From the NCBI GenBank assembly GCA_023954195.1, contig JAMLIK010000001.1:1054001-1118000 (forward strand): 64,000 nucleotides of DNA, read 5' to 3'. Both the position numbers and the translations under genes were made by a program. The stretch is from Xanthobacteraceae bacterium (GTDB taxonomy: Bacteria; Pseudomonadota; Alphaproteobacteria; Rhizobiales; Xanthobacteraceae). Under the pieces are notes generated by a model. It ran no database searches. It had not been told where the DNA came from and saw only the letters and a program-made list of their open reading frames with translations. Below, piece by piece: positions 1 to 64,000 of the stretch (position 1 is its first letter; each line of letters begins with the position of its first letter).

Positions 1-793
1 CGGCCAGTTCGACATAGGCGATGTCCTCCATGCGGACGAAGCCGCCATCCCGCGCCTTCACCGTCATCCGCTTGAACTCCTCGACGCTTTGCAGGTCGGT
101 GTTGGTGGAGACGTTGGAGATCGTGAAATAGCCCTTGGTCTGGCCGGCCGCGGCCTGGAAGTTGTTGGCGGCGATCGCGGCGGTGACCTCGGTGATGCTG
201 ACATTGCGGCCGGCCATCTTCACCGGATCGAGCCACAGCCGCATGGCGAAGGTCTGGCCGCCGAGAATATCGGCGGACGCCACGCCGTCGACGGTCGACA
301 GGATCGGCTGCACCACGCGCGTCAGGTAGTCGGAGATCGCCGAGCCCGACAGTTCATCGCTGGAGAAGCCGATATACATCACCGCCGTGGTTTCGCCGGT
401 GGATTTCAGGATCACCGGGTCGTTGGCTTCCTTCGGGATCAGGTACTTCACCGAATTGACCTTCGACAGTACCTCTGTCAGCGCCGCGTTCGGATCGAAG
501 TTGAGCTTGATGAAAACCTTGATCTGGCTCTGGCTCTGGATCGAGTTCGAGGTGATGTAGTCGACGCCGTCGGCCGAGGCCACCGCCTGCTCGATCGGCG
601 TGGTGATGAAGCCCTGCATCAGCTCCGGCGAGGCGCCGGGATAAGCGGTGGTGATGGTGATGACCGTGTTCGACAGCTTGGGATATTGCCGGATCGGCAG
701 CTTGAACGCGGCGGCGCCGCCGATCAGCAGGATCAGCAGGCTGACGACCACCGACAGGATCGGCCGCTTGATGAAGATATCGGTGAATGCCAT
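1..793 (-). CDS. RND efflux permease (AcrB/MexF-like), C-terminus cut off by window edge
   Basis: This is the inner-membrane pump of a tripartite drug or solvent efflux system, driven by the proton gradient. Only the first 264 or so residues of an expected protein of about 1,030 are present. The N-terminus MAFTDIFIKRPILSVVV is the classic first cytoplasmic helix and TM1 of the family, and the following porter-domain segment contains the typical YPGASPELMQ and VDGVAS stretches. I chose ATG at 793 because GGAG lies 6 bases upstream; an in-frame ATG 12 bases earlier has no ribosome site. It follows the adaptor gene by 98 bases in a leftward operon headed by a TetR repressor. The family is certain; the substrate cannot be told. 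Confidence 0.93.
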   Translation of the reverse strand, partial: MAFTDIFIKRPILSVVVSLLILLIGGAAAFKLPIRQYPKLSNTVITITTAYPGASPELMQGFITTPIEQAVASADGVDYITSNSIQSQSQIKVFIKLNFDPNAALTEVLSKVNSVKYLIPKEANDPVILKSTGETTAVMYIGFSSDELSGSAISDYLTRVVQPILSTVDGVASADILGGQTFAMRLWLDPVKMAGRNVSITEVTAAIAANNFQAAAGQTKGYFTISNVSTNTDLQSVEEFKRMTVKARDGGFVRMEDIAYVELA

Positions 794-891
794 TGCGGGC
801 TCCATGGGCGGCCGGCGTCTGCTTGGACCCGACCGGACAACATTGGCTCAGATCGAGGCCGCGCGGCGGCCCCGGACACCGGTGGCGCGGC

Positions 892-2121
892 TCAGTGCCG
901 CGGCGGCGGGCTGATGATCGGCGGCAGCGGATCCTTCGAAATCTCCACGGCGGCGCCCGATTGCAGTCGCAACTGGCCGACGGCGACAACCTTGTCGCCC
1001 GCCTGCAAGCCCTGGGTGATCGCCACGCGGCCGTTGGCCCGCTCGCCGGTCCGCACGAAGGTCCGCTCGGCGGTCAGGCTGGTCTTGCCGTCGTCCGCCT
1101 TCTTTTCCTTGATGAGGTAGACGCTGTCGCCGTACAGTGTGAACTCGATCGCGGTTTCCGGAACGGTGACCACGGCGGGATTGTCCGGCAACACCACGGT
1201 GGTGGTGGCGAACATGCCCGGCTTCAGGATCTTTTCCGGATTGGCGATGGTCGCCTGCGCGCGGATGTTGCGGGTGTCGGTGGCGATCTGCGGCTCGATG
1301 GTGGTGATGGCGCCGTCGAAGGTCTTGCCCGGATAGGCGTCGACCGAGATGCGCACCACCTGCCCGACCGCCAGCCGGCCGCTGTCCTTCTCGGTCACGG
1401 TGAAGTTGGCGTACAGCTTCGACAGATCCGTCAGCGAGACGATCTGGGTGCCGGCGGTGAGGAACTGGCCGACCTCGACGTGACGGACGCCGAGCACGCC
1501 GTCGAACGGCGCCCGCACCAGTTTCTGCGAAATGATCGCCTCGGTCTTGGCGATGCCGGCATTGGCCTGATCGAAGGCGGCCTGCGCCTGATCGACGGTC
1601 GCTTGCGGCCCGAACTGGCGCACCGCCAGTTGCTTGGCGCGGTCGAGCGACAGTTCCGCCACCCTGGCCTGCGCCTTGTAGCTGGCGAGATCGCCCTGGT
1701 CCGGCTTGTCGAACAGTTGCACCAGCGGCTGCCCCTCGGTGACGTGGCTGCCGGCGGTGAACAGGACGTCGGTGACGCGGCCGGAGACATCCGAGGTGAC
1801 GTTGACCTGATGCACCGCGGCGAGTTCGCCGACCGTGCGCAGCGTGTTCGGAATCACCTCCAGCTTCGCCTCGGCGGCGCTGACCGTGATCGGCGGCGGC
1901 TTGTTGTTGGCGAAGAACTGCGCGATCATGTGGCTGCGGAAGGCGTTGAAGCCGACCACCCCGCCGACCAGGATCGCCAGCAGCACGCCGACGATGATGA
2001 ACCAGCGCAGGCGGCGGACCGGCTTCGCCGCGCGCGGCGGCTGGTCCGGCCCGCGCGACACGGCTTGATGATCGATCTTCTCGGCGTTGGCGGACATGTT
2101 GGTTTCCGTCGCAGGCGTCAT
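892..2121 (-). CDS. RND efflux periplasmic adaptor subunit (HlyD/MFP family)
   Basis: This membrane-fusion protein should link the inner-membrane pump to an outer-membrane channel. About 409 residues are encoded. A cytoplasmic N-terminus of some 45 residues is followed by one membrane anchor (LRWFIIVGVLLAILVGGVV). After it come the lipoyl-like half (GRVTDVLFTAGSHVTEGQPL), a coiled-coil hairpin rich in Ala/Gln, and the beta-barrel region (RAPFDGVLGVR). Translation could begin at GTG 2130, ATG 2121 or ATG 2097. I prefer 2121 because GAGGAAAG precedes it at a workable distance and because it lies one base beyond the stop of tetR, which implies coupling. The permease follows. No outer-membrane factor gene is visible, so a shared TolC-type channel is likely. 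Confidence 0.93.
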   Translation of the reverse strand: MTPATETNMSANAEKIDHQAVSRGPDQPPRAAKPVRRLRWFIIVGVLLAILVGGVVGFNAFRSHMIAQFFANNKPPPITVSAAEAKLEVIPNTLRTVGELAAVHQVNVTSDVSGRVTDVLFTAGSHVTEGQPLVQLFDKPDQGDLASYKAQARVAELSLDRAKQLAVRQFGPQATVDQAQAAFDQANAGIAKTEAIISQKLVRAPFDGVLGVRHVEVGQFLTAGTQIVSLTDLSKLYANFTVTEKDSGRLAVGQVVRISVDAYPGKTFDGAITTIEPQIATDTRNIRAQATIANPEKILKPGMFATTTVVLPDNPAVVTVPETAIEFTLYGDSVYLIKEKKADDGKTSLTAERTFVRTGERANGRVAITQGLQAGDKVVAVGQLRLQSGAAVEISKDPLPPIISPPPRH

Positions 2122-2122
2122 G

Positions 2123-2824
2123 TCATGCACTTTCCTCGGCTCGCCGCGGCGTCAGGTCCGCTGTCAGGTCGCGGTCCAGATGCGCGGCGATCGCTGTTTC
2201 GTTCAATCCGATTCCGCGAAGGATGAATTCGCAGACTTGCCGCTCCAATTGCGCGGCCTCCCCATAAGACAAACAATCCGCCGGCGGCAGCTTCGTCAGC
2301 ACCAGTTGCAGCACCGTATGATGCGCGAACCAGAACAGATTGACCGGCCGCGATCCGACATCGGAGGCATCTCCCGTCTCCACCGCCCGTTCGAGCGACG
2401 CGGTGAAGATGGGCCCGATGAGGTCCCCGATCTTCTCGTAAAGCACGCGCGCGAACTCGCCGTCATCGAGTTGGCTCGTAATCATCAGCCGCAACTGCTG
2501 GGCTTCCTCCTCGTCCGGTTCGTCCGAGGTCCGGAGAAAATGTTCGACCATGCAGCGGATCAGCACCACCAGCGTCTCGGTCGACGGCGTGCGCCCGCGC
2601 AATGTCGCCAGCTTCGGATCGGCCTCGCAGGCTTCCGCCAGAATCGCGGCGTAGAGCGCGGATTTAGTCGGAAAATGCTTGAACAGCAATGCTTCCGAAA
2701 TCGAGGCCGCCGCCGCGATGCTTTTGGTGGTGGTGCCGGCGAAACCGGTGCGCGCGAAGCACCGCTTCGCCGCCGACAGGATCAGCTCTCGCCGCAGGTC
2801 GCTGGTCATGCGAATGGTGCTCAT
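2123..2824 (-). CDS. TetR/AcrR-family transcriptional repressor of the RND operon
   Basis: This predicted repressor of 233 residues is the first gene of the efflux operon and probably controls it and itself. The N-terminal DNA-binding domain is typical: a helix LILSAAKRCFARTGFAG, then the helix-turn-helix TTTKSIAAAASISEALLFKH at about residues 29-48. The C-terminal half is a variable ligand domain. The ATG at 2824 lies about seven bases after a plausible -10 box, so the message may be leaderless; an earlier GTG at 2845 would fall inside the operator. The stop codon is separated by one base from the adaptor start. The inducing ligand is unknown. Confidence 0.9.
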   Translation of the reverse strand: MSTIRMTSDLRRELILSAAKRCFARTGFAGTTTKSIAAAASISEALLFKHFPTKSALYAAILAEACEADPKLATLRGRTPSTETLVVLIRCMVEHFLRTSDEPDEEEAQQLRLMITSQLDDGEFARVLYEKIGDLIGPIFTASLERAVETGDASDVGSRPVNLFWFAHHTVLQLVLTKLPPADCLSYGEAAQLERQVCEFILRGIGLNETAIAAHLDRDLTADLTPRRAEESA

Positions 2825-2829
2825 CCGAT

Positions 2830-2845
2830 GTGAGTAACTACTCAC
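2830..2845. promoter_or_regulatory. Palindromic operator, probable TetR binding site
   Basis: GTGAGTA-AC-TACTCAC is a perfect inverted repeat with 7-base arms and a 2-base centre. It covers the -10 box of the tetR-efflux promoter, the position expected for autorepression by the adjacent TetR protein. The match between this site and this repressor is inferred from position only. Confidence 0.6.
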
Positions 2846-2859
2846 TTATCATGTGTCAA
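2831..2859 (-). promoter_or_regulatory. Predicted sigma70 promoter of the tetR-RND operon
   Basis: Reading leftward, TTGACA (2859-2854) is a perfect -35 box. A 17-base spacer leads to TACTCA (2836-2831) as -10. The expected start of transcription falls at or next to the ATG at 2824, which has no Shine-Dalgarno sequence, suggesting a leaderless transcript. The -10 overlaps the palindrome at 2830-2845. Confidence 0.6.
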
Positions 2860-2963
2860 GCTTTTTGCTGCAACGCATCACAATTCCCGTCGCGCCGATC
2901 GGTTCCCGGCGGTTTCGCGGCTTCGGCAAAGCGGTATAGTGCTCGACATCAGCGAGAACCGGC

Positions 2964-4205
2964 ATGAACCATCTGGCGCGCGACCTCACGGCGAAAGATC
3001 TGGCGGCGGACTTCGACATCGAGAAGCTGACGCCGGAATTTTACGCCGACCCCTACCCGACCTATCGCGCGCTACGCGAATTCGCGCCGATGAAGCGGCT
3101 GCCGAACGGCGGCTATTTCCTGACCCGCTACGACGACCTGGTCACCGCCTACAAGACGACGCGGGCCTTCAGCTCGGACAAGAAACGGGAATTTTCGCCG
3201 AAATATGGCTCATCGCTGCTCTATGAGCACCACACCACCAGTCTGGTCTTCAACGATCCGCCGGCGCACACGCGGGTGCGCCGCCTGATCACCGGCGCGC
3301 TGTCGCCGCGCGCCATCGTCGGCATGGAGCCCGGCCTGATCGCGCTGGTGGACCGCCTGCTCGACGCCATGCAAGCCAACGGACCACGGGCGGAGTTGAT
3401 CGAGGATTTCGCCGCCGCGATTCCGGTGGAGGTGATCGGCAACCTGCTCGACGTGCCCCACGACGAACGCGGCCCCCTGCGCGACTGGTCGCTGGCGATC
3501 CTCGGCGCGCTGGAGCCGGTGATCGGCGCCGAGGTCTTCAAGCGCGGCAACGACGCGGTCCGCGATTTCCTCGCCTACCTCGAAACCCTGGTGGCGCGTC
3601 GGCGCGCCAGTCCCGGCAACCCGGATCACGACGTGCTGACGCGGTTGATCCAGGGCGAGTCCGACGGCGAGCGGCTGACCGCGAAGGAACTGCTGCACAA
3701 CTGCGTCTTCCTGCTCAACGCCGGCCACGAGACCACCACCAACCTGATCGGCAACGGGCTGGTGGCGCTGTCCGATCATCCCGACCAGAAAGCGCGCCTG
3801 ATCGCACAGCCCGAACTGATTAAAACCGCGGTCGAGGAAATCCTGCGCTATGAGAGTTCCAACCAGCTCGGCAACCGCATCACCACCGAGACCGTCGAAC
3901 TCGGCGGCGTGACCCTGCCGCCGCTGACCTCGGTGACGCTGTGCATCGGCGCGGCCAACCGCGACCCCGCGCACTTTCCCGATCCCGAGCGTTTCGACAT
4001 CGCGCGTGCGCCGAACCGCCACCTCGCCTTCGGCACCGGCATCCATCAATGCGCCGGCATGGCGCTGGCGCGGCTGGAGGGGGCCGTCGCCATCTCGCGC
4101 TTCCTGGCGCGCTTCCCGCGCTATGAACTGGCGGGAGCGCCGGCGCGCGGCGGCCGCGCCCGCTTTCGCGGCTTCACCAGCGTGCCGTGTCTCCTTGGCG
4201 CGTGA
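2964..4205 (+). CDS. Cytochrome P450 monooxygenase
   Basis: This soluble bacterial P450 of 413 residues would insert oxygen into an unknown substrate using electrons from a ferredoxin and its reductase. All hallmark motifs are present: the I-helix GHETTTN (about residue 256), the K-helix EEILRYES (ExxR, about 293) and the heme loop FGTGIHQCAGMALARLE with the Cys ligand at about 357. The ATG at 2964 gives the usual length for the class. There is no ferredoxin gene beside it. The nearest candidate reductase is the FAD protein at 9571-10791. The 138-base gap upstream separates it from the divergent tetR operon. The CYP family and substrate cannot be assigned by eye. Confidence 0.95.
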   Translation: MNHLARDLTAKDLAADFDIEKLTPEFYADPYPTYRALREFAPMKRLPNGGYFLTRYDDLVTAYKTTRAFSSDKKREFSPKYGSSLLYEHHTTSLVFNDPPAHTRVRRLITGALSPRAIVGMEPGLIALVDRLLDAMQANGPRAELIEDFAAAIPVEVIGNLLDVPHDERGPLRDWSLAILGALEPVIGAEVFKRGNDAVRDFLAYLETLVARRRASPGNPDHDVLTRLIQGESDGERLTAKELLHNCVFLLNAGHETTTNLIGNGLVALSDHPDQKARLIAQPELIKTAVEEILRYESSNQLGNRITTETVELGGVTLPPLTSVTLCIGAANRDPAHFPDPERFDIARAPNRHLAFGTGIHQCAGMALARLEGAVAISRFLARFPRYELAGAPARGGRARFRGFTSVPCLLGA

Positions 4206-4237
4206 TCGTTCCGGTATGCCAATCGGCCCGCTGCTTG

Positions 4238-4314
4238 CGTCATTGCGAGCGCAGCGAGGCAATCCAGCTCTTGCCTCGTGGCCTGTGGGTTGCTTCGCTG
4301 CGCTCGCAATGACG
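4238..4314. repeat. Palindromic intergenic repeat, family A copy 1
   Basis: A long imperfect dyad begins CGTCATTGCGAGCGCAGCGA and ends with its reverse complement, followed inward by CAATCCA-type sequence. Related copies lie at 20327-20410 and 31154-31237. It sits between P450 and the exporter gene and could fold as a hairpin in RNA. I regard it as a REP-like element of this bacterial group. Confidence 0.8.
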
Positions 4315-4354
4315 GCTGACGACGACTAACGACTGAAGACGGCCGCAACCGGAC

Positions 4355-5119
4355 GTGATCGTGCCCTCCCTCATCCCCGACCCGTTGTTCTACGCGGTGG
4401 CTATCCCGGCGGTGCTGCTGCTCGGCCTGTCGAAGGGCGGATTCGCCGGGCTCGGCACCGCGGCGACGCCGCTGGTCGCGCTCTATCTGCCGCCGCTGGA
4501 GGCCGCCGCGCTGATCCTGCCGGTGCTGATTACGCAGGATCTGATCTCGCTCTACGTTTATCGCCGCGATTGGGACGCCGCCAACCTGAAGATCATGCTG
4601 CCGGGGGCCGCGGCCGGCATGGCGCTGGCATGGCTGACGGCGTCCCGCGTCTCCGACGACACCATCCGCGTCATCGTCGGCCTGGTCGGGGTGGCCTTCG
4701 TCGCCAACATGTGGCTGCAACGCAAGGCGGCGGCGAAGGCCGGCCGCGTCGGCAGCGGGGTGTTCTGGGGCGCGGTGTCCGGCTTCACCTCGTTCATGAT
4801 GCAGGGCGGCGGCCCGCCGTTCCAGGTTTATGTGCTGCCGCAACGACTGCCGAAGCTGACGCTGGTCGGCACCACCACGATCTTCTTCGCCGTCATCAAC
4901 GCGCTGAAGATCGGGCCGTACTTCGCGCTCGGCCAGTTCACGTCCGCCAACTTCGTCACCTCGCTGGCGCTGCTTCCCGTCGCGGTCGCCGCCAACCTCG
5001 CCGGCGTCTGGCTGGTGCGCAAGACGCCGACCGGACTGTTCTACCGGATCGCCTATGTGCTGCTGTTCGTCATCTCCGCCGCGCTGTTGTGGCAGGGCGC
5101 GCGGGGCGTGGCGCAATAG
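4355..5119 (+). CDS. TauE/SafE-family membrane transporter
   Basis: This integral membrane protein of about 254 residues belongs to the sulfite/organosulfonate exporter family (TauE/SafE, DUF81). Two repeated halves of hydrophobic helices are visible. Each begins with the family pattern: the first has LLGLSKGGFAGLGTAATPLVALYL near residue 20 (quoted in two overlapping parts as LLGLSKGGFAG and LGTAATPLVALYL), and the second has GAVSGFTSFMMQGGGPP near 140. The start is GTG at 4355, with another in-frame GTG at 4361; neither has a strong ribosome site. The substrate is unknown, because members carry sulfite, sulfoacetate or other small anions. It ends 59 bases before a convergent gene. Confidence 0.88.
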   Translation: MIVPSLIPDPLFYAVAIPAVLLLGLSKGGFAGLGTAATPLVALYLPPLEAAALILPVLITQDLISLYVYRRDWDAANLKIMLPGAAAGMALAWLTASRVSDDTIRVIVGLVGVAFVANMWLQRKAAAKAGRVGSGVFWGAVSGFTSFMMQGGGPPFQVYVLPQRLPKLTLVGTTTIFFAVINALKIGPYFALGQFTSANFVTSLALLPVAVAANLAGVWLVRKTPTGLFYRIAYVLLFVISAALLWQGARGVAQ

Positions 5120-5178
5120 GATTCGCGTTGTCTGTGAGATTGCACCCCGACCATCGCGCGGGGACGACGCTGAGGTTG

Positions 5179-6015
5179 TTATCGCCCCGGCGGCTGAAGC
5201 AAGATCGTCGGCACGCCGTGGGTGCCGCTGCGCACGGTGGCCACAAAAGTGCCGGGCTTGCGGCCGGCGCGCGGCTCCGACACCTCGATCCCGGCGGCCT
5301 GCATCCGCGCCCGCGCCCGCGCGATATCGTCGACACGAAAGCTCAGGCCCCACAGCCGGTCGCGTCCGTCGCTGTAATCCTTGCCCGCGCGCTTCACCGT
5401 CTCGACGATCAGATCGCCACAGCGGAAGAACATCAGGTGACCCCAGTCGGCATGCGATCGATCGAGCCGCATGTCGAGCCGGAGCCGCGCGCCGTAGAGC
5501 GCCGCGGCGCGCTCGGGATCGGCGGTCTCGACCACGACGTGATCGAGCCCCGTCACCGGCGCGTCGGCATTCACGACGGAGGCCGGGCGCGAAGCGTTCA
5601 TGTCGAGAAAGAACAGCCGCACGCCGTGCGCCGCGTCGGTCGCGGCGCGGGTACGCTTCCACGCGAGCCGCGCGCCGTCGAGCAGGTTGCGGCTGCCGCC
5701 GTCGCCGACCGCCTCCGGCCTCAAGCCAAGCCGGTCCAGCCGCCGGTGCCAGTTCGCGATGTCCTCGACGCGAAAACACAAACTCGCCAGCCCCTCGCCG
5801 TTCGCCTCCAAGGCGGCGCGGATATGATCGCCGGCCGCGCCCGGCGCACCCGCCAGCAACTCCACCGACATGTTGTCGAGCGTGAACAGCACCGAGGCGG
5901 AAGCCTCGTCCGCGCTCCGCCACGCCACCGCGCGGCCGAGCAGCGCGCCATAGGCGGCAGCCGCCGCCTCGATGTCGCGCACCAGAATGACGACGTGATC
6001 GAGACCGGTAATCAT
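5179..6015 (-). CDS. VOC (glyoxalase/dioxygenase fold) protein with two tandem domains
   Basis: This 278-residue protein has two vicinal-oxygen-chelate halves. The first begins ITGLDHVVILVRDIEAA at the N-terminus. The second begins VTGLDHVVVETADPERAAAL near residue 145, so the gene looks like an internal duplication. Such proteins bind a divalent metal through His/Glu and act as dioxygenases, glyoxalases, epimerases or resistance proteins; which applies here is unknown. The ATG overlaps the TGA of the enolase-like gene (ATGA), so the two are translationally coupled. It is the last gene of a three-gene leftward unit and should act in the same unknown pathway. Confidence 0.85.
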   Translation of the reverse strand: MITGLDHVVILVRDIEAAAAAYGALLGRAVAWRSADEASASVLFTLDNMSVELLAGAPGAAGDHIRAALEANGEGLASLCFRVEDIANWHRRLDRLGLRPEAVGDGGSRNLLDGARLAWKRTRAATDAAHGVRLFFLDMNASRPASVVNADAPVTGLDHVVVETADPERAAALYGARLRLDMRLDRSHADWGHLMFFRCGDLIVETVKRAGKDYSDGRDRLWGLSFRVDDIARARARMQAAGIEVSEPRAGRKPGTFVATVRSGTHGVPTILLQPPGR

Positions 6016-7319
6016 GCCCGCGTTCCTTCAGACCGGTGGCAAAAGCCGAGCGCGCCGCGCCCGGCGAACACCGCGTCACTTCCCAGCATTTCCTCGATGC
6101 GCAGGCAAGCGTTCCACTTCGCCATCCGCTCCGAGCGCGAGAACGAGCCGACCTTGAGCTGGCCCGCGTCCCAGCCGACCGCGAGATCGACGATGGTGGT
6201 GTCCTCGGTCTCGCCCGAGCGCGCCGAGACGATGGTGCCGAGGCCCAAAGCCTTGCCGGCCTCCAGCGCGGCGCGGGTTTCGGTCACGGTGCCGGCCTGA
6301 TTGGGCTTGATGAGCACCGCCGTCGCGGCCTCGTCGGCGGCGGCCTTTTGGACGCGCGCGGCGTTGGTGACGAGGAAATCGTCGCCGATCACCTGGCAGC
6401 GATCGCCGTGGGCGCGGGTAAAGGCGACAAACCCCTCCGCGTCGTCCTCCGCCACCGGGTCCTCGATGGAAATGATCGGGTAAGCCGCGCACCAGCGGCC
6501 AAGCATGTCGATCATCGCGCCCGTGTCCAGCTTGCGGTTGTCGAGCGCCAGCGTGTAGCTGCCGCCGTGGCCGAACTCCGAGGCGGCGACGTCGAGCGAG
6601 ATCGCGACGTCGCCGCCGCCGGCAAAGCCGGCCTTGCGGATCGCCGCCACCAGCGTGTCGAGCGCCTCCTCGTTGCTGCGGAACGCCGGCCAGTAGCCGC
6701 CCTCGTCGGCGACGCCTTGCAGCTTGCCGGCCTGCTTCATGATCGCGCCCGCCGCGAGATAGACCTCGGCGGTCCATTCCAGCGCCTGGGCGAAGGAGGC
6801 CGCGCCGGGACACATCACCATGAAATCCTGAATATCGACGCGCCGCGCGGCGTGCGCGCCGCCGCCGAAGATCTGGATCTCCGGCAACGGGATCCGCACC
6901 TTGCGCCCCTGCGCCAGATGCCGCCACAGCGGCGCGCCGCGCGCGGCGGCGGCGGCATGCAACACCGCCATCGAGGTGGCGACGATGGCGTTGCCGCCGA
7001 GCCGGCTCTTGTTGGCGGTGCCGTCGCGCGCGATCATGGCGCCATCGACCGCCGCCTGATCGGCCACGTCCATCCCCGCCAGCGCCGCCGCGATCTCGCC
7101 GTTGACGGCGCCGACCGCGCGGCCGACGTCGTAGCCGCCAAGCCGCGCGCCACCGTCGCGCAAATCCACCGCCTCACCGCTGCCCATCGACGCGCCGGCG
7201 GGCGCGATGGCGCGACCGAACGCGCCGCCCTTCAACGTGACATCGACCTCGACGGTCGGGCGGCCGCGCGAGTCCCACACCCGTCGTCCCCTGACGTTCG
7301 CAATCCGCGCATCGCTCAT
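6012..7319 (-). CDS. Enolase-superfamily protein, divergent enolase paralogue
   Basis: This 435-residue protein is clearly enolase-like. It keeps SRGRPTVEV at the N-terminus, the mobile loop GASMGSGEA, GGAHAARRVDIQDFM, DEGGYWPAF, the metal ligands in SLDVAASEF, SIEDP and VIGDDFLVTN, and the catalytic Lys in LIKPNQAGTVTET. It departs from ordinary enolase at the sequence normally SHRSGETED, which here reads SARSGETED, so the conserved His is Ala. That and the surroundings (kinases, VOC protein) argue against a plain glycolytic role and for a related 2-phospho-acid dehydratase or synthase. It overlaps both neighbours by four bases (ATGA), a strongly coupled operon. The specific reaction is unknown. 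Confidence 0.85.
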   Translation of the reverse strand: MSDARIANVRGRRVWDSRGRPTVEVDVTLKGGAFGRAIAPAGASMGSGEAVDLRDGGARLGGYDVGRAVGAVNGEIAAALAGMDVADQAAVDGAMIARDGTANKSRLGGNAIVATSMAVLHAAAAARGAPLWRHLAQGRKVRIPLPEIQIFGGGAHAARRVDIQDFMVMCPGAASFAQALEWTAEVYLAAGAIMKQAGKLQGVADEGGYWPAFRSNEEALDTLVAAIRKAGFAGGGDVAISLDVAASEFGHGGSYTLALDNRKLDTGAMIDMLGRWCAAYPIISIEDPVAEDDAEGFVAFTRAHGDRCQVIGDDFLVTNAARVQKAAADEAATAVLIKPNQAGTVTETRAALEAGKALGLGTIVSARSGETEDTTIVDLAVGWDAGQLKVGSFSRSERMAKWNACLRIEEMLGSDAVFAGRGALGFCHRSEGTRA

Positions 7320-8344
7320 TCGGCAAGCTCCAAAGCCCATGCGTCCCGCACCTCGGCCAATCGCTGTGGCGGCATCGCGATCAGCGGCGTCGCGACGCGG
7401 CGCACCCGCGCCTTGGCGGTCTCGTCGGTGACGTATTCCACCGGCGACTTGCCGTCGATGCGCGCCAGGAACAGCGCCGGCAACAGGTGCGCGGCGCGCT
7501 GCTCCAGCGCCGCCGCCGGCTCCCACGTCACGCGCGCCAGATAAGCTTCCGCCAGCGCGTCGAAGCAGCCGAGGAAGCCGGCGCGGGCGCGAGGCGTCCA
7601 CAGGCATTTCAGCAGCATGTGGTTGAGGCAGAAGGCGAGATCGAACGCCGGATCGCCGTACCAGGCGCATTCGGCGTCGAGCAGCACCGGCCCGCTCGGG
7701 CCGACAAGAATGTTCTTCGGGCTGACGTCGCCATGCACCAGCGCCACCTTTGTCGCCAGCGTTTTTCGCGACAGCGCCATTAGCGCTCCCGCGAGGGAAG
7801 GATGCGCCGGCGCGGTGGCTTCGAGATAGGGCTCCAGCCGGATCGCGTGAAACAGCGCGTCGTTGGCGAAGCGTTGCGCCGCCTCGTCCGAATGCGCGGT
7901 GGCGGCGTGGATGGTCGCGATGGTCGCTCCCACGCGCGTGGCGAAAGCGGGATCGGCGCGTCCGGCGGCAAGCTCCGCCTTCCAGACCGGATGATGCGCG
8001 GGATCGAGATAGCTCATCGCGAAAGCGCCGAGGCGCGCGTCGTGCGCCAGCACCTGCGGCACCGCGCCGGGAACCACGCGCGCCGCCGCGCGCAGCCAAT
8101 CGACCTCGCTGACGTTGCGGCTGACCGGCACCCGCCAGTCCCGCGCCACGCGCAATTTTTGCAACGCGCGCTTCACCGCGAAGGTGCGATCCCCCGCCTG
8201 AACCTTCCAGATATCGGAGGCCACGCCGCCGGTGAGCGGCTCAAGGCGCAGGCTGGCGCCGGCCGGCACCAGATTGGCCTCGCGCAAAAATCCGACGATT
8301 TCGGGCGCGACTTCATTGGCTGTTGCGGGCGGGGTCGGCGTCAA
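7316..8344 (-). CDS. APH/choline-kinase-fold phosphotransferase
   Basis: This kinase-like protein of about 342 residues has the aminoglycoside phosphotransferase family signature ALVHGDVSPKNILV (Brenner motif with catalytic Asp and Asn) followed by VLLDAECAWYGDPAFDLA, the metal-binding DxE region. An N-terminal nucleotide lobe contains GGVASDIWKV and FAVKRALQKL. No in-frame ATG is suitable near the start. I chose TTG at 8344 because AGGAG lies 7 bases upstream. It is the first gene of the leftward unit and overlaps the enolase-like gene by ATGA. The context suggests it phosphorylates a small hydroxylated metabolite that the enolase-like enzyme then uses, which is inference; it is unlikely to be a drug resistance gene. 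Confidence 0.85.
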   Translation of the reverse strand: MTPTPPATANEVAPEIVGFLREANLVPAGASLRLEPLTGGVASDIWKVQAGDRTFAVKRALQKLRVARDWRVPVSRNVSEVDWLRAAARVVPGAVPQVLAHDARLGAFAMSYLDPAHHPVWKAELAAGRADPAFATRVGATIATIHAATAHSDEAAQRFANDALFHAIRLEPYLEATAPAHPSLAGALMALSRKTLATKVALVHGDVSPKNILVGPSGPVLLDAECAWYGDPAFDLAFCLNHMLLKCLWTPRARAGFLGCFDALAEAYLARVTWEPAAALEQRAAHLLPALFLARIDGKSPVEYVTDETAKARVRRVATPLIAMPPQRLAEVRDAWALELAE

Positions 8345-8461
8345 GAAACGGCTCCTGTGCCGCGAGTTGTCGCAGAACGGCGGCGCGACCGCAACCTTCC
8401 GGGAACGCCGCAATGATGCGACAGTTATCATGCAAGGTCGCGCCAAACCGAGGGTCCAGCG

Positions 8462-9382
8462 ATGCAGGCGCTTTTCATCGGACAAACCTACATCGACGTG
8501 ACGTTTCTCACCGATCATATGCCGACCGGAGACGAGAAGCACGTCGCCTCCGCCTATGCGGTGTCGTTCGGCGGCAACGCCGTGACCGCGGCGTTCTGCT
8601 GCGCGCGGCTCGGCATCGTGCCGGACCTGCTCACCACCGTCGCCGACGACTGGCTCGGCCGGATGTTTCAGGACATGGCGGTGAAGTACGGCATTCCGCT
8701 GCACGCCCGCAAGGTGCGCACGTCGTCGCTGTCGTTCATCATGCCGAAGGACGGCAAGCGCGCCATCGTGCGCTGCCGCGACGACGACCACCTGCATCCG
8801 TTTCCGATGCTCAACCTCACCGGCTGCCGCGCGCTGCATGTCGACGGCCATCAGCCCGAAGCGGCGCTGCACTATGCCAAACTATGCCGCGAGGCCGGCA
8901 TCCTGACCTCGCTCGACGGCGGCGGCCTGCGCGACAACACGCACGAACTGCTGGAATTCATCGACGTGGCGATGGTCGCCGAGCGGCTCTGCGAGCAGAT
9001 GGAATTGAACCCGCGCGCGATGCTGGACTACCTGAAATCGCGCGGCTGCCGCATCGGCGGGGTGACGCTCGGCGAGCGCGGCCTGGTCTGGTATGACGAA
9101 ACCGGCGTGGTGCGCGAGGTGCCGGCGCTGAAAATACCGGCCGCGCGCGTGATCGACACCAACGGCGCCGGCGACGTGTTTCACGGCGCTTATGTCTACT
9201 CCTATCTCAACGGCCCGTCGAAAAGCTGGCAGCAGCATTTCGCCTTCGCGCAGGCCGCCTCCACGCACAAGATCCAGCATCTCGGCAACGAGGCCGGCCT
9301 GCCGACGCTTGCCGACATCGCCGCCGTGCGCGCGGAGTTTCAGACGCCCCCGGCCGGCAGGCTGCGCGCCGTGCGGCCGTGA
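8462..9382 (+). CDS. PfkB-family carbohydrate kinase
   Basis: This 306-residue sugar kinase of the ribokinase/PfkB family has the N-terminal glycine motif FGGNAVTAAFCCARLG near residue 36 and the C-terminal catalytic signature DTNGAGDVFHGAYVYSY near 237, including the catalytic Asp of GAGD. Enzymes of this family phosphorylate sugars, nucleosides or sugar acids with ATP. GAGGGT precedes the ATG at 8462. It is divergent from the phosphotransferase/enolase-like/VOC unit with 117 bases between, and probably shares a regulatory region and pathway with it. The substrate is not predictable from sequence alone. Confidence 0.92.
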   Translation: MQALFIGQTYIDVTFLTDHMPTGDEKHVASAYAVSFGGNAVTAAFCCARLGIVPDLLTTVADDWLGRMFQDMAVKYGIPLHARKVRTSSLSFIMPKDGKRAIVRCRDDDHLHPFPMLNLTGCRALHVDGHQPEAALHYAKLCREAGILTSLDGGGLRDNTHELLEFIDVAMVAERLCEQMELNPRAMLDYLKSRGCRIGGVTLGERGLVWYDETGVVREVPALKIPAARVIDTNGAGDVFHGAYVYSYLNGPSKSWQQHFAFAQAASTHKIQHLGNEAGLPTLADIAAVRAEFQTPPAGRLRAVRP

Positions 9383-9408
9383 GGGTGGCGCGCCAACAAT
9401 CCCGACAT

Positions 9409-9524
9409 CGTCCCCGCGCAGGCGGGGACCCAGACTCCGCAGCGATTCGGTTCAATCATCAGGGCGACGTGGGGCAAATAACAACCGCCAGCGGTTATGG
9501 GTCCCCGCCTGCGCGGGGACGACG
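9409..9524. repeat. Paired palindromic repeat, family B copy 1
   Basis: The left unit CGTCCCCGCGCAGGCGGGGA (9409 on) and the right unit, its inverse, near 9498-9524 flank about 65 bases of variable sequence. Each unit is itself a hairpin with 8-base arms GTCCCCGC/GCGGGGAC. Copies occur at 23993-24117, 26191-26217 (single unit) and 28450-28570. It lies between convergent genes and might end both transcripts. Confidence 0.85.
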
Positions 9525-9570
9525 CCGACCGTGTTGCAAATCGGCGCGCAAAACAAACGATCGAAACGTT

Positions 9571-10791
9571 TCACGCCATCGCCTTCTTGAGATCGAAGCT
9601 CATGTCGGCCGCCTGCTCCGGCGTGATCGAGCGGCCGGCGGCGAGCATGCGGCGGCCGAAGACATGATCGCCGGCGCGATTGACCGATTCGACGCCGATC
9701 ATCCGGCCGTCCTTGAAGCAGAACACCGAGAACGCGCCCTGCGCCGGGTCGCCGCGCAGCACCGCGTGATCGAAGCCGGCGGTGAGGCCCGCCATCTGCA
9801 ATTTGTCGTCGCCCTGATCGCTCCAGAACCACGGCTGACCATCATAGATTTCCGGCTTGCCGGTGAGGCGCGCGGCGACGCAGCGCGCCTGATCGGTGGC
9901 GTTCTGCACCGACTCCAGCCGTAGCGCCTCGCCGAAACGCGGGCTGTCGAACAGCGCGCAATCGCCGATCGCGGAAATATCCGGATCGGCGGTGAGCAAA
10001 TGCGCGTCGACGATGACGCCCGAAGCGACCGGCAAGCCGGCCTCGGCCGCCAGTTCGACATTCGGCAGCACGCCGACGCCGACCACGACGAGGTCCGCCG
10101 GCAGCCGCCGCCCGTCGCTCAAGGCGACGCCGGTCACCTTGCCGTCCGCGCCCTCGATCGCGGTGGCCCGCACCCCGAAGTGAATGCGGATGCCGGCCTC
10201 GGCGTGCTTGCGCTCGAAATAGGCGGAAATGGGCGGCGTCACCGCCCGCGCCATCACCCGCGGCGCCAGTTCCAGCACGTCGACCTCAAGCCCTTTCGCG
10301 CGCGCCGTCGCCGCGAATTCCAGCCCGATGAAGCCCGCGCCGATCACCACCAGCCGCTGCCCGGCCTTGATGTGGGTGCGCAGCCGCTCGCTTTCGGCGA
10401 AGTTGCGCAGATACATCACGCCGTCGAGGTTGGCGTTCGGCACGTCGAGCAGGCGGTTGCGCGCGCCAAGCGCCAGCACCAGGTGGCCGTAGGGCAGTTC
10501 GGCGCCGGAGCCGAGCCGCACCACGTGGCGGCCGCGATCGATGGCGACGGCATGACCGTCGACCAGCTCGATCGCCTGATCGGCATAGAACTTCGCCGGC
10601 CGGAACAGCAGGCTGTCGGCGCCGCCCCCACCCTTGAGATAGGCTTTCGACAGCGGCGGGCGCTGGTAAGGCGGCAGCGCCTCGTCGTTAATCAGGCGCA
10701 CCGGCCCGGCATAGCCCGATTGCCGCAGCGACACCGCAACCTGAAATCCGGCGTGGCCCGCGCCGACGATCACAACCGTATCCTTCGTCAT
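9571..10791 (-). CDS. FAD-dependent ferredoxin/rubredoxin reductase (putidaredoxin reductase type)
   Basis: This 406-residue flavoprotein should move electrons from NADH or NADPH to a small iron-sulfur protein. It has the N-terminal FAD fingerprint VVIVGAGHAGFQVAVSLRQ, then PPYQRPPLSK typical of putidaredoxin or rhodocoxin reductases. A second GxGxxG for the nicotinamide nucleotide (LVVIGAGFIGLEFAATA) lies near residue 150, and the ISAIGDCA FAD motif near 275. ATG 10791 is preceded by GGTGGGA; an upstream extension to 10857 has no family similarity. No ferredoxin gene adjoins it. In the same window the P450 at 2964-4205 would need such a reductase, a possible but unproven pairing. Confidence 0.93.
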   Translation of the reverse strand: MTKDTVVIVGAGHAGFQVAVSLRQSGYAGPVRLINDEALPPYQRPPLSKAYLKGGGGADSLLFRPAKFYADQAIELVDGHAVAIDRGRHVVRLGSGAELPYGHLVLALGARNRLLDVPNANLDGVMYLRNFAESERLRTHIKAGQRLVVIGAGFIGLEFAATARAKGLEVDVLELAPRVMARAVTPPISAYFERKHAEAGIRIHFGVRATAIEGADGKVTGVALSDGRRLPADLVVVGVGVLPNVELAAEAGLPVASGVIVDAHLLTADPDISAIGDCALFDSPRFGEALRLESVQNATDQARCVAARLTGKPEIYDGQPWFWSDQGDDKLQMAGLTAGFDHAVLRGDPAQGAFSVFCFKDGRMIGVESVNRAGDHVFGRRMLAAGRSITPEQAADMSFDLKKAMA

Positions 10792-10929
10792 CACTAAAAC
10801 ATCCCACCGATCGAGAACCGATGCCCATGGCGGGGTCGGCCCGCCGGCATGATGCATGATCCGGCCGGCTTGTCATCAGCGCCTTGATCGGCGTTAAATG
10901 CGGATATCCCACGCGAAAGGTTTTGCCGC

Positions 10930-11712
10930 ATGTCCACACCGGCCTCCGATCAACCCGCCCTGCTCGCCATCGACGGCGCGGTCGCGACCATCACGCTCAA
11001 TCGGCCGAACAGCTTCAACTCGATCAATCTGGCCATCGGCCAGCGGCTGGAACAGCTCGCCGCCGAGGTCGAGGCCGACGACCGCATCCGCGTGCTGGTG
11101 ATCGAGGGCGCGGGCCGCGCGTTCTGCGGCGGCGGCGACATCCAGGTGTTCGGCGCGTCGATGGACAATCTCGAACCGGTGATCCGCGAACTGCTGAAGC
11201 ATTTCCACGCCTTCACTTTGGCGCTGCGGCGCATGCCGAAGGTGGTGATTTCCAGCGTCCACGGCTCGGCGGCGGGCGCCGGCCTGTCGCTGGCCTTCAT
11301 GGCCGACATGTGCATCGCCGCCGACGACGCCAAGTTCACCGCGGCCTACCACAAGCTCGGCATCTCGCCGGACGGCGGCGGCACCGTCGGCGTCACCGAG
11401 ATCGTCGGCGCGCGGCGCGCGTTGCAGATCTTCCTCGCGGACGGCAGCTTCTCGGCGACGCAGGCCTACGACTGGGGCATGGTGGCGAAGCTGGTGCCGG
11501 CGACGGAGCTGAAAGCCGCCACCCGCGAACTGGCGCAGCGCGTCGCGCAGAACGCGCCGGCGGCGATCGCCGCCACCAAGGCGCTGATCCACCAGTCGCG
11601 ATCCACGCCGGTGGCCCAGCAACTCGACGCCGAGGTCGAACGCATCATCGGCTGCATGCGGCACGACGATTTCCGCGAGGCCGTGGGCCGGTTTCTCAGC
11701 AAGGCGAAATAG
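10930..11712 (+). CDS. Enoyl-CoA hydratase/isomerase family protein
   Basis: This crotonase-fold protein of 260 residues acts on an acyl-CoA. The oxyanion-hole segments GRAFCGGGDIQVF (about 56-68) and SSVHGSAAGAGLSLAFMAD (about 108-126) are present. The two glutamates used by true hydratases are replaced: the usual CEL of GGGCELA is LSL, and the usual PE-x-x-G is YHKLG. The later SPDGGGT resembles isomerases of the PaaG kind. An isomerase or another crotonase reaction is therefore more likely than simple hydration. It is divergent from the flavoprotein and ends at a strong hairpin. Linkage to a particular catabolic route is not visible. Confidence 0.9.
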   Translation: MSTPASDQPALLAIDGAVATITLNRPNSFNSINLAIGQRLEQLAAEVEADDRIRVLVIEGAGRAFCGGGDIQVFGASMDNLEPVIRELLKHFHAFTLALRRMPKVVISSVHGSAAGAGLSLAFMADMCIAADDAKFTAAYHKLGISPDGGGTVGVTEIVGARRALQIFLADGSFSATQAYDWGMVAKLVPATELKAATRELAQRVAQNAPAAIAATKALIHQSRSTPVAQQLDAEVERIIGCMRHDDFREAVGRFLSKAK

Positions 11713-11735
11713 CCCGCCGGTCGCCGACAAAAAAC

Positions 11736-11764
11736 GCCGGGGCGGGATCCTCTCCCGCCCCGGC
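11736..11764. terminator. Bidirectional rho-independent-like terminator
   Basis: GCCGGGGCGGGA and TCCCGCCCCGGC form a perfect 12-base stem with a 5-base loop, flanked by an A-run on the left and TGTTTT on the right. It lies between the convergent crotonase and aldehyde dehydrogenase genes, so it can serve both strands. Confidence 0.85.
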
Positions 11765-11785
11765 GCTGTTTTCACTTCCTGACGA

Positions 11786-13216
11786 TTACGCGGCGTTGAA
11801 GCCGGCGATGGCCTTGACCTCAAGGAAATCCTCAAGGCCGAACTTGCCCCACTCGCGGCCGTTGCCGGACTGCTTGTAGCCGCCGAACGGCGCGGTGCGG
11901 TCGTTCGGCGTGCCTTGCAGGTTGACGTTACCGGCGCGGATCTGGCGGCCGACCTTGCGCGCGCGCTCCACCGTGCCGGCCGAGACGTAGCCGGCCAGGC
12001 CATATGGCGTGTCGTTGGCGAGCCGGACGGCGTCGGCCTCGTCCTTGGCGCCCATCACCACCAGCACCGGCCCGAAGATTTCCTCGCGGGCGATGGTCAT
12101 ATTCTCGGTGACGTCGGCGAACACGGTCGGGCGGACGTAGAAGCCCTTGTTGACGCCTTCCGGCAGGCCGGGGCCGCCGGCGACCAGGGTCGCGCCCTCC
12201 TCGATGCCCTTCTGGATCAAGCCCTGGATCTTGTTCCACTGGTTGCGGTTGACCACCGGGCCGATGGTGGTGCCCTCGGCGCGCGGATCGCCGGCCTTGG
12301 TGGCGTCGGCGACGCCCTTGGCGATGGCCGCGACTTCCTTCATCTTCGACAGCGGCACGATCATCCGCGACGGCGCGTTGCAGGACTGGCCGGAGTTGTT
12401 GAACATGTGGGCGACGCCGCCGGTCACCGCCTTCACCAGGTCGGCGTCTTCCAGAATGACGTTCGGCGACTTGCCGCCGAGTTCCTGGCTGACGCGCTTC
12501 ACCGTCGGCGCGGCGCGCTTGGCGACGTCGATGCCGGCGCGGGTCGAGCCGGTGAACGAGATCATGTCGATGTCGGGATGCTCGCTCATCGCCGCGCCGA
12601 CATCCGGGCCGAGGCCGTTGACGAGGTTGAAGACGCCCTTCGGTACGCCCGCCTCATGAAGGATTTCAGCGAAGATCAGCGCCGAGGTCGGGGTGTATTC
12701 CGACGGCTTCAGGATCATGGTGCAGCCGGCGGCGAGCGCGGGCGCGACCTTGCAGGCGATCTGGTTCAGCGGCCAGTTCCACGGCGTAATCATGCCGACC
12801 ACACCGATCGGCTCGCGCACCACCACGGCGGAGCCGACCGGCTCCTCGAACTGATAGTTCTTCAGCACGTCGAGCGTGGTCATCAGGTGGCCGAGGCCGG
12901 CGCCGGCCTGCAGCCGCTCCGCCATCGGCAGCGGCGCGCCCATCTCGTCGGACACCGAGGCGCCGATCTCCTTCATGCGGTTCTTGTAGATGGCGATGAT
13001 CTTTTCCAGCAGCGCCACGCGCTCCTCGCGGCTGGTCTGCGAGAAGGTCTCGAAAGCGCGCTTGGCGGCGGCCACCGCCTTGTCGACGTCGGCCTTGGAG
13101 CCCAGCGCGACCTCGTACATGGTCTCCTCGGTGGCCGGGTTGACCACCGGCGTCGACTTCTTGACGACGGGATCGACCCAGGCGCCGTCGATATAAAACT
13201 GCATGCGATTGACCAT
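11786..13216 (-). CDS. NAD(P)-dependent aldehyde dehydrogenase
   Basis: This 476-residue enzyme of the ALDH superfamily oxidises an aldehyde to its acid. The general-base Glu lies in SQELGGKSPN (about residue 246). The catalytic Cys is in NNSGQSCNAPSRM (about 280), and the PWN motif (TPWNWPLNQIACK) of the cofactor pocket is near 143. ATG 13216 is supported by GAGGT 8 bases upstream. The C-terminal GGYKQSGNGREWG is typical. It faces the crotonase across a terminator. The substrate is unknown; neighbours suggest general alcohol, aldehyde and acyl-CoA metabolism rather than one recognisable pathway. Confidence 0.95.
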   Translation of the reverse strand: MVNRMQFYIDGAWVDPVVKKSTPVVNPATEETMYEVALGSKADVDKAVAAAKRAFETFSQTSREERVALLEKIIAIYKNRMKEIGASVSDEMGAPLPMAERLQAGAGLGHLMTTLDVLKNYQFEEPVGSAVVVREPIGVVGMITPWNWPLNQIACKVAPALAAGCTMILKPSEYTPTSALIFAEILHEAGVPKGVFNLVNGLGPDVGAAMSEHPDIDMISFTGSTRAGIDVAKRAAPTVKRVSQELGGKSPNVILEDADLVKAVTGGVAHMFNNSGQSCNAPSRMIVPLSKMKEVAAIAKGVADATKAGDPRAEGTTIGPVVNRNQWNKIQGLIQKGIEEGATLVAGGPGLPEGVNKGFYVRPTVFADVTENMTIAREEIFGPVLVVMGAKDEADAVRLANDTPYGLAGYVSAGTVERARKVGRQIRAGNVNLQGTPNDRTAPFGGYKQSGNGREWGKFGLEDFLEVKAIAGFNAA

Positions 13217-13363
13217 GACGAAACCTCACGAAACGGGATTTTTGGAGAACTGAAGCGTTCCGCGCCATCCTTGCACGAAACCGGGACGAAATGAACCCGC
13301 CCGGCGCGGATCCCGGTTGCGGCGGGCGCATTGTCGCAGGCCGTCGCGACCGGCGGCATGGCC

Positions 13364-14359
13364 TCACGCCCCCGGCGCGCGTTCCAGCGTGTCGCGCATC
13401 TGCGCCTTGCGGATGCGCTCGCGGTGGGCGATGTAGAGCCCGCTGCAAATGATGATGCTTGCCCCCAGCACGGTCCAGCGGTCGGGAATCTCGGCGAACA
13501 TGATGACGCCCAGCACGCTCACCCAGACCAGTTGGCTGTAGGTGAAGGGCGCCAGCACCGAGGCGTCGGCGTGGCGATAGGCCAGCACCACGATCCAGTG
13601 GCCGAGCGTCGCGGCGATGCCGATCAGGACCGCGATGGCGACCTGTTGCCAGCTCGGCGTCACCCAGAAGAACGGCGCCAGCAGCGACAGCACGACGAAA
13701 CCGACGATCGCCGACCAGGCCATCGTCGTCACCGGGCGGTCGACACCGGCGATCTGCCGCGTCAGCACCAGCGCGAAAGCCCAGCCCAGCGCCGAGACGA
13801 TCGGGAACACCGCCGCCGGGTGGAAGGCGGCGGTGCCCGGCCGCACCACGATCAGAACACCGATCAGCCCGACGAAGGTGGCGATCCAGCGCCGGACGCC
13901 GACCTTCTCCGCCAGCATCACGATCGAGAGGCAGGTAACGAACATCGGCGCGATGAAGGCGGTGGCGGACGCCTCCGCGATCGGCAGATAGCTAAGGCCC
14001 CAGATGAAGAACAGCGACGACCCCACCAGCCCGACGCCGCGCAGCACCTGAATCACCGGCCGCCGCGTCGCCAGCACGTTGCCGCCGCGCCGCATCATCA
14101 TCGCCGGCATCATAATCAGGACGAAGACGAAAAACCGGATCCAGGCGATCTCGACCACCGGCAGGCCGGTGCGCGTGAGGTATTTGGCGAGCGCGTCCGA
14201 GCACGCCAGGAACACGGTGGAGGCCACCACCAGCGCGATGCCGCGAAACGGCCGGTCGGTGCGCTGCGGGGCGCGCAGCGCGGCGGCCCGGCGGGGCCTT
14301 TCCGGATTGACGGGGATTTGATCGGCGAAAGCCGTAACCGGCGCGGGGGGCGGGGACAA
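13364..14359 (-). CDS. EamA/DMT-family transporter
   Basis: This is a drug/metabolite transporter with about ten hydrophobic helices in two EamA repeats. Recognisable stretches are GIALVVASTVFLACSDALAK (first helix), the segment after GVGLVGSSLFFIWGLSYLPI, and the second repeat from FHPAAVFPIVSALGWAFALV on. The open frame runs up to GTG 14542, but the extra N-terminal part is Pro/Arg-rich and unlike a transporter. That start would also leave only 21 bases to the divergent hydrolase gene. The nearest later candidate, TTG 14359, gives about 331 residues; no clear ribosome site decides it. Such proteins export amino acids or other small metabolites; the substrate is unknown. Confidence 0.85.
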   Translation of the reverse strand: MSPPPAPVTAFADQIPVNPERPRRAAALRAPQRTDRPFRGIALVVASTVFLACSDALAKYLTRTGLPVVEIAWIRFFVFVLIMMPAMMMRRGGNVLATRRPVIQVLRGVGLVGSSLFFIWGLSYLPIAEASATAFIAPMFVTCLSIVMLAEKVGVRRWIATFVGLIGVLIVVRPGTAAFHPAAVFPIVSALGWAFALVLTRQIAGVDRPVTTMAWSAIVGFVVLSLLAPFFWVTPSWQQVAIAVLIGIAATLGHWIVVLAYRHADASVLAPFTYSQLVWVSVLGVIMFAEIPDRWTVLGASIIICSGLYIAHRERIRKAQMRDTLERAPGA

Positions 14360-14563
14360 ATCGGGCTCGGAATCGCGGGGCCAGAAGGAAGCCGGACCAA
14401 ACGCTACTCGCGCCTTGCCGACAAGAGCCGAAACCGGGAAGCCGATATGCGCCGCCGCCGCATCGGCCCGCGGCGGCGGCGCGACCGGCTTGTGCCGGGA
14501 GCGCGGACATTGTGTTATAGCCGCCATCCCCGCCGAACCCACGGCCGCCCCAGGAGACGATTA

Positions 14564-15865
14564 ATGCTCGACCACGCCAAGTCCGCGCTCAGCCTGACGC
14601 CCTCGACCGCCGCGCCCGAAAGTCTCGGCATGTCGGGGGCGCGGCTCGGCCGCATCGAGGATCACCTCAAGCGCCGCTATCTGGAGAGCGGCCGCTTTCC
14701 CGGCACCCGGACCCTGATCTACCGGCGCGGCGCCATCGCCCACTCGGCGGTGCAAGGCTACGCCGACGTCGAGCGCAAGGCGCCGATGAAGGACGACACC
14801 ATCTTCCGCATCTATTCGATGACCAAGCCGATCACCACGGTCGCCTTCATGATGCTGGTGGAGGAAGGCCGCGTCGCGCTCGACGAGCCGGTCCATAAAT
14901 ACATTCCGCAATGGAAGGACCTGCGGGTGTTCGTGGCCGGCGTCGCGCCGGCGTTCCTGACCCGGCCGGTGGCGCGGCCGATGCAGATCATCGACCTGCT
15001 GCGCCACACCTCCGGCCTCACCTACGGCTTTCAGGCGCGCAGCAACATCGATGCCGCCTATCGCGAGAAGAAGATCGGCGAGGTCGAAAAGTTCGGCACC
15101 ATGCAGTCGATGATCGACGACCTCGCGCAAATCCCGCTGGAGTTCTCGCCGGGCGACGCCTGGAACTATTCGGTCTCCACCGACGTGCTCGGCTACCTGA
15201 TCGAGACAATCAGCGGCAAGCCGTTCGAGCAGTTCCTCAAGGAACGCATCTTCGATCCGCTCGGCATGGTCGACACCGACTTTTACGTTCCCGCCGCCAA
15301 GGCGCATCGCTTCGCCGCCTGCTACAACGCCACCCCCGGCGGCATGGCGTCGTTCAATGCGCCGAACGCCCAGGGCGCGCTGTTCCTTCAGGACGACCCG
15401 ACCACCTCCAGCTTCCTCGAAAAGCCTTCGTTCATTTCCGGCGGCGGCGGACTGTGCTCGACGGCGTCGGATTATCTCGCCTTCTGCCGCGCGCTGCTCA
15501 ACCGCGGCGAACTCGGCGGCACGAGGCTTATCGGCCCCAAAACGCTGGCGCTGATGACCACCAATCACCTGCCGGGCAACAAGGACCTGACGCAACTGTC
15601 GCGCTCGCTGTTCAGCGAGGCGACCTATGCCGGCGTCGGCTTCGGCCTCGGCTTCTCGGTGACGATGGATCCGGCGCTGACCATGATCCCCGGCAGCCCC
15701 GGCGAATACGCCTGGGGCGGCGCGGCCACCACCTCATTCTGGATCGATCCGGCGGAAGACCTGATCGCCATCTTCATGACCCAGGTGTTGCCGTCGAGCG
15801 CCTATCCGGTGCGGCGCGAACTGCGCACGCTGGTCTATTCGGCGATCACCGACAGCAATTTGTAA
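14564..15865 (+). CDS. Serine hydrolase of the class C beta-lactamase/esterase fold
   Basis: This 433-residue protein belongs to the beta-lactamase-related serine hydrolases, many of which are esterases. The nucleophile motif SMTK (in FRIYSMTKPITTVAFMM, near residue 87) and the YSV motif (in GDAWNYSVSTDVLGYLIE, near 200) are present. A late GGAATTSFWIDP takes the place of the KTG/HxG loop. Only the ATG at 14564 has a strong ribosome site, AGGAGA. No signal peptide is seen, so it probably works in the cytoplasm, which fits an esterase better than a drug resistance enzyme. It ends near a hairpin repeat. The substrate is unknown. Confidence 0.9.
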   Translation: MLDHAKSALSLTPSTAAPESLGMSGARLGRIEDHLKRRYLESGRFPGTRTLIYRRGAIAHSAVQGYADVERKAPMKDDTIFRIYSMTKPITTVAFMMLVEEGRVALDEPVHKYIPQWKDLRVFVAGVAPAFLTRPVARPMQIIDLLRHTSGLTYGFQARSNIDAAYREKKIGEVEKFGTMQSMIDDLAQIPLEFSPGDAWNYSVSTDVLGYLIETISGKPFEQFLKERIFDPLGMVDTDFYVPAAKAHRFAACYNATPGGMASFNAPNAQGALFLQDDPTTSSFLEKPSFISGGGGLCSTASDYLAFCRALLNRGELGGTRLIGPKTLALMTTNHLPGNKDLTQLSRSLFSEATYAGVGFGLGFSVTMDPALTMIPGSPGEYAWGGAATTSFWIDPAEDLIAIFMTQVLPSSAYPVRRELRTLVYSAITDSNL

Positions 15866-15912
15866 TTCCCGGTGAGGCGCGCCCCGCGCGCGCTGCGCAC
15901 GAAGTGACGCTG

Positions 15913-15965
15913 CGCAGAACCGGGGCCGTTCCGACGACAGTGTTCGCGACGGTCCCGGTTCTGCG
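15913..15965. repeat. Hairpin repeat between convergent genes
   Basis: CGCAGAACCGGG (15913-15924) and its perfect reverse complement (15954-15965) enclose 29 bases. It lies between the ends of the hydrolase and the alcohol dehydrogenase genes. There is no U-run, so it is either a repeat element or a weak terminator. Confidence 0.7.
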
Positions 15966-16019
15966 AAGCAGCGTTGCACGCTGCATCGCGCCCGGGACAC
16001 GGGCAGCGCGTTCCCTCCC

Positions 16020-17075
16020 CTACGGCGTCAGCACCGCGCGGCCGACCAGCTTGCCGCTCTTGAGCGCATTCAGCGCCTCGTCGGCCTTGGCCAGCGGCAT
16101 GGTCGTCACCGGGATCGGCGCGACCTTCTTGGTGCGCACCAGGTCGAGCAGTTCCTCGGTCTCGCGCAGATTGCCGACATAGCTGCCCTGAATGGTGATC
16201 GCCTTGATCGGAATCAGCGGCAGCGCCCACGGCGCACCGCCGCCGAACAGGCCGACCATCACCAGCTTGCCGCCCTTGGTCAGGCAGTCGAAGCCGAGCT
16301 GCGCGGTCTGGGCGTTGCCGACCAGATCGATCGCCGCATAGACCGGCCCGCCGGCCTTGTCCGCGATCTGCGCCAGCGCATCCGCCGCCGCGCCGTCGAC
16401 GGCGCCGAGCGCGCCGGCGGCGATCGCCGCCTCGCGCTTGCGCGGGTCGATATCGACCACGATCGCGCCCTTGCCGCCCATCGCCTTCAACAGCGACAGC
16501 GCCATCAGGCCGAGGCCGCCGGCGCCGAAGATCACGACCGGATGATGCAGCACCGATTCCACCTTCTTCAGCGCGCTGTAGGTGGTGACGCCGGAGCAGG
16601 CGTAAGGCGCGGCGGTGACCGGATCGAGCCCCTTCAGATTGATGAGATACTTCGCGTTCGGCACCGTCATGTAATCGGCATAGCCGCCGTCGCAGTAGAC
16701 GCCGAGCGAATTGGCCTTGGGGCACATGTTCTCCTGATCGGCGAGGCACAGTTCGCACTTGCCGCAGCCGAGCCACGGATAGACCAGGCAGACGTCGCCG
16801 ACCTTGAGATCGCCTTTGGCGTCGGGGCCGATCGCCACCACCTCGCCGACCGTCTCGTGGCCCATGGTGCGCGGCAGCGACACGCCGCGATCCTTCAGCG
16901 ACAGCGGCTTGCGGCCGTGGCCGAGATCGTAGCCGCCCTCCCAGATGTGCAGGTCGCTATGGCAGACGCCGGCGGCCTTCACCTTAATCAGCACCTGGGT
17001 CCCGGCGGGCTGCGGCGTCGGCTCGTTCACCTCGGTCAGGGGTGCGTTGAAATCGGTGACCTTGAAGCTTTTCAT
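16020..17075 (-). CDS. Zinc-dependent alcohol dehydrogenase
   Basis: This 351-residue medium-chain dehydrogenase should oxidise alcohols with NAD(P). Catalytic zinc ligands are visible in AAGVCHSDLH (about residue 38) and TMGHETVGEV (GHE, about 72). The structural zinc loop is GCGKCELCLADQENMCPK, with four Cys near 103-117. The Rossmann glycines are in FGAGGLGLMALSLLK near 183. It resembles the group of alcohol dehydrogenases with a CHSDLH start that act on primary or aromatic alcohols. It is followed closely upstream by the dehydrogenase/molybdoenzyme pair on the same strand (32-base gap), so it may be co-transcribed with them. Confidence 0.95.
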   Translation of the reverse strand: MKSFKVTDFNAPLTEVNEPTPQPAGTQVLIKVKAAGVCHSDLHIWEGGYDLGHGRKPLSLKDRGVSLPRTMGHETVGEVVAIGPDAKGDLKVGDVCLVYPWLGCGKCELCLADQENMCPKANSLGVYCDGGYADYMTVPNAKYLINLKGLDPVTAAPYACSGVTTYSALKKVESVLHHPVVIFGAGGLGLMALSLLKAMGGKGAIVVDIDPRKREAAIAAGALGAVDGAAADALAQIADKAGGPVYAAIDLVGNAQTAQLGFDCLTKGGKLVMVGLFGGGAPWALPLIPIKAITIQGSYVGNLRETEELLDLVRTKKVAPIPVTTMPLAKADEALNALKSGKLVGRAVLTP

Positions 17076-17107
17076 GGCGTCGGTTCCTCGGGCTCGTTCG
17101 TTGTTCG

Positions 17108-18187
17108 TTACAGCGCGGCGATGACGGCGCGGGCGATCGCGGCGGTGCCGTCGTCCCCGCCGAACTCGATCGGTTTGACGCCATGCGCATAGGCGTTGTC
17201 AACCGCGCGCGTGATGCGGTCGGCGGCGGTGGCGGCTTCCTCAAGCCGGCGGGTGTCGGCAAGCCAGTCGAGCAGCAGCGCCACCGATAAAATCATCGCG
17301 GTCGGATTGGCCTTGCCCTGCCCCATGATGTCCGGCGCGGTGCCGTGGCACGGCTGGAACACCGCGTGACGGTCGCCGATGTCGGCCGACGGCGCCATGC
17401 CGAGCCCGCCGATCAGGCCGGCGGTGAGATCGGAGAGGATGTCGCCGAACATGTTCTCGGTCACCAGCACGTCGAAATCCCACGGTCGCCGCACCAGCAT
17501 CGCCGCGCAGGCATCGACATAGGCGCGCGACGCTTCAACGTCCGGATGGCGCGCGGCGGCCTCGTCGAACAGGCCGCGGAAGAAGGCGAACGCCTTGAAC
17601 ACGTTGGCCTTGTCGACGCAGGTCAGTTGTCCCTTGCCGCCGCGCGCCTTGCGCCGCTCGGTGAGGCGGAAGCAGAAGTCGAACAGACGCTGCGAGGTTT
17701 TGCGCGTGATGACCATGGTCTCGCGCGCCTCCTCGGCGGTGACCACGCCCTTGCCCATCGAGGCGAACAGCCCCTCGGTGGATTCGCGCACCAGCACCAG
17801 ATCGATGCCGCGCTCCGCCGCGCCGACGATCGGGCTCGGCACGCCGGGAATGAGCCGCGCCGGACGGACGCCGGCATAGAGATCGAAGATCATCCGCAGT
17901 TCGATCTGCGGCGCGATCTCGGTGTTGTCGGGATAGCGGATATGCGGCAGCCCGCAAGCGCCGAGCAGGATGGCGTCGGCCTCGTCGCACAATCTGACGG
18001 TGGACTCCGGCATCGAGACGCCGGTCGCCTGATAATGCGTCGCGCCGGCCGCCGCTTCGGTGAAGCGGAATCGCAGTTTCGAGGTCGCCTCGATCCGCCG
18101 CAGCACCTCCAGCGCCGGCGCCATTACCTCGGGGCCGATGCCGTCGCCGGCCAGCACCGCGATGTGAAACGCCTCCAGCGCCGCCAT
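17108..18187 (-). CDS. Isocitrate/isopropylmalate dehydrogenase family protein
   Basis: This 359-residue decarboxylating dehydrogenase of the IDH/IPMDH/tartrate dehydrogenase superfamily has the N-terminal IAVLAGDGIGPEVMAPALEV. It also has the substrate loop RESTEGLFASMG and the metal-binding TENMFGDILSDLTAGLIGGLG, here cited as TENMFGDILSD plus LTAGLIGGLG. The NAD-binding CHGTAPDIMGQGKANP follows. The Asp/Lys active-site residue sits in TCVDKANVFK. It is not in a leucine operon. Its ATG overlaps the TGA of the molybdoenzyme gene by one base (TGATG), so the two are translated together. A 3-hydroxy-acid (malate- or tartrate-like) substrate is likely, but which one is unknown. Confidence 0.92.
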   Translation of the reverse strand: MAALEAFHIAVLAGDGIGPEVMAPALEVLRRIEATSKLRFRFTEAAAGATHYQATGVSMPESTVRLCDEADAILLGACGLPHIRYPDNTEIAPQIELRMIFDLYAGVRPARLIPGVPSPIVGAAERGIDLVLVRESTEGLFASMGKGVVTAEEARETMVITRKTSQRLFDFCFRLTERRKARGGKGQLTCVDKANVFKAFAFFRGLFDEAAARHPDVEASRAYVDACAAMLVRRPWDFDVLVTENMFGDILSDLTAGLIGGLGMAPSADIGDRHAVFQPCHGTAPDIMGQGKANPTAMILSVALLLDWLADTRRLEEAATAADRITRAVDNAYAHGVKPIEFGGDDGTAAIARAVIAAL

Positions 18188-20295
18188 CAGCGCGACACCA
18201 GCGTAAGCGCGGCCTTGCGCACCCACACCTTGTTGTCGTGGAACGCCGCGCCGCCATAGGGCGCGACCGCCTCCGCGCCGGTCAGCATGTTGATGCCGCG
18301 CTTGCCGACATGGGCGTGGTTGGGATGCACCGATTCCGCGATCAGTACGCCGCGCCGCACGCCGGGAAACAGCCGCGCGGTGAGATGGGTCTCGCCGCGG
18401 CTGTTGCCGAGCGTCACCAGATCGCCGTCGGCGATATCGAGGCCGCGCGCGTCGTCGGGATGGATCATCACCGACGGCGCGCCCTCGCGCGCTTTCGAGG
18501 ACGGCGTTTCGTTGAAGGTGGTGTTAAGGAAGCTGCGCGACGGGCTGGTGGCGAGCCGGAACGGATGCGCCTCGTCGGCCGCCTCGATCACCGCCCAATG
18601 ATCCGGCAACGCCGGCATCTTGTCCCACGCGCCGTTGCGCTCGTTGACCGGCACCGGGACGTTGGGCCAGTCCGCCCTGAAATGGAATTTGCCGTCGCTG
18701 TGGCCGAAACCGTCGAGGAAATGCGAGGCGCGGAAAGGAGGCTGCAAGTCGCGCCACAGATCGGCCAGCAGGCCGTCGGCGCTGCCGTGGCCGCTGGCGC
18801 GCAGCGTGGCGTCGATCACCTCGCGCGCGGTCATCCCGAACGCCGGATGATGCGCGCCGACGCGCCTGGCGATGCCCTGCAACACCTCGTGATTGGAGCG
18901 GCATTCGCCGGGCGGCTCGACCAGCTTGGCGCCGACCGAGATGTATTGATGGCCGCCGCCGTAATAGAGGTCGTCGTGTTCGAGGAACATGGTCGCCGGC
19001 AGCACGATGTCGGCCATCTGCGCCGTCTCGGTCATGAACTGCTCGTGGACCACCGCGAACAGATCCTCGCGGGCGAAGCCGCGCCGGACCAAAGCCTGTT
19101 CGGGGGCCACCGTCACCGGGTTGGTGTTCTGGATCAGCATCGCCTTGACCGGGCCGCCGCCCTTCAGCGCCTCGGCGTCGCCGGTGAGGATGCGGCCGAT
19201 CTTCGACTGGTCGAGCCGCCGGGTGCTTCTGTCGACGACGTCGAGCCCCTCGATCAGCGTCTTGTCGAACTTCCAGATCGCGCCGTTGTTGAAGAACGCG
19301 CCGCCGCCCTCGTACTGCCACGCGCCGGTCACCGCCGGGATGCACAGCGCCGCGTGCATCTGCGCCGCGCCGTTGCGGCTGCGGGTGAAGCCGTAGCCGA
19401 GCCGGAAGTACGAACGCGGCGTCCCGCCCACCGCGCGCGCGAAAGCCTCGATTTCCGCGACCGGCACGCCGCAGATCGCCGAGGCCCATTGCGGCGTGCG
19501 GGTGGCGAGATGCGCCTCAAGCTCGTCCGGGCAATCGGTGTATTTGGCGAGATAGGCGCGGTCGGCGAAGCCCTCGCGAAACAGCACATGCATCACGCCG
19601 CAGGCAAACGCGCCGTCGGTGCCGGGCCGCAGCAGGATCTTGATGTCGGCCTGCTTCATCGTCTCGTTGTCGTAGACGTCGATGGCGGCGATGCGCGCGC
19701 CGCGCTCCTTGCGGGCGCGGGTGGCGTGGGTCATGACATTGACCTGGGTGGAGACCGGATTGGTGCCCCAGATCACGATCAGGTCGGACCTCGCCATCTC
19801 GCGCGGATCGACGCCCATCACCTTGCCGGTGCCGGCGCCGTAGCCGGCCCAGGCGATGGTCGAGCAGATGGTGCTGTAGAAGCGCGAGTATTTCTTGACG
19901 TGCGACAGGCGGTTGATGCCGTCGCGCATCACCAGCCCCATGGTGCCGGCGTAATAATACGGCCACACCGACTCCGCCCCGAATTCGCGCTCGGCTTCGT
20001 TGAAGCGCGCGCCGATCTCGTCCAGCGCCTCGTCCCACGAAATCCGCGCGAAACGCCCCTCGCCCTTCGGCCCGATCCGGCGCAGCGGGTGGCGGACGCG
20101 GTCCGGATGGTTGATGCGCTCGCTGTAGCGTCCGACCTTGGCGCAGACCACGCCGGCGGTATAGCTTTGCAATTTCGAGCCGCGCACGCGGCCGATGGTG
20201 GCGCCGTCGATCACCTCGACATCGAGCGCGCAGGCCGAGGGGCAGTCGTGCGGACAGGTGGAATGACCGATCTCGATTTTGACGTTGGCGTTCAT
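18187..20295 (-). CDS. Molybdopterin-dependent oxidoreductase (DMSO reductase superfamily)
   Basis: This 702-residue enzyme carries a bis-MGD molybdenum cofactor. At the N-terminus a 4Fe-4S cluster motif is visible: HSTCPHDCPSAC, then VVCAKVGRY about 28 residues later, with the usual Lys. The body has the cofactor-binding segments LIVIWGTNPVST (about 172) and AMLIQNTNPVTVAPEQ (about 388), and a C-terminal molydopterin dinucleotide-binding domain starting near 590 (TSPSRSFLNTTF). There is no twin-arginine signal, so it is cytoplasmic. Neither an iron-sulfur nor a membrane subunit follows. Instead it is coupled by TGATG to an isopropylmalate dehydrogenase-like gene. The substrate is unknown; the coupling suggests a shared pathway. 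Confidence 0.93.
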   Translation of the reverse strand: MNANVKIEIGHSTCPHDCPSACALDVEVIDGATIGRVRGSKLQSYTAGVVCAKVGRYSERINHPDRVRHPLRRIGPKGEGRFARISWDEALDEIGARFNEAEREFGAESVWPYYYAGTMGLVMRDGINRLSHVKKYSRFYSTICSTIAWAGYGAGTGKVMGVDPREMARSDLIVIWGTNPVSTQVNVMTHATRARKERGARIAAIDVYDNETMKQADIKILLRPGTDGAFACGVMHVLFREGFADRAYLAKYTDCPDELEAHLATRTPQWASAICGVPVAEIEAFARAVGGTPRSYFRLGYGFTRSRNGAAQMHAALCIPAVTGAWQYEGGGAFFNNGAIWKFDKTLIEGLDVVDRSTRRLDQSKIGRILTGDAEALKGGGPVKAMLIQNTNPVTVAPEQALVRRGFAREDLFAVVHEQFMTETAQMADIVLPATMFLEHDDLYYGGGHQYISVGAKLVEPPGECRSNHEVLQGIARRVGAHHPAFGMTAREVIDATLRASGHGSADGLLADLWRDLQPPFRASHFLDGFGHSDGKFHFRADWPNVPVPVNERNGAWDKMPALPDHWAVIEAADEAHPFRLATSPSRSFLNTTFNETPSSKAREGAPSVMIHPDDARGLDIADGDLVTLGNSRGETHLTARLFPGVRRGVLIAESVHPNHAHVGKRGINMLTGAEAVAPYGGAAFHDNKVWVRKAALTLVSR

Positions 20296-20326
20296 GGCGG
20301 CGGCACTGGCACGAGTTTCATTTTGT

Positions 20327-20410
20327 CGTCATTGCGAGGAGCGAAGCGACGAACCAATCCAGTCCTTGCTTCGCGGCTTTCTGAATTGCTTCGCTTCGCT
20401 CGCAATGGCG
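20327..20410. repeat. Palindromic intergenic repeat, family A copy 2
   Basis: It begins CGTCATTGCGAGGAGCGAAG and ends TTGCTTCGCTTCGCTCGCAA followed by TGGCG. The interior shares CCAATCCAGTCCTTGC with copy 1 and copy 3. It fills most of the gap between the molybdoenzyme gene and the GT-C protein gene. Confidence 0.8.
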
Positions 20411-20444
20411 GTCTAGCACAATTTCCCGGTCCGGGGCAGCCGCG

Positions 20445-22115
20445 TCACGAGCGTCTGGCGCGCTGATCCTTGACATAGCCCAGCGGAACGCCGAGGCGCT
20501 TGACGGTGACCACCACCTTGCCCTGGCTGTCGCGGTCGCAGTTCATGTGGGTCGGCGCGATGAAGAAATCGGCGGTCTCCCACACCTGCGCCCAATGCAG
20601 ATGCGGCCGCGCCTTGCGCAGGAACGCCGCGCGCTCGCCGCAGATCGCCACCGAATAGTGGTGCGTCGGGTCGCGGCTGAGCGCCGGCTCGGTGCGGTCG
20701 AGATAGGCTTCCAGCCCGTCCACCGCCTCCGGCATGATGGTGAACCAGTAGTCGGTGGCGTAGCGGCGCGACGCGCCCTCAAGGCCGCCGACCAGCGGAT
20801 TGAACACCAGATATTCGTAAGGGTGCAGCCGCGCCAGCGTCACCGCGTTCCAGCCGAATCCCGCGACGACCACCGCCAGCGCCGCGACGCCGAGCAGACG
20901 GCGCAGCGCCGAGAGCCGCGCCACGGCGCGATCGAGCCCGATCCCGGCGAGGATCGCCAGCGGCGGCAGCACGAACAGGAAGTGGCGCAGCCCGCAGAAC
21001 GCCGGGCCATGCGCCACCACCTCGCAGGCGACCGGAAAGATCGCGGCGAAGCCGATCAGCGCGGTCTCTCGCCGCGCGAGGCGGGTGATGCCGTCCCGTG
21101 CCAGCGCCGCAAACGCCATCGCCGCCAGCGCGCCCGCCAGCATCAGCAGCGGCAGTTTGACCAGGATGTAGACCGGCACATACAGTCGCGGGATGGTCGC
21201 CATCCGGTACACCGTGCCATCCAGCACGGTGCGGATGTTGTAGTGAAACTCGGCGAAGCTGAACAGGCCGCGAACCGGATTGAGCGGCGATAGCGCCGAC
21301 CACGGCCAGGTCACGATCATGATGACGTAGGCAATGGCCAATGCCGGCACGAAGCGGAGCGCCGACACCCATATGAAGCGGCCGGCCTGTCGCGACAGCA
21401 GCGGCGTCGAGGCCGGAATGCTCAGCAGAATGGCCACGCCGACATAGCCGACCAGCAGCAGCCCCAGCACCTTGATGCCGAGCGCCGCCCCGGTCATCAG
21501 CCCGAGGCCCGCGACGTGGCGCGGCTTCGGGTTCGGCAGGTCGCGCGCCGCGCGCAGCAGGAAATACAGCGCGCCGGCCATCGCCGCCGCCAATGGGATA
21601 TCCTTGCTGTGGTGGAACATGGTGCCGTACCACGAGCCGGTAACCGCCAGCGCCAGCCCGGCAAGCCAGCCGGCGCGCGCCCCCGCGATCATCCGCGCGG
21701 TCGCCGTCACCGCCGCCAGCCCTCCGACGCCGATCAGGCCGCACAGGAGATGGCGCAGATCGTAGATATCCATCGGCACCAGGCGGCCGAGCAGGATCGC
21801 GGCGCTGTCGAACAGCCCGCCATAGAGATACAGGTTGTCGAGTTCGAACACCGCGCGGTTGGTGAAGCCGCTTTCGTAATAGGCGAGGATCAGCTCGCCG
21901 TAGCGATGCTGGATCCATTCGTCGTTGGTGACGGCGTAGTCGCGGAAAGTCGCGATCACCAGCCCGACCAGCACCGCGAGCAGCGCCACCGAGGCCAGAT
22001 CGTAGGGATCGCGCGACGCCGCCGCGCGCATCATGCGCCGGATCAACGACGGGCCGGTCTCGCGAGGCCATTCCCCGCCAAAATCGTTCACCGTTTCGCG
22101 CGCGAGATCGGTCAT
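20445..22115 (-). CDS. GT-C-type glycosyltransferase family membrane protein (ArnT/PMT-like)
   Basis: This large membrane protein of 556 residues has 10 or more hydrophobic helices and a soluble C-terminal tail from about residue 450. The first loop after TM1 contains VTNDEWIQHRYGELIL; the acidic pair is where GT39/GT83 enzymes hold their catalytic Asp. A later HHSKDIPLAAAMAGAL is also typical of the class. Such enzymes move a sugar from a polyprenyl-phosphate carrier to protein, lipid or polysaccharide in the periplasm. No glycan gene cluster adjoins it, so acceptor and donor remain unknown. ATG 22115 is the first Met of the frame. Confidence 0.82.
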   Translation of the reverse strand: MTDLARETVNDFGGEWPRETGPSLIRRMMRAAASRDPYDLASVALLAVLVGLVIATFRDYAVTNDEWIQHRYGELILAYYESGFTNRAVFELDNLYLYGGLFDSAAILLGRLVPMDIYDLRHLLCGLIGVGGLAAVTATARMIAGARAGWLAGLALAVTGSWYGTMFHHSKDIPLAAAMAGALYFLLRAARDLPNPKPRHVAGLGLMTGAALGIKVLGLLLVGYVGVAILLSIPASTPLLSRQAGRFIWVSALRFVPALAIAYVIMIVTWPWSALSPLNPVRGLFSFAEFHYNIRTVLDGTVYRMATIPRLYVPVYILVKLPLLMLAGALAAMAFAALARDGITRLARRETALIGFAAIFPVACEVVAHGPAFCGLRHFLFVLPPLAILAGIGLDRAVARLSALRRLLGVAALAVVVAGFGWNAVTLARLHPYEYLVFNPLVGGLEGASRRYATDYWFTIMPEAVDGLEAYLDRTEPALSRDPTHHYSVAICGERAAFLRKARPHLHWAQVWETADFFIAPTHMNCDRDSQGKVVVTVKRLGVPLGYVKDQRARRS

Positions 22116-22419
22116 GAACTACCCGTCCGCCGCGATGGCCGCCGAGGACGCTTTCGCTGCATCGCAACATCGGCGGCGATGCCGCCGGCGGACCGGCGGG
22201 ACAGCGGGCATGAGCGTTCGGACAGGCATTGGGATCCACGACGCGGGTGAGGCCGACGCTCGTCTATAGACGATCCGGCGGCTTTTGCCACCGCATCGTT
22301 GGAATAACGACGCCGCCGACCGCCTTGCCAGCCGCCTCGGCGGCGATATTCTGTACGCCTGTCCAATCACCGACGACCGGGCCAACCCGGCGTGTCATCC
22401 ATCAGGGAGTCGACGCAGA
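22116..22419. other. Intergenic region between divergent genes
   Basis: These 304 bases separate the GT-C protein gene and the acyl-CoA synthetase gene and must hold promoters for both. I see no convincing -35/-10 pair, repeat or open frame with coding character. AGGGAG at 22404-22409 is the ribosome site of the synthetase. Confidence 0.5.
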
Positions 22420-23970
22420 ATGTATCCGGGGACCCACGTCGCGGCGCGCGCCAATCAACCCGCCTTCATCATGGCGAGCACCGGCGAGACCGTCAGCTAT
22501 GCCGAACTGGAGGCGCGCACCAACCGGCTGGCGCATTTCCTGCGCTCGCGCGGGCTCAACCGCCTCGATCACTATTCGATCTTCATGGAGAACAATTCGC
22601 GCTATCTCGAAAGCTGCGGCGCGGGCGAGCGCGCCGGGCTGTACTTCACCTGCATCAACTCGTTCCTGAAAGCCGACGAACTCGCCTACATCCTGGACAA
22701 CAGCGAATCCCGCGTGCTGATCTTCTCCGAGGAAAAGCGCGCGGTCGCGCTGGAAGCGATGAAGCAGTGCCCGCGGGTCGAGGTCGGCCTGGTGGTCGAC
22801 GGGCCGGGCGACGGCGACAAGATCCTCAATCTGGACGAGGCCGTCCGCGATTTTCCGTCGACGCCGATCGCCGATGAAAGCCTCGGCACCGCGATGCTGT
22901 ATTCGTCGGGCACCACCGGGCGGCCGAAGGGCATCGTGCGACCGCTGCCGGAGCAGCCGCCCTCGGAAGGGCTGCCGCTGTTCCACTTCCTCAACCAGCT
23001 CTGGCACTACCGCGAGGGGCTGACCTACCTGTCGCCGGCGCCGCTCTATCACTCCGCGCCGCAGGCGGCGGTCAACCTGGTGATCCGCGACGGCGGCACC
23101 GCCATCATCATGGAGAAGTTCGACCCCGAGCACTACCTGCAACTGGTCGAGAAATACCGGCCGACCCACAGCCAGCTGGTGCCGACGATGTTCTCGCGGA
23201 TGCTCAAGCTGCCGGACGAGGTGCGCAAGCGCTACGACGTGTCGTCGCTGGAAGTGGCGATCCACGCCGCCGCGCCCTGCCCGCCGCAGGTCAAGGAGCA
23301 GATGATCGAATGGTGGGGACCGATCATCCACGAATATTACGGCGCGACCGAGGGACTGGGCTTCACCGCCTGCGACACGCCGCAATGGCAGGCGCATCGC
23401 GGCACCGTCGGCAAGGTGCTGCTCGGCGAGTTGCACGTGCTCGACGAGAACATGCAGCCGTGCCCGAAGGAGACGCCCGGCACGCTGTGGTTCAAGACCG
23501 CGACCCCGTTCGAATATTTCAACGATCCGCAACGCACCGCCGAGACCCGCTCGGCCGACGGCAGCATGAGCACGGTCGGCGACATCGGCTATGTCGACGA
23601 CGACGGCTTCCTCTACCTCACCGACCGCGCCACCTTCATGATCGTCTCCGGCGGCGTCAACATCTACCCGCAGGAATGCGAGAACCTGCTGATTACCCAC
23701 CCCAAGGTGGCCGACGCCGCGGTGTTCGGCGTGCCGAACGAGGACCTCGGCGAGGAGGTCAAGGCGGTGGTGCAGCCGATGCCGGGCGTTAAGGCGGACC
23801 AGGCGCTCGCGGATGAATTGACCGCGTTCTGCCAGGCCAACCTGTCGCGGCAGAAATGTCCGCGCTCGATCGACTTCATCGACGAGATGCCGCGGCTGCC
23901 GACCGGCAAGCTCTACAAGCGTCTGTTGCGCGACCGCTACTGGGGCGACCGCAAGAGCCGCATCGTTTGA
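22420..23970 (+). CDS. AMP-forming acyl-CoA synthetase
   Basis: This 516-residue adenylate-forming enzyme activates a carboxylic acid as acyl-AMP and then acyl-CoA. The P-loop-like motif YSSGTTGRPKGIVRP lies near residue 162, the A5 motif EYYGATEGLGFT near 305, and the hinge region VGDIGYVDDDGFLYLTD near 385. The catalytic Lys is in PTGKLYKRLL near the C-terminus. The open frame extends upstream, but ATG 22420 has AGGGAG 10 bases before it and begins at the usual family position. The acid could be a medium- or long-chain fatty acid or an alicyclic or aromatic acid. Divergence from the GT-C gene gives no clue. Confidence 0.94.
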   Translation: MYPGTHVAARANQPAFIMASTGETVSYAELEARTNRLAHFLRSRGLNRLDHYSIFMENNSRYLESCGAGERAGLYFTCINSFLKADELAYILDNSESRVLIFSEEKRAVALEAMKQCPRVEVGLVVDGPGDGDKILNLDEAVRDFPSTPIADESLGTAMLYSSGTTGRPKGIVRPLPEQPPSEGLPLFHFLNQLWHYREGLTYLSPAPLYHSAPQAAVNLVIRDGGTAIIMEKFDPEHYLQLVEKYRPTHSQLVPTMFSRMLKLPDEVRKRYDVSSLEVAIHAAAPCPPQVKEQMIEWWGPIIHEYYGATEGLGFTACDTPQWQAHRGTVGKVLLGELHVLDENMQPCPKETPGTLWFKTATPFEYFNDPQRTAETRSADGSMSTVGDIGYVDDDGFLYLTDRATFMIVSGGVNIYPQECENLLITHPKVADAAVFGVPNEDLGEEVKAVVQPMPGVKADQALADELTAFCQANLSRQKCPRSIDFIDEMPRLPTGKLYKRLLRDRYWGDRKSRIV

Positions 23971-23992
23971 ACGCGGGGGGTATTGCTCTCGT

Positions 23993-24117
23993 CGTCGTCC
24001 CCGCGCAGGCGGGGACCCATAACCCCTGGACCTGGTTTAGTCGCGAGCGCGGGCGACAACAGTTTTTCGCCTCACAAATGCTGCGGCGTCTGGGTCCCCG
24101 CCTGCGCGGGGACGACG
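23993..24117. repeat. Paired palindromic repeat, family B copy 2
   Basis: Left unit 23993-24018 and inverted right unit 24091-24117, with the cores GTCCCCGCGCAGGCGGGGAC and GTCCCCGCCTGCGCGGGGAC, surround about 72 variable bases. It stands between the convergent acyl-CoA synthetase and htpG genes. Confidence 0.85.
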
Positions 24118-24157
24118 CTGATCGGGTTGTAGCTGACATATAAATGAAGCCCGCCCC

Positions 24158-26020
24158 TCACCCCGCCTGCAACACCAGGCGGTTGAGCCGCGCGGCGAAG
24201 GCCGCCGGGTCGTCCGGCAGTTCGCCGTCGAGGATCTGCGCCTGCTCCAGCAACAGCAGCGCGAGATCGTCGCGCCGCGCCGCGTCGTCGGCGGCGGTGA
24301 CGGCGGCGACCAGCGGGTGGCGCGGATTGATTTCGAGGATCGGCTTGGCGCGGCCGCCGCGCTGTTGCTGCGCCAACAGCCGCTCCAGCTCGCGATCCGG
24401 CCCGAAACTGCCGGCGACGAGGCACGACGCGCTGGTGGTGAGCCGGCGCGACACCCTCACGTCGGCGACGCTATCGCCGAGGCTGGCCTTGACGGCGGCG
24501 ACGGCGGCGGCCTCGTCCACCGCCGTCTCGTCCGGCTTGTCGTTGCCGTCGATAAGCGGGATCAGGTCGAAATCGATATCGCCCTGGCTCAGCGACTTCA
24601 GCGGCTTGCCCTCGAAATCGAGCGGCGCCGAGGTCCAGAACGCATCCACCGGATCGGTCAGCAACAGCACCTCGATGCCGCGCGCCGCCGCCGCCTCCAG
24701 CATCGGATGCGACTTCAGCCGCTCGATGCTGTCGCCGGCGAGAAAATAAATCTCGGTCTGGTTCGGCTTCAGATCGGCGAGGTATTGCTTCAGCGAGCGG
24801 CGCTCGCCCGCCGTGGTGGTGAAGCGCGCCAGCGCCAGCAACTTCTCGCGCCGCTCGAAATCCTCGTACAGCCCTTCCTTGATGACCGGGCCGAACGCAT
24901 CCCAGATTTTGGTGAACTGTTCCGGCTGCTTCTCGCTCAGCGTCTCCAGCTCGGCGATGACGCGGCCGGTCACCGCCTTGCGAATCTGCGCGAGTTGCGG
25001 GTTGTTCTGCAACATCTCGCGCGAGATGTTGAGCGGCAGGTCCTCGCTGTCGACCACGCCGCGAATGAAACGCAGATACGGCGGCAACAATTCCGCCTCG
25101 GCGGTGATGAACACGCGCCGCACATAGAGCTTGACGCGCCCCTTGCGCGACGGCTCGAACAGGTCGAACGGCTTGGCGGACGGCGCGAACAGCAGCACCG
25201 CATAGGCTTGCCGGCCCTCGGCGCGGTAGTGCAGCGTCATCGCCGGCTCGTCGAAGGCCCCGGCGATGGATTTGTAGGCCGCCGCGTAATCCTCCGGCGT
25301 CAGTTCGGATTTCGCGCGCTGCCACAGCGCGCTGGCGGAATTGATCTGCTTCGGCTCGCCGCCATCCGCCACCAGTTCGATCGGAAACTGGATGTTGTCG
25401 GAATAAGCGTGGACGATGCGCTCAAGCCGGCTGGCCTCAAGATATTCCGCCGCCTCAGGCTTGAGGTGCAGCACGATCTCGGTGCCGCGCGCCACGCGCG
25501 CGACGTCCTCCGCGCTGCCGGGAGCGACGGTGAAGCCGCCGCCGCCCGCCGACGACCACACCCATGCTTCAGTGGTCCCCGCGCGGCGGCTGGTGACCAC
25601 GACGCGCTCCGCCACCATGAAGGCGGCGTAGAAACCGACGCCGAACTGGCCGATCAGGCCGGCGCCGTCCTTGACCTCCTTCAGGCGCGCGACGAACGAT
25701 TTCGTGCCCGAGCGCGCGATCGTGCCGAGATTGTCGATCAGTTCCTGGCGGTCCATGCCGATGCCGCTGTCGATCACCGACAGGGTATTCGCCGCCTTGT
25801 CGGGAACGATGCGGATCGCCAGCGGCCCGCCGGTTTCCATCAGGTCGGGCCGGGCGATCGCCTCGTAGCGCAGCTTGTCGCAGGCGTCCGAGCCGTTGGA
25901 GATCAATTCGCGCAGAAAGATGTCGGTCTCGGAATAGACCGAATGCACCATCAGTTGCAGAAGCTCGGCCACTTCGGCCTGAAACGGTTGGGTTTCGCTG
26001 GCGGCGTCAATCGTCGTCAT
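24158..26020 (-). CDS. htpG: Molecular chaperone HtpG (Hsp90 family)
   Basis: This 620-residue ATP-dependent chaperone assists folding of client proteins in the cytosol. The GHKL ATP-binding domain covers about residues 1-235, with [39 protein letters not shown] and [20 protein letters not shown]. The middle domain contains [20 protein letters not shown] and [20 protein letters not shown], the latter with the Arg that contacts ATP. The C-terminal dimerisation domain follows. I chose ATG 26020 because AGGA lies 8 bases upstream and because the family usually starts a few residues before the ETQPFQAEV sequence. It appears to be a single gene, bounded by B-family repeats on both sides. Confidence 0.97.
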
Positions 26021-26190
26021 CACCAAAATCCTGGCTCGTTCATTCAAATAGGACGGGAGGATTTTGATATAGCGCGGCGCGGGCGCGGATCAAGCGCCGC
26101 CACCGCATGATGCGACCATCATCGGGTGCGGTGCCCGGCGGCGCGTTCACCGCGATCCGGTGGATGATGGAGCCGAAGCGCTGCGGCGTA

Positions 26191-26217
26191 TGGGTCCCCG
26201 CCTGCGCGGGGACGACA
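26191..26217. repeat. Single B-family repeat unit (copy 3)
   Basis: One unit, TGGGTCCCCGCCTGCGCGGG plus GACGAC, occurs without its inverted partner. It lies between htpG and the small basic protein gene and still forms its own 8-base-arm hairpin. Confidence 0.75.
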
Positions 26218-26262
26218 ATTTTCGGGGCGCAATCCGCGCGAAGGCGAATTGCCGGCAAGCCG

Positions 26263-26574
26263 TCAGCGCTGATGGCCGAGGCCGATTCCGAGTTTCATGG
26301 CTTTCTGGCGCAATGAGCCAACAGTCCGCCGGGTCAGCTTCGCGATCTGCGCGACCGGTGTCCGCGCCTTGGAATGCGCGCGCAACTCCTTGATATCCGC
26401 CTTCGAATAGGGACGGCGCGCGATCTTCGTCGCCTTCGACGCCGCGGTTCTGGTTTTCGCCGCCTTGGCCGATTTCATCGTCTTGGACGATTTCACCGTC
26501 TTGGCGGACTTCGCCGCCTTTGTCGTTTTCGACGCCCCGGTTTTCCGCGTGACTGTCTTAGCTTTGCGAGCCAC
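26263..26574 (-). CDS. Small Lys/Ala-rich histone H1-like protein with C-terminal HTH-like segment
   Basis: This 103-residue very basic protein has two parts. The N-terminal 50 residues are low-complexity Lys/Ala/Thr/Ser with repeated KTVKSSKTMKSAK-like units, as in histone H1 tails. The C-terminal half (YSKADIKELRAHSKARTPV, then AQIAKLTRRTVGSLRQKA) resembles a Myb/SANT-like or resolvase-type helix-turn-helix. It probably binds DNA and may influence nucleoid structure or stress gene expression, though no function is established by the sequence. ATG 26574 has an AGGAGAT ribosome site 6 bases upstream. A second Lys-rich protein of another family is at 37039-37335. Confidence 0.8.
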   Translation of the reverse strand: MARKAKTVTRKTGASKTTKAAKSAKTVKSSKTMKSAKAAKTRTAASKATKIARRPYSKADIKELRAHSKARTPVAQIAKLTRRTVGSLRQKAMKLGIGLGHQR

Positions 26575-27184
26575 TGATATCTCCTTAGTCTGTGCAAGCC
26601 TACTGAAAGCGGAGCGGATCGAATAACACGGCCCGGCGTCAAGCGAGGTCGTCAGTCGCGTATCAAATCCGAAAATTCCGCCAGCAGCGTCTGCCTGCTT
26701 GTGATTTTCTCAAAGTCCAACCTCTGCGATGCTCCTTCTCGTAGCGGAATGCAAACGCTGGAAGTGAACCACTAGCACACATGAGCACATCTGCAACTCA
26801 TGCAATGCGCGCAATTCGTTCGTATCAAGTCATCAAACACCGCGACGTGATCGCCTCGCCTGGATCAAATCATCACCTCGATTGCAGAAACCGGCGCGGT
26901 ACAACCGCATGCAACCGCGCACGTAGCGCGAAGTAATTGTCAAGCGCGACGCCATCGTCGGCTCCTCGCAACTACGCGGATCGATCGTCCTGCCGTTTGA
27001 ACAATGCAGCCATTCGCGCGGCGGGAACCCGCGCGTCGTCGCGATGATTCGAATGGAAGGGAACGTCGGCATAAATTCTATATTGACAAATTGCTTCGCT
27101 ATTATCTAATTAAGTGAAGTCTACCGCCCGGACGCATGCGACATAACGATCCGGCGGAACAAACGATCCATAGAGAGGGAACGC
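26575..27184. other. Long non-coding region before the substrate-binding protein gene
   Basis: About 610 bases show no convincing gene. The base composition is more AT-rich than the flanks, above all at 27070-27120. One reverse open frame of 79 codons (26833-27072) lacks a ribosome site and coding character. The region may hold promoters or a small RNA, but I see no defined structure apart from the promoter-like sequence at 27083-27111. Confidence 0.45.
27083..27111 (+). promoter_or_regulatory. Candidate promoter upstream of the ABC substrate-binding protein gene
   Basis: A perfect TTGACA (27083-27088) is followed after 17 bases by CTAATT (27106-27111), a weak -10; TATTAT and TATCTA lie slightly closer. 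The AT-rich setting is exceptional in this window and the position is about 75 bases before the start codon. Confidence 0.4.
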
Positions 27185-28402
27185 ATGACCAAGCCATTAC
27201 TGATCTGCTCGCTGCTCGCCGCCATCACCACGGCGGCCATAACCACGGGGGCGTCGGCGCAAATCTCCGACGACGTGGTCCGCATCGGCGTTTTGACCGA
27301 CCTGTCGAGCTGGGGCCGCGACAACAGCGGGCCGGGCTCGGTGCTCGCCGCGCAGATGGCGGTCGAGGAATTCGGCCCCACCGTGCTCGGCAAGAAGATC
27401 GAGATCGTCAGTGCCGACCACCAGATGAAAACCGACGTCGGCGTCCAGATCGCGCGCGAATGGTTCGACAACGGCAAGGTCGACGCGGTGGCCGACATTC
27501 CGAATTCCGGCATCGCCATCGCCATCCACAACATGGCCAGGGAGCGCAACAAGATCGCGCTGCTGTCCGGCCCCGGCGCGAGTTCCCTGACCAACGAACT
27601 TTGCAGCCCGAACACCGTGCATTTCACCTATGACACCTACGCGCTGTCCAAGGTGACGGCCTCCGCCGTGCTCGCCGAGGGCGGCAAGTCGTGGTTTTTC
27701 ATCACCGCCGACTATGCCTTCGGCCATTCGCTCGAAAAGGACGCCACCCACTTTATCAAGCTGCTCGGCGGCAGCATCGTCGGCGGCGTCAGGCATCCGA
27801 CCAACACCGCGGACTTCTCGTCCTTCATCCTGCAAGCGCAAAGCTCCAAGGCCAACGTGGTCGCCTTCGCCAACGCCGGTCAGGATACCGACAACGCCAT
27901 CAAGCAGGCGGGCGAATTCGGCCTCGTGCAAGGCGGGCAGAAGCTGGTGGGCCTGTTGATGTTCGATACCGACGTCCACGCCATCGGCCTTCAGGGCGCG
28001 CAAGGCACCTACATGACCACCGCATCCTACTGGAACATGGACGACAAGACCCGCGCCTGGTCGAAAAAGTTCTTCGCCAAGACCAACGTGATGCCGACCA
28101 TGATCCATACCGGCGTCTATGGCTCGGTGCTGCACTATCTCAAGGCGATCAAGGCCGCCGGCACCGACGATCCGGCCAAGGTGATGGCCAAGATGCGCGA
28201 ACTGCCGATCAACGACGTCTTCGTCCATGGCGGCAGGCTCCGCGAGGACGGCCGCGTCATTCGCGACATGTATCTCGCCCGCGTCAAGAAGCCGTCCGAA
28301 TCCAAGGAGCCGTGGGACTATCTGGAGATCGTCAAGACGGTGAAGGGCGACGACGCCTTCCGGCCGGTCTCGGAATCCCAGTGCCCGCTGCTCAAGAAGT
28401 AA
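27185..28402 (+). CDS. ABC transporter substrate-binding protein, branched-chain amino acid type
   Basis: This periplasmic binding protein of 405 residues has a signal peptide (about 25 residues, ending TTGASAQ) and the Peripla_BP_6 fold. Family features are VVRIGVLTDLSSWGRDNSGP at the start of the mature protein, GKKIEIVSADHQMKTDVGVQ, and ALSKVTASAVLAEGGKSWFF near residue 155. It would capture an amino acid, aromatic acid or another carboxylate. GAGAGGGAACGC precedes the ATG. No permease or ATPase genes adjoin it, so it must borrow another Liv-type transporter, perhaps the one at 41-45 kb. It is followed by a B repeat and then by FAD and SDR dehydrogenase genes. Confidence 0.93.
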   Translation: MTKPLLICSLLAAITTAAITTGASAQISDDVVRIGVLTDLSSWGRDNSGPGSVLAAQMAVEEFGPTVLGKKIEIVSADHQMKTDVGVQIAREWFDNGKVDAVADIPNSGIAIAIHNMARERNKIALLSGPGASSLTNELCSPNTVHFTYDTYALSKVTASAVLAEGGKSWFFITADYAFGHSLEKDATHFIKLLGGSIVGGVRHPTNTADFSSFILQAQSSKANVVAFANAGQDTDNAIKQAGEFGLVQGGQKLVGLLMFDTDVHAIGLQGAQGTYMTTASYWNMDDKTRAWSKKFFAKTNVMPTMIHTGVYGSVLHYLKAIKAAGTDDPAKVMAKMRELPINDVFVHGGRLREDGRVIRDMYLARVKKPSESKEPWDYLEIVKTVKGDDAFRPVSESQCPLLKK

Positions 28403-28449
28403 GAGAATAGCTGGCAATCCGTTTGCGGATGGACTTTCAACACCAACAT

Positions 28450-28570
28450 CGTCCCCGCGCAGGCGAGGACCCATACTCCGCAGCGGCGGTGATACGAAAA
28501 CGCCCGTGATCGGCATCTCGGATCACGATTAAGGCCAGGGGCTATGGGTCCCCGCCTGCGCGGGGACGAC
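28450..28570. repeat. Paired palindromic repeat, family B copy 4
   Basis: Left unit 28450-28473 (with one change, GGCGAGGAC) and inverted right unit 28545-28570 flank about 70 bases that include ACTCCGCAGCG, also found in copy 1. It separates the binding-protein gene from the FAD dehydrogenase gene. Confidence 0.85.
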
Positions 28571-28633
28571 ACCGGGGTTGTTCGAGCGCTTTGCGGCGAA
28601 CTTCATTTCGAGTCAGATTCTAAGGTGACGACG

Positions 28634-30358
28634 ATGGCGAACGGGACCGCTGGGGCAAACGCTTACGATTGCGACGTGCTGGTGGTGGGATCGGGCGCCG
28701 CCGGCATGGCGGCGGCGGTCACCGCCGCGCATCGCGGCCTCAAGGTGCTGATCGCCGAGAAGGAGCCGCGCTTCGGCGGCACCACGGCGCGCTCCGGCGG
28801 CTGGCTGTGGATCCCCGGCACCTCGCTGGCGCGCGCCTGGGGCATCGAGGAATCCCCGGACGCCGCCCGCACCTATCTGCGCCACGAGGCGGGCAACAAT
28901 TACGACGCCGCGCGGGTCGACGCGTTTCTCGAAGCCGGCCCCGAGGCGGTGGATTTCTTCACCACCAAGACCGCGCTGCGCTTCGACATGCCGCTCACCT
29001 TCCCCGACTATCACGCGGAGGCGCCGGGCGGCGCGCAGGGCGGCCGCTCGATGGTGACGCGGCCGTTCGACGGCCGCGAACTCGGCGATCTTATCAAGCA
29101 TCTCGGCGCGCCGCTGCCGGAATTGACGGTGTTCGGCATGATGCTGGGCTCCGGCAAGGAAATCATCCATTTCATGCGCGCAACGAAATCACTCGCTTCA
29201 GCGCTTTATGTCGCCAGGCGACTGTCGAAACATGCCCGCGACGTGATGAAATACGGCCGCGGCATGACGCTGACCAACGGCAACGCGCTCGCCGGACGGC
29301 TCGCCAAGTCGGCGCTCGATCTCAAGGTGCCGCTGTGGCTGTCGTCACCGGTGCGTGAACTGATCGTCGAGGGCGGCGCGGTGCGCGGCGCGCTGGTGCA
29401 GCACGAGGGCCAGACCGTGCGCGTCAACACCCGGCGCGGCGTGGTGCTCGCCTGCGGCGGTTTTCCGCGCGACATCTCCCGGCGCAGGGCGCTGTTTCCG
29501 CACGCGCCGACCGGCACCGAGCACTATTCCCCGGCACCCGACGGCAACACCGGCGACGGGTTGCGGATGGCGGAGGCCGCCGGCGGCCGCGTCTCGGATC
29601 ATCTGGCGAACGCCGCCGCCTGGGTGCCGGTGTCGGTGACCACGCGCAAGGACGGCAGCAAGGGCGTGATGCCGCACTTCATCGACCGCGCCAAGCCCGG
29701 CGTCATCGCCGTGATGCGCGACGGCCGCCGCTTCGCCAACGAGGGCAACTCCTATCACGACTTCGTCCAGGCCATGGTCAAGGCGGCGAAGCCCGGCGAG
29801 GAGATCGCGGCGTTCCTGATCTGCGATCACCGCGCCTTGCGCAAATACGGGCTCGGCTGCGTGCCGCCGTTCCCGATGCCGCTCGGCCATCACCTCAAGA
29901 CCGGGTATTTGATGCGCGGCGCTTCGCTTGCCGAACTGGCCAAGACCGCCGGCATCGACGCCACGGCGTTCGAGGCCACGGTGAAGGAGTTCAACGCGGA
30001 CGCCGCGAGCGGCGCCGATCCGCGCTTCGGCAAGGGCTCGCGCGCCTACAACCGCTATCAGGGCGACGCGCTGCACGGCCCCAACCCGTGCGTCGCGCCG
30101 ATCGAAAACGGCCCGTTCTACGCCATCAAGATGGTGATCGGCGATCTCGGCACCTATGCCGGCATCAAGACCGACGCGAACGCCCGCGCGCTCGACGCCG
30201 ACGGCCGGCCGATCCCCGGCCTCTACGCCGCCGGCAACGACATGGCCAGCATCATGGGCGGCAACTATCCGGGCGCCGGCATCACGCTCGGCCCGGCGCT
30301 GACCTTCGGCTACATCGCCGGCCGCCACCTCGCCTCCATTGCAGCACAAGGCGCCTGA
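28634..30358 (+). CDS. FAD-dependent dehydrogenase, ketosteroid delta1-dehydrogenase/fumarate reductase family
   Basis: This 574-residue flavoprotein has the N-terminal dinucleotide fingerprint VLVVGSGAAGMAAAVTAAHR near residue 15, followed by FGGTTARSGGWLWIPG. The C-terminal FAD motif GLYAAGNDMASIMGGNYPGAG (given as GLYAAGNDMAS and MGGNYPGAG) lies near 530. The layout is that of 3-ketosteroid delta1-dehydrogenases and related flavin enzymes that insert or remove a C=C bond next to a carbonyl. ATG 28634 has AAGGTG upstream; the frame is open before it but enters a B repeat. Four bases after its stop the SDR gene begins, so the two probably act on one substrate. The substrate is unknown. Confidence 0.9.
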   Translation: MANGTAGANAYDCDVLVVGSGAAGMAAAVTAAHRGLKVLIAEKEPRFGGTTARSGGWLWIPGTSLARAWGIEESPDAARTYLRHEAGNNYDAARVDAFLEAGPEAVDFFTTKTALRFDMPLTFPDYHAEAPGGAQGGRSMVTRPFDGRELGDLIKHLGAPLPELTVFGMMLGSGKEIIHFMRATKSLASALYVARRLSKHARDVMKYGRGMTLTNGNALAGRLAKSALDLKVPLWLSSPVRELIVEGGAVRGALVQHEGQTVRVNTRRGVVLACGGFPRDISRRRALFPHAPTGTEHYSPAPDGNTGDGLRMAEAAGGRVSDHLANAAAWVPVSVTTRKDGSKGVMPHFIDRAKPGVIAVMRDGRRFANEGNSYHDFVQAMVKAAKPGEEIAAFLICDHRALRKYGLGCVPPFPMPLGHHLKTGYLMRGASLAELAKTAGIDATAFEATVKEFNADAASGADPRFGKGSRAYNRYQGDALHGPNPCVAPIENGPFYAIKMVIGDLGTYAGIKTDANARALDADGRPIPGLYAAGNDMASIMGGNYPGAGITLGPALTFGYIAGRHLASIAAQGA

Positions 30359-30361
30359 GCC

Positions 30362-31129
30362 ATGACCACGCCGCAACCGCAACTCCTGGCCGGACGATTG
30401 GCGCTGGTGACCGGCGCGGGGCAAGGCAACGGCCGCGCCATCGCGCTCGGCCTCGCCGCCCACGGCGCCGATGTGGTGGTGACCGACATCGACGCGACGA
30501 CAGCGGCCCAGACGGCGGCGGCGGTCACCGCGCGGGGCCGGCACGGCTGGTCCTACGCGCTCGACGTCACCGACGCGGACGCCTGCGCGACGCTGGCGAA
30601 AACCGTCGGGGCGGACATCGGTCCCGTTGCGATTCTCGTCAACAACGCCGGCATCATCATTCGCGAGACCATCGATTCCCCGCGCGCGCATCAAAACTGG
30701 CGGCGCGTGCTCGACGTCAATCTCAACGGCGTGTTCAACGTCACCCACGCCTTCCTTGCCGCGTTGCGCGCCACGGGCGGCACCGTCATTAATATCGGCT
30801 CCATCGCCTCCTTCGTCGGCGTCGCCGACACCCTCGGCTATTCGCCGTCGAAAGGCGGCGTCAAGCTGCTCACCCAGGCGCTGGCGCGCGAACTCGCCAA
30901 CGACGGCATTCGCGTCAACGCCATCGCGCCCGGCGTGATCGAGACCGCGATGACCAAGGCGACGCGCGAGGATCCGGCGCGGCTCGCCGGCTTCGTCGGC
31001 CGCACGCCGCTCGGCCGCGTCGGCCAGCCGGATGAACTGGTCGGTCCGGTGGTGTTTCTCGCCTCCGACATGGCGTCTTACGTCAGCGGCGTGACGCTGC
31101 CGGTCGATGGCGGATTTCTTGCGGTTTAG
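30362..31129 (+). CDS. Short-chain dehydrogenase/reductase (SDR)
   Basis: This 255-residue classical SDR carries out NAD(P)-linked oxidation or reduction. The cofactor motif ALVTGAGQGNGRAIALGLA has an unusual Asn in place of Ile (TGxxxGxG becomes TGAGQGNG). NNAG lies near residue 95, the catalytic Ser in NIGSIASFVG near 142, and the YSPSKGGV Tyr/Lys pair near 160. The NAIAPGVIETAM stretch after the active site is typical. It follows the FAD dehydrogenase by three bases, so the two are an operon. The reaction is probably a keto/hydroxy interconversion on the same intermediate, though its identity is unknown. Confidence 0.93.
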   Translation: MTTPQPQLLAGRLALVTGAGQGNGRAIALGLAAHGADVVVTDIDATTAAQTAAAVTARGRHGWSYALDVTDADACATLAKTVGADIGPVAILVNNAGIIIRETIDSPRAHQNWRRVLDVNLNGVFNVTHAFLAALRATGGTVINIGSIASFVGVADTLGYSPSKGGVKLLTQALARELANDGIRVNAIAPGVIETAMTKATREDPARLAGFVGRTPLGRVGQPDELVGPVVFLASDMASYVSGVTLPVDGGFLAV

Positions 31130-31153
31130 CCGCGACGTGATACCCAATTGACC

Positions 31154-31237
31154 CGTCATTTCGCGGAGGCGAAGCCGCCGAAGCAATCCAGTCCGTGCTG
31201 GTGATTTCTGGATTGCTTCGGTTGGTTCGCAACGACG
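31154..31237. repeat. Palindromic intergenic repeat, family A copy 3
   Basis: A more degenerate copy: CGTCATTTCGCGGAGGCGAA at the left, GATTGCTTCGGTTGGTTCGC at the right, with AAGCAATCCAGTCCGTGC inside. It occupies the gap between the SDR and IclR genes. Confidence 0.65.
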
Positions 31238-31260
31238 AGGAATCGGAGTCAGGGTCGGCC

Positions 31261-32058
31261 ATGGGCAAAGAGTCTCGCGGCATACAGTCGATCGAGGTTG
31301 GCGGACAACTGTTGCGGGCGCTGGCGCGCAGCCTTGAGCCGATGATGCTGCGCGATCTGGCGCGCGAGGCCGGCATGACGCCGGCCAAGGCGCACCCCTA
31401 TCTCGTCAGCTTCCTGCGTCTCGGCCTGATCGAGCAGGACGAGGCGACCGGCCACTACGAGTTCGGCGCCTTCGCGCTCGAACTCGGCCTCATCAGCCTG
31501 CACCGGCTGTCCGCCGTTCGCATCGCCACGCCGAAAATCGCGGCGCTGGCGTGCCAGATCAACCACGCCGTCTCGCTGTCGGTGTGGGGGACCCACGGCC
31601 CCACGGTGATCCGGATCGAGGAATCCAGCCATCCGGTCCATATCGTGATGCGGGTCGGCTCGGTGATGGCGATGCTGGAGACGGCGACCGGACGGGTGTT
31701 TTCGGCGTTTCTGCCGTCCAATATCGTCAAGGCGGCGCTGGAATCGAAGCTCGACCGTCTCGGCATCGGCTATTCCGGCAGGCTGTCGATCCAGGGCGCC
31801 GAAATCGCGGCCTTGCTGGCCGATATCCGCAAGCGCGGCATCACCCGCGCGATCGGCGATCCCCTGCCCGGCGTCAACGCCTTCGCGGCGCCGGTGTTCG
31901 ACCATACCGGCGCGGTGGTGCTGGCGATCACCGCGATGGGCCCGACCGGCTCCTTCAACGCCGACTGGAACAGTCCGATCGCCAAGGCCCTGCTCGATTG
32001 CGCCCGCGCGATCTCGCTGCGCCTGGGCCACGCCGGCCATCGGCCGTCGCGCGGTTAA
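31261..32058 (+). CDS. IclR-family transcriptional regulator
   Basis: This regulator of 265 residues has an N-terminal winged helix (SIEVGGQLLRALARSLEPM, then LRDLAREAGMTPAKAHPYLV as recognition region, about residues 10-60). A C-terminal IclR effector domain contains RVGSVMAMLETATGRVFSAF near 140 and a late AAPVFDHTGAVVLAITAMGP near 220. The frame is open upstream, but ATG 31261 matches the family start and the earlier part is repeat sequence. It lies directly after the FAD/SDR pair and may control it. Its stop codon overlaps by four bases the stop of the convergent transporter gene. Confidence 0.92.
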   Translation: MGKESRGIQSIEVGGQLLRALARSLEPMMLRDLAREAGMTPAKAHPYLVSFLRLGLIEQDEATGHYEFGAFALELGLISLHRLSAVRIATPKIAALACQINHAVSLSVWGTHGPTVIRIEESSHPVHIVMRVGSVMAMLETATGRVFSAFLPSNIVKAALESKLDRLGIGYSGRLSIQGAEIAALLADIRKRGITRAIGDPLPGVNAFAAPVFDHTGAVVLAITAMGPTGSFNADWNSPIAKALLDCARAISLRLGHAGHRPSRG

Positions 32059-33110
32059 GGCAGGATCACACGCACCAGCAAGAGTCCCGCACCGACCAGA
32101 AACACCAGCGACAGCGTCACCGCCGCCGTGACCCTGGCGCCAACCTCGCCGATCACCCGCAGGTCGACGCCAAGGCCGAGCGCCGCCATCGACAGCACGG
32201 TGAGAATGCTGGCCGTGGTCTGGATCGGCCGGATCGCCGCGTCGGGAATGAGAGCGAGCGAGCGGCACGCCGCCAGCACGAAGAAGGCGATGATGAACCA
32301 CGGCACCGCCTTGAAGAAGCCGAGCCGCGCGCCCTGCCCGTCGCCGCCGCGCTGGAGGCGGCGCGCGCCGAGCGCGATGCACGCCACCACCGGTCCCAAC
32401 ATCATCACCCGCACCAGTTTCACCAGCGTGCCGATCTGCATGGCGACCAGCCCGACCGGCATCGTCGCCGCCAGCACCTGCGGCACCGCGTAGACGGTGA
32501 GCCCGGCGAGAATGCCGTACTGGGTTTCCGACAGCGCCAGCAGCGGCACCAGGATCGGCAGTCCCAGCACGATGATGACGCCGAGAATGGCCGTAAACGA
32601 AATCGACGAGACGATATCGTCGGAACTGGCGTCGATCACCGGCGCCACCGCGGCGATCGCCGAATTGCCGCAGATCGAATTGCCGCAAGCGACCAGAATG
32701 GCAAGCCGCGTCGGCAGGCCGAGCGCGCGGCTGATGCCGTAGCTCACCAGGAGCGACAGCACCACGATGGTGACGACCGCCGCCAGCAGCCCCATGCCCG
32801 ACGCCGCGATCACCGCGAAGGTCACCGACGCGCCCAGCAGCGCCACCGCGACCTCCAGCAACTGTTTCGCGCTGTAGGCGATGCCGGCGCGCCAGCGCGG
32901 CCCCGGCGTCCAGACCGAGCGGACCGCCATGCCGAGCAGGATCGCGATGACGATGGCTTCGAGATAAGGATGCCCGAGCGTGCGCTCCTGCGCCGCTTGC
33001 ACGGCCATCGCCAGCGCGGTGACGGCGGCGCATAGCGCGATGCCGGGCAGCCGCGCGGCGATCTTGTTCGAAAGCGTCGGTGAGACGGCGGCGCGGAGTT
33101 GGTCTGACAC
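32055..33110 (-). CDS. YeiH-family putative sulfate/sulfonate exporter
   Basis: This membrane protein of 351 residues with about ten helices belongs to the UPF0324/YeiH family (Cons_hypoth698). Typical segments are HPYLEAIVIAILLGMAVRS near residue 46, then AKQLLEVAVALLGASVTF, and CGNSICGNSAIAAVAPVI near 141, the family's most conserved stretch. The start is GTG 33110. Family members are linked to sulfite/taurine metabolism or remain uncharacterised. The gene is divergent from a LysR regulator with 90 AT-rich bases between, a common arrangement in which the LysR protein controls the transporter. Confidence 0.92.
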   Translation of the reverse strand: MSDQLRAAVSPTLSNKIAARLPGIALCAAVTALAMAVQAAQERTLGHPYLEAIVIAILLGMAVRSVWTPGPRWRAGIAYSAKQLLEVAVALLGASVTFAVIAASGMGLLAAVVTIVVLSLLVSYGISRALGLPTRLAILVACGNSICGNSAIAAVAPVIDASSDDIVSSISFTAILGVIIVLGLPILVPLLALSETQYGILAGLTVYAVPQVLAATMPVGLVAMQIGTLVKLVRVMMLGPVVACIALGARRLQRGGDGQGARLGFFKAVPWFIIAFFVLAACRSLALIPDAAIRPIQTTASILTVLSMAALGLGVDLRVIGEVGARVTAAVTLSLVFLVGAGLLLVRVILP

Positions 33111-33121
33111 GTCGGAAAATA

Positions 33122-33138
33122 TCCTTCAATGCGAAGGA
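33122..33138. promoter_or_regulatory. Inverted repeat in the yeiH-like/lysR divergent promoter region
   Basis: TCCTTC-AATGC-GAAGGA is a perfect 6-base dyad with a 5-base spacer, immediately upstream of the transporter start and within an AT-rich stretch. Its size and place suit a LysR-family binding site; no experiment supports it here. Confidence 0.45.
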
Positions 33139-33200
33139 ATATGCGTTACAGCGGCGACAATTGAAAATATTATTCTCTCATACGCCGATAGAGATAGGTT

Positions 33201-34124
33201 ATGTCGCTCAACCTCCATTTGTTTAGGATGTTCGCCGCAGTGGTCCGGACCGGCAGCTTTTCGCGCGCCGCCGAGGCGCTGAACATCAGCCAGCCGGCCA
33301 TCTCGAAGGGCGTGCGGGACTTCGAGTTGCAGGTCGGCTGCCGGCTGCTCAATCGCACCCCGAAAGGCGTGGTGCCGACCGACGAGGGCCTCGCGCTGGC
33401 GCGCCACGCCGAGGCGCTGTTCGCGACGGAGCGCGCCGCCGAGGATGAACTCCTGGCGTTGCGCGGCCTGCACAACGGATCGCTGCGGATCGGCGCCAGC
33501 ACCACCATCGCCACCTACATGCTGGCGCGCTACCTCGGCGCGTTCCACCGCGCCCACCCCGGCGTCGATCTGGTTCTGGTCAGCGCCAACACCCGCGACA
33601 TCGCCGAGCAGATGGCCAATCAGGATATCGATATCGGCCTGGTCGAAGGCCCGGTCGAGGTGCGCGGGCTGACGGCGGTCGCCTGGCAGACCGACGTCAT
33701 GGCCTTGATCGCAGCGCCCGATCACGCCTTCGCCGGCGCGACGCGGCCGATCGATCCGAAGCGGCTCGAGGACGAGATCCTGATTATCCGCGAGCCCGGC
33801 TCCGGCACCCGCGAGGTGGTGGCGCAGGCGCTGGCGTCCCATGGCATCGAGCCGACCCGCACGCTGGAAATCGGCAGCACCGAGGCGATCAAGCAGGTGG
33901 TGGCGGCCGGCGTCGGCGTCTCCGTCGTGTCGGAAGCGGCGATCGTCGATCAGACGGCCCAAGGCCGGCTGAAACGGATTCCGCTGCGGGGCATGACCAT
34001 CGCGCGCAGCCTGTGGCGGCTGACCTCGCCCGGCCGGGTCGCCGTGCCGGCCGCGCGCGCGTTCGAGAAAATGCTGGGCGAGCGGACCGCGCTCTGCGGT
34101 CTGTCCGCACCGATGGTCACCTGA
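33201..34124 (+). CDS. LysR-family transcriptional regulator
   Basis: This 307-residue regulator has an N-terminal winged helix (LFRMFAAVVRTGSFSRAAEA, then LNISQPAISKGVRDFE as recognition helix, residues 6-45). The two-lobed effector-binding domain starts near residue 90 (LRIGASTTIATYMLARYLGA). The later REPGSGTREVV is typical of the CysB/CbbR side of the family. It is divergent from the YeiH-like transporter gene, which is its probable target; a dyad lies in the shared intergenic region. The co-inducer is unknown. Its last 8 bases overlap a small convergent open frame. Confidence 0.94.
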   Translation: MSLNLHLFRMFAAVVRTGSFSRAAEALNISQPAISKGVRDFELQVGCRLLNRTPKGVVPTDEGLALARHAEALFATERAAEDELLALRGLHNGSLRIGASTTIATYMLARYLGAFHRAHPGVDLVLVSANTRDIAEQMANQDIDIGLVEGPVEVRGLTAVAWQTDVMALIAAPDHAFAGATRPIDPKRLEDEILIIREPGSGTREVVAQALASHGIEPTRTLEIGSTEAIKQVVAAGVGVSVVSEAAIVDQTAQGRLKRIPLRGMTIARSLWRLTSPGRVAVPAARAFEKMLGERTALCGLSAPMVT

Positions 34125-34332
34125 CGGCGACCGGGCGAGCGCTCGCGGCATCGGCTGTCGCCGGCGCCCGCTCCGCCGAGAAACAAGTCATCCGGGCCAG
34201 CACGATCAGCACCACCGCCAGCCAGAGCACAACCGGCCCGACGCGCCCGCCTCGCGCCGCGCCGGCGCGCCGATGCCTGCTCCATCCATGCGGAACGACT
34301 CCGCCCTCCGCGTCATACCCCTGCGCCGACAT
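34117..34332 (-). CDS. Small hypothetical single-span membrane protein
   Basis: This possible 71-residue protein begins MSAQGYDAEG with GGAG 5 bases before its ATG. It has a basic stretch (SRHRRAGAARGGR) followed by one hydrophobic segment (VGPVVLWLAVVLIVLARM), so it would insert in the membrane with its N-terminus inside. I do not recognise a family. The frame overlaps the end of the LysR gene by eight bases. It could be a chance frame; the ribosome site and positive-inside topology are the only support. Confidence 0.4.
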   Translation of the reverse strand: MSAQGYDAEGGVVPHGWSRHRRAGAARGGRVGPVVLWLAVVLIVLARMTCFSAERAPATADAASARPVAVR

Positions 34333-34591
34333 GCCGGCTCCGTCGCCATTGATGCCGCCCGATGGTGGTGCAGGCGCGCAACTTCGGCAATGGACAGGAA
34401 TTTCGAATTTGAGAGCGATCGGAGATGCTTTGCCACGATCCGCGCGGAGCGCCGGTGAAACCGTTCCCCCGCGCGCCATAACGGTATCGGATGACCGGAG
34501 GTGACGGTTGAACTCGGCGGCGTCTCTCTATAGACAGACCTTCGCCGCAGCCGGATCGCGCGGCGGCCAAGGCCGCGATCCGGCCGGCCGT

Positions 34592-34666
34592 TGGGGCGTA
34601 GCCAAGTGGTAAGGCAGGGGATTTTGATTCCCCCATTCGGAGGTTCGATCCCTCCCGCCCCAGCCA
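34592..34666 (+). tRNA. tRNA-Gln (anticodon TTG)
   Basis: A complete cloverleaf is visible. The acceptor stem is TGGGGCG/CGCCCCA (34592-34598 with 34656-34662). The anticodon stem GGGGA/TCCCC has loop TTTTGAT with the anticodon TTG at 34624-34626. The T arm contains GGTTCGATC. Discriminator G is followed by an encoded CCA at 34664-34666. The TTG anticodon reads CAA/CAG. It stands alone, not in a tRNA cluster. No integrase or duplicated 3' end is seen nearby. Confidence 0.95.
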
Positions 34667-34757
34667 GATCCGCCAGCGCCGGGCGCGCAAGCCGAGCCGG
34701 CCGCGCTTGTCGTCTTTCGGCGCGGTCGCGCCGTTCGCCCGCACCGTCGCGGAACGG

Positions 34758-34961
34758 TCAGCCCGTGGTGGCCGGATTGTCCGGCGTGACACCGGGCGCG
34801 CTGACATGCACCTCGTGCCCCGCGCGGATCGCCAGCGACGCCGCCGCGACGGCGGCCTCGAACGCGGCTTCCTTGGTGGTGTAGTCGCCCTCCACCTCGC
34901 CGTCGTGGAGAACGCTCCATTTGCCGGCGACCGGCGTGATCGCATAACTGGCGAGACCCAT
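34758..34961 (-). CDS. Small DUF2188-like protein
   Basis: This 67-residue protein (start MGLASYAITPVAG) has the compact pattern of the DUF2188 type: an aromatic and Gly-rich beta segment (GKWSVLHDGEVEGDYTT), then an Ala-rich helix (KEAAFEAAVAAASLAIRAGH) and a short beta strand EVHVSAPG. Family assignment is from memory of this layout. The function is unknown. GAAGG precedes the start. It is the last of several small leftward genes in a region that looks stress related; a hairpin lies just upstream. Confidence 0.7.
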   Translation of the reverse strand: MGLASYAITPVAGKWSVLHDGEVEGDYTTKEAAFEAAVAAASLAIRAGHEVHVSAPGVTPDNPATTG

Positions 34962-34991
34962 TTGACCTTCGTCCTTCTTGCTGGCGATCGC

Positions 34992-35034
34992 CTGGAGCCA
35001 ATTCCGTTCCGATGGAACGGGAACGGGGCTCCAG
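34992..35034. repeat. Nested hairpin between two small genes
   Basis: Outer arms CTGGAGCC (34992-34999) and GGCTCCAG (35027-35034) enclose a perfect inner hairpin CCGTTCC-GAT-GGAACGG (35004-35020). There is no U-run. It could be a processing site, an attenuator or a protein-binding site in the DUF2188-like gene leader. Confidence 0.6.
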
Positions 35035-35056
35035 ATGCGTCGAAAGCGGAAAACCT

Positions 35057-35239
35057 CTAAGTGGTGTGTCCGGGGTCGATATTTTTCGGCGTGTTCTTTT
35101 CCTGCTGCGGCACCATGCGGGCCGGGTCGGGCTGGCCGAGAACGCCGCGCGGGCCGAATTTTTCCCGCTGGATATCCTCTTCGCTCAATCGCGGTGTGGT
35201 ATCGCCCAGTTGTCCACTTCCCCTGTGACTTGCGGCCAT
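35057..35239 (-). CDS. Small conserved-looking hypothetical protein
   Basis: This 60-residue hydrophilic protein starts MAASHRGSGQLGD and carries the acidic/basic stretch LSEEDIQREKFGPRGVLGQP. I do not recognise a family. The gene is supported by a strong ribosome site, GAGGAG 9 bases before the ATG, and by its place 14 bases after the SDR gene stop on the same strand, as in an operon. It is likely soluble and partly disordered. No function can be given. Confidence 0.65.
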   Translation of the reverse strand: MAASHRGSGQLGDTTPRLSEEDIQREKFGPRGVLGQPDPARMVPQQEKNTPKNIDPGHTT

Positions 35240-35253
35240 CGCGTTCGACTCCT

Positions 35254-36114
35254 CTATAGAAATGGGCGGCCGCCGGTCACGGCGACCGTCGCGCCCGAGA
35301 CGTAGCTCGAAAGCGGATCGGCGAGCATGACATACGCCGTTGCAAGCTCCGCTGGCTGCCCGGCGCGCTTCATCGGCGTATTCTTGCCGAAAGTCCGCAC
35401 CGCGTCAGGTGGCATCGTCGAAGGGATCAGCGGGGTCCAGATCGGTCCCGGCGCCACCGCATTGACCCGAATGCCTTTCGCCGCCAGCAGTTGCGCCAGC
35501 CCGGCGGTGAAATTATGGATCGCGCCTTTCGTCGTGGCATAGGGAAGCAGCGTCGGATTGGGATCATCGGAATTGATCGAGGCGGTGTTGATGATAGAGG
35601 CGCCGGGCTTCATATGCGGCACGGCGGCTCTGGTCAGATAGAACATCGCATGGATATTGACCCCGAAGGTCAGGTCCCATTCCTCGTCGGTGATATCCTG
35701 AAGATCGGTGAACGACGCCTGATGCGCGGCGTTGTTGACCAGAATGTCGATGCCGCCCAGTTCGGACACGGCCCGGTCGATAATCGCGCGGCAGTGCGCC
35801 GCCTGCCGGACGTCACCGCGAACCAGCACGGCTTTCCGTTTTGCCGCTTGAACCAGCCTCGCGGTTTCCCGCGCATCGTCATCCTCGCTGAGATAGGCGA
35901 TCAGAACGTCGGCCCCTTCCCTGGCATAAGCCAGCGCGACGGCTCGCCCGATTCCGCTGTCGCCGCCGGTGATGACGGCGCGCTTGTCAGCGAGCCGGCC
36001 CGAACCCTTGTAGCTGTTCTCTCCGTGATCGGGCACGGGATCCATACTCGCGGTGCGTCCCGGCATCGCCTGTTGCTGGGGCGGATAAGGCGGGCGCGGA
36101 TAACCGGCTTCCAT
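35254..36114 (-). CDS. SDR family oxidoreductase (YhdF/YdaD, general-stress type)
   Basis: This 286-residue SDR has an extended N-terminus (PRPPYPPQQQAMPGRTASMD) typical of the stress-related SDR group. The cofactor motif AVITGGDSGIGRAVALAYAR is near residue 46. NNAAHQASF is near 126, the catalytic Ser in IINTASINSDDP near 176, and the YATTKGAIHNF Tyr/Lys pair near 190. I chose ATG 36114, which has GGAGAG upstream, over GTG 36141. Proteins of this group are often general-stress proteins of unclear substrate. It follows the DUF1236 gene by 66 bases and precedes a 60-residue protein gene, so a three-gene leftward unit is likely. Confidence 0.9.
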   Translation of the reverse strand: MEAGYPRPPYPPQQQAMPGRTASMDPVPDHGENSYKGSGRLADKRAVITGGDSGIGRAVALAYAREGADVLIAYLSEDDDARETARLVQAAKRKAVLVRGDVRQAAHCRAIIDRAVSELGGIDILVNNAAHQASFTDLQDITDEEWDLTFGVNIHAMFYLTRAAVPHMKPGASIINTASINSDDPNPTLLPYATTKGAIHNFTAGLAQLLAAKGIRVNAVAPGPIWTPLIPSTMPPDAVRTFGKNTPMKRAGQPAELATAYVMLADPLSSYVSGATVAVTGGRPFL

Positions 36115-36180
36115 CGCTTCTCTCCAGTTCCTCAAGACCACATCCGTCAGCGCCGCTCGCTCCTCCGCCCGACCCGACCC

Positions 36181-36885
36181 TCACGCCGGCAGGACAGCCA
36201 CGATTTCCATCGTGCGCGGATTGACCACGATGATATCCCCGCGCACGAGGAAGAATTCGTATCCGCGCCAATCGGGATAGATCGTCACGATTTCAGTCGG
36301 TAGCGGATGGAAATGCACCGTCCTCGGGACATGGGTGCCGACCGATACGTTGAAGTTGATGTTGGTCTCGGGCTGGACCCGCTGGTCGCGAATCACGGTC
36401 GTGATTTTGGTTCGTTGCTCTGTCGAAAGCTTGGCTCCCGCGCCGGCCTGTCCCGTCGTGGTATGGGAGCGGGATTCCGCGCCTTGCGTATCCCGACCCG
36501 TTTCGTTGCCGCGACGCTCGGCATTGTTGATATGGTCGTTCTTCTTCTGCCGCTCGGAGTCGGAGCTTTTCATCCGATCGCCTTTCGACTCGTGACCGGA
36601 AGACTGCTGACTTTTCGAACCGCCCGGATGTGCCTCCTGCGCGTTCTGCCGCATCCCTCTTTCGCTTTCGCCGGGCCGGGTCGGAGTTTGGCCCGGAGCG
36701 GACGGCTGGCTCTGGCTCCTGTTCATCGGCGACGACGCGCCGGAACCGGATTGAGGCGGCGTCGACGGCGAATGCTGAGCCGCCCCGCCGTGCGTGTCTT
36801 GTGCTCCCGTGCCCTGCCCGAAGGCAGCATTTGACCCTGCGAGCAGCGTCAATATCGCGACCGATGTCATGAACCGTGCTGGCAT
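36181..36885 (-). CDS. Secreted DUF1236-domain protein
   Basis: This 234-residue exported protein has a signal peptide of about 23 residues (MPARFMTSVAILTLLAG, then SNAAFGQ). A long, low-complexity hydrophilic region rich in Ser/Gln/Gly/Lys (about 25-150) follows. The C-terminal DUF1236 domain contains VSVGTHVPRTVHFHPLPTEI, then IYPDWRGYEFFLVRGDIIVV near the end. It is probably periplasmic; its role is unknown, and I know such proteins mainly from rhizobia and relatives. AGGAG lies 7 bases before the ATG. An EcfG-like promoter lies 37-61 bases upstream, which would place it in the general stress response. Confidence 0.88.
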   Translation of the reverse strand: MPARFMTSVAILTLLAGSNAAFGQGTGAQDTHGGAAQHSPSTPPQSGSGASSPMNRSQSQPSAPGQTPTRPGESERGMRQNAQEAHPGGSKSQQSSGHESKGDRMKSSDSERQKKNDHINNAERRGNETGRDTQGAESRSHTTTGQAGAGAKLSTEQRTKITTVIRDQRVQPETNINFNVSVGTHVPRTVHFHPLPTEIVTIYPDWRGYEFFLVRGDIIVVNPRTMEIVAVLPA

Positions 36886-36921
36886 ACAGATCTCCTAGCC
36901 GTTAGCCGCCCCGCATCGGAC

Positions 36922-36946
36922 AACAAGCAAGCCATGCCGACGTTCC
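36922..36946 (-). promoter_or_regulatory. EcfG-like general-stress promoter candidate (DUF1236 gene)
   Basis: Reading leftward, GGAAC (36946-36942), 16 bases, then TGTT (36925-36922). The EcfG consensus in alphaproteobacteria is GGAAC-N16/17-CGTT, so this differs at one base. It lies 37 bases upstream of the start codon. Confidence 0.45.
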
Positions 36947-36981
36947 CCCGCCATTTTTAAGGCGACGGAGCGCGTCATGCT

Positions 36982-37006
36982 GGAACTCTTGCCGCCAGCG
37001 TGAGTT
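36982..37006 (+). promoter_or_regulatory. EcfG-like general-stress promoter candidate (DUF6496 gene)
   Basis: GGAAC (36982-36986), 16 bases, then AGTT (37003-37006), one mismatch to the EcfG consensus GGAAC-N16/17-CGTT. It lies 32 bases upstream of the start at 37039 and faces the similar candidate at 36922-36946. Confidence 0.45.
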
Positions 37007-37038
37007 GCAGATGGCGTTGAAATCGTTCCGAGGACCTC

Positions 37039-37335
37039 ATGGCCAAGAAAGCCACGAAAGCGAAGAAAGCCACCAAGCGCCGCTATTCCAAAAGCGCCGG
37101 GAACGACGTGAAAAAGGAGATGGAGCGCTACAAAAAAGGCACCGCCAAAAGCGGCCCCGGCGGCAAGGGCGGCAAGGTGAAAAGCCGAAAGCAAGCTATT
37201 GCGATCGGCCTGTCGAAGGCGCGAAAGAAGGGCAAGAAAGTCCCCAAGAAGACCGCCGCCAAAAAGACCTCCAAAAAGAAAACCACCAAAAAGAAGGCCG
37301 CCAAGAAAAAGGCTTCCAAGTCATCGCGATCATGA
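37039..37335 (+). CDS. DUF6496-type Lys-rich basic protein
   Basis: This 98-residue, extremely basic protein has an N-terminal region YSKSAGNDVKKEMERYKKGT followed by SRKQAIAIGLSKARKKGKK, the pattern I know as DUF6496. A pure Lys/Ala/Thr tail like histone H1 follows. It likely binds DNA or RNA nonspecifically; proteins of this type are often grouped with stress or nucleoid functions, but this is inference. GAGG precedes the ATG at 37039 with CTC between. The iron permease-like gene begins eight bases after its stop. Confidence 0.82.
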   Translation: MAKKATKAKKATKRRYSKSAGNDVKKEMERYKKGTAKSGPGGKGGKVKSRKQAIAIGLSKARKKGKKVPKKTAAKKTSKKKTTKKKAAKKKASKSSRS

Positions 37336-37342
37336 CGCTGAC

Positions 37343-37801
37343 ATGAGCAACGAAGCACACAATTCCGACGACAAGAGCACGACGGCCCGTGCATTCGCGA
37401 AAATTGCGAACTGGACATCGCAAGCGGCCGGCAGGGCATCGACATTTATTCTGGCGGCATCGATCGTGATCGGTTGGGCGATATCGGGACCCATCTTCCG
37501 CTATTCCGATACGTGGCAGCTCGTAATCAACACCGGCACCACCATCGTGACGTTTCTGATGGTGTTCCTGATACAGAGTTCGCAAAACCGGGATAGCGCG
37601 GCCATTCAGGTCAAGCTGGACGAACTCATCCGGGTCAGCGCCGCGCACAATACGTTCGTGGGGATCGAACACCTCACGGAGGAGGAGCTGGAGGATATCC
37701 GCGCCCGGTGCGAAATGCGCGCGAAGGCCGACAGGATCGGCGAGCGATCCGTCGAATGCGCCTCCAACAGGGCGCGGCTCGCCGGCGAGGAAGCGGTGTA
37801 G
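37343..37801 (+). CDS. Low-affinity iron permease family protein
   Basis: This 152-residue protein of the low-affinity iron permease family (PF04120) has two membrane helices (FILAASIVIGWAISGPIF, then WQLVINTGTTIVTFLMVFLI) and the characteristic VFLIQSSQNRDSAAIQVKLD near residue 80. A helical C-terminal tail follows (LTEEELEDIRARCEMRAK). I start it at ATG 37343, where the family pattern begins; the longer frame is the shadow of the basic gene before it. Iron transport has been proposed for the family, but in bacteria the role is unproven. It appears co-transcribed with the DUF6496 gene. Confidence 0.88.
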   Translation: MSNEAHNSDDKSTTARAFAKIANWTSQAAGRASTFILAASIVIGWAISGPIFRYSDTWQLVINTGTTIVTFLMVFLIQSSQNRDSAAIQVKLDELIRVSAAHNTFVGIEHLTEEELEDIRARCEMRAKADRIGERSVECASNRARLAGEEAV

Positions 37802-37848
37802 GTTGTACGCACGCAACAATGTTCGAGCTGTCGAGCCAAAGTCTGATG

Positions 37849-37893
37849 CAACCGCGTTGGATCCGGCTTGTCGTTTATCTTTTTGTTTGAGCG
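37849..37893. repeat. Inverted, partial copy of repeat family C
   Basis: CAACCGCGTTGGATCCGGCT, then GTCGTTTATCTTTTTGTTTG and AGC match, with a few changes, the reverse complement of the right half of the element at 40030-40131. It lies in the gap between the iron permease-like gene and the convergent PPC-domain gene. Confidence 0.65.
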
Positions 37894-37943
37894 GCTCGCG
37901 CCGACGCGCTTGTTCTGAAACGGCGAATCTGATCGCGCGGCGC

Positions 37944-38384
37944 TCAGGATGTCCGAATGAGGGCAAGCCCGGATTCCGGATCGAATCGCTTTTGCAGATG
38001 CGCCGGGCTCTCGTTGAGCAGAATTTCCAGCGTCGGCCGCACATGGGCCACGCCCAGGTGTCCGGCCAGCGCGGTGCAGTCACGCCGGCCGACGACGGCG
38101 TGGATATGCACCGAGGGCTCGCCGGATGGCGATATCGCGACGTCGCCGATCAGCGACGCGACCTCCACCTGCTCGTGAATGGCGGTCTTGCGATACTTTT
38201 TCGAGTCCCATTCGAAATACAGCAACTCCAGGTCGCGGAAGGCGCCGATCGCGGTGAACTGCGCCGCCCGGAGGCTCTCCGCCGCGATGAAGGTCTTCAT
38301 GCTCGCCTGCACCTCATCGCCGGTTTCGAGAATGACGGCGAACGTCCGCTGTCCGTTGCCGCCATTCAGGAGCTTATGCTGCAT
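37944..38384 (-). CDS. PPC/DUF296 domain protein
   Basis: This 146-residue single-domain protein has the PPC (plants and prokaryotes conserved, DUF296) fold. Typical features are FAVILETGDEVQASMKTF near residue 14, then AAQFTAIGAFRDLELLYFEW, and the metal-binding His motif PSVHIHAVVGRRD near 94. Family members in plants are AT-hook DNA-binding proteins; bacterial ones are trimeric and of unknown role. ATG 38384 has GAGGAG 7 bases upstream; the longer frame toward 38606 has no similarity. It stands convergent to the iron permease-like gene. The ligand and function are unknown. Confidence 0.9.
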   Translation of the reverse strand: MQHKLLNGGNGQRTFAVILETGDEVQASMKTFIAAESLRAAQFTAIGAFRDLELLYFEWDSKKYRKTAIHEQVEVASLIGDVAISPSGEPSVHIHAVVGRRDCTALAGHLGVAHVRPTLEILLNESPAHLQKRFDPESGLALIRTS

Positions 38385-38571
38385 GTCGTTTCTCCTCGCC
38401 ATTGCAGGAAATAAGGTTTTCAGGGTCATCGCGTTCCGGCGCCGGCGCGAACATCGGCCGGCGAATCGGCCCGCGGACCGGAACGGAAAAATTCGGATAT
38501 CGCGCTTCGCCGTTTCAATTCCGGCGGTAATTATGTAAAGCTGTGGCGCTCCAGCGAGATGTTGATGGACC

Positions 38572-40029
38572 GTGTCCCATACCCAGCCGGAAGACCCGAA
38601 AAACAATAATGAGGCTTTTCCATTTCGCGGCGGCGAAATGGGGTCGCTTATCCGCGCCTTCGATTGGACCGCGACCGGCCTCGGCCCGACTTCAGGCTGG
38701 CCCGCCCATCTGAAATCCGCCGTCGGGCTGATGCTGCCCGCGCGGGTGCCGATCGTGTTGTTCTGGGGCCAGCAGTTCGTGGCCCTGTATAATGACGCCT
38801 ATGCGCCGACCATCGGGGACAGCCATCCGGCGGCGCTCGGCACCCCGGCACGGGAAAACTGGTCCGGAATTGAACCGCTGCTCAGGCAGGTCCTGGCTAC
38901 CGGCGAAACGGTGTCCGCCAAGGATCGGCCGTTCACCGTCAAACGACACGGCCACCCGGAAACCGGTTACTTCGATATGTCCTGCTCGCCGGTCCATGAC
39001 GCATCCGGCGGCATCGACGGCGTCCTGTGCATCCTTGAGGAAACCACGCAGCGGCTCGCCGCCGAGCAACATCTTGCCGCGATCGTCGAGTCGTCCGATG
39101 ACGCGATCGTCAGCAAAAATCTCGACGGCATCATTTCCAGTTGGAACGTCGGCGCGGAACGGCTGTTCGGCTATACGGCCGATGAAGTCGTTGGCAAATC
39201 CATCACCATCCTGATCCCGGAAGACCGGCAGGACGAGGAGCCCGATATCCTGGCGCGGCTTCGCAAGGGCGAGCGGGTCGAGCACTTCGAGACGATCCGC
39301 AAGCGCAAGGACGGCAGCCTGATCGATATCTCCCTGACCATCTCGCCGGTCCGAAACGATCGTGGCGACATCATCGGCGCCTCGAAGATCGCCCGCGACA
39401 TCACCGGCCGCAGGGCCGCGGAAACCTTGCAACGCACGTTGCTGCGCGAGATGAAGCATCGGCTCAAGAACAATCTGTCGACCGTCCTCGCCATCGCCCG
39501 GCAAAGCTTCCACAGCGATGGCGCCGAAAGCGAGGATCTGCGCAAATTCGAGGCCCGCCTGCTGGCTCTGGCGAAAGGCCACGATCTGCTGACGCGGGAG
39601 AAATGGGACGGCGCGGATCTGAAAGAGATCGTCGCCCATATCGTGACCATGCATGGCCGCCAGCGGTTCGCGATCGATGGGCCGGATCTGCGGCTGTCGC
39701 CGAAATCCGCGCTGGCATTGAATTTGGCGCTGCATGAACTGGCGGTCAACGCCGCGAAATACGGCGCGCTTTCAATTTCCACCGGCAAGGTCAGCATCAA
39801 CTGGCGTATCCAGCACGGCGCTTCTCCCAGGCTCATCTTCTGTTGGCAGGAGCAGGACGGCCCGGAAGTCGCGCCGCCGAGCCGGCGGGGATTCGGTTCG
39901 CAGTTGATCGAACGCCTGCTGGCGCTCGAACTCAAAGGCGAGGTCAAGATCACCTACGCTCCGGCCGGCATCATCTGCGAGATCGTCGCCCCGCTCTCCG
40001 CCGAGTGGGAGGAAGGAACGCAAATCTAG
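38572..40029 (+). CDS. PAS-domain sensor histidine kinase, HWE family
   Basis: This 485-residue cytoplasmic sensor kinase has an N-terminal PAS-like domain (about 30-160, with the TGLGPTSGWPAHLKSAV lead). A second PAS domain with PAC (about 165-290, SSDDAIVSKNLDGIISSWN) and an HWE kinase core follow. The phosphoacceptor His is in REMKHRLKNNLSTVLAIARQ near residue 297. The N box is LNLALHELAVNAAKYGALS near 390, including the Glu typical of HWE/HisKA2, and the G box RRGFGSQLIERLLALEL is near 448. No response regulator adjoins. HWE kinases often feed the PhyR/EcfG stress system in this bacterial group, which would suit the nearby stress genes. The start is GTG 38572, the only start in frame after a TGA; the ribosome site is weak. 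Confidence 0.9.
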   Translation: MSHTQPEDPKNNNEAFPFRGGEMGSLIRAFDWTATGLGPTSGWPAHLKSAVGLMLPARVPIVLFWGQQFVALYNDAYAPTIGDSHPAALGTPARENWSGIEPLLRQVLATGETVSAKDRPFTVKRHGHPETGYFDMSCSPVHDASGGIDGVLCILEETTQRLAAEQHLAAIVESSDDAIVSKNLDGIISSWNVGAERLFGYTADEVVGKSITILIPEDRQDEEPDILARLRKGERVEHFETIRKRKDGSLIDISLTISPVRNDRGDIIGASKIARDITGRRAAETLQRTLLREMKHRLKNNLSTVLAIARQSFHSDGAESEDLRKFEARLLALAKGHDLLTREKWDGADLKEIVAHIVTMHGRQRFAIDGPDLRLSPKSALALNLALHELAVNAAKYGALSISTGKVSINWRIQHGASPRLIFCWQEQDGPEVAPPSRRGFGSQLIERLLALELKGEVKITYAPAGIICEIVAPLSAEWEEGTQI

Positions 40030-40131
40030 CGCATGATCCCGAAAAGCGGACACCGGTTTTCGGAAAAGATCATGCTCAAACAAAAAGATAAGCGACGAGC
40101 ATGATTCAACGCGGTTGAAACGTGCTCTAGC
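40030..40131. repeat. Nested palindromic repeat, family C
   Basis: GCATGATC (40031-40038) pairs with GATCATGC (40068-40075) and encloses CCGAAAA/TTTTCGG (40039-40045 with 40057-40063). The right half, AAACAAAAAGATAAGCGACG and CGCGGTTGAAACGTGCTCTA, recurs inverted at 37849-37893. It begins right at the stop of the kinase gene and may also terminate it. Confidence 0.8.
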
Positions 40132-40191
40132 AGGCGCGCCGCCAAACCTGCCGTTCCGAACCATCGCCGGCGGGTGCGAGACGGTTCGCAC

Positions 40192-40845
40192 CTATCGGGA
40201 GGCTGGCAGACCGGTGATCCGGATCCCGGCACCCGGCACCTTGTAACGTCGATTGATGCCGATCAGCACGGAGGTGAGCGCTTCCGCCGCCGCCGAATTG
40301 GCCAGCACGCCGCCGTCAACGCCACGGCTTCCGATTTCGTCGGCAAGACCGATGACGAGATCGCGTGCGTTCTTGTCGTTTCCGAACACCAGGATGTCGC
40401 AATCGGCGCGGGCGCCGGCATGCAGCTTGCTGGCCCCGACGTTGTGAAAGGCGGATACGACGCGGACACCGTCACCCAACAGGTTTTGCGCGATTTGCGC
40501 GGCCGATCCCTCGGCCGGCAACTGCGCCACCGAGACCTTCGGCGGAACGAGCGGAACGACCGCGTCGACAACAATCTTTCCCTGCACGACATCCTTGATT
40601 TCATGCAAGGTCGCCGCATGACTGGAAAACGGCACCGCGACCACGATCACATCGGCGGCCTGCGCCGCGCCGACATTGTCGTTCCCCTCGGCCTCCGCGC
40701 CAAGCTCGCTCGCGAAGGCGATGGCCTTTGCGGCGGAGCGCGATCCGATCACGACGCGGTAACCGGCGCGGAGCCAGCATTTGGCGAGACCCGAGCCCAG
40801 ATCGCCGGTTCCGCCGAGAATCGCCACGCAGGGTTTTCCGCTCAT
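40192..40845 (-). CDS. npdG: NADPH-dependent F420 reductase (F420:NADP oxidoreductase)
   Basis: This 217-residue Rossmann protein should pass hydride between NADP(H) and the deazaflavin F420. The nucleotide fold AILGGTGDLGSGLAKCWLRA is at residues 8-27, followed by VVIGSRSAAKAIAFA, where Ser-Arg reads the NADP phosphate. ADVIVVAVPF is near residue 64, AFHNVGASKL near 130 and VFGNDKNARDLV near 153, all typical of FNO/NpdG. ATG 40845 is the likely start. It is divergent from a 20-kb gene run that encodes an LLM-class oxidoreductase and the F420 biosynthesis enzymes, which strongly supports the assignment. In that setting it would make F420H2 from NADPH. Confidence 0.88.
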   Translation of the reverse strand: MSGKPCVAILGGTGDLGSGLAKCWLRAGYRVVIGSRSAAKAIAFASELGAEAEGNDNVGAAQAADVIVVAVPFSSHAATLHEIKDVVQGKIVVDAVVPLVPPKVSVAQLPAEGSAAQIAQNLLGDGVRVVSAFHNVGASKLHAGARADCDILVFGNDKNARDLVIGLADEIGSRGVDGGVLANSAAAEALTSVLIGINRRYKVPGAGIRITGLPASR

Positions 40846-41053
40846 TTGCTTCAGCCTTATGTCATCCGAGAATCGTCTCGCGCGCAATTTACGCCGGAGT
40901 TACGCCTGCGCCGCGACGCCCGAGGCAATCGCGAGCGTTATCCTCACTCATCGCCATCGACGATATCTGTCCTCCACTGAACAGAAGGCTATTGCCGCGA
41001 GCGATACGGTTCGGACGATCCTGCATCGGCTCTCTCGGCCTAGGTTTTTGTGC

Positions 41054-42109
41054 ATGAATCCAACCGTCGCACTGCTGCTTGCCCAGGACGGCATCGCCAC
41101 GGGAGCGATCTATGCGCTGCTGGCGATGGCGCTGGTTCTCGTTTTCGCGGTGACCAGGATTCCGTTCATCCCGATCGGGGAGTTCGTCGTCTATACCGCG
41201 CTGACGCTGATCGCGATCCAGGCCAATCAGGTGCCGCGCACCGTCTGGCTGCTCATCATCGTCGGCTGCGTCGCCTTCATCGCCGATGTGGCCGCTTTTA
41301 TTCGCGAACGCGAACGCGCGCCCGGTGGCGGCACGGCGCCGCTGTGGTTTTCAGCGGCGCAGAATCTGCTGCTTCCCGCGGCCATCGCCGCGATCGCGAT
41401 GCTGTTGTCCCAGAAGCCGCGGATCATGCCGCTCGACATGCTGATGGCGGTGCTGATCGTCGTCCCGCTCGCGCCGATGATCTATCGCCTGGCCTATCAG
41501 CCGCTGGTCTCCGCCAATCCGTTGGTTCTGTTCATGGTGTCGATCGCCGTGCATTTCGTGATGATCGGCCTCGGCCTCAATCTGTTCGGCCCGGATGGCG
41601 ATCGCGCCGAACCCTACGCGGACTGGCAGCTTGAATTGGGCGGTCAGATCGTGCGCGGCCAGGTCGTGATGGTGCTTGCGGCCACCGCGGCCCTGACGGT
41701 CATTCTTTACGTCTTCTTCGCGCGGACCGTTCCCGGCAAGGCGTTGCGCGCGGTCGCCGTCAATCGCGTCGGCGCGCAGCTGGTCGGCATCGGCACCGCC
41801 GCGTCGGGGAAGCTGGCGCTGACGCTCGCCGCCCTGATCGCGGCGCTGTGCGGCCTTTTGATCTCGCCCGGCGTGACGCTGAACTACCTTTCGGGGGAAC
41901 TCATCGGCCTCAAGGGATTCGTCGCGGCGGTGCTCGGCGGCTTCGTCAGCTATCCGCTGGCGGTGGTGGGCGCGTTCATCGTGAGCTTGCTGGAATCCTA
42001 CACGTCGTTCTGGGCCAGCGCTTTGAAGGAGGTGATCGTCTTCTCGCTGATCGTTCCGATTTTGCTGCTTAGAACCTTTTTATCGCGTCCCGACATGGGC
42101 GAGCATTGA
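41054..42109 (+). CDS. ABC importer permease, LivH type
   Basis: This membrane permease of 351 residues belongs to the branched-chain amino acid transporter family (BPD_transp_2). It has eight or so hydrophobic helices, the typical GIATGAIYALLAMALVLVFA at the start and the late segment LSGELIGLKGFVAAVLGGFV near residue 285 that contacts the ATPase. A longer frame exists upstream, but ATG 41054 fits the family start. Its TGA overlaps the ATG of the next gene (TGATG), so the permease genes are coupled. It begins the 20-kb rightward run ending in the F420 genes and is therefore likely to import the substrate of that pathway. Confidence 0.92.
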   Translation: MNPTVALLLAQDGIATGAIYALLAMALVLVFAVTRIPFIPIGEFVVYTALTLIAIQANQVPRTVWLLIIVGCVAFIADVAAFIRERERAPGGGTAPLWFSAAQNLLLPAAIAAIAMLLSQKPRIMPLDMLMAVLIVVPLAPMIYRLAYQPLVSANPLVLFMVSIAVHFVMIGLGLNLFGPDGDRAEPYADWQLELGGQIVRGQVVMVLAATAALTVILYVFFARTVPGKALRAVAVNRVGAQLVGIGTAASGKLALTLAALIAALCGLLISPGVTLNYLSGELIGLKGFVAAVLGGFVSYPLAVVGAFIVSLLESYTSFWASALKEVIVFSLIVPILLLRTFLSRPDMGEH

Positions 42110-43896
42110 TGAAAGACCGTGGTCCGCTGCCGTTCCAGGCGCCCCTGATCGTCGTGATTGCGTTGATCGCCCTGTTGCCGCTGGCGCCGGTGGCGTCGGC
42201 ATGGATCACGTCGTTCAACTATATCGGCCTGTTCGCGCTGGTGGCGCTCGGCCTTGTGCTGCTGATCGGCAGCGCCAACATGCTGTCATTCGGTCAGGCC
42301 GCCTTCGTCGGGCTCGGCGCCTACACCACCGCGCTGGTGACGACGCTCGCGGGGCTGTCGCCATGGCTCGGCCTCGTCCTCGGATGGCTGGTCACGGGCA
42401 TCGCCGCGTACCTGATCGGCCTTATCACGCGGCGGCTTTCCGGGCACTACCTCGCCATCGCGACCATGGCGGTGGGAATGGCGATCTACTTCGCCTTCGC
42501 CAATCTGGAGGTGCTCGGGAAGAACGACGGCCTCAACGCGCTGCCGCATCTGTCGATCCTCGGCTTCTCGTTCGAGCGCTCCGAACGGATGTATTATGTC
42601 ATCTGGGGCACCGTGGCGCTGGCGGCGCTCGGGGTCCGCAATCTGCTCAGCTCCCGCATCGGCCGCGCGATGCGCGCGCTCGCGCTCGGCGACACCATGC
42701 CGGAAGCCAACGGCATCGATACCGCGCGGCTGAAGGTTCTGACCTTCGTTCTCGCAGCCTTGCTGGCATCGACGTCAGGCTGGCTCTACGCGCACCTGCA
42801 ACGCGCCGTCAGTCCGATCCCGTTCGGCCTGACGCACGGCACCGAGTATGTCTTCATGACGGTTCTCGGCGGCGCCAGCAGTGTCTGGGGGGCGATCCTC
42901 GGCGCCGGCCTTTTCGTGCTTCTGGACGACGTGCTGCGCAATCTGCTGCCGCGCCTTTTGGGCGGCGACGGCCATTACGAATTGGTCGCGCTGGGCGTGA
43001 TGCTGATCGTCATCCTCCAGCGCGCGCGCGACGGCCTGTGGCCGTTTCTAGCGCGGCGAATGACGGAATACCGGCTCGCCGAAGCGCCGGCGCAGGCGCC
43101 GGTCCTGCCGGCGCGGCCCAGGCCCGCCCCCGGCGAACCGGTTCTGGAGGCGCGCGGACTCCAGAAACGCTTCGGCGGCCTCGTCGCGGTCAGCAATGTG
43201 AGCTTCGATATCAAGGCCGGGGAAATCCTGGCGCTGATCGGCCCCAATGGCGCCGGCAAGTCGACGACGTTCGACCTCGTCACCTCGGTGCAACGCCTGA
43301 GCGCCGGCGAGGTCTCGTTCCGCGGAACCAAAATTTCCGATCTGCCGTCACGCGCCGTCTTCGCGCTCGGCGTCGGCCGCACGTTCCAGCACGCCAACCT
43401 GCTGCCGAACATGTCGGTGCTGGAAAACGCCGCGCTGGGCGCGCATCTGCGCGGCGACGGGCACGCCATCGGCGATGTGCTCGCCAGCGCCTCGCGTCTC
43501 AACCGGGCCGAGGAGCGCAAGCTGCTGCACGAAGCGGCGAAGCAACTCGACCGCGTTGGCCTCGGAGACAGTCTCTACACCGCGGCGGGCAATCTGGCGC
43601 TCGGGCAGCAGCGGCTGGCGGAGATCGCGCGCGCGCTTTGCGGCGACCCCACGCTGCTGCTGCTGGACGAACCGGCGGCCGGCCTGCGCTACTTCGAAAA
43701 GGTCGCGTTGTCGTCGCTGCTGCACCAGCTCCGCAGCGAGGGGATGAGCATTCTTCTGGTCGAGCACGACATGGAGTTCCTGATGGAGCTGGCCGATCGC
43801 GTGATCGTCATGGATTTCGGGCGCTTGATCGCATCGGGCACCCCCGAGCAGGTGCAAAACGACCCGGCGGTCCGGCGCGCCTATCTTGGCGATTGA
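42109..43896 (+). CDS. Fused ABC importer permease and ATP-binding protein (LivM-LivG type)
   Basis: This single 595-residue protein joins a LivM-like permease and a LivG-like ATPase. The membrane part (about residues 1-310) has ten or so helices and the segment MTVLGGASSVWGAILGAGLF. A Pro/Ala linker (APVLPARPRPAPGEPV) follows. The ATPase from about 345 has Walker A GPNGAGKS(TT), the signature LALGQQRLAEIARAL (an unusual LALGQQ in place of LSGGQ), Walker B LLLLDEPAAGL and the H-loop LLVEHDMEFLM. It is coupled to the LivH gene before it. The fusion occurs in other proteobacteria. Substrate type is not predictable, as Liv-like importers carry amino acids, aromatic acids or amides. Confidence 0.92.
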   Translation: MKDRGPLPFQAPLIVVIALIALLPLAPVASAWITSFNYIGLFALVALGLVLLIGSANMLSFGQAAFVGLGAYTTALVTTLAGLSPWLGLVLGWLVTGIAAYLIGLITRRLSGHYLAIATMAVGMAIYFAFANLEVLGKNDGLNALPHLSILGFSFERSERMYYVIWGTVALAALGVRNLLSSRIGRAMRALALGDTMPEANGIDTARLKVLTFVLAALLASTSGWLYAHLQRAVSPIPFGLTHGTEYVFMTVLGGASSVWGAILGAGLFVLLDDVLRNLLPRLLGGDGHYELVALGVMLIVILQRARDGLWPFLARRMTEYRLAEAPAQAPVLPARPRPAPGEPVLEARGLQKRFGGLVAVSNVSFDIKAGEILALIGPNGAGKSTTFDLVTSVQRLSAGEVSFRGTKISDLPSRAVFALGVGRTFQHANLLPNMSVLENAALGAHLRGDGHAIGDVLASASRLNRAEERKLLHEAAKQLDRVGLGDSLYTAAGNLALGQQRLAEIARALCGDPTLLLLDEPAAGLRYFEKVALSSLLHQLRSEGMSILLVEHDMEFLMELADRVIVMDFGRLIASGTPEQVQNDPAVRRAYLGD

Positions 43897-43906
43897 GGAG
43901 ACAACG

Positions 43907-44659
43907 ATGGCTCCTGTTCTCGACGTGAAAGGATTGCAGGTTCGCTACGGCGGCGTTCCGGCGTTGGCGGACGTCGATATCGTGGTGGAGCAAGGCGCCA
44001 TCGTTTCGGTGATCGGCCCCAATGGCGCCGGCAAGTCGACGCTGCTCAACGCGGTGATGGGCATCCTTCCCGCCAACGCCGCAGCGCGCGGCCAGATCAG
44101 GTTCGAAGGTGTCGAATTCTCCGGGCTTGGCGTCGAGAAACGCGTCTTCGGCGGCTTGAGTCTCGTTCCGGAGCGGCGGGAATTGTTCGGCTCGATGACG
44201 GTCGCGGACAACCTGCTGCTCGGCGCGCAGCGGCTGCGCCATCTCGGCGAGGCCAACCCGATGTCCCAGATCGATATGATCTACGAGATGTTTCCGCGCC
44301 TGAAGGAGCGGCGCGCGCAGTTCGCCGCGACCCTGTCCGGCGGCGAGCGGCAGATGCTGGCGATCGGGCGCGCGCTGATGGCCAAGCCGCGGCTCCTGAT
44401 GCTCGACGAGCCCAGCCTCGGGCTTGCGCCGCTGGTGGCGCGGGAGACGCTGAATCTGGTGAGCAGGCTCAGCGCGACCACGTCGATCCTGCTTGTCGAG
44501 CAGAACGCCAAGGCGGCGCTCAACGTCTCGGATGCCGGTTACGTGATGGAGATGGGCAAGATGACGGCGCATGGACCGGCTTCGAGCCTGGCGAACGATC
44601 CAAGAATTATCGAGGCCTATCTGGGGGTCGGAAAGAAGAAAGCAAAGCCCGGAGATTGA
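43907..44659 (+). CDS. ABC importer ATP-binding protein, LivF type
   Basis: This ATPase of 250 residues is the partner of the fused LivM-LivG protein. It has VLDVKGLQVRYGG at the start, Walker A GPNGAGKSTLLNAVMG (about 38-53) and the signature LSGGERQMLAIGRALM (about 143). Walker B is LLMLDEPSLGLAP and the H-loop ILLVEQNAKAAL. GAGGAG lies 6 bases before the ATG. It begins ten bases after the fusion gene stop and precedes the binding protein gene, completing an ABC importer of four proteins. Confidence 0.94.
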   Translation: MAPVLDVKGLQVRYGGVPALADVDIVVEQGAIVSVIGPNGAGKSTLLNAVMGILPANAAARGQIRFEGVEFSGLGVEKRVFGGLSLVPERRELFGSMTVADNLLLGAQRLRHLGEANPMSQIDMIYEMFPRLKERRAQFAATLSGGERQMLAIGRALMAKPRLLMLDEPSLGLAPLVARETLNLVSRLSATTSILLVEQNAKAALNVSDAGYVMEMGKMTAHGPASSLANDPRIIEAYLGVGKKKAKPGD

Positions 44660-44751
44660 CACTGACCATCGTGCCGGTCGCCGAACCAGGGATGCGGCCG
44701 CCACGCTTTATTGAGACGCTTCAATCCAGCAAAACCATGAGAGGGGACGCT

Positions 44752-45906
44752 ATGTTAAAGATATTGGCTTTATCGGCTGCCATCGGTCTGGTGAGTTTCG
44801 GCGCGCGCGCCGACAACAACGATCCGGTCCGAGTGGGGATCATTCTGTCCGCGACCGGACCGGCATCGTCGCTCGGCGTGCCGCAGCGCAAGGCCGCGAG
44901 CCTGCTCCCGACCGAGCTCTCGGGACACAAGATTCAATTCCACATCGAAGACGATGCCTCGGATCCCGCGCAGGCGGTAAAAGCCGCGCGCAAGCTCCTG
45001 CTCGACGAGAAGGTGGACGTGCTGATCGGCCCGAACACGACGGTCTCGTCGCTGGCCGTTCTCGACGTGGTCAGCGAAGCGAAAACGCCGATGGTGAGTT
45101 TCGCCGGAAGTTCCCGGATCGTTTCGCCGGTGGACGCCAAGCGCCACTGGACCTTCAAATCCGTTCCCGATGAATCGCTGATGGCGGAGACCACGCTCAA
45201 GCACATGGCGTCGAACGGGATCAAGAAGCTGGCGCTGATCGCCACCGGCGACGCGCTCGGGGACACCTGGGACGACGAACTCGGCAAGCTGGTGCCGAAG
45301 TACGGCATCTCCCTGGTGGCCAAGGAGCGTTACGCCGCAACCGACATGTCGGTGGTGGCCCAGGTCGCGAAGATCATGGAGGCGAAGCCCGAGGCGGTCC
45401 TGATCGCGGTCGCGGCCACGCCCGCGGCGCTGCCGGCGCAGACGCTGCGCGAGCAAGGCTACAAGGGCAAGATCTATTTCACTTACGCCGCGCTCAATCC
45501 GGAAGTGCTCAAGCTCGGCGGCAAGAAGATGGAAGGCGCGATCGCCGCCTACACGCCGGCGATGGATATCGACCATCTGCCCCCGAACGATCCGGTGCGT
45601 CTGCTGGTCGACCCGATCCGCAAGCGTTACGAGGCCGCCAACAACGGGCAATGGTCGACCAATGCGCTGAGCATCATCGCGGCGTGGAATCTGGTCGAGG
45701 CGGGGCTGAAGCAGACCCTGACCACAAACCGGCCCGGCACCCCGGAGTTCAGGGCGACGCTGCGCGACAGGCTCGAAGAACAAAAAGATCTGATTACCGC
45801 GGTGGGCCCGGTGTCGATGTCGAAGACCAATCATGCCGGCTTCGACCAGCGCGCCACCGCGCTGTTCGAGGTGACCAACGGCGCCTGGAAGCTCATCACC
45901 AAGTAA
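44752..45906 (+). CDS. ABC importer substrate-binding protein, branched-chain type
   Basis: This periplasmic receptor of about 384 residues has a signal peptide (MLKILALSAAIGLVSFGARA) and the Peripla_BP_6 fold. The mature start is DPVRVGIILSATGPASSLGV. The family segments DASDPAQAVKAARKLLLDEK and VDVLIGPNTTVSSLAVLDV occur near residues 65-105. ATG 44752 has AGGGGA upstream; an in-frame ATG at 44737 is less likely because it would precede the signal peptide with charged residues. It is the specificity subunit of the importer and thus a handle on the compound that the F420 island handles. No ligand can be read from the sequence. Confidence 0.93.
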   Translation: MLKILALSAAIGLVSFGARADNNDPVRVGIILSATGPASSLGVPQRKAASLLPTELSGHKIQFHIEDDASDPAQAVKAARKLLLDEKVDVLIGPNTTVSSLAVLDVVSEAKTPMVSFAGSSRIVSPVDAKRHWTFKSVPDESLMAETTLKHMASNGIKKLALIATGDALGDTWDDELGKLVPKYGISLVAKERYAATDMSVVAQVAKIMEAKPEAVLIAVAATPAALPAQTLREQGYKGKIYFTYAALNPEVLKLGGKKMEGAIAAYTPAMDIDHLPPNDPVRLLVDPIRKRYEAANNGQWSTNALSIIAAWNLVEAGLKQTLTTNRPGTPEFRATLRDRLEEQKDLITAVGPVSMSKTNHAGFDQRATALFEVTNGAWKLITK

Positions 45907-45921
45907 ACGATCCGCCCGGAA

Positions 45922-45950
45922 GCCGGGAGCCTCGGCTTGGGGCTCCCGGC
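45922..45950 (+). terminator. GC-rich hairpin after the importer genes
   Basis: GCCGGGAGCC (45922-45931) and GGCTCCCGGC (45941-45950) form a perfect 10-base stem with a 9-base loop. No U-run follows, so it may act as an RNA-stabilising or attenuating structure between the importer genes and the downstream enzyme genes rather than a full terminator. Confidence 0.5.
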
Positions 45951-46061
45951 CGCCGCGGCGGCTTTGTCTACCAGGACACAGACCATCCGCGGCCGCGCGG
46001 ATACAAGCATCGACAAAGCACGCGCTATCTTCCTTCAACGCCCCAGAAAGGCAGGCCGACT

Positions 46062-46499
46062 GTGGAGACCACGTTCATCAATCTTGCCAAGAACAAGACG
46101 CGAAACATTCCTGGCATCAAGGGAACGGGAATTGCAGCCGCGTTTTCCGATGCGGTCCGCGTCGATTATTCCGATCACTTCACTCTCTATGTTTCCGGAA
46201 AGCTCGCGACCGACTCCGACGGCAATATCGTCGGCCGGACCATGGCCGAGCAGGCCGAGCGCGCGCTCCAGAACATCAAGGAAATTCTTGAGCAGCAGGG
46301 CGCGGGCATGGAGCACATCGTCCGCACCCTGATTTTCGTCACTCAAATCGATACGCAATCGCTGCGCGAGATTCACGAGGTCCGGGCGCGGTTCTTCAAG
46401 GATGGCCGCTTCCCCGCCAGCACCCTCGTTCGCACCAGCCAGTTGGTTCGCGACGGCGGCCTGATCGAGATCGAAGCCGAGGCGGTGGTGCCACGCTGA
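46062..46499 (+). CDS. Rid-family protein lacking the RidA catalytic Arg
   Basis: This 145-residue YjgF/YER057c/UK114 (Rid) family protein has the trimer fold pattern: FTLYVSGKLATDSDGNIVG near residue 43, then AEQAERALQNIKEILEQQG, and RTLIFVTQIDTQSLREIHE. RidA deaminates reactive enamines/imines and needs an Arg in a PxRS-type motif. Here the motif reads GRFPASTLVRTSQL, so that Arg is Ser. The protein therefore belongs to another Rid subgroup, many of which are found in catabolic operons. The start is GTG 46062, which gives a normal family length. It may assist an imine or enamine step of the neighbouring pathway, but that is inference. Confidence 0.85.
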   Translation: METTFINLAKNKTRNIPGIKGTGIAAAFSDAVRVDYSDHFTLYVSGKLATDSDGNIVGRTMAEQAERALQNIKEILEQQGAGMEHIVRTLIFVTQIDTQSLREIHEVRARFFKDGRFPASTLVRTSQLVRDGGLIEIEAEAVVPR

Positions 46500-46569
46500 C
46501 TCCTGCGCGCGGGGCGTCGCGGTCGCGCGGCGCCTTCGCGAGTGCTCAACCGTACGAGCGAGAAAGCCC

Positions 46570-47511
46570 ATGTCCCTGCGCGTCGGAATTTCCATCCCCC
46601 AGTCCGGAGACCAGGTCCTCGATATCGCGCGGCTGCGCCGGTTCGTGACGCGGGCCGAGGCGATCGGTTTCGACAGCCTGTGGGTGGCCGAGCAGATCTT
46701 CGGACCGGGACCGCGCCTCGATGCGCTGGGACTGCTGACCTATACGGCGGCGATGACTTCGCGCGTTCAACTGGTCAGCGGCATTCTTCTGAGCGCGCTG
46801 CGCAGCCCGGTGCTGCTGGCCAAATCGATCGCGACGTTGGATCATCTCAGCGGCGGCCGCACCGTGATCGGCGTCGGTCTCAGCGGCGACCGGGAGGTTT
46901 ATCCGGCGATGGGATATCGCGCCGAGGATCGCGGCAAGCGTTTCGATGCCGGGATCAGACTGATGAAACGGGCGTGGACGGAGCCGTCACTGTCCGACGA
47001 AAGCGAGTTCTGGTCGATCACGGATCAGCGGCTCGAACCCAAGCCGTTGCAAAAGCCGCACCCGCCGATCTGGTTCGGCGGCTCGAATCCCAAGGCGCTC
47101 GCCCGCGCGGTCGCGCTCGGCGACGGCTGGATCGGCGCGGGCGCCGCCCCGGCCGCGCGCTTTGTCTCGGAATACGACCTGTTGCAGCAGGAACTGCGCA
47201 AGGCTCGCCGCGATCCCGCGACCTTTACCGTCGCCAAGCGGCTCTACGTCGCGGTGGCCAACGATGCTGCGGCGGCGCGGACGCGGGCGCGCCAATGGTT
47301 CGCCACCACGTATCACGGACGCGACACCGATATGGCGAGCGAGGTCTGCGTCATCGGCCCGCCGGACGCATGCGCCGAACAGATTCACCGGCTCGTCAAG
47401 GGGCGCGTCAGCCACCTTGCGCTCAGTCCCGTGTTCGACGAGACGGAGCAACTTGAAATTCTCGGCCAGGAATTGTTGCCGCGCTTGCGCCAGCTCGTTG
47501 ATAACGGATGA
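46570..47511 (+). CDS. LLM-class oxidoreductase, probably F420-dependent
   Basis: This 313-residue TIM-barrel enzyme is of the luciferase-like monooxygenase superfamily. Characteristic segments are RVGISIPQSGDQVLDIARL, the early RAEAIGFDSLWVAEQIFGPG, SGGRTVIGVGLSGDREVYPA near residue 93, and KPHPPIWFGGSNPKALARAV near 160. Bacterial members use FMN or F420. The surroundings (F420 biosynthesis genes downstream and an NADPH:F420 oxidoreductase gene upstream) make F420 the likelier cofactor, so it would reduce or oxidise a C=C, C=N or C-OH group by hydride transfer. I cannot name the substrate. The ATG follows a short gap after the Rid gene. Confidence 0.88.
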   Translation: MSLRVGISIPQSGDQVLDIARLRRFVTRAEAIGFDSLWVAEQIFGPGPRLDALGLLTYTAAMTSRVQLVSGILLSALRSPVLLAKSIATLDHLSGGRTVIGVGLSGDREVYPAMGYRAEDRGKRFDAGIRLMKRAWTEPSLSDESEFWSITDQRLEPKPLQKPHPPIWFGGSNPKALARAVALGDGWIGAGAAPAARFVSEYDLLQQELRKARRDPATFTVAKRLYVAVANDAAAARTRARQWFATTYHGRDTDMASEVCVIGPPDACAEQIHRLVKGRVSHLALSPVFDETEQLEILGQELLPRLRQLVDNG

Positions 47512-47553
47512 TCGGCGTCGACGGGCGCTCGCGACTTGCGAAAGGGTTGGAAG

Positions 47554-48528
47554 ATGCGCGCCGTGCTTTGCAAGACGTTGGATGGCGTTGATGCGCTGGA
47601 ATTGGCGTCGATCGAGCCGCCGAAGCCGGCTCCGGGCGAAGTGCTGATCCGGGTGCGGACCGCGGCCTTGAACTTTCCGGACCTTCTGATTGTCGAAGGG
47701 CGTTATCAGGTGAAGCCGCCGCTGCCGTTCGTGCCCGGAATGGAAATGGCCGGCGTGGTGCATGAACTCGGCGAGGGTGTCGATGGCCTTTCGATCGGCG
47801 ACAGGGTCTCGGCGGTGGTCACCTGGGGCGCGTTCGCGGAGTTCGCGGTCGCGCGCGCCGAACGGGTGGTGCCGCTGCCCGATACGATGGAATTCGGCGT
47901 CGGCGCCGCGCTCGGGCTCGCCTACCAGACGGTCTGGCACGCGCTGAAATCCCGCGCGCGCCTGCGGAAGGGCGAAACCCTTCTCGTTCTCGGCGCGTCG
48001 GGCGGGGTGGGTCTCGCCGCGGTGCAACTCGGGCGGCAGGTCGGCGCCACCGTGATCGCGGCGGCCTCCTCCGACGCGAAGCTCGACATATGCCGGGCCC
48101 AGGGCGCCGATCACGTGATCAATTATCGCGACGCCGATCTGCGCAAGGAGCTTCAAGCCACCGTCGGGAAGAACGGCGTCGACGTGGTGCTGGACCCGGT
48201 GGGCGGCCCCTATTCCGAACCCGCGCTGCGTTCGCTCGGCTGGCGCGGACGTTATCTCGTGGTCGGCTTCGCCGAAGGCACCGTGCCGAAACCGCCGCTC
48301 AATCTGGTGCTTTTGTCCGAACGCGACATTCTCGGCGTCTATGTCGCCGAGTTCTTCCGGCGCGAGCCGCGGGCGCGGCTCGATCTGGCTCGGGAACTGA
48401 CCGGCTTTGTCGCATCGGGGTGCTTCACGCCCGTCATATCGGCGTCGCTCCCTCTCGAACGCTTCGCCGACGCGATGAAGATCTTGCAGGGCCGCGAGGC
48501 CATCGGGAAAATATTGCTGATCATGTGA
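47554..48528 (+). CDS. Quinone-oxidoreductase-like zinc-free MDR enzyme
   Basis: This 324-residue NADPH-dependent medium-chain reductase is of the quinone oxidoreductase/enoyl reductase group. NFPDLLIVEGRYQVKPPLPF (near residue 47) and PGMEMAGVVHELGEGV are family marks. The NADPH fold LVLGASGGVGLAAVQLGRQV starts near 146, and a later GADHVINYRDADL is also typical. It lacks the zinc ligands of alcohol dehydrogenases. ATG 47554 has AAAGGG upstream. Within the cluster it may reduce an alpha,beta-unsaturated carbonyl or CoA ester after the F420-dependent step; that role is inferred from position. Confidence 0.92.
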   Translation: MRAVLCKTLDGVDALELASIEPPKPAPGEVLIRVRTAALNFPDLLIVEGRYQVKPPLPFVPGMEMAGVVHELGEGVDGLSIGDRVSAVVTWGAFAEFAVARAERVVPLPDTMEFGVGAALGLAYQTVWHALKSRARLRKGETLLVLGASGGVGLAAVQLGRQVGATVIAAASSDAKLDICRAQGADHVINYRDADLRKELQATVGKNGVDVVLDPVGGPYSEPALRSLGWRGRYLVVGFAEGTVPKPPLNLVLLSERDILGVYVAEFFRREPRARLDLARELTGFVASGCFTPVISASLPLERFADAMKILQGREAIGKILLIM

Positions 48529-48980
48529 GCGATCATAGGGATTTCCGACAAGGTATTGCCTGCAAGGCGAGAACAGCTTTCTCGGCCCGCTCGCAGCCTT
48601 TACCGCCAAGGCCGATTCCGGTCGGCGCCGAGCGGCATCGAACCATTGCGGCCGCATCCCGTGGCTTCAGCGCACGGCCAAGATTCGCGCCAGCCGCGAA
48701 CGGCTCCGCCGCGCGCACTATCGCGACAGGAGAAATATCGCGAATAGACACGCATAGGTCGGAAGCCGAGAAAGGCGGTCGACGCGCCCTGTTCAAGAAA
48801 ACGTGCGGGTGTTATCCATGACAATCCTCCCAGACAGTGTCGCGGCGACCAGGATAGAGCTTCAGAATGACCGCGGCGCCGGGCCGGCACCGGTCGATCG
48901 GCGGGCATCGAAGCCGTGTCGGCCACGTTGCGGAACCGGACGTTCTGACCTATCTGTTTTCGGCTTTTCGGACCGCGTTG
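48529..48980. other. Intergenic region before the Crp-family regulator gene
   Basis: A 452-base stretch on which I see no believable gene. A reverse frame of 87 codons (48533-48796) has no ribosome site. It contains two TATCGCGA-type near repeats around 48718-48745. The promoter of the regulator and of the second half of the cluster probably lies here, but I cannot point to a clear -35/-10 pair or Crp-like dyad. Confidence 0.45.
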
Positions 48981-49676
48981 ATGAGTGATGTTGCCTCCAT
49001 CATAGCGCCCGACTCCATCGGGCGAAATGTTTTCAAGGGACTTTCGAAGGAAGAACTCGGCAGGATCATGCGGCGCGCGACACGGCAGCGCGTCGCCGCG
49101 AAAGCGCCGATCTTTCAAATCGGCGACCTTGCCGAGAACGTGCTGATAATCGAATCCGGGCGCGTGCGCACGATCTACACGGCGGCGGACGGGCAGGAAT
49201 ACACCACAGGCATCTGGTCGCGCGGCTACGCGGTCGGCCTCATCAGCGCGATCATGGCGTCGCGGCGGATTCTTTCGGTCGAAGCAATCGACGATGTCAG
49301 CCTGCTGGCGCTCCCGATCGCGGATCTTGAGAAGGTCATCGTGGAGTGTCCGGCGTTCGCGCGCAATCTGATGGAGGCGTTGGCGTTCATGGCGTCGTCG
49401 GGCATCGCCCGCGCCACCAAGCTCGCCACCAAATCCGTCCAGGCGCGTCTGGCCGCGGCGTTGATGGCCGTTGCGACGCTGCCCGAGTCGATGCGGACCG
49501 GGCACAGCGCCGAGATTGTCGGCATCAGCCATGAGGAGTGGGCGCGCCTGGTCAGCACGACGCGCCCCTGGGTGACCCAGGCGCTGTCCGACCTGCAATC
49601 GCAGGGGCTGATCGTATCCTATCGCATGCGCATCGTCATTCCGGACGTCCGTCGTTTGCGAGGTGTACGTTACTAG
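48981..49676 (+). CDS. Crp/Fnr-family transcriptional regulator
   Basis: This 231-residue regulator has an N-terminal cyclic-nucleotide-binding-like barrel (KAPIFQIGDLAENVLIIESG, with TIYTAADGQEYTTGIW near residue 73). A long dimer helix and a C-terminal winged helix (VGISHEEWARLVSTTRPWVT, about 180-199) follow. It lacks the cysteine cluster of FNR, having a single Cys, so it does not hold an iron-sulfur cluster of that kind. The recognition helix is unlike the Crp consensus. ATG 48981 is the most likely start, as the longer frame upstream lacks domain character. Its place inside the F420/catabolic run suggests it controls these genes, with an unknown effector. Confidence 0.88.
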   Translation: MSDVASIIAPDSIGRNVFKGLSKEELGRIMRRATRQRVAAKAPIFQIGDLAENVLIIESGRVRTIYTAADGQEYTTGIWSRGYAVGLISAIMASRRILSVEAIDDVSLLALPIADLEKVIVECPAFARNLMEALAFMASSGIARATKLATKSVQARLAAALMAVATLPESMRTGHSAEIVGISHEEWARLVSTTRPWVTQALSDLQSQGLIVSYRMRIVIPDVRRLRGVRY

Positions 49677-49732
49677 ACAGACGGGAGGCGGCGAGCGGCG
49701 GATAATCGGATCCATGGTGCGATAGGTGAAAC

Positions 49733-50479
49733 ATGAATCCCGCAGCAGAAACCCACCGGCCCTTCGTCAATCTCAAACGTTCGGATTCGATCGCTTGGCT
49801 CACGCTCGATCGCCCGGAGCGCCGCAATGCGCTCGGCGAGGATATTCTCGTCAGCCTTATTTCGGCATTGTCCGAATTGCGGGACGACGACACCACGCGC
49901 GTCGTCGTGCTCGGCGGCACCGCGCCGGTGTTCAGCGCCGGCGCGGAATCCAAGATCAAGTCGAACTCCTCGGACGAGGAACGGCGAACGGCGTTCGCCG
50001 GGCGAAAGTCGGCGTTTCGCCGGTTGTTCGAGCGCTCGACGGTCCTGCTCGAAGAACTCGAACAGATCACGATCGCGATGATTGGCGGACATGCCATCGG
50101 CGCCGGCTGGGGTCTGGCGCTGGCCTGCGATTTCCGGGTGGCGTCGTCGAAGGCCCAATTCTGGATTCCCGAGATTGATCTCGGCGTGCTGCTGGGTGTC
50201 GGATCGACGACGCGCCTGGTGCGCGCGGTCGGGCCGATCCGCGCCAAGGAAATCATCCTGGGCGGCGGCCGGTATTCCGCCGATCAGCTCAAGGAGCTTG
50301 GGCTGCTGACGAGCGTGGCCGCCCCCGATGCGCTGCTCGACGAAACCCGGACGATGGCGACGACCTTCGCGGCCAAGCCGTTCTCACCGCTGGCGCAGAT
50401 GAAGGCGCGCATCAACGCCATCGCCGCGAACGCCGTGCCCGCCGTCGACGTCGCAACCCAACACTTTCTGGCGAGATAA
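49733..50479 (+). CDS. Crotonase-fold enoyl-CoA hydratase/isomerase family protein
   Basis: This 248-residue crotonase-family enzyme has ITIAMIGGHAIGAGWGLALA near residue 108 and FWIPEIDLGVLLGVGSTTRL near 143. In hydratases two Glu serve catalysis. The second, in PEIDLG, is kept, but the first, normally in GGGCELA, is Gly (GAGWGLA). The reaction is therefore likely isomerisation, C-C cleavage or another crotonase reaction rather than normal hydration. The gene is followed four bases later by the CoA-transferase gene, so both should act on one CoA ester in the inferred pathway. The start is ATG 49733. Confidence 0.9.
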   Translation: MNPAAETHRPFVNLKRSDSIAWLTLDRPERRNALGEDILVSLISALSELRDDDTTRVVVLGGTAPVFSAGAESKIKSNSSDEERRTAFAGRKSAFRRLFERSTVLLEELEQITIAMIGGHAIGAGWGLALACDFRVASSKAQFWIPEIDLGVLLGVGSTTRLVRAVGPIRAKEIILGGGRYSADQLKELGLLTSVAAPDALLDETRTMATTFAAKPFSPLAQMKARINAIAANAVPAVDVATQHFLAR

Positions 50480-50483
50480 TCCG

Positions 50484-51695
50484 ATGCTGCTGCAAGGGCT
50501 CAAAGTTCTGGATCTGTCCCGGATTGTCGCCGGGCCGTATTGCGCGTCGATGCTGGCCGATCTCGGCGCCGACGTCGTGAAGGTGGAAAGGCCGGGGCGC
50601 GGCGACGACCTGCGCTGGCTGCGCGGCGGAAAGGGCATCACCGCGTCGTTCGCCGCCCTCAACCGCAACAAGCGCGGTGTCGCCATCAACCTGCGGCACC
50701 CGGAGGGCCAGCGGGTTGTGTTCGAGATGGCGCGGCGCGCGGACGTGATTATCGAGAATTTCCTGCCGGGCGAGGCGGCGAAGTTCGGCGTCGGCTACCA
50801 GCAGGTGTCGGCGGTCAATCCGCGCATCGTCTATGCCTCGATCACCGGCTTCGGCCAGACCGGCCCCTACGCGCGCCGCGCGGGTTACAATTCGGTGGCG
50901 CTCGGCATGGCCGGCTACATGGCGCTCACCGGAATGCCGGGCCATCCGCCGACCCGGCCCGGCGGCTCGCTCGCCGACACCGCCTCCGCGCTGGTCGCCT
51001 TCGGCGCGATCAACGCCGCGCTGGTCGGCCGCGCCAGCAGCGGACGCGGCGCGTACATCGATGTCAGCCTGCTGGGCTCGACCCTGGCGCTGGTGCCGGA
51101 TCCGATCGCCAACTATTTCGAGACCGGCGAACGGCCGAAGCGGATCGGCAACCGCAGCCCGAGCGTGACGCCGGGAGAACCGTTCCAGGCGCGCGACGGC
51201 CTCGTCACCATCGTGCTGACCAGCCCCGAACAGTGGGCGCGCTTCTGCGACGTGCTCGGCCTTGAGGAGATCAAGGATCAGCCCAAGTTCCGCACCAACT
51301 TCGACCGCTTGCAAAACCACACCGAGTTCAAGGCGCTGGTGGAAGCGCGACTCGCCACCGCCGACGTCGCGGAATGGGTCGAGCGATTTTCGGCGCAGCA
51401 AATCGCCGTCGGACCGGTCTACGAGTTCGATCAGGTGTTCGAGGATGCGCAGGTCAAGCATCTCGAACTCGTGAAACAGGTCGAGCAGCCAGGCATCGGG
51501 TTGACGCGCATGCTGGGCGCGGTGGCGCGCACCAACGTGTCGGGCGAATTGATCCGCCGGCCGGCGCCGCTGCTGGGCGAGCACACGCGCGAGGTGATCG
51601 CCGAGCTTGGCCTCGACGACGCGGCGATCGACGCCCTGATCGCGGCCGGCGCGATCGAGGCCGGCGCAACCAGCCCCTCCCCCAAGTCGTCTTAA
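50484..51695 (+). CDS. CoA-transferase family III (CaiB/BaiF type)
   Basis: This 403-residue protein of the CaiB/BaiF family moves CoA between carboxylic acids or, in some members, acts as a racemase. The N-terminus LLQGLKVLDLSRIVAGPYCA is standard, and ITGFGQTGPYARRAGYNSVA near residue 120 and RGAYIDVSLLGSTLALVPDP near 188 are family segments. The ribosome site is weak; the ATG is four bases after the crotonase stop, so translation is probably coupled. It would activate an acid intermediate of the pathway as a CoA ester. Which acid is unknown. Confidence 0.94.
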   Translation: MLLQGLKVLDLSRIVAGPYCASMLADLGADVVKVERPGRGDDLRWLRGGKGITASFAALNRNKRGVAINLRHPEGQRVVFEMARRADVIIENFLPGEAAKFGVGYQQVSAVNPRIVYASITGFGQTGPYARRAGYNSVALGMAGYMALTGMPGHPPTRPGGSLADTASALVAFGAINAALVGRASSGRGAYIDVSLLGSTLALVPDPIANYFETGERPKRIGNRSPSVTPGEPFQARDGLVTIVLTSPEQWARFCDVLGLEEIKDQPKFRTNFDRLQNHTEFKALVEARLATADVAEWVERFSAQQIAVGPVYEFDQVFEDAQVKHLELVKQVEQPGIGLTRMLGAVARTNVSGELIRRPAPLLGEHTREVIAELGLDDAAIDALIAAGAIEAGATSPSPKSS

Positions 51696-51722
51696 AAGCC
51701 TGTTGACCAGAAAGGACAGCCC

Positions 51723-52295
51723 ATGACCGAGCAGACCCTTCGCCGCCCGCCGCTGCGCAATGCGCCGAACCCGGAGTTCCCGCAGATCGGCGGTCTCCAT
51801 CACGTCGCTTACCGCTGCAAGAACGCCGAGGAAACCCGGCATTTCTACGAAGACATCCTGAAGCTGCCGCTGGTGGCCGTGGTCTATCACGATCACGTGC
51901 CGAGCACCGGCGAGTACAGCCCCTATTTTCATCTGTTCTTCGAGATGGCGGACGGCTCGTGCATCGCCTTCTTCGATCTCTACGACGGCAACGCCACGAC
52001 GCCGGATCCGGCGACGCCGGCCTGGGTCAATCATCTGGCGTTGCACGTCGCCGACGAGGCCGCGCTGATGGAAGCCAAGCAGCGCCTTGAGGCCGCCGGA
52101 ATCGCGGTGATCGGCCCCGCGGTCCATGAAGCCATCAAGTCGATCTATTTCTTCGACCCCAACGGCATCCGCATCGAACTGACCTGCGTCATCGCCAGCC
52201 GCGAGCAACTGCTCGCACGCGTCGAGCGCGCGCATGCGGCGATGGCGGATTACGAGCAGCTGGCGGCCCAGGCGCGGGCCGGTCGTCCTGCATAA
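51723..52295 (+). CDS. VOC family protein
   Basis: This 190-residue protein of the vicinal-oxygen-chelate fold has a metal site probably formed by the His of IGGLHHVAYRCKNAEETRHF near residue 22, a His in YFHLFFEMADGSCIAFFD, the His of WVNHLALHVADEAALMEAK and the Glu in GIRIELTC. Such enzymes include extradiol dioxygenases, glyoxalases and epimerases. The small size and single-domain pair of half motifs suit a glyoxalase or dioxygenase-like role. AGAAAGGA stands upstream of the ATG. It lies between the CoA-transferase and hydantoinase genes in the run. Confidence 0.88.
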   Translation: MTEQTLRRPPLRNAPNPEFPQIGGLHHVAYRCKNAEETRHFYEDILKLPLVAVVYHDHVPSTGEYSPYFHLFFEMADGSCIAFFDLYDGNATTPDPATPAWVNHLALHVADEAALMEAKQRLEAAGIAVIGPAVHEAIKSIYFFDPNGIRIELTCVIASREQLLARVERAHAAMADYEQLAAQARAGRPA

Positions 52296-52306
52296 GGAGA
52301 ACTCAG

Positions 52307-54382
52307 GTGGCGGCTGTCAATCAATCGGTGCGAATCGGCGTGGATATCGGTGGCACGTTCACCGACCTCGCGCTATTCGACTCGGATCTCAAGTTCCGGC
52401 AATACAAATCGCCCTCGACGCCCGGCGATCCGTCGATCGGCGTGTTTCGCGTGCTCGAAAAGGCGGCGCAGGGACTGGGAGTCGATATCAAATCGATGCT
52501 GTCGCAGGTCGATACGCTCGTGATCGGCACAACGGTCGCCACCAACATCATGGTCGAAAAGCACGGCGCGCGCGTCGGCCTGCTTTGCACCGACGGCTTC
52601 CGCGACACCCTGGCGATCCGCCGGGGTATTCGCGACAACGTCTGGGACTTGCGACGCCCGCATCCGCAAGTCATCGTTCCCCGCCATCTCCGGATCGGGA
52701 TCCCGGAACGAATCAATTCCAAGGGCGCGGTCACGCGCCAGCTCGACGAGGCCAAGGTGCGCGAGGCGGCCCGCCATTTCCTTGAGCAGGAGGTCGAGGC
52801 AGTCGCGATCGCCTTCTTCAATTCCTATCTCAATCCCGACCACGAACTGCGCGCGGCCGAAATCATTCGCGGACTGATGCCGAAGGCGTTTGTTTCCACC
52901 TCGTCCGAAATCCTGCCGGTGATGGGAGAATACGAGCGGACCTCGACCGCCGTCATCAATGCCTTCGTCGGTCCCAAGACCACGCGCTATCTGAATCAGC
53001 TCACCAGCAGTCTCGACAGCAGCGGCCTCGGCAAGCCGCCGTGGATCATGCAGAGCAACGGCGGCCTCGCCAGCGCCCGGACGCTGGTGTCGCAACCCGT
53101 GAGCGTGGTGCTCTCGGGGCCCGCCGGCGGCGGCGCCGCGGCCAGCTATTGGGGCGGCCTCACCCAGGGCAAGGGCGTCATCTTCTTCGACATGGGCGGA
53201 ACCAGCACCGACATCTCGTTCACCGTGGACGGATCGGTCGAGCTGACCGACCACACCGCGATCGAGGGTTACCATATCGCGCTGCCGACGGTTGACATCA
53301 AGACCATCGGCACTGGCGGCGGCACCATCGCTCAGGTCGATCGCGGCGGCATGCTGCGCGTCGGCCCGCGCAGCGCCGGAGCCGAACCCGGACCGGTGGC
53401 TTACGGTCTCGGCGGCACCGAGCCGACCGTGACCGATGCGAATCTGGTGATGGGCAGACTGAGCCCCGACCGCTTCCTGGGCGGCGAAATGGTTCTCGAC
53501 AAGGATGGCGCGCACCGCGCGCTGCGCACCTGCGTCGCCGATCCGCTCGGCCTCACCGTCAACGCCGCGGCGCTGGCGATCGTGACGCTCGCCAACCAGA
53601 ACATGTCCAACGCGGTGCGCGAGGTCGCGGCGGAGCGCGGCATCGATCTGCGAACGCTGGTGTTGGTCGCGGCCGGCGGCGGCAGCGGATTGCACATCTG
53701 CGAGATCGCGCGACTGCTCGGCGTGAAGTTCGTCTACGTGCCGCGCGAGGCGTCGGTGGCATGCGCCTTCGGCATGTTGCAGTCCGATGTCCGGCAGGAC
53801 ATCGTTCTGAGCTGCATGGGCATTCTCGATCAGATCGACGCCGAGGTGCTGCGCGGGCGGATGGCCAGCGCCGCGGCCGAAGGCCGTCGCGCGCTGGTGG
53901 ACGGCGGTGTCGCCGCCGAAGCAGTATCCTTCAAATACGCGCTCGACCTGCGCTATCGCGGGCAGAGCTGGCAGATCGCGGTGCCGCTGCCGGATGTCGT
54001 GACGCCGGCCGCGCTCAAGGCGGTCGCGGAGGAATTCCATCGCCGTCACGACCGGCTCTACGGCTACAGCGATTCCAGCTACGCGATCGAGATGGTGAAT
54101 CTGCGGGTGGCCGCGCTTTCGGTGCTGCCGCGTGTCGATGCCCCGCGCGCCGAAGCGGCCGAACCGGCGGCGGCGACACCGGTCACTCACCGCGAGGTCT
54201 TTCTCGGCGGCGAGGCGCCGGAGACGGTGCCGATCTTCGACGGCGCCAAACTCCATCCCGGTGACACGCTGAGCGGGCCGGCGGTGATCGAGGAAATCAA
54301 CACCACGGTGTTCGTCGGGCGCGGCGACGTCCTGGTGGTCGACGACTTCAACAATTTTCTGATTCGAGGAGCCGGCGCGTGA
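52307..54382 (+). CDS. hyuA: Hydantoinase/oxoprolinase subunit A (HyuA family)
   Basis: This 691-residue subunit belongs to the ATP-dependent cyclic amide hydrolase/acetone carboxylase family. An actin-like ATP domain opens with IGVDIGGTFTDLALFDSDL, then TTVATNIMVEKHGARVGLLC near residue 78. GPAGGGAAASYWGGL near 272 and IFFDMGGTSTDISFTVDGS near 295 follow, and GTGGGTIAQVDRGGMLRVGP is near 330. Members hydrolyse hydantoins, 5-oxoproline, caprolactam and the like, or carboxylate ketones. The start is GTG 52307 with AAGGAG upstream. It overlaps subunit B by GTGA, so the two are coupled and form one enzyme. In this cluster I infer opening of a lactam-like ring. The substrate is unproven. Confidence 0.93.
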   Translation: MAAVNQSVRIGVDIGGTFTDLALFDSDLKFRQYKSPSTPGDPSIGVFRVLEKAAQGLGVDIKSMLSQVDTLVIGTTVATNIMVEKHGARVGLLCTDGFRDTLAIRRGIRDNVWDLRRPHPQVIVPRHLRIGIPERINSKGAVTRQLDEAKVREAARHFLEQEVEAVAIAFFNSYLNPDHELRAAEIIRGLMPKAFVSTSSEILPVMGEYERTSTAVINAFVGPKTTRYLNQLTSSLDSSGLGKPPWIMQSNGGLASARTLVSQPVSVVLSGPAGGGAAASYWGGLTQGKGVIFFDMGGTSTDISFTVDGSVELTDHTAIEGYHIALPTVDIKTIGTGGGTIAQVDRGGMLRVGPRSAGAEPGPVAYGLGGTEPTVTDANLVMGRLSPDRFLGGEMVLDKDGAHRALRTCVADPLGLTVNAAALAIVTLANQNMSNAVREVAAERGIDLRTLVLVAAGGGSGLHICEIARLLGVKFVYVPREASVACAFGMLQSDVRQDIVLSCMGILDQIDAEVLRGRMASAAAEGRRALVDGGVAAEAVSFKYALDLRYRGQSWQIAVPLPDVVTPAALKAVAEEFHRRHDRLYGYSDSSYAIEMVNLRVAALSVLPRVDAPRAEAAEPAAATPVTHREVFLGGEAPETVPIFDGAKLHPGDTLSGPAVIEEINTTVFVGRGDVLVVDDFNNFLIRGAGA

Positions 54383-56133
54383 ACGTCCAGGAAACAATCT
54401 CATCGGGCATCGATCCGCTCAGCATCGCGGTCTTCGAATCGAAGCTCAATCATATCGCGCGCGAAATGGGCATCGCGATGCTGCGCGCGTCGCGCAGCCC
54501 GATCTTCAGCCAGTCTCATGACTTCTCGTGCTTCATCACCGATGCGTCGGGCCGGCTGATCTCGCAGGCCGATGGCGTGCCGATTCACACCGGCGCCGGC
54601 GGCTTCGCGGTGCGCGCGGTGCTCGACTACTGGGGCGACGACATCGCGCCCGGCGACATCTTCCTGTCCAACGACCCCTACGTCGCCGGCGGCAACCACC
54701 TGCCCGACCTGACCGTGATCTGTCCGGTGTTCGACGGCGAGCGCATCGCCTTCGCCTGCAACCGCGCGCACCAGATCGATATCGGCGGCGGCGCGCCGGG
54801 CACCTACAATCCCGATGCGACGGAAATCTTCCACGAGGGATTGCGGGTGCCGCCGGTGAAGCTGTTCGACAAGGGCAAGATGCGGCACGACGTGCTTGAG
54901 CTGGTCGCGCTCAACACCCGCATGCCTGAGACGGTGAAAGCCGACATGCAGGCCATGCTCGGCTCGGTGCAGGTCGGCGCGCGCGGCCTCACGGAACTTT
55001 CGGCGACCTGCAAGGAGCACGACTTCACCGCGCATTGCGGCGCGGTGCTCGACTATGCCGAGCGGATCGTGCGACGGGAGATCGAGGAGATCCCCGACGG
55101 CGTCTACCATGGCGTCGATGTTTTGACCCATGACGGCTTCGCGCCGAACGAGATCCGTATCGCGGTGACGATCACGGTCGCCGGCAGCGAGCTTCTGGTG
55201 GATTTCGAGGGCTCAAGCCCGCAGGTGCGTTCCTACAAGAACAGTTCGTTCGCCAACACCCATGCGGCGGTCTATGTCGCGCTGTCGACGCTGCTGGGCC
55301 CCGACACGCCGCATAACGAAGGCAGCTACCGGATGATGCGGGTGGCGGCGCCCAAGGGCAGCGTGGTGAATCCGGAAGCGCCCGCGCCGGTGACGTTCAG
55401 CACGGTGCATCCGACCTACGAAATCGTTCACGCGGTCTGGAAGGCGCTGGCGTCGGCGGTGCCGGGGCGGGTCTCGTCCGGATGGGGCAAGCTGTGTCAT
55501 CCGGTGACCTCGGGCCTCGACCCGAACGGCAAGCTGTTCATCATGTATCATATGGCTGCCCAGCCCGGCGCCGGCGCGATGTGCGGGCGCGACGGCTTCG
55601 ACCAGATCGGCCAGTTGCAGAGTCTCGGTGCGATCACGATTCCGAATCTGGAATCCTACGAGCAGTTGTACCCGATCGAATTCATCAAGCATGAGTTCCG
55701 CACCGACAGCGCCGGGGCCGGCCAGTTCCGCGGCGGCGCCGGCGTCGAATACGCGCTGCGCATGCTGATGCCGACCAAGAACAACCTTCGCGGCGAGGGC
55801 GTCGGCGCGCGCACCGGCTTCGGCCTGTGCGGCGGCGAGGCCGGCGCCTCCGCCGAACTGATCGTCGAACCGGACACCGACGCGGAACGCGCGCTGCCGG
55901 TCAGCGGCGTGATCGACCTGCCGCCGTGCACGATGCTGGTGCGCTCCTCCGGCGGCGGCGGCTGGGGCTCGCCGTTCGACCGCTACCCGGAGGAGGTTCG
56001 GCAGGACGTTCTCGACGGCATCCTCACCGCGAAGACGGCGGCCGAGCAGTATGGCGTCGTGTTCCAGCCGGGATCGCTGGAGGTCGACCGCGCCGCGACC
56101 ACGGCGCTGCGCCAAAGCAGGGCAGCGGCATGA
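54379..56133 (+). CDS. hyuB: Hydantoinase/oxoprolinase subunit B (HyuB family)
   Basis: This 584-residue partner subunit has the HyuB hallmarks FLSNDPYVAGGNHLPDLTVI near residue 94, RAHQIDIGGGAPGTYNPDA near 132, and ATEIFHEGLRVPPVKLFDKG. A late GAGQFRGGAGVEYALRML near 440 and SSGGGGWGSPFDRYPEEV near the C-terminus are also typical. The start GTG 54379 overlaps the TGA of the A subunit (GTGA). As with other enzymes of this family, A and B form a complex that uses ATP to activate and hydrolyse an amide. The 148-base gap to cofE is the largest of the second half of the run, so a separate promoter for the F420 genes is possible. Confidence 0.93.
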   Translation: MNVQETISSGIDPLSIAVFESKLNHIAREMGIAMLRASRSPIFSQSHDFSCFITDASGRLISQADGVPIHTGAGGFAVRAVLDYWGDDIAPGDIFLSNDPYVAGGNHLPDLTVICPVFDGERIAFACNRAHQIDIGGGAPGTYNPDATEIFHEGLRVPPVKLFDKGKMRHDVLELVALNTRMPETVKADMQAMLGSVQVGARGLTELSATCKEHDFTAHCGAVLDYAERIVRREIEEIPDGVYHGVDVLTHDGFAPNEIRIAVTITVAGSELLVDFEGSSPQVRSYKNSSFANTHAAVYVALSTLLGPDTPHNEGSYRMMRVAAPKGSVVNPEAPAPVTFSTVHPTYEIVHAVWKALASAVPGRVSSGWGKLCHPVTSGLDPNGKLFIMYHMAAQPGAGAMCGRDGFDQIGQLQSLGAITIPNLESYEQLYPIEFIKHEFRTDSAGAGQFRGGAGVEYALRMLMPTKNNLRGEGVGARTGFGLCGGEAGASAELIVEPDTDAERALPVSGVIDLPPCTMLVRSSGGGGWGSPFDRYPEEVRQDVLDGILTAKTAAEQYGVVFQPGSLEVDRAATTALRQSRAAA

Positions 56134-56281
56134 GCGACGGCGTGACAGCCTGAGCAGGGTTGCTTGACCCGCGTTGCGCCGGGGCTCATATCCTCGGCGA
56201 CACCGCGACGCGGAACGGTCGGGTCGGCGCCGTCGCGGCAACGATCGAACGGCGTTGGGTTCGGGAAAGTCACATCGAGCG

Positions 56282-57046
56282 ATGGTCAAAAGCATCACCT
56301 GCACCGCCCTTCCCGATCTTCCGCTGGTCGAGCCCGGAGCCGATCTGGTTGAAATCATCGTTGATGGCGTGGCGCGCGCGGGCATCGGCGTCGGCGGCGG
56401 CGATATTTTCGTCATTGCCCAGAAGATCGTGTCCAAGGCGGAAAATCGCTACGTCGATCTCGACGAGGTGAAACCCTCGCCGCAGGCGCGCGAATGGGCG
56501 GCGATCGTCGGCAAGGACCCCCGGCATGTCGAGGTGGTGCTGTCGGAATCGAACGGTGTGGTTCGCGCCCGGCGGAACGTGATGATCGTTGAGCATCGCC
56601 TCGGTTTCGTGATGGCCAACGCCGGGATCGATGAATCCAACGTCGCGCAGGATGGCGGCCATCGCGTGCTGTTGCTGCCGGAAAACCCGGAAGCGAGTTG
56701 CGCGCGCCTTAAGCGAGGCCTTGACCGCCGCTTCGGCGCCGATGTCGGGGTGATCGTGAACGACAGCTTCGGCCGACCGTTTCGAAACGGGGTCGTCGGC
56801 GTGGCCCTCGGCTGCGCGGGGATCCCGGCGCTCGAAAGCAGGATCGGAGCTCCCGATCTGTTCGGCCGTCCCATGCAGGTCACGGAAATCGCGGTGGCGG
56901 ATGAACTGGCGGCGGCGGCGTCGCTGGTGATGGGACAGGCGGCGGAAGGACAGCCCGTCGTTCACGTCCGCGGCTATTCCAGCCCGGCGCCGCGCCTCGA
57001 TGCGGCGGCGCTGATCCGCCCGAGGGAACGGGACATGTTTCGATGA
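56282..57046 (+). CDS. cofE: Coenzyme F420-0:L-glutamate ligase (CofE)
   Basis: This 254-residue enzyme adds gamma-linked glutamates to F420-0 with GTP. The family segments are VGGGDIFVIAQKIVSKAENR near residue 41, then NVMIVEHRLGFVMANAGIDE near 98, LLLPENPEASCARLKRGLD near 128, and VIVNDSFGRPFRNGVVGVAL near 160. Unlike actinobacterial FbiB there is no C-terminal flavin reductase domain. ATG 56282 is the only start that gives the family N-terminus. Its ATG-to-stop end overlaps cofD by four bases (ATGA). Together with the next three genes this gives a full F420 pathway. Confidence 0.94.
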   Translation: MVKSITCTALPDLPLVEPGADLVEIIVDGVARAGIGVGGGDIFVIAQKIVSKAENRYVDLDEVKPSPQAREWAAIVGKDPRHVEVVLSESNGVVRARRNVMIVEHRLGFVMANAGIDESNVAQDGGHRVLLLPENPEASCARLKRGLDRRFGADVGVIVNDSFGRPFRNGVVGVALGCAGIPALESRIGAPDLFGRPMQVTEIAVADELAAAASLVMGQAAEGQPVVHVRGYSSPAPRLDAAALIRPRERDMFR

Positions 57047-58053
57047 GCGACGATTCCGGAAAGCGCGATGGGGCCGGCCGCGTGGTCGCCCTGTGCGGCG
57101 GGGTCGGCGGCGCGAAACTCGCGCTCGGCCTGCAAGCGAATCTCGGCGTGCGATTGACGGTGATCGTCAATATGGCCGACGATTTCAATCACCTCGGCCT
57201 GCACATCTCGCCCGACCTCGATACCGTGCTCTATACGCTCAGCGGCCTCAATGACACGGCGCGCGGTTGGGGCCGCGCCGGCGAGACCTGGAATTTCATG
57301 GCGGCGTTGCAACAGGTCGGCGGCGACACCTGGTTTCAACTGGGCGATCGCGATCTCGCCCTGCATGTCGAGCGAACGCGACGCCGCGCGCTGGGCGAGA
57401 CCCCCACGACCATCGCCGCCGATATCGCCAAGCGTCTTGGCGTAACCGCGCGCATTTTGCCCGCGACCGACGCCGATCTCCGAACGATGGTGACAACTCC
57501 GGAAGGCGAACTGGAATTTCAACGCTATTTCGTCGCGCGCCGCTGCGAGCCGACGGTGAAGCGCATCCATTTCGAGGGGCGCGAGAACGCGATGGCGACC
57601 GACGATGTTCGTCAGGCGCTGGCGGCGGACGACCTTGAACTCATCGTCATTTGTCCGTCAAACCCCTATCTCAGCATCGATCCGATCCTCGCGGTGCGCG
57701 GCATCGCGGACGGCTTGCGCGCGGCGCGAGCGCCGGTGGTCGCCGTGTCGCCGATCATCGGCGGCGAAGCCGTCAAGGGACCGACGCGCAAGATCATGGA
57801 CGAACTCGGGCTGGCTCCGACCAATGCCGAAATCGTCGCGCACTACCGCGGGCTGATCGATGGCCTCGTGATCGATCGGGCGGACGGCGCCGAGGCCGCC
57901 TCGCTCGGCACCGAAGTCTGTGTCGCGGCCACGCTGATGACGGATTTGCCGTCGAAAATTCGGCTCGCCGAGCAGGTGCTCGCGTTCGGCCGCCGCATCC
58001 GGGGCGCGCGGGCCGGCGAAACAATCGCTGTCGCGTCGGGAGATGGTGCGTGA
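57043..58053 (+). CDS. cofD: 2-phospho-L-lactate (or PEP) transferase CofD/FbiA
   Basis: This 336-residue enzyme joins the activated phospho-acid (from CofC) to Fo, giving F420-0 or a variant. The hallmark VVALCGGVGGAKLALGLQAN is at residue 14, then VIVNMADDFNHLGLHISPDL near 40, and DTVLYTLSGLNDTARGWG. ICPSNPYLSIDPILAVRG near 204 and PIIGGEAVKGPTRKIMDELG near 230 follow. The start overlaps cofE by ATGA, and its TGA overlaps the GTG of cofC, so all three genes are coupled. Whether the donor is 2-phospholactate, PEP or 3-phosphoglycerate cannot be read here. Confidence 0.95.
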   Translation: MSDDSGKRDGAGRVVALCGGVGGAKLALGLQANLGVRLTVIVNMADDFNHLGLHISPDLDTVLYTLSGLNDTARGWGRAGETWNFMAALQQVGGDTWFQLGDRDLALHVERTRRRALGETPTTIAADIAKRLGVTARILPATDADLRTMVTTPEGELEFQRYFVARRCEPTVKRIHFEGRENAMATDDVRQALAADDLELIVICPSNPYLSIDPILAVRGIADGLRAARAPVVAVSPIIGGEAVKGPTRKIMDELGLAPTNAEIVAHYRGLIDGLVIDRADGAEAASLGTEVCVAATLMTDLPSKIRLAEQVLAFGRRIRGARAGETIAVASGDGA

Positions 58054-58790
58054 GCCACAACGCGGCATGGGTGATTGTTCCGGCCAAATCGTTTGGCCGC
58101 GCAAAGCTGCGGCTTTCGCCCGTTCTGACCGCCGACGAACGCGCGATGCTGGCGCGCGCGATGCTGACCGATGTCGTCGGGGCCGCCTTGAGCGTGTCGG
58201 ATCCGGACAACATCGCCGTCGTCACCGGCCCTGACGACGTGGCGCGCGAGGCGGCTCGTCTCGGCGTCAGGGTCATCGATGACGATGGGGCCACCGAGAT
58301 CAATCCGGCCATTGTGGCCGGACTCGCCGCGGTGCGCCGCAGTGGAGGACGACGTGTCCTGATCCTGCCGGGCGATGTTCCCGCCGTCACGGGCGAGACG
58401 ATCTCGACGCTGCTGGAGATCGCGGCGCGCGGGCGCGTCGCGATCGTGCCCGCGACGCACGACGGCGGCACCAATGCCCTGGCGCTCGACAGCCCCGACC
58501 GGCTGGAAGCCTGCTTCGGCTTGCGGAGCCTTGCCCGGCATATCGTGGCGGCCCATCGCGCGGGCGTGAAACCCGTCATCGTTCCGAACGCTCGTCTCGG
58601 ACTCGATATCGACCGGCCCGACGACCTGGTTCGATTTCTCGATCTGCGGACATCGACCGCGACGGACCATTATTTGCGTTCGCTCGGCATTGCCCGCCGG
58701 AATGTCGCGCGTTTCGCGGCAATGGAAATTCCCGTGGCTGGCGCGGTTCTCCGGGGCCACGGCGCGGCGCATCTTGAGTTGGGACCATAG
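58050..58790 (+). CDS. cofC: 2-phospho-L-lactate guanylyltransferase CofC/FbiD
   Basis: This 246-residue nucleotidyltransferase activates the phospho-acid with GTP before CofD. The N-terminal signature is AAWVIVPAKSFGRAKLRLSP, close to the family pattern PxKxxxxAKxRL. The metal-binding segment VLILPGDVPAVTGETISTLL lies near residue 107, followed by IVPATHDGGTNALALDSPDR near 139. The start GTG 58050 shares bases with the stop of cofD (GTGA). CofC controls which F420 variant is made: phospholactate in archaea, PEP in mycobacteria, 3-phosphoglycerate in some proteobacteria. The choice here is open. It ends 39 bases before fbiC. Confidence 0.92.
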   Translation: MSHNAAWVIVPAKSFGRAKLRLSPVLTADERAMLARAMLTDVVGAALSVSDPDNIAVVTGPDDVAREAARLGVRVIDDDGATEINPAIVAGLAAVRRSGGRRVLILPGDVPAVTGETISTLLEIAARGRVAIVPATHDGGTNALALDSPDRLEACFGLRSLARHIVAAHRAGVKPVIVPNARLGLDIDRPDDLVRFLDLRTSTATDHYLRSLGIARRNVARFAAMEIPVAGAVLRGHGAAHLELGP

Positions 58791-58829
58791 TCCATCCTCG
58801 CCGACCGGCGAGGCATGAGGAGCTTGTCG

Positions 58830-61295
58830 ATGGCGGATCGATCGCTTGATGAGAAACTTCAGCGCGATGATATAACGGCCGCCGAAGTCATGGACTTGGT
58901 GGGTGAGAAGCCTCTCGCCGATCTGATGCGGCTCGCCGCCGACAAGCGCGATGCCCGGCACGGCGCGAGAGTAACCTATTCCCGCAAGGTTTTTATTCCG
59001 CTGACCCAGTTATGCCGGGACGTCTGCCATTACTGCACCTTCGCGCATGCGCCGCGCAAAGGGCAGCGCGCCTATCTCACCGTCGACGAGGTCGTGGCGA
59101 TCGCGCGCGCCGGCCGCGCGGCCGGATGCAAGGAGGCGTTGTTCACGCTTGGCGACAAACCCGAACGACGCTATCGCCAGGCGCGAGACGAACTGCGGGA
59201 AATGGGATATCCGACGACACTGGCCTATCTCGAACATGCCGCGCGCACCGTGTTCCGGGAGACCGGCCTGCTGCCGCATCTCAATCCGGGCGTGATGACG
59301 ACGGACGATCTGGCGCGGCTTCGCAGGGTTTCCATCTCGCAAGGACTGATGCTCGAAAGCGCATCCGCGCGGCTGTGCGCGCGCGGCGGACCGCATTTCG
59401 GGTCGCCCGACAAGGAGCCGTCCCAACGCTTGCGCACGATCGAGCTTGCGGGCCGGCAGGCGATCCCCTTCACCACCGGGCTGCTGATCGGCATCGGCGA
59501 AACCCTGCTTGAGCGCGTCGAATCGCTGCTGGCGCTCCGCGCATTGGACCACCGCTACGGCCACATTCAGGAAATCATCATCCAGAATTTCAAGCCGAAG
59601 CCCGCGACCCGGATGGCGCACGCCGCGCCGGCGAGCCTCGAAGACCATCTTTGGACAATTGCGCTGGCGCGATTGCTGTTCCGTCCGGACATGAACATTC
59701 AGGCGCCGCCGAATCTCAGTCCGGGCGTGCTGGACCAGATCATCGCCGCAGGCATCAACGATTGGGGCGGCGTGTCTCCGGTGACCCCGGATCATGTCAA
59801 TCCGGAATCGCCGTGGCCGCATCTCGCGCGCCTCGACGAGGCGACCGCCCAATGCGGCAAAAAACTGACCGAGCGTCTCGCGATCTATCCCGCCTATGCG
59901 CGCGACCCTGCGCGCTGGTCCGATGCCTCGCTACAAACGGCGCTGCTTCATGCCACGGATGCGAATGGCGCGCCACGTTCGGACGAGTGGTGTCCCGGCG
60001 CCGTGAGCCGACTTCCGGCGCGCGACGTCGGCCTGCTCGATGCGCCGATGGCGGCGCCGTCGATCGTCGACGGCGGCATCGGGAAAATCATCGCCAAGGC
60101 GCAATCGCGGCGGCGGCTCGACGAAAGCGAGATTGTCTCGCTGTTCGAGGCGGAGGACGGACATTTCACGGCGATTTGCCGCGCCGCCGACGAGTTGCGG
60201 CGCGACGTCAACGGCGACGCCGTCAGCTACGTCGTCACCCGTAACATCAACTATACCAATATCTGTTACTTCAAATGTCAGTTCTGCGCATTTTCGAAAG
60301 GAAAGCTTGCCGAAAATCTGCGCGGCCGGCCTTACGATATCTCGCTGGACGAAATCGAACGCCGTGCGGTCGAGGCGTGGCGACGCGGCGCGACCGAGGT
60401 CTGCATGCAGGGCGGAATCCATCCGGCCTATACCGGCGAGACCTATCTCGCGATCTGCCGCGCCGTGCGGCGGGCGACGCCGAACATGCACGTCCATGCC
60501 TTCTCGCCGCTGGAAGTGTTCCAGGGCGCCAAGACGCTCGGCATTTCGGTGCGGGAGTTCACTCAGGAACTCAAGCGGGTCGGGCTTGGCACGCTGCCGG
60601 GAACGGCCGCGGAGATTCTGGATGACGAAATTCGCGCCGCGCTATGCCCCGACAAGATCAACACCGCGCAATGGCTCGACGTGATGCGAACCGCGCACCT
60701 GGCCGGGCTGCGCAGCACCGCGACCATCATGTTCGGGCATCTGGACCGTTATGCGCATTGGGCACGCCACCTCCTGCGGCTGCGCGATCTTCAGGCGGAG
60801 ACCGGCGGCTTCACCGAATTCGTGCCGCTGCCATTCGTCCACATGGAAGCGCCGATCTATCTGAAGGGACGCGCGCGCAAGGGACCGACGTTCCGCGAGG
60901 TGATCCTGATGCACGCCGTGGGGCGGCTGGCGCTGCACGGCATGATCTCGAACATTCAGGCGTCCTGGGTGAAACTCGGCGAAGACGGCGTCACCGCCTG
61001 CCTGAAGGCCGGCGTCAACGATCTTGGCGGCACGCTGATGGACGAAACGATTTCGCGCTCCGCCGGCGCGCGGCATGGCCACGAGATGCCGCCACGCGAA
61101 ATGGAGGCGCTGGTCCGGGCGACCGGCCGCGCGCCGCGACAACGCACGACGCTGTATGCCGACGTCGATCGGGAGCGCTACTTCGCCTCGCTCGATGCGC
61201 CCGAGTTGCTGCCGATCATGACCGGACTGGAGTCACGCCCCGCCGCAAGCGAGGGCGTGACCCGCCGTGCCGCGGATTCCGCGGCGGCCTCTTGA
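58830..61295 (+). CDS. fbiC: Bifunctional Fo synthase FbiC (CofG-CofH fusion)
   Basis: This 821-residue fusion of two radical-SAM enzymes makes the deazaflavin Fo from tyrosine and 5-amino-6-ribitylaminouracil. The CofG half (about 1-395) carries the iron-sulfur motif in LCRDVCHYCTF, with Cys 62, 66 and 69. The CofH half (about 420-821) carries CYFKCQFC, with Cys 479, 483 and 486. Both have SAM-family partners such as PNLSPGVLDQI and FVPLPFVHMEAPIYLKGRAR. ATG 58830 has AGGAG 7 bases upstream; an ATG at 58815 lacks one. The fused form is common in actinobacteria, whereas archaea and cyanobacteria have separate proteins. It closes the F420 operon; ahcY is convergent 54 bases on. Confidence 0.96.
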   Translation: MADRSLDEKLQRDDITAAEVMDLVGEKPLADLMRLAADKRDARHGARVTYSRKVFIPLTQLCRDVCHYCTFAHAPRKGQRAYLTVDEVVAIARAGRAAGCKEALFTLGDKPERRYRQARDELREMGYPTTLAYLEHAARTVFRETGLLPHLNPGVMTTDDLARLRRVSISQGLMLESASARLCARGGPHFGSPDKEPSQRLRTIELAGRQAIPFTTGLLIGIGETLLERVESLLALRALDHRYGHIQEIIIQNFKPKPATRMAHAAPASLEDHLWTIALARLLFRPDMNIQAPPNLSPGVLDQIIAAGINDWGGVSPVTPDHVNPESPWPHLARLDEATAQCGKKLTERLAIYPAYARDPARWSDASLQTALLHATDANGAPRSDEWCPGAVSRLPARDVGLLDAPMAAPSIVDGGIGKIIAKAQSRRRLDESEIVSLFEAEDGHFTAICRAADELRRDVNGDAVSYVVTRNINYTNICYFKCQFCAFSKGKLAENLRGRPYDISLDEIERRAVEAWRRGATEVCMQGGIHPAYTGETYLAICRAVRRATPNMHVHAFSPLEVFQGAKTLGISVREFTQELKRVGLGTLPGTAAEILDDEIRAALCPDKINTAQWLDVMRTAHLAGLRSTATIMFGHLDRYAHWARHLLRLRDLQAETGGFTEFVPLPFVHMEAPIYLKGRARKGPTFREVILMHAVGRLALHGMISNIQASWVKLGEDGVTACLKAGVNDLGGTLMDETISRSAGARHGHEMPPREMEALVRATGRAPRQRTTLYADVDRERYFASLDAPELLPIMTGLESRPAASEGVTRRAADSAAAS

Positions 61296-61349
61296 TGAGG
61301 ATCTCGCCGAACCGCGTGTCGGGATGATCCTTCGGACGGCGCCCCGGCC

Positions 61350-62756
61350 TCAGTAGCGATAGTGATCCGCCTTGAACGGGCCTTCCGGCTTGACGCCGAT
61401 GTAGTCAGCCTGATCCTTGCGCAGTTCGGTGAGCTTCACGCCGATCTTGTTAAGATGCAGCCGCGCCACCTTCTCGTCGAGCGACTTCGGCAGCACGTAG
61501 ACTTCCTTCTTGTACTTGCCGTCCTTGTTGTTGGCGAACAGTTCGATCTGCGCCAGCGTCTGGTTGGTGAACGACGCCGACATCACGAAGGACGGATGGC
61601 CCATGGCGTTGCCGAGGTTCACGAGGCGGCCTTCCGACAGCAGGATGATGCGCTTGCCGTCGGGGAAGGTAATTTCGTCGACCTGCGGCTTGATGTTGTC
61701 CCACTTCAGGTTCTTCAGCGTGTTGACCTGAATCTCATTGTCGAAGTGGCCGATGTTGCAGACGACGGCGCGATCCTTCATCGCGCGCATGTGATCGATG
61801 GTGATGATGTCCTTGTTGCCGGTGGCGGTGACGAAGATATCGGCAAGCGGCGCCGCGTCCTCCATGGTCACCACCTGATAGCCCTCCATCGCCGCCTGCA
61901 AGGCGCAGATCGGGTCGATCTCCGACACCATGACGCGGCAGCCGGCCTGGCGCAGCGACGCCGCCGAGCCCTTGCCGACGTCGCCGAAGCCCGCGACCAT
62001 CGCCACCTTGCCCGACATCATCACGTCGGTGCCGCGGCGGATGCCGTCCACCAGCGACTCGCGGCAACCGTAAAGATTGTCGAACTTCGACTTGGTGACC
62101 GAATCGTTGACGTTGATCGCCGGCCACAGCAGCGTGCCGGCCTTCTGCATGTCGTAGAGACGATGCACGCCGGTGGTGGTTTCCTCCGAGACGCCCTTGA
62201 TGCTGTCGGCGATTGCCTGGAAATAGCCCTTCGGCTTTTCCTTCAGCTGCTTCTTGAGCAGCGCGAAGAACACTTCCTCCTCTTCCGAGCCGGGCTTGTC
62301 GAGGAAAGCGGTGTCGCCCTTCTCGGCGCGCAGCCCGAGATGGACGTACATGGTGGCGTCGCCGCCGTCGTCGAGGATCATGTTCGGGTGGCCGCCTCCG
62401 TGCCAGTCGAACAGCTTCGCGGTGTAATCCCAGTAATCCTTCAGCGTCTCGCCCTTCACCGCGAACACCGGAATGCCGGCCGCGGCGATCGCGGCGGCGG
62501 CGTGGTCCTGCGTCGAATAGATGTTGCACGATACCCAGCGGATGTCGGCGCCGAGCGCCTTCAGCGTCTCGATCAGCACGCCGGTCTGGATCGTCATGTG
62601 CAGGGAGCCCGCGATGCGGGCGCCTTCCAGCGGCTGCTTCGGGCCATATTCCTCGCGGGTCGCCATCAGCCCCGGCATTTCGGTTTCGGCGAGCGACAGT
62701 TCCTTGCGGCCGAAATCGGCGAGGCCGATGTCCTTGACGATGTAGTCGGTGGTCAT
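61350..62756 (-). CDS. ahcY: Adenosylhomocysteinase (AhcY)
   Basis: This 468-residue NAD-dependent enzyme splits S-adenosylhomocysteine to adenosine and homocysteine, keeping the methyl cycle running. Typical sequences are [20 protein letters not shown] near residue 40, [20 protein letters not shown] near 75, and the NAD-binding [20 protein letters not shown] near 256. The C-terminus [10 protein letters not shown] is the universal ending with Lys and Tyr that close on NAD. Start ATG 62756. It lies downstream of metK on the same strand, so the genes for making and recycling the methyl donor adjoin. It is not part of the F420 unit. Confidence 0.97.
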
Positions 62757-62803
62757 GATCGGATGTTCCTAAATCTGTTTCAGCATGGAGCGGCGTCGTT
62801 GCG

Positions 62804-62939
62804 CCCTCTCCTTTTGCGGGAGAGGGCCACACAGGCGCTACGACAAACGCATTTGGGTGAGGGGTTGGTATTCGTATGCGGCAAACGCCCCTCACCCGCC
62901 CTCGCTTTGCTCGGGCATCCTCTCCCGCCAGTGGAGAGG
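62804..62939. repeat. Multiple-hairpin repeat between metK and ahcY
   Basis: Three stems are visible: CCCTCTCC/GGAGAGGG (62804-62826), GGGTGAGGGG/CCCCTCACCC (62855-62864 with 62888-62897), and CCTCTCC/GGAGAGG (62919-62939). I do not see a SAM- or SAH-riboswitch core. It looks like an intergenic repeat that may act as a transcript end for metK. Confidence 0.65.
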
Positions 62940-62949
62940 GAAGAAAGTC

Positions 62950-64000
<1,051 letters not shown>

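Follow-up and report, generated by a model that had tools for sequence, protein, structure and literature searches.

Why does a bacterium of the Bradyrhizobium family produce F420, a rare redox cofactor? The reason for F420 synthesis in Proteobacteria is given as unanswered in the part of a 2021 review available to us (PMC8498797), which also states that, outside Actinobacteria, no bacterial F420-reducing or F420H2-using enzyme had been investigated experimentally. In the window (the whole stretch of 64,000 nucleotides analysed here), the F420 biosynthesis genes, the gene for an NADPH:F420 oxidoreductase (Fno), one F420-type LLM oxidoreductase, an importer and HyuAB are gathered in one place (Table 1). 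This island suggests an answer: its genes probably serve to open a nitrogen-containing ring after reducing it with F420.

All the genes named in the preliminary description were located between positions 40192 and 61295. The complete cofE-cofD-cofC-fbiC set that it had claimed is present, with all four genes exceeding curated cut-offs; with FO synthase, CofC, CofD and CofE, the F420 biosynthesis pathway is complete by gene content. The divergent fno gene is equally confirmed, above the NpdG cut-off and alone on the minus strand. That description had further read a rightward 20-kb run with four coupled overlaps. The common direction of all genes but fno stands, but a 338-bp gap upstream of the Crp gene (48528-48867) leaves a single 20-kb operon not established. 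Among the 4-bp overlaps listed for the open reading frames, HyuA/HyuB (54379/54382) and cofE/cofD (57043/57046) stand as well; two more (42106/42109 and 44656/44659) depend on TTG starts that the coding score did not pick. At the HyuB/cofE junction, the HyuB stop (56133) and the most likely cofE ATG (56282) are separated by 148 bp, so there is no overlap. Between 48400 and 61500, a promoter scan found none (1.5 expected) and a terminator scan seven (9.0 expected). Gene calls and starts were based on a codon model built from the window; one compared locus of lower GC (G030a) was annotated separately.

Table 1. Features of the island in window coordinates, with family matches (score against cut-off where given) and gene starts
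Feature	Position	Strand	Evidence and remarks
fno/npdG, NADPH:F420 oxidoreductase	40192..40857	-	TIGR01915 187.8 bits, cut-off 149.8; start approximate
ABC importer permease, branched-chain amino acid type (permease 1)	40967..42109	+	PF02653; likely start in the range 40967-41054, homology to G005 begins nearby
Importer permease + ATPase fusion	42106..43896	+	PF02653 + PF00005 + PF12399; start 42106 or 42109
Importer second ATPase, LivF-like	43886..44659	+	PF00005; start 43886 or 43925
Periplasmic substrate-binding protein	44656..45906	+	PF13458 170 bits; start 44656 or 44791
RidA-family protein (imine/enamine deaminase-like)	46062..46499	+	PF01042 79.2 bits; TIGR00004 62.5 bits, under cut-off 106.25; PDB matches are RidA family; likely start 46062
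LLM-class oxidoreductase, predicted F420-dependent	46570..47511	+	TIGR03619 175.5, cut-off 166.9
MDR/quinone oxidoreductase-like enzyme	47536..48528	+	PF00107; TIGR02824 244.6, under cut-off 296.8
Crp/Fnr-type regulator	48867..49676	+	PF00027 + PF13545
Enoyl-CoA hydratase family	49733..50479	+	PF00378 148.8 bits
Family III CoA-transferase	50484..51695	+	PF02515 391 bits; nearest NCBIfam succinate-glutarate CoA-transferase, 303, cut-off 750
Glyoxalase/VOC family protein	51723..52295	+	PF00903 54 bits
HyuA, ATP-dependent cyclic-amide hydrolase family subunit A	52307..54382	+	PF01968
HyuB, subunit B	54379..56133	+	PF02538
cofE, F420-0:glutamate ligase	56282..57046	+	TIGR01916 267.4, cut-off 180.65
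cofD, 2-phospho-L-lactate transferase	57043..58053	+	TIGR01819 263, cut-off 257.45
cofC, guanylyltransferase	58071..58790	+	TIGR03552 157.8, cut-off 105; likely start 58071
fbiC (cofGH), FO synthase	58815..61295	+	NF006687 1167.1, cut-off 1018; start 58815 or 58890
Island right edge	61342..61352		Homology with 6/6 relatives examined ends here, beside ahcY

The position of S162 in CofC is described, in the part of the source available to us, as diagnostic for the use of 3-PG (PMC8764529). An alignment read by eye places a glycine there in the window CofC, and the 3PG-F420 of the Mycetohabitans type, which wants serine or threonine, was set aside. A dehydro-F420 reductase (FbiB C-terminal type), required if PEP is the donor, is not among the annotated island genes; in some relatives its gene adjoins the cof genes. 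The host genome (99.4% complete) yielded three LLM genes and no Fgd among them, so that Fno is the sole F420 reductase found.

The island LLM is predicted to use F420. Its structure model (pLDDT 91.6) has Mer as best fold match, and FMN enzymes match nearly as well, so that the two cofactors cannot be told apart by fold. Across the LLM and PNPOx-type families, it is the only F420-type oxidoreductase found above cut-off in the genome: among the two other LLMs, one is of the MsnO8/YhbW type and one has a flavin-reductase-like ORF directly downstream, and none of the three PNPOx-type matches exceeds an F420-family cut-off. The distribution of related LLMs points the same way. Of the 391 genomes of the family, 50 have an LLM match at E<=1e-40, and all 50 contain CofE, which is present in 96 genomes overall (P about 1e-36 at the genome level, kinship ignored). 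By genus, 12/12 of those with the LLM have CofE, against 23/47 overall (P 2.6e-5). Most of the LLMs behind this co-occurrence are only 30-35% identical to that of the island. A paralogue used as control, the L041-type LLM, occurs in 263 genomes, 61 with CofE, and has no such link (odds ratio 0.80, P 0.38). An orthologue above 80% identity occurs only in G005 among the 391 family genomes (own included), the next best match being at 35%. In a sample of the class, a single genome among 384 others (G785, 43% and 38%) passed 1e-60, and the 9 kb and 20 kb examined there contained no further island gene. Among the best actinobacterial plasmid matches to the LLM, a Tsukamurella locus has no pathway in common with the island, and a Nonomuraea record is unannotated at that place.

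The hydrolase fits the ATP-dependent lactamase/hydantoinase family by its two subunits (PF01968 and PF02538), its ATP motifs and its metal ligands. HyuA contains DIGGTFT at 13 and DMGGT at 295, with the third ATP motif matched in part only (GAEP at 358), and HyuB keeps the CapB metal-site residues in an alignment with 6yra_B read by eye. Caprolactamase identity was rejected, since the CapA (639.8) and CapB (369.4) scores both fall under the equivalog cut-off of 1000, and caprolactam is thus not implied as substrate.

Are these genes one unit? In G005, of the same genus, the catabolic block from permease 1 to the HyuB stop is present at 84-96% protein identity (94% for the RidA-family protein). 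No cof gene or fno occurs within the 52 kb read around that block, and the F420 genes of G005 sit elsewhere in its genome. The cof cassette is, therefore, a module separable from the catabolic block, and the linkage of the two is not obligatory. In trees, fno clusters with the fno of other rhizobial F420 islands, and its nearest relatives differ from those of the cof genes (G008, G393 and short proteins were left out; G214 and L069 were both kept). The full island gene order is absent from every other genome examined: synteny with relatives extends to the permease 1-HyuB block, shared with one of them, and not beyond it. Only the right edge of the island is clear; a left edge was searched for and not found. 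The idea of one fixed unit is not supported, but the earlier pairing of F420 synthesis with one catabolic system survives as a functional pairing, through the sole F420-type LLM, the 50/50 co-occurrence with CofE and the recurrence in another genus.

That recurrence is seen in G030 and G093, of one other genus, where a single locus contains fbiC-fno-cofE-cofD-cofC, ABC genes, LLM, HyuA, HyuB and Rid (identity to the window about 27% for LLM and about 36% for HyuA). In L110, a HyuAB fusion immediately precedes fno-cofE-cofD-fbiC. Some other loci join the F420 cassette to PxpA-type genes or to a dihydropyrimidinase. Two of the clusters also bear further labels: PxpC comes from one family search (PxpC-like) and PxpB is our own interpretation.

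For the neighbourhood tallies, 46 of 80 named loci were used (13 were dropped because their label was non-proteobacterial and 21 because they fell short of 15 kb), with 19 family loci in one tally and 32 in another; G104, a copy of L066, was left out, and the 77 are distinct loci, G214 and L069 being one. A ring-opening cyclic-amide hydrolase lies within about 10 kb in 17 of the 77 proteobacterial F420 loci, the window included, and in none of 40 controls (P 6e-4; 16/76 and P 1e-3 without G093a, near-identical to G030a). These and the following neighbourhood P values are rough, since the marker queries were taken from foreground loci (including the window, L053, L110, G030a and plasmid loci), the loci are related and the 40 controls stand at chosen round positions. 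LLM genes occur beside cof genes at 49/77 loci and on 0/40 control stretches. Three candidates were rejected as general partners of cof genes, none being significant: HyuA alone (5/77 vs. 0/40, P 0.16; 4/76, P 0.3, without the near-identical copy), Rid (0/77 at 1e-20 and 2/77 at 1e-10, no enrichment) and the importer ATPase (21/77 vs. 9/40, P 0.66, no enrichment). Three of seven plasmid loci (Paracoccus alcaliphilus, Aromatoleum and Croceicoccus) are without a nearby ring hydrolase.

We consider it about an even call that the island is an accessory catabolic one supplying its own redox cofactor; the substrate, the direction of the reaction and the use of F420 are here inferred. The importer would bring in a nitrogen-containing ring compound (an N-heterocycle or an unsaturated lactam) and Fno would reduce F420 with NADPH. 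With F420H2 as hydride donor, the LLM would reduce a C=C or C=N bond in the ring to give a saturated lactam, imide or hydantoin, which HyuAB would open with ATP. RidA may remove a reactive imine, and the CoA-transferase, the hydratase and the MDR enzyme may lead the acid product to central metabolism. On this scheme, F420 in the host would serve mainly this pathway. More tentatively, and with the balance somewhat against it, F420 in Proteobacteria could often be a plug-in cofactor, made by a mobile cassette repeatedly joined to catabolic modules whose LLM reduces a nitrogen ring with F420H2, the ring then being opened by one of several unrelated cyclic-amide hydrolases (HyuAB, PxpA-type, dihydropyrimidinase); the window would then hold one such module, and the F420 of the genome would be essentially for that reaction.

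The LLM could also work in the oxidative direction, dehydrogenating a pathway intermediate with F420 while Fno passes the electrons to NADP. Fno is able to run in both directions, and no sequence feature fixes that of the LLM. Its relatives Fgd and Adf are dehydrogenases, according to the part of the review available to us (PMC8498797). We nevertheless find this unlikely: the low-potential F420 offers little advantage over NAD for oxidation, Fgd is not among the three LLMs found, and ring-opening hydrolases are commoner at LLM-bearing F420 loci than in controls, which fits a prior reduction of the ring. A general role of F420 (redox balance, stress, detoxification), with the island as a place where a mobile cof cassette could readily insert, would agree with the variety of genes adjoining such cassettes, with the CofE matches on 42 plasmid records (16 typed conjugative) and with the different nearest relatives of fno and cof genes. 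It appears less probable still, given that the sole F420-type oxidoreductase found over cut-off is island-borne and that LLM genes are so strongly enriched beside cof genes. Least probable, by a little, is an FMN-dependent, RutA-like monooxygenase splitting or oxygenating the ring, with the cof genes as chance neighbours serving other enzymes: FMN LLMs fit the model about equally well, a RidA gene adjoins the LLM as in the Rut system and the cof genes form a separable module, but the search of the island genes turned up no flavin reductase, the CofE co-occurrence contrasts with the unlinked paralogue, TIGR03619 is above cut-off and the genome yielded no second F420 oxidoreductase over cut-off.

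With the reductive pathway as the preferred reading, the host is a simple test case, since the one F420-type oxidoreductase found over cut-off shares an island with the cofactor genes, and G005 is its natural comparison. The plug-in reading, if true, would resolve why these bacteria produce F420. The recurring partners point to a chemistry in which nitrogen rings or lactams are reduced and opened, useful for pollutant breakdown and biocatalysis.

Among known systems, the picrate (npd) system also has an Fno and, to our knowledge, no HyuAB step. In Rhodococcus, Nocardia and Nocardioides, it is likewise an aerobic attack on a ring by F420H2-dependent LLM-type reductases, as described in the available part of the review (PMC8498797); it differs in being actinobacterial and in its nitroaromatic substrate. 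In Chloroflexota, a putative F420 LLM stands in place of the ring reductase in gene clusters for uric acid (PMC12507026); in this variant of the reductive pathway, as proposed for the island, the LLM would reduce a heterocycle that amidohydrolases then open. There, HyuA is of the D-phenylhydantoinase type, whereas the island HyuAB is of the oxoprolinase-related type. The reductive uric acid pathway itself was rejected for the island, with no XDH/XdhD, SsnA, YgeW, YgeY (M20) or YgeX among its annotated genes, as was the reductive pyrimidine (Pyd) pathway, with neither dihydropyrimidinase nor ureidopropionase among them. The CapAB/ATP-dependent lactamases, as far as the available part of their description goes (PMC8453981), belong to the same families as HyuA and HyuB, which keep the ATP and metal motifs. 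Finally, Oligotropha carboxidovorans and Paracoccus denitrificans are, like the host, F420-making Alphaproteobacteria, there in trace amounts, and the part of the review available to us suggests for both a niche-specific role of F420 (PMC8498797).

Profile matches in NCBIfam and Pfam bear out the gene run that the preliminary description placed at 40192-61295, in a genome of 4.18 Mb (seven contigs, 99.4% complete). The upstream part of this island holds the NADPH:F420 oxidoreductase Fno/NpdG, a four-gene branched-chain-type ABC importer, a RidA protein and an LLM-class oxidoreductase (LLM) of type TIGR03619. An MDR enzyme, a Crp/Fnr regulator, an enoyl-CoA hydratase, a family III CoA-transferase and a VOC protein occupy the middle; on the right, HyuA and HyuB, of the ATP-dependent cyclic-amide hydrolase family, are followed by CofE, CofD, CofC and FbiC. 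Scores for the F420 genes and for the LLM exceed the curated cut-offs. The most likely start of cofE is 148 bp past HyuB and a 338-bp gap precedes the Crp gene, so that a single transcript for the whole run is only putative; fno is 15 kb away from cofE, on the opposite strand. The window CofC has a glycine where, in excerpts of PMC8764529, a serine marks the makers of 3PG-F420, and ordinary F420 is thus expected. When nine other genomes were searched for the HWE-type PAS histidine kinase encoded beside fno, only two had a match (67-74% identity).

Coordinates of island features and of compared loci
Feature	Position	Strand
HWE-type PAS histidine kinase	38572-40029	
fno/npdG	40192-40857	-
Permease 1 (start of catabolic block)	from ~40967	
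LLM	46570-47511	+
HyuB stop	56133	
End of DNA homology with G005	56135	
cofE start (most likely)	56282	
cofC	58071-58790	
End of homology with six relatives	61342-61352	
G093, two island copies (L235-L238)	C1:48000-87999; C1:1418000-1457999	
L258, Leisingera aquaemixtae plasmid	593-14465	
L260, Agrobacterium rubi conjugative plasmid	2220-14853	

A genome search found three LLM genes, and only that of the island is over an F420 cut-off. One of the others is of MsnO8/YhbW type (434.8 vs. a cut-off of 166.95); the second is under every F420 cut-off, with a 187-aa ORF directly downstream that is flavin-reductase-like by reading, without a family search. Three PNPOx-type matches occur, one being PdxH and the other two under all listed cut-offs; a PF04075 profile search of the genome gave no match, and neither did its control. 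No Fgd is present among the three LLMs, which leaves Fno as the sole F420 reductase observed.

The island LLM follows CofE across the family sample (391 genomes, own included). It is matched at 1e-40 in 50 genomes, mostly at 30-35% identity, and all 50 have CofE over cut-off (CofE matches occur in 96 genomes, 93 over cut-off). Ignoring relatedness between the genomes, the co-occurrence has P about 1e-36; counted by genus, 12 of 12 fall within the 23 of 47 with CofE (P 2.6e-5). Of the 263 genomes that carry a control LLM paralogue (L041), CofE is present in 61 (odds ratio 0.80, P 0.38). LLM and CofE share a contig in 35 of the 50 genomes and are at most 30 kb apart in 31. Several of the LLM matches, in G218, G201, G113, G295, G008 and other genomes, are interrupted by one stop.

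The surroundings of cof genes were compared between 77 distinct F420 loci (one duplicate dropped) and 40 control stretches of 20 kb. At E 1e-20, an LLM is found in 49/77 loci vs. 0/40 controls, a molybdenum hydroxylase in 21/77 vs. 1/40, and any ring-opening cyclic-amide hydrolase in 17/77, the window included, vs. 0/40 (P 6e-4); at 1e-10, LLMs rise to 63/77 vs. 1/40 and ring hydrolases to 19/77 vs. 0/40. Pairing of F420 with some ring hydrolase is therefore enriched. The 17 loci comprise 5 with HyuA, 10 with PxpA and 2 with others. HyuA alone (5/77, P 0.16), Rid (0/77 at 1e-20, 2/77 at 1e-10) and the importer ATPase (21/77 vs. 9/40, P 0.66) are not significant near cof genes, and pairing with HyuAB and Rid specifically rests on the few individual loci described here.

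In G030 and G093, from one other genus of the family, a single locus contains fbiC, fno, cofE, cofD and cofC, a nitroreductase of FbiB C-terminal type, ABC genes, an LLM (192.5 vs. a cut-off of 166.9), HyuA, HyuB and a Rid protein. The cof genes, LLM, HyuA, HyuB and Rid are on one strand, the substrate-binding protein and a regulator on the other. Identity to the window is low (LLM about 27%, HyuA about 36%), which argues that the pairing is old or repeated. G093 carries this F420-LLM-HyuAB-Rid island twice, and its second copy is 92-95% identical to that of G030 for LLM, HyuA, HyuB and Rid, and 70-77% for the nitroreductase and two flanking genes. In L110 (Rhizobiales bacterium 65-79), a HyuAB fusion stands immediately ahead of fno-cofE-cofD-fbiC. 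The common rhizobial F420 island contains molybdenum hydroxylase genes, CoA-transferases, PLP lyases, an M20 peptidase and an LLM, in many cases with PxpA (LamB/YcsF). Among 92 distinct F420 loci (L046-L125 and those of the family sample), the cassette carries fno (50) or fgd (28), never both, and 14 have neither. At some F420 loci (L065, L066, L112 and L253 among them), the 20 kb around cofE contain four to seven LLM matches.

A search of 61 genomes, including the window's own, found CofE in 13; of the eight genomes of the genus, three have it. In G005, of the same genus, contig C5 has the block from the first permease through HyuB (protein identity 84% for LLM, 91% for HyuA, 94% for HyuB and 96% for the CoA-transferase), with DNA homology ending two bases beyond the HyuB stop; the 52 kb of surrounding sequence that was read showed neither cof genes nor fno. 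Contig C7 carries a full fno-cofE-cofD-cofC-fbiC set, next to a different ABC importer and a different LLM, as well as a second cofC-fbiC pair. The block is thus one unit and the cof cassette another. In trees, the window cofE, cofD, cofC and fbiC group with F420 loci L046, L047, L057 and G014 and the second G005 pair, each included only for the genes it has (supports 1.0, 0.93, 1.0 and 1.0), and the window fno groups with that of the common rhizobial islands (0.88; wider clade 0.92). Judged from these sequences, the island looks assembled from separate sources. On the right, homology ends 47-57 bp 3′ of fbiC, at ahcY, in all six relatives examined (four of the genus, two of the family); ahcY is matched in all six and a metK-like gene past it in five. 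Same-genus relatives have other sequence in common there, and the island is therefore accessory. No left edge was found in comparison with relatives.

Why Proteobacteria synthesize F420 is an unanswered question, and two Alphaproteobacteria tested yield only traces (both in excerpts of PMC8498797). The best-ranked open-literature titles and abstracts (subscription literature being mostly outside) contain neither F420 genes joined to HyuAB nor F420-linked ring catabolism in Proteobacteria. For the island, we infer reaction direction, substrate and F420 use as follows: Fno would pass electrons from NADPH to F420, the LLM would transfer hydride from F420H2 to a ring, HyuAB would open the ring with ATP, and the acid product would be disposed of via CoA esters.

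CofE occurs in 42 plasmid records. Three of the seven read (Paracoccus, Aromatoleum, Croceicoccus) have no ring hydrolase nearby; a Variovorax plasmid has an amidohydrolase, a C-N hydrolase, an LLM, RidA and cof genes. L260 contains PxpA, an LLM, cof genes, a GABA transaminase, npdG and two carboxyltransferase-domain genes that read as PxpB/PxpC, and is a further F420 and lactam-hydrolase locus. L258, with a nucleobase symporter, dihydropyrimidinase, Zn hydrolase, aminotransferase, transhydrogenase, cofG/H/D/C/E, npdG and a TIGR03842 LLM, resembles the reductive pyrimidine pathway, an F420 LLM apparently taking the part of the ring reductase. An F420 LLM is proposed for uric acid clusters of Chloroflexota (excerpts of PMC12507026). 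The island LLM gives a confident structure model (pLDDT 91.6), whose best fold match is the F420-dependent Mer, with FMN enzymes close behind. HyuA retains DIGGTFT at 13 and DMGGT at 295, and matches the third motif in part (GAEP at 358). In HyuB, Asp48, His107, Asp110 and His131 align by eye with metal-site residues reported for CapB of caprolactamase (excerpts of PMC8453981), one aspartate being one position off the published number.
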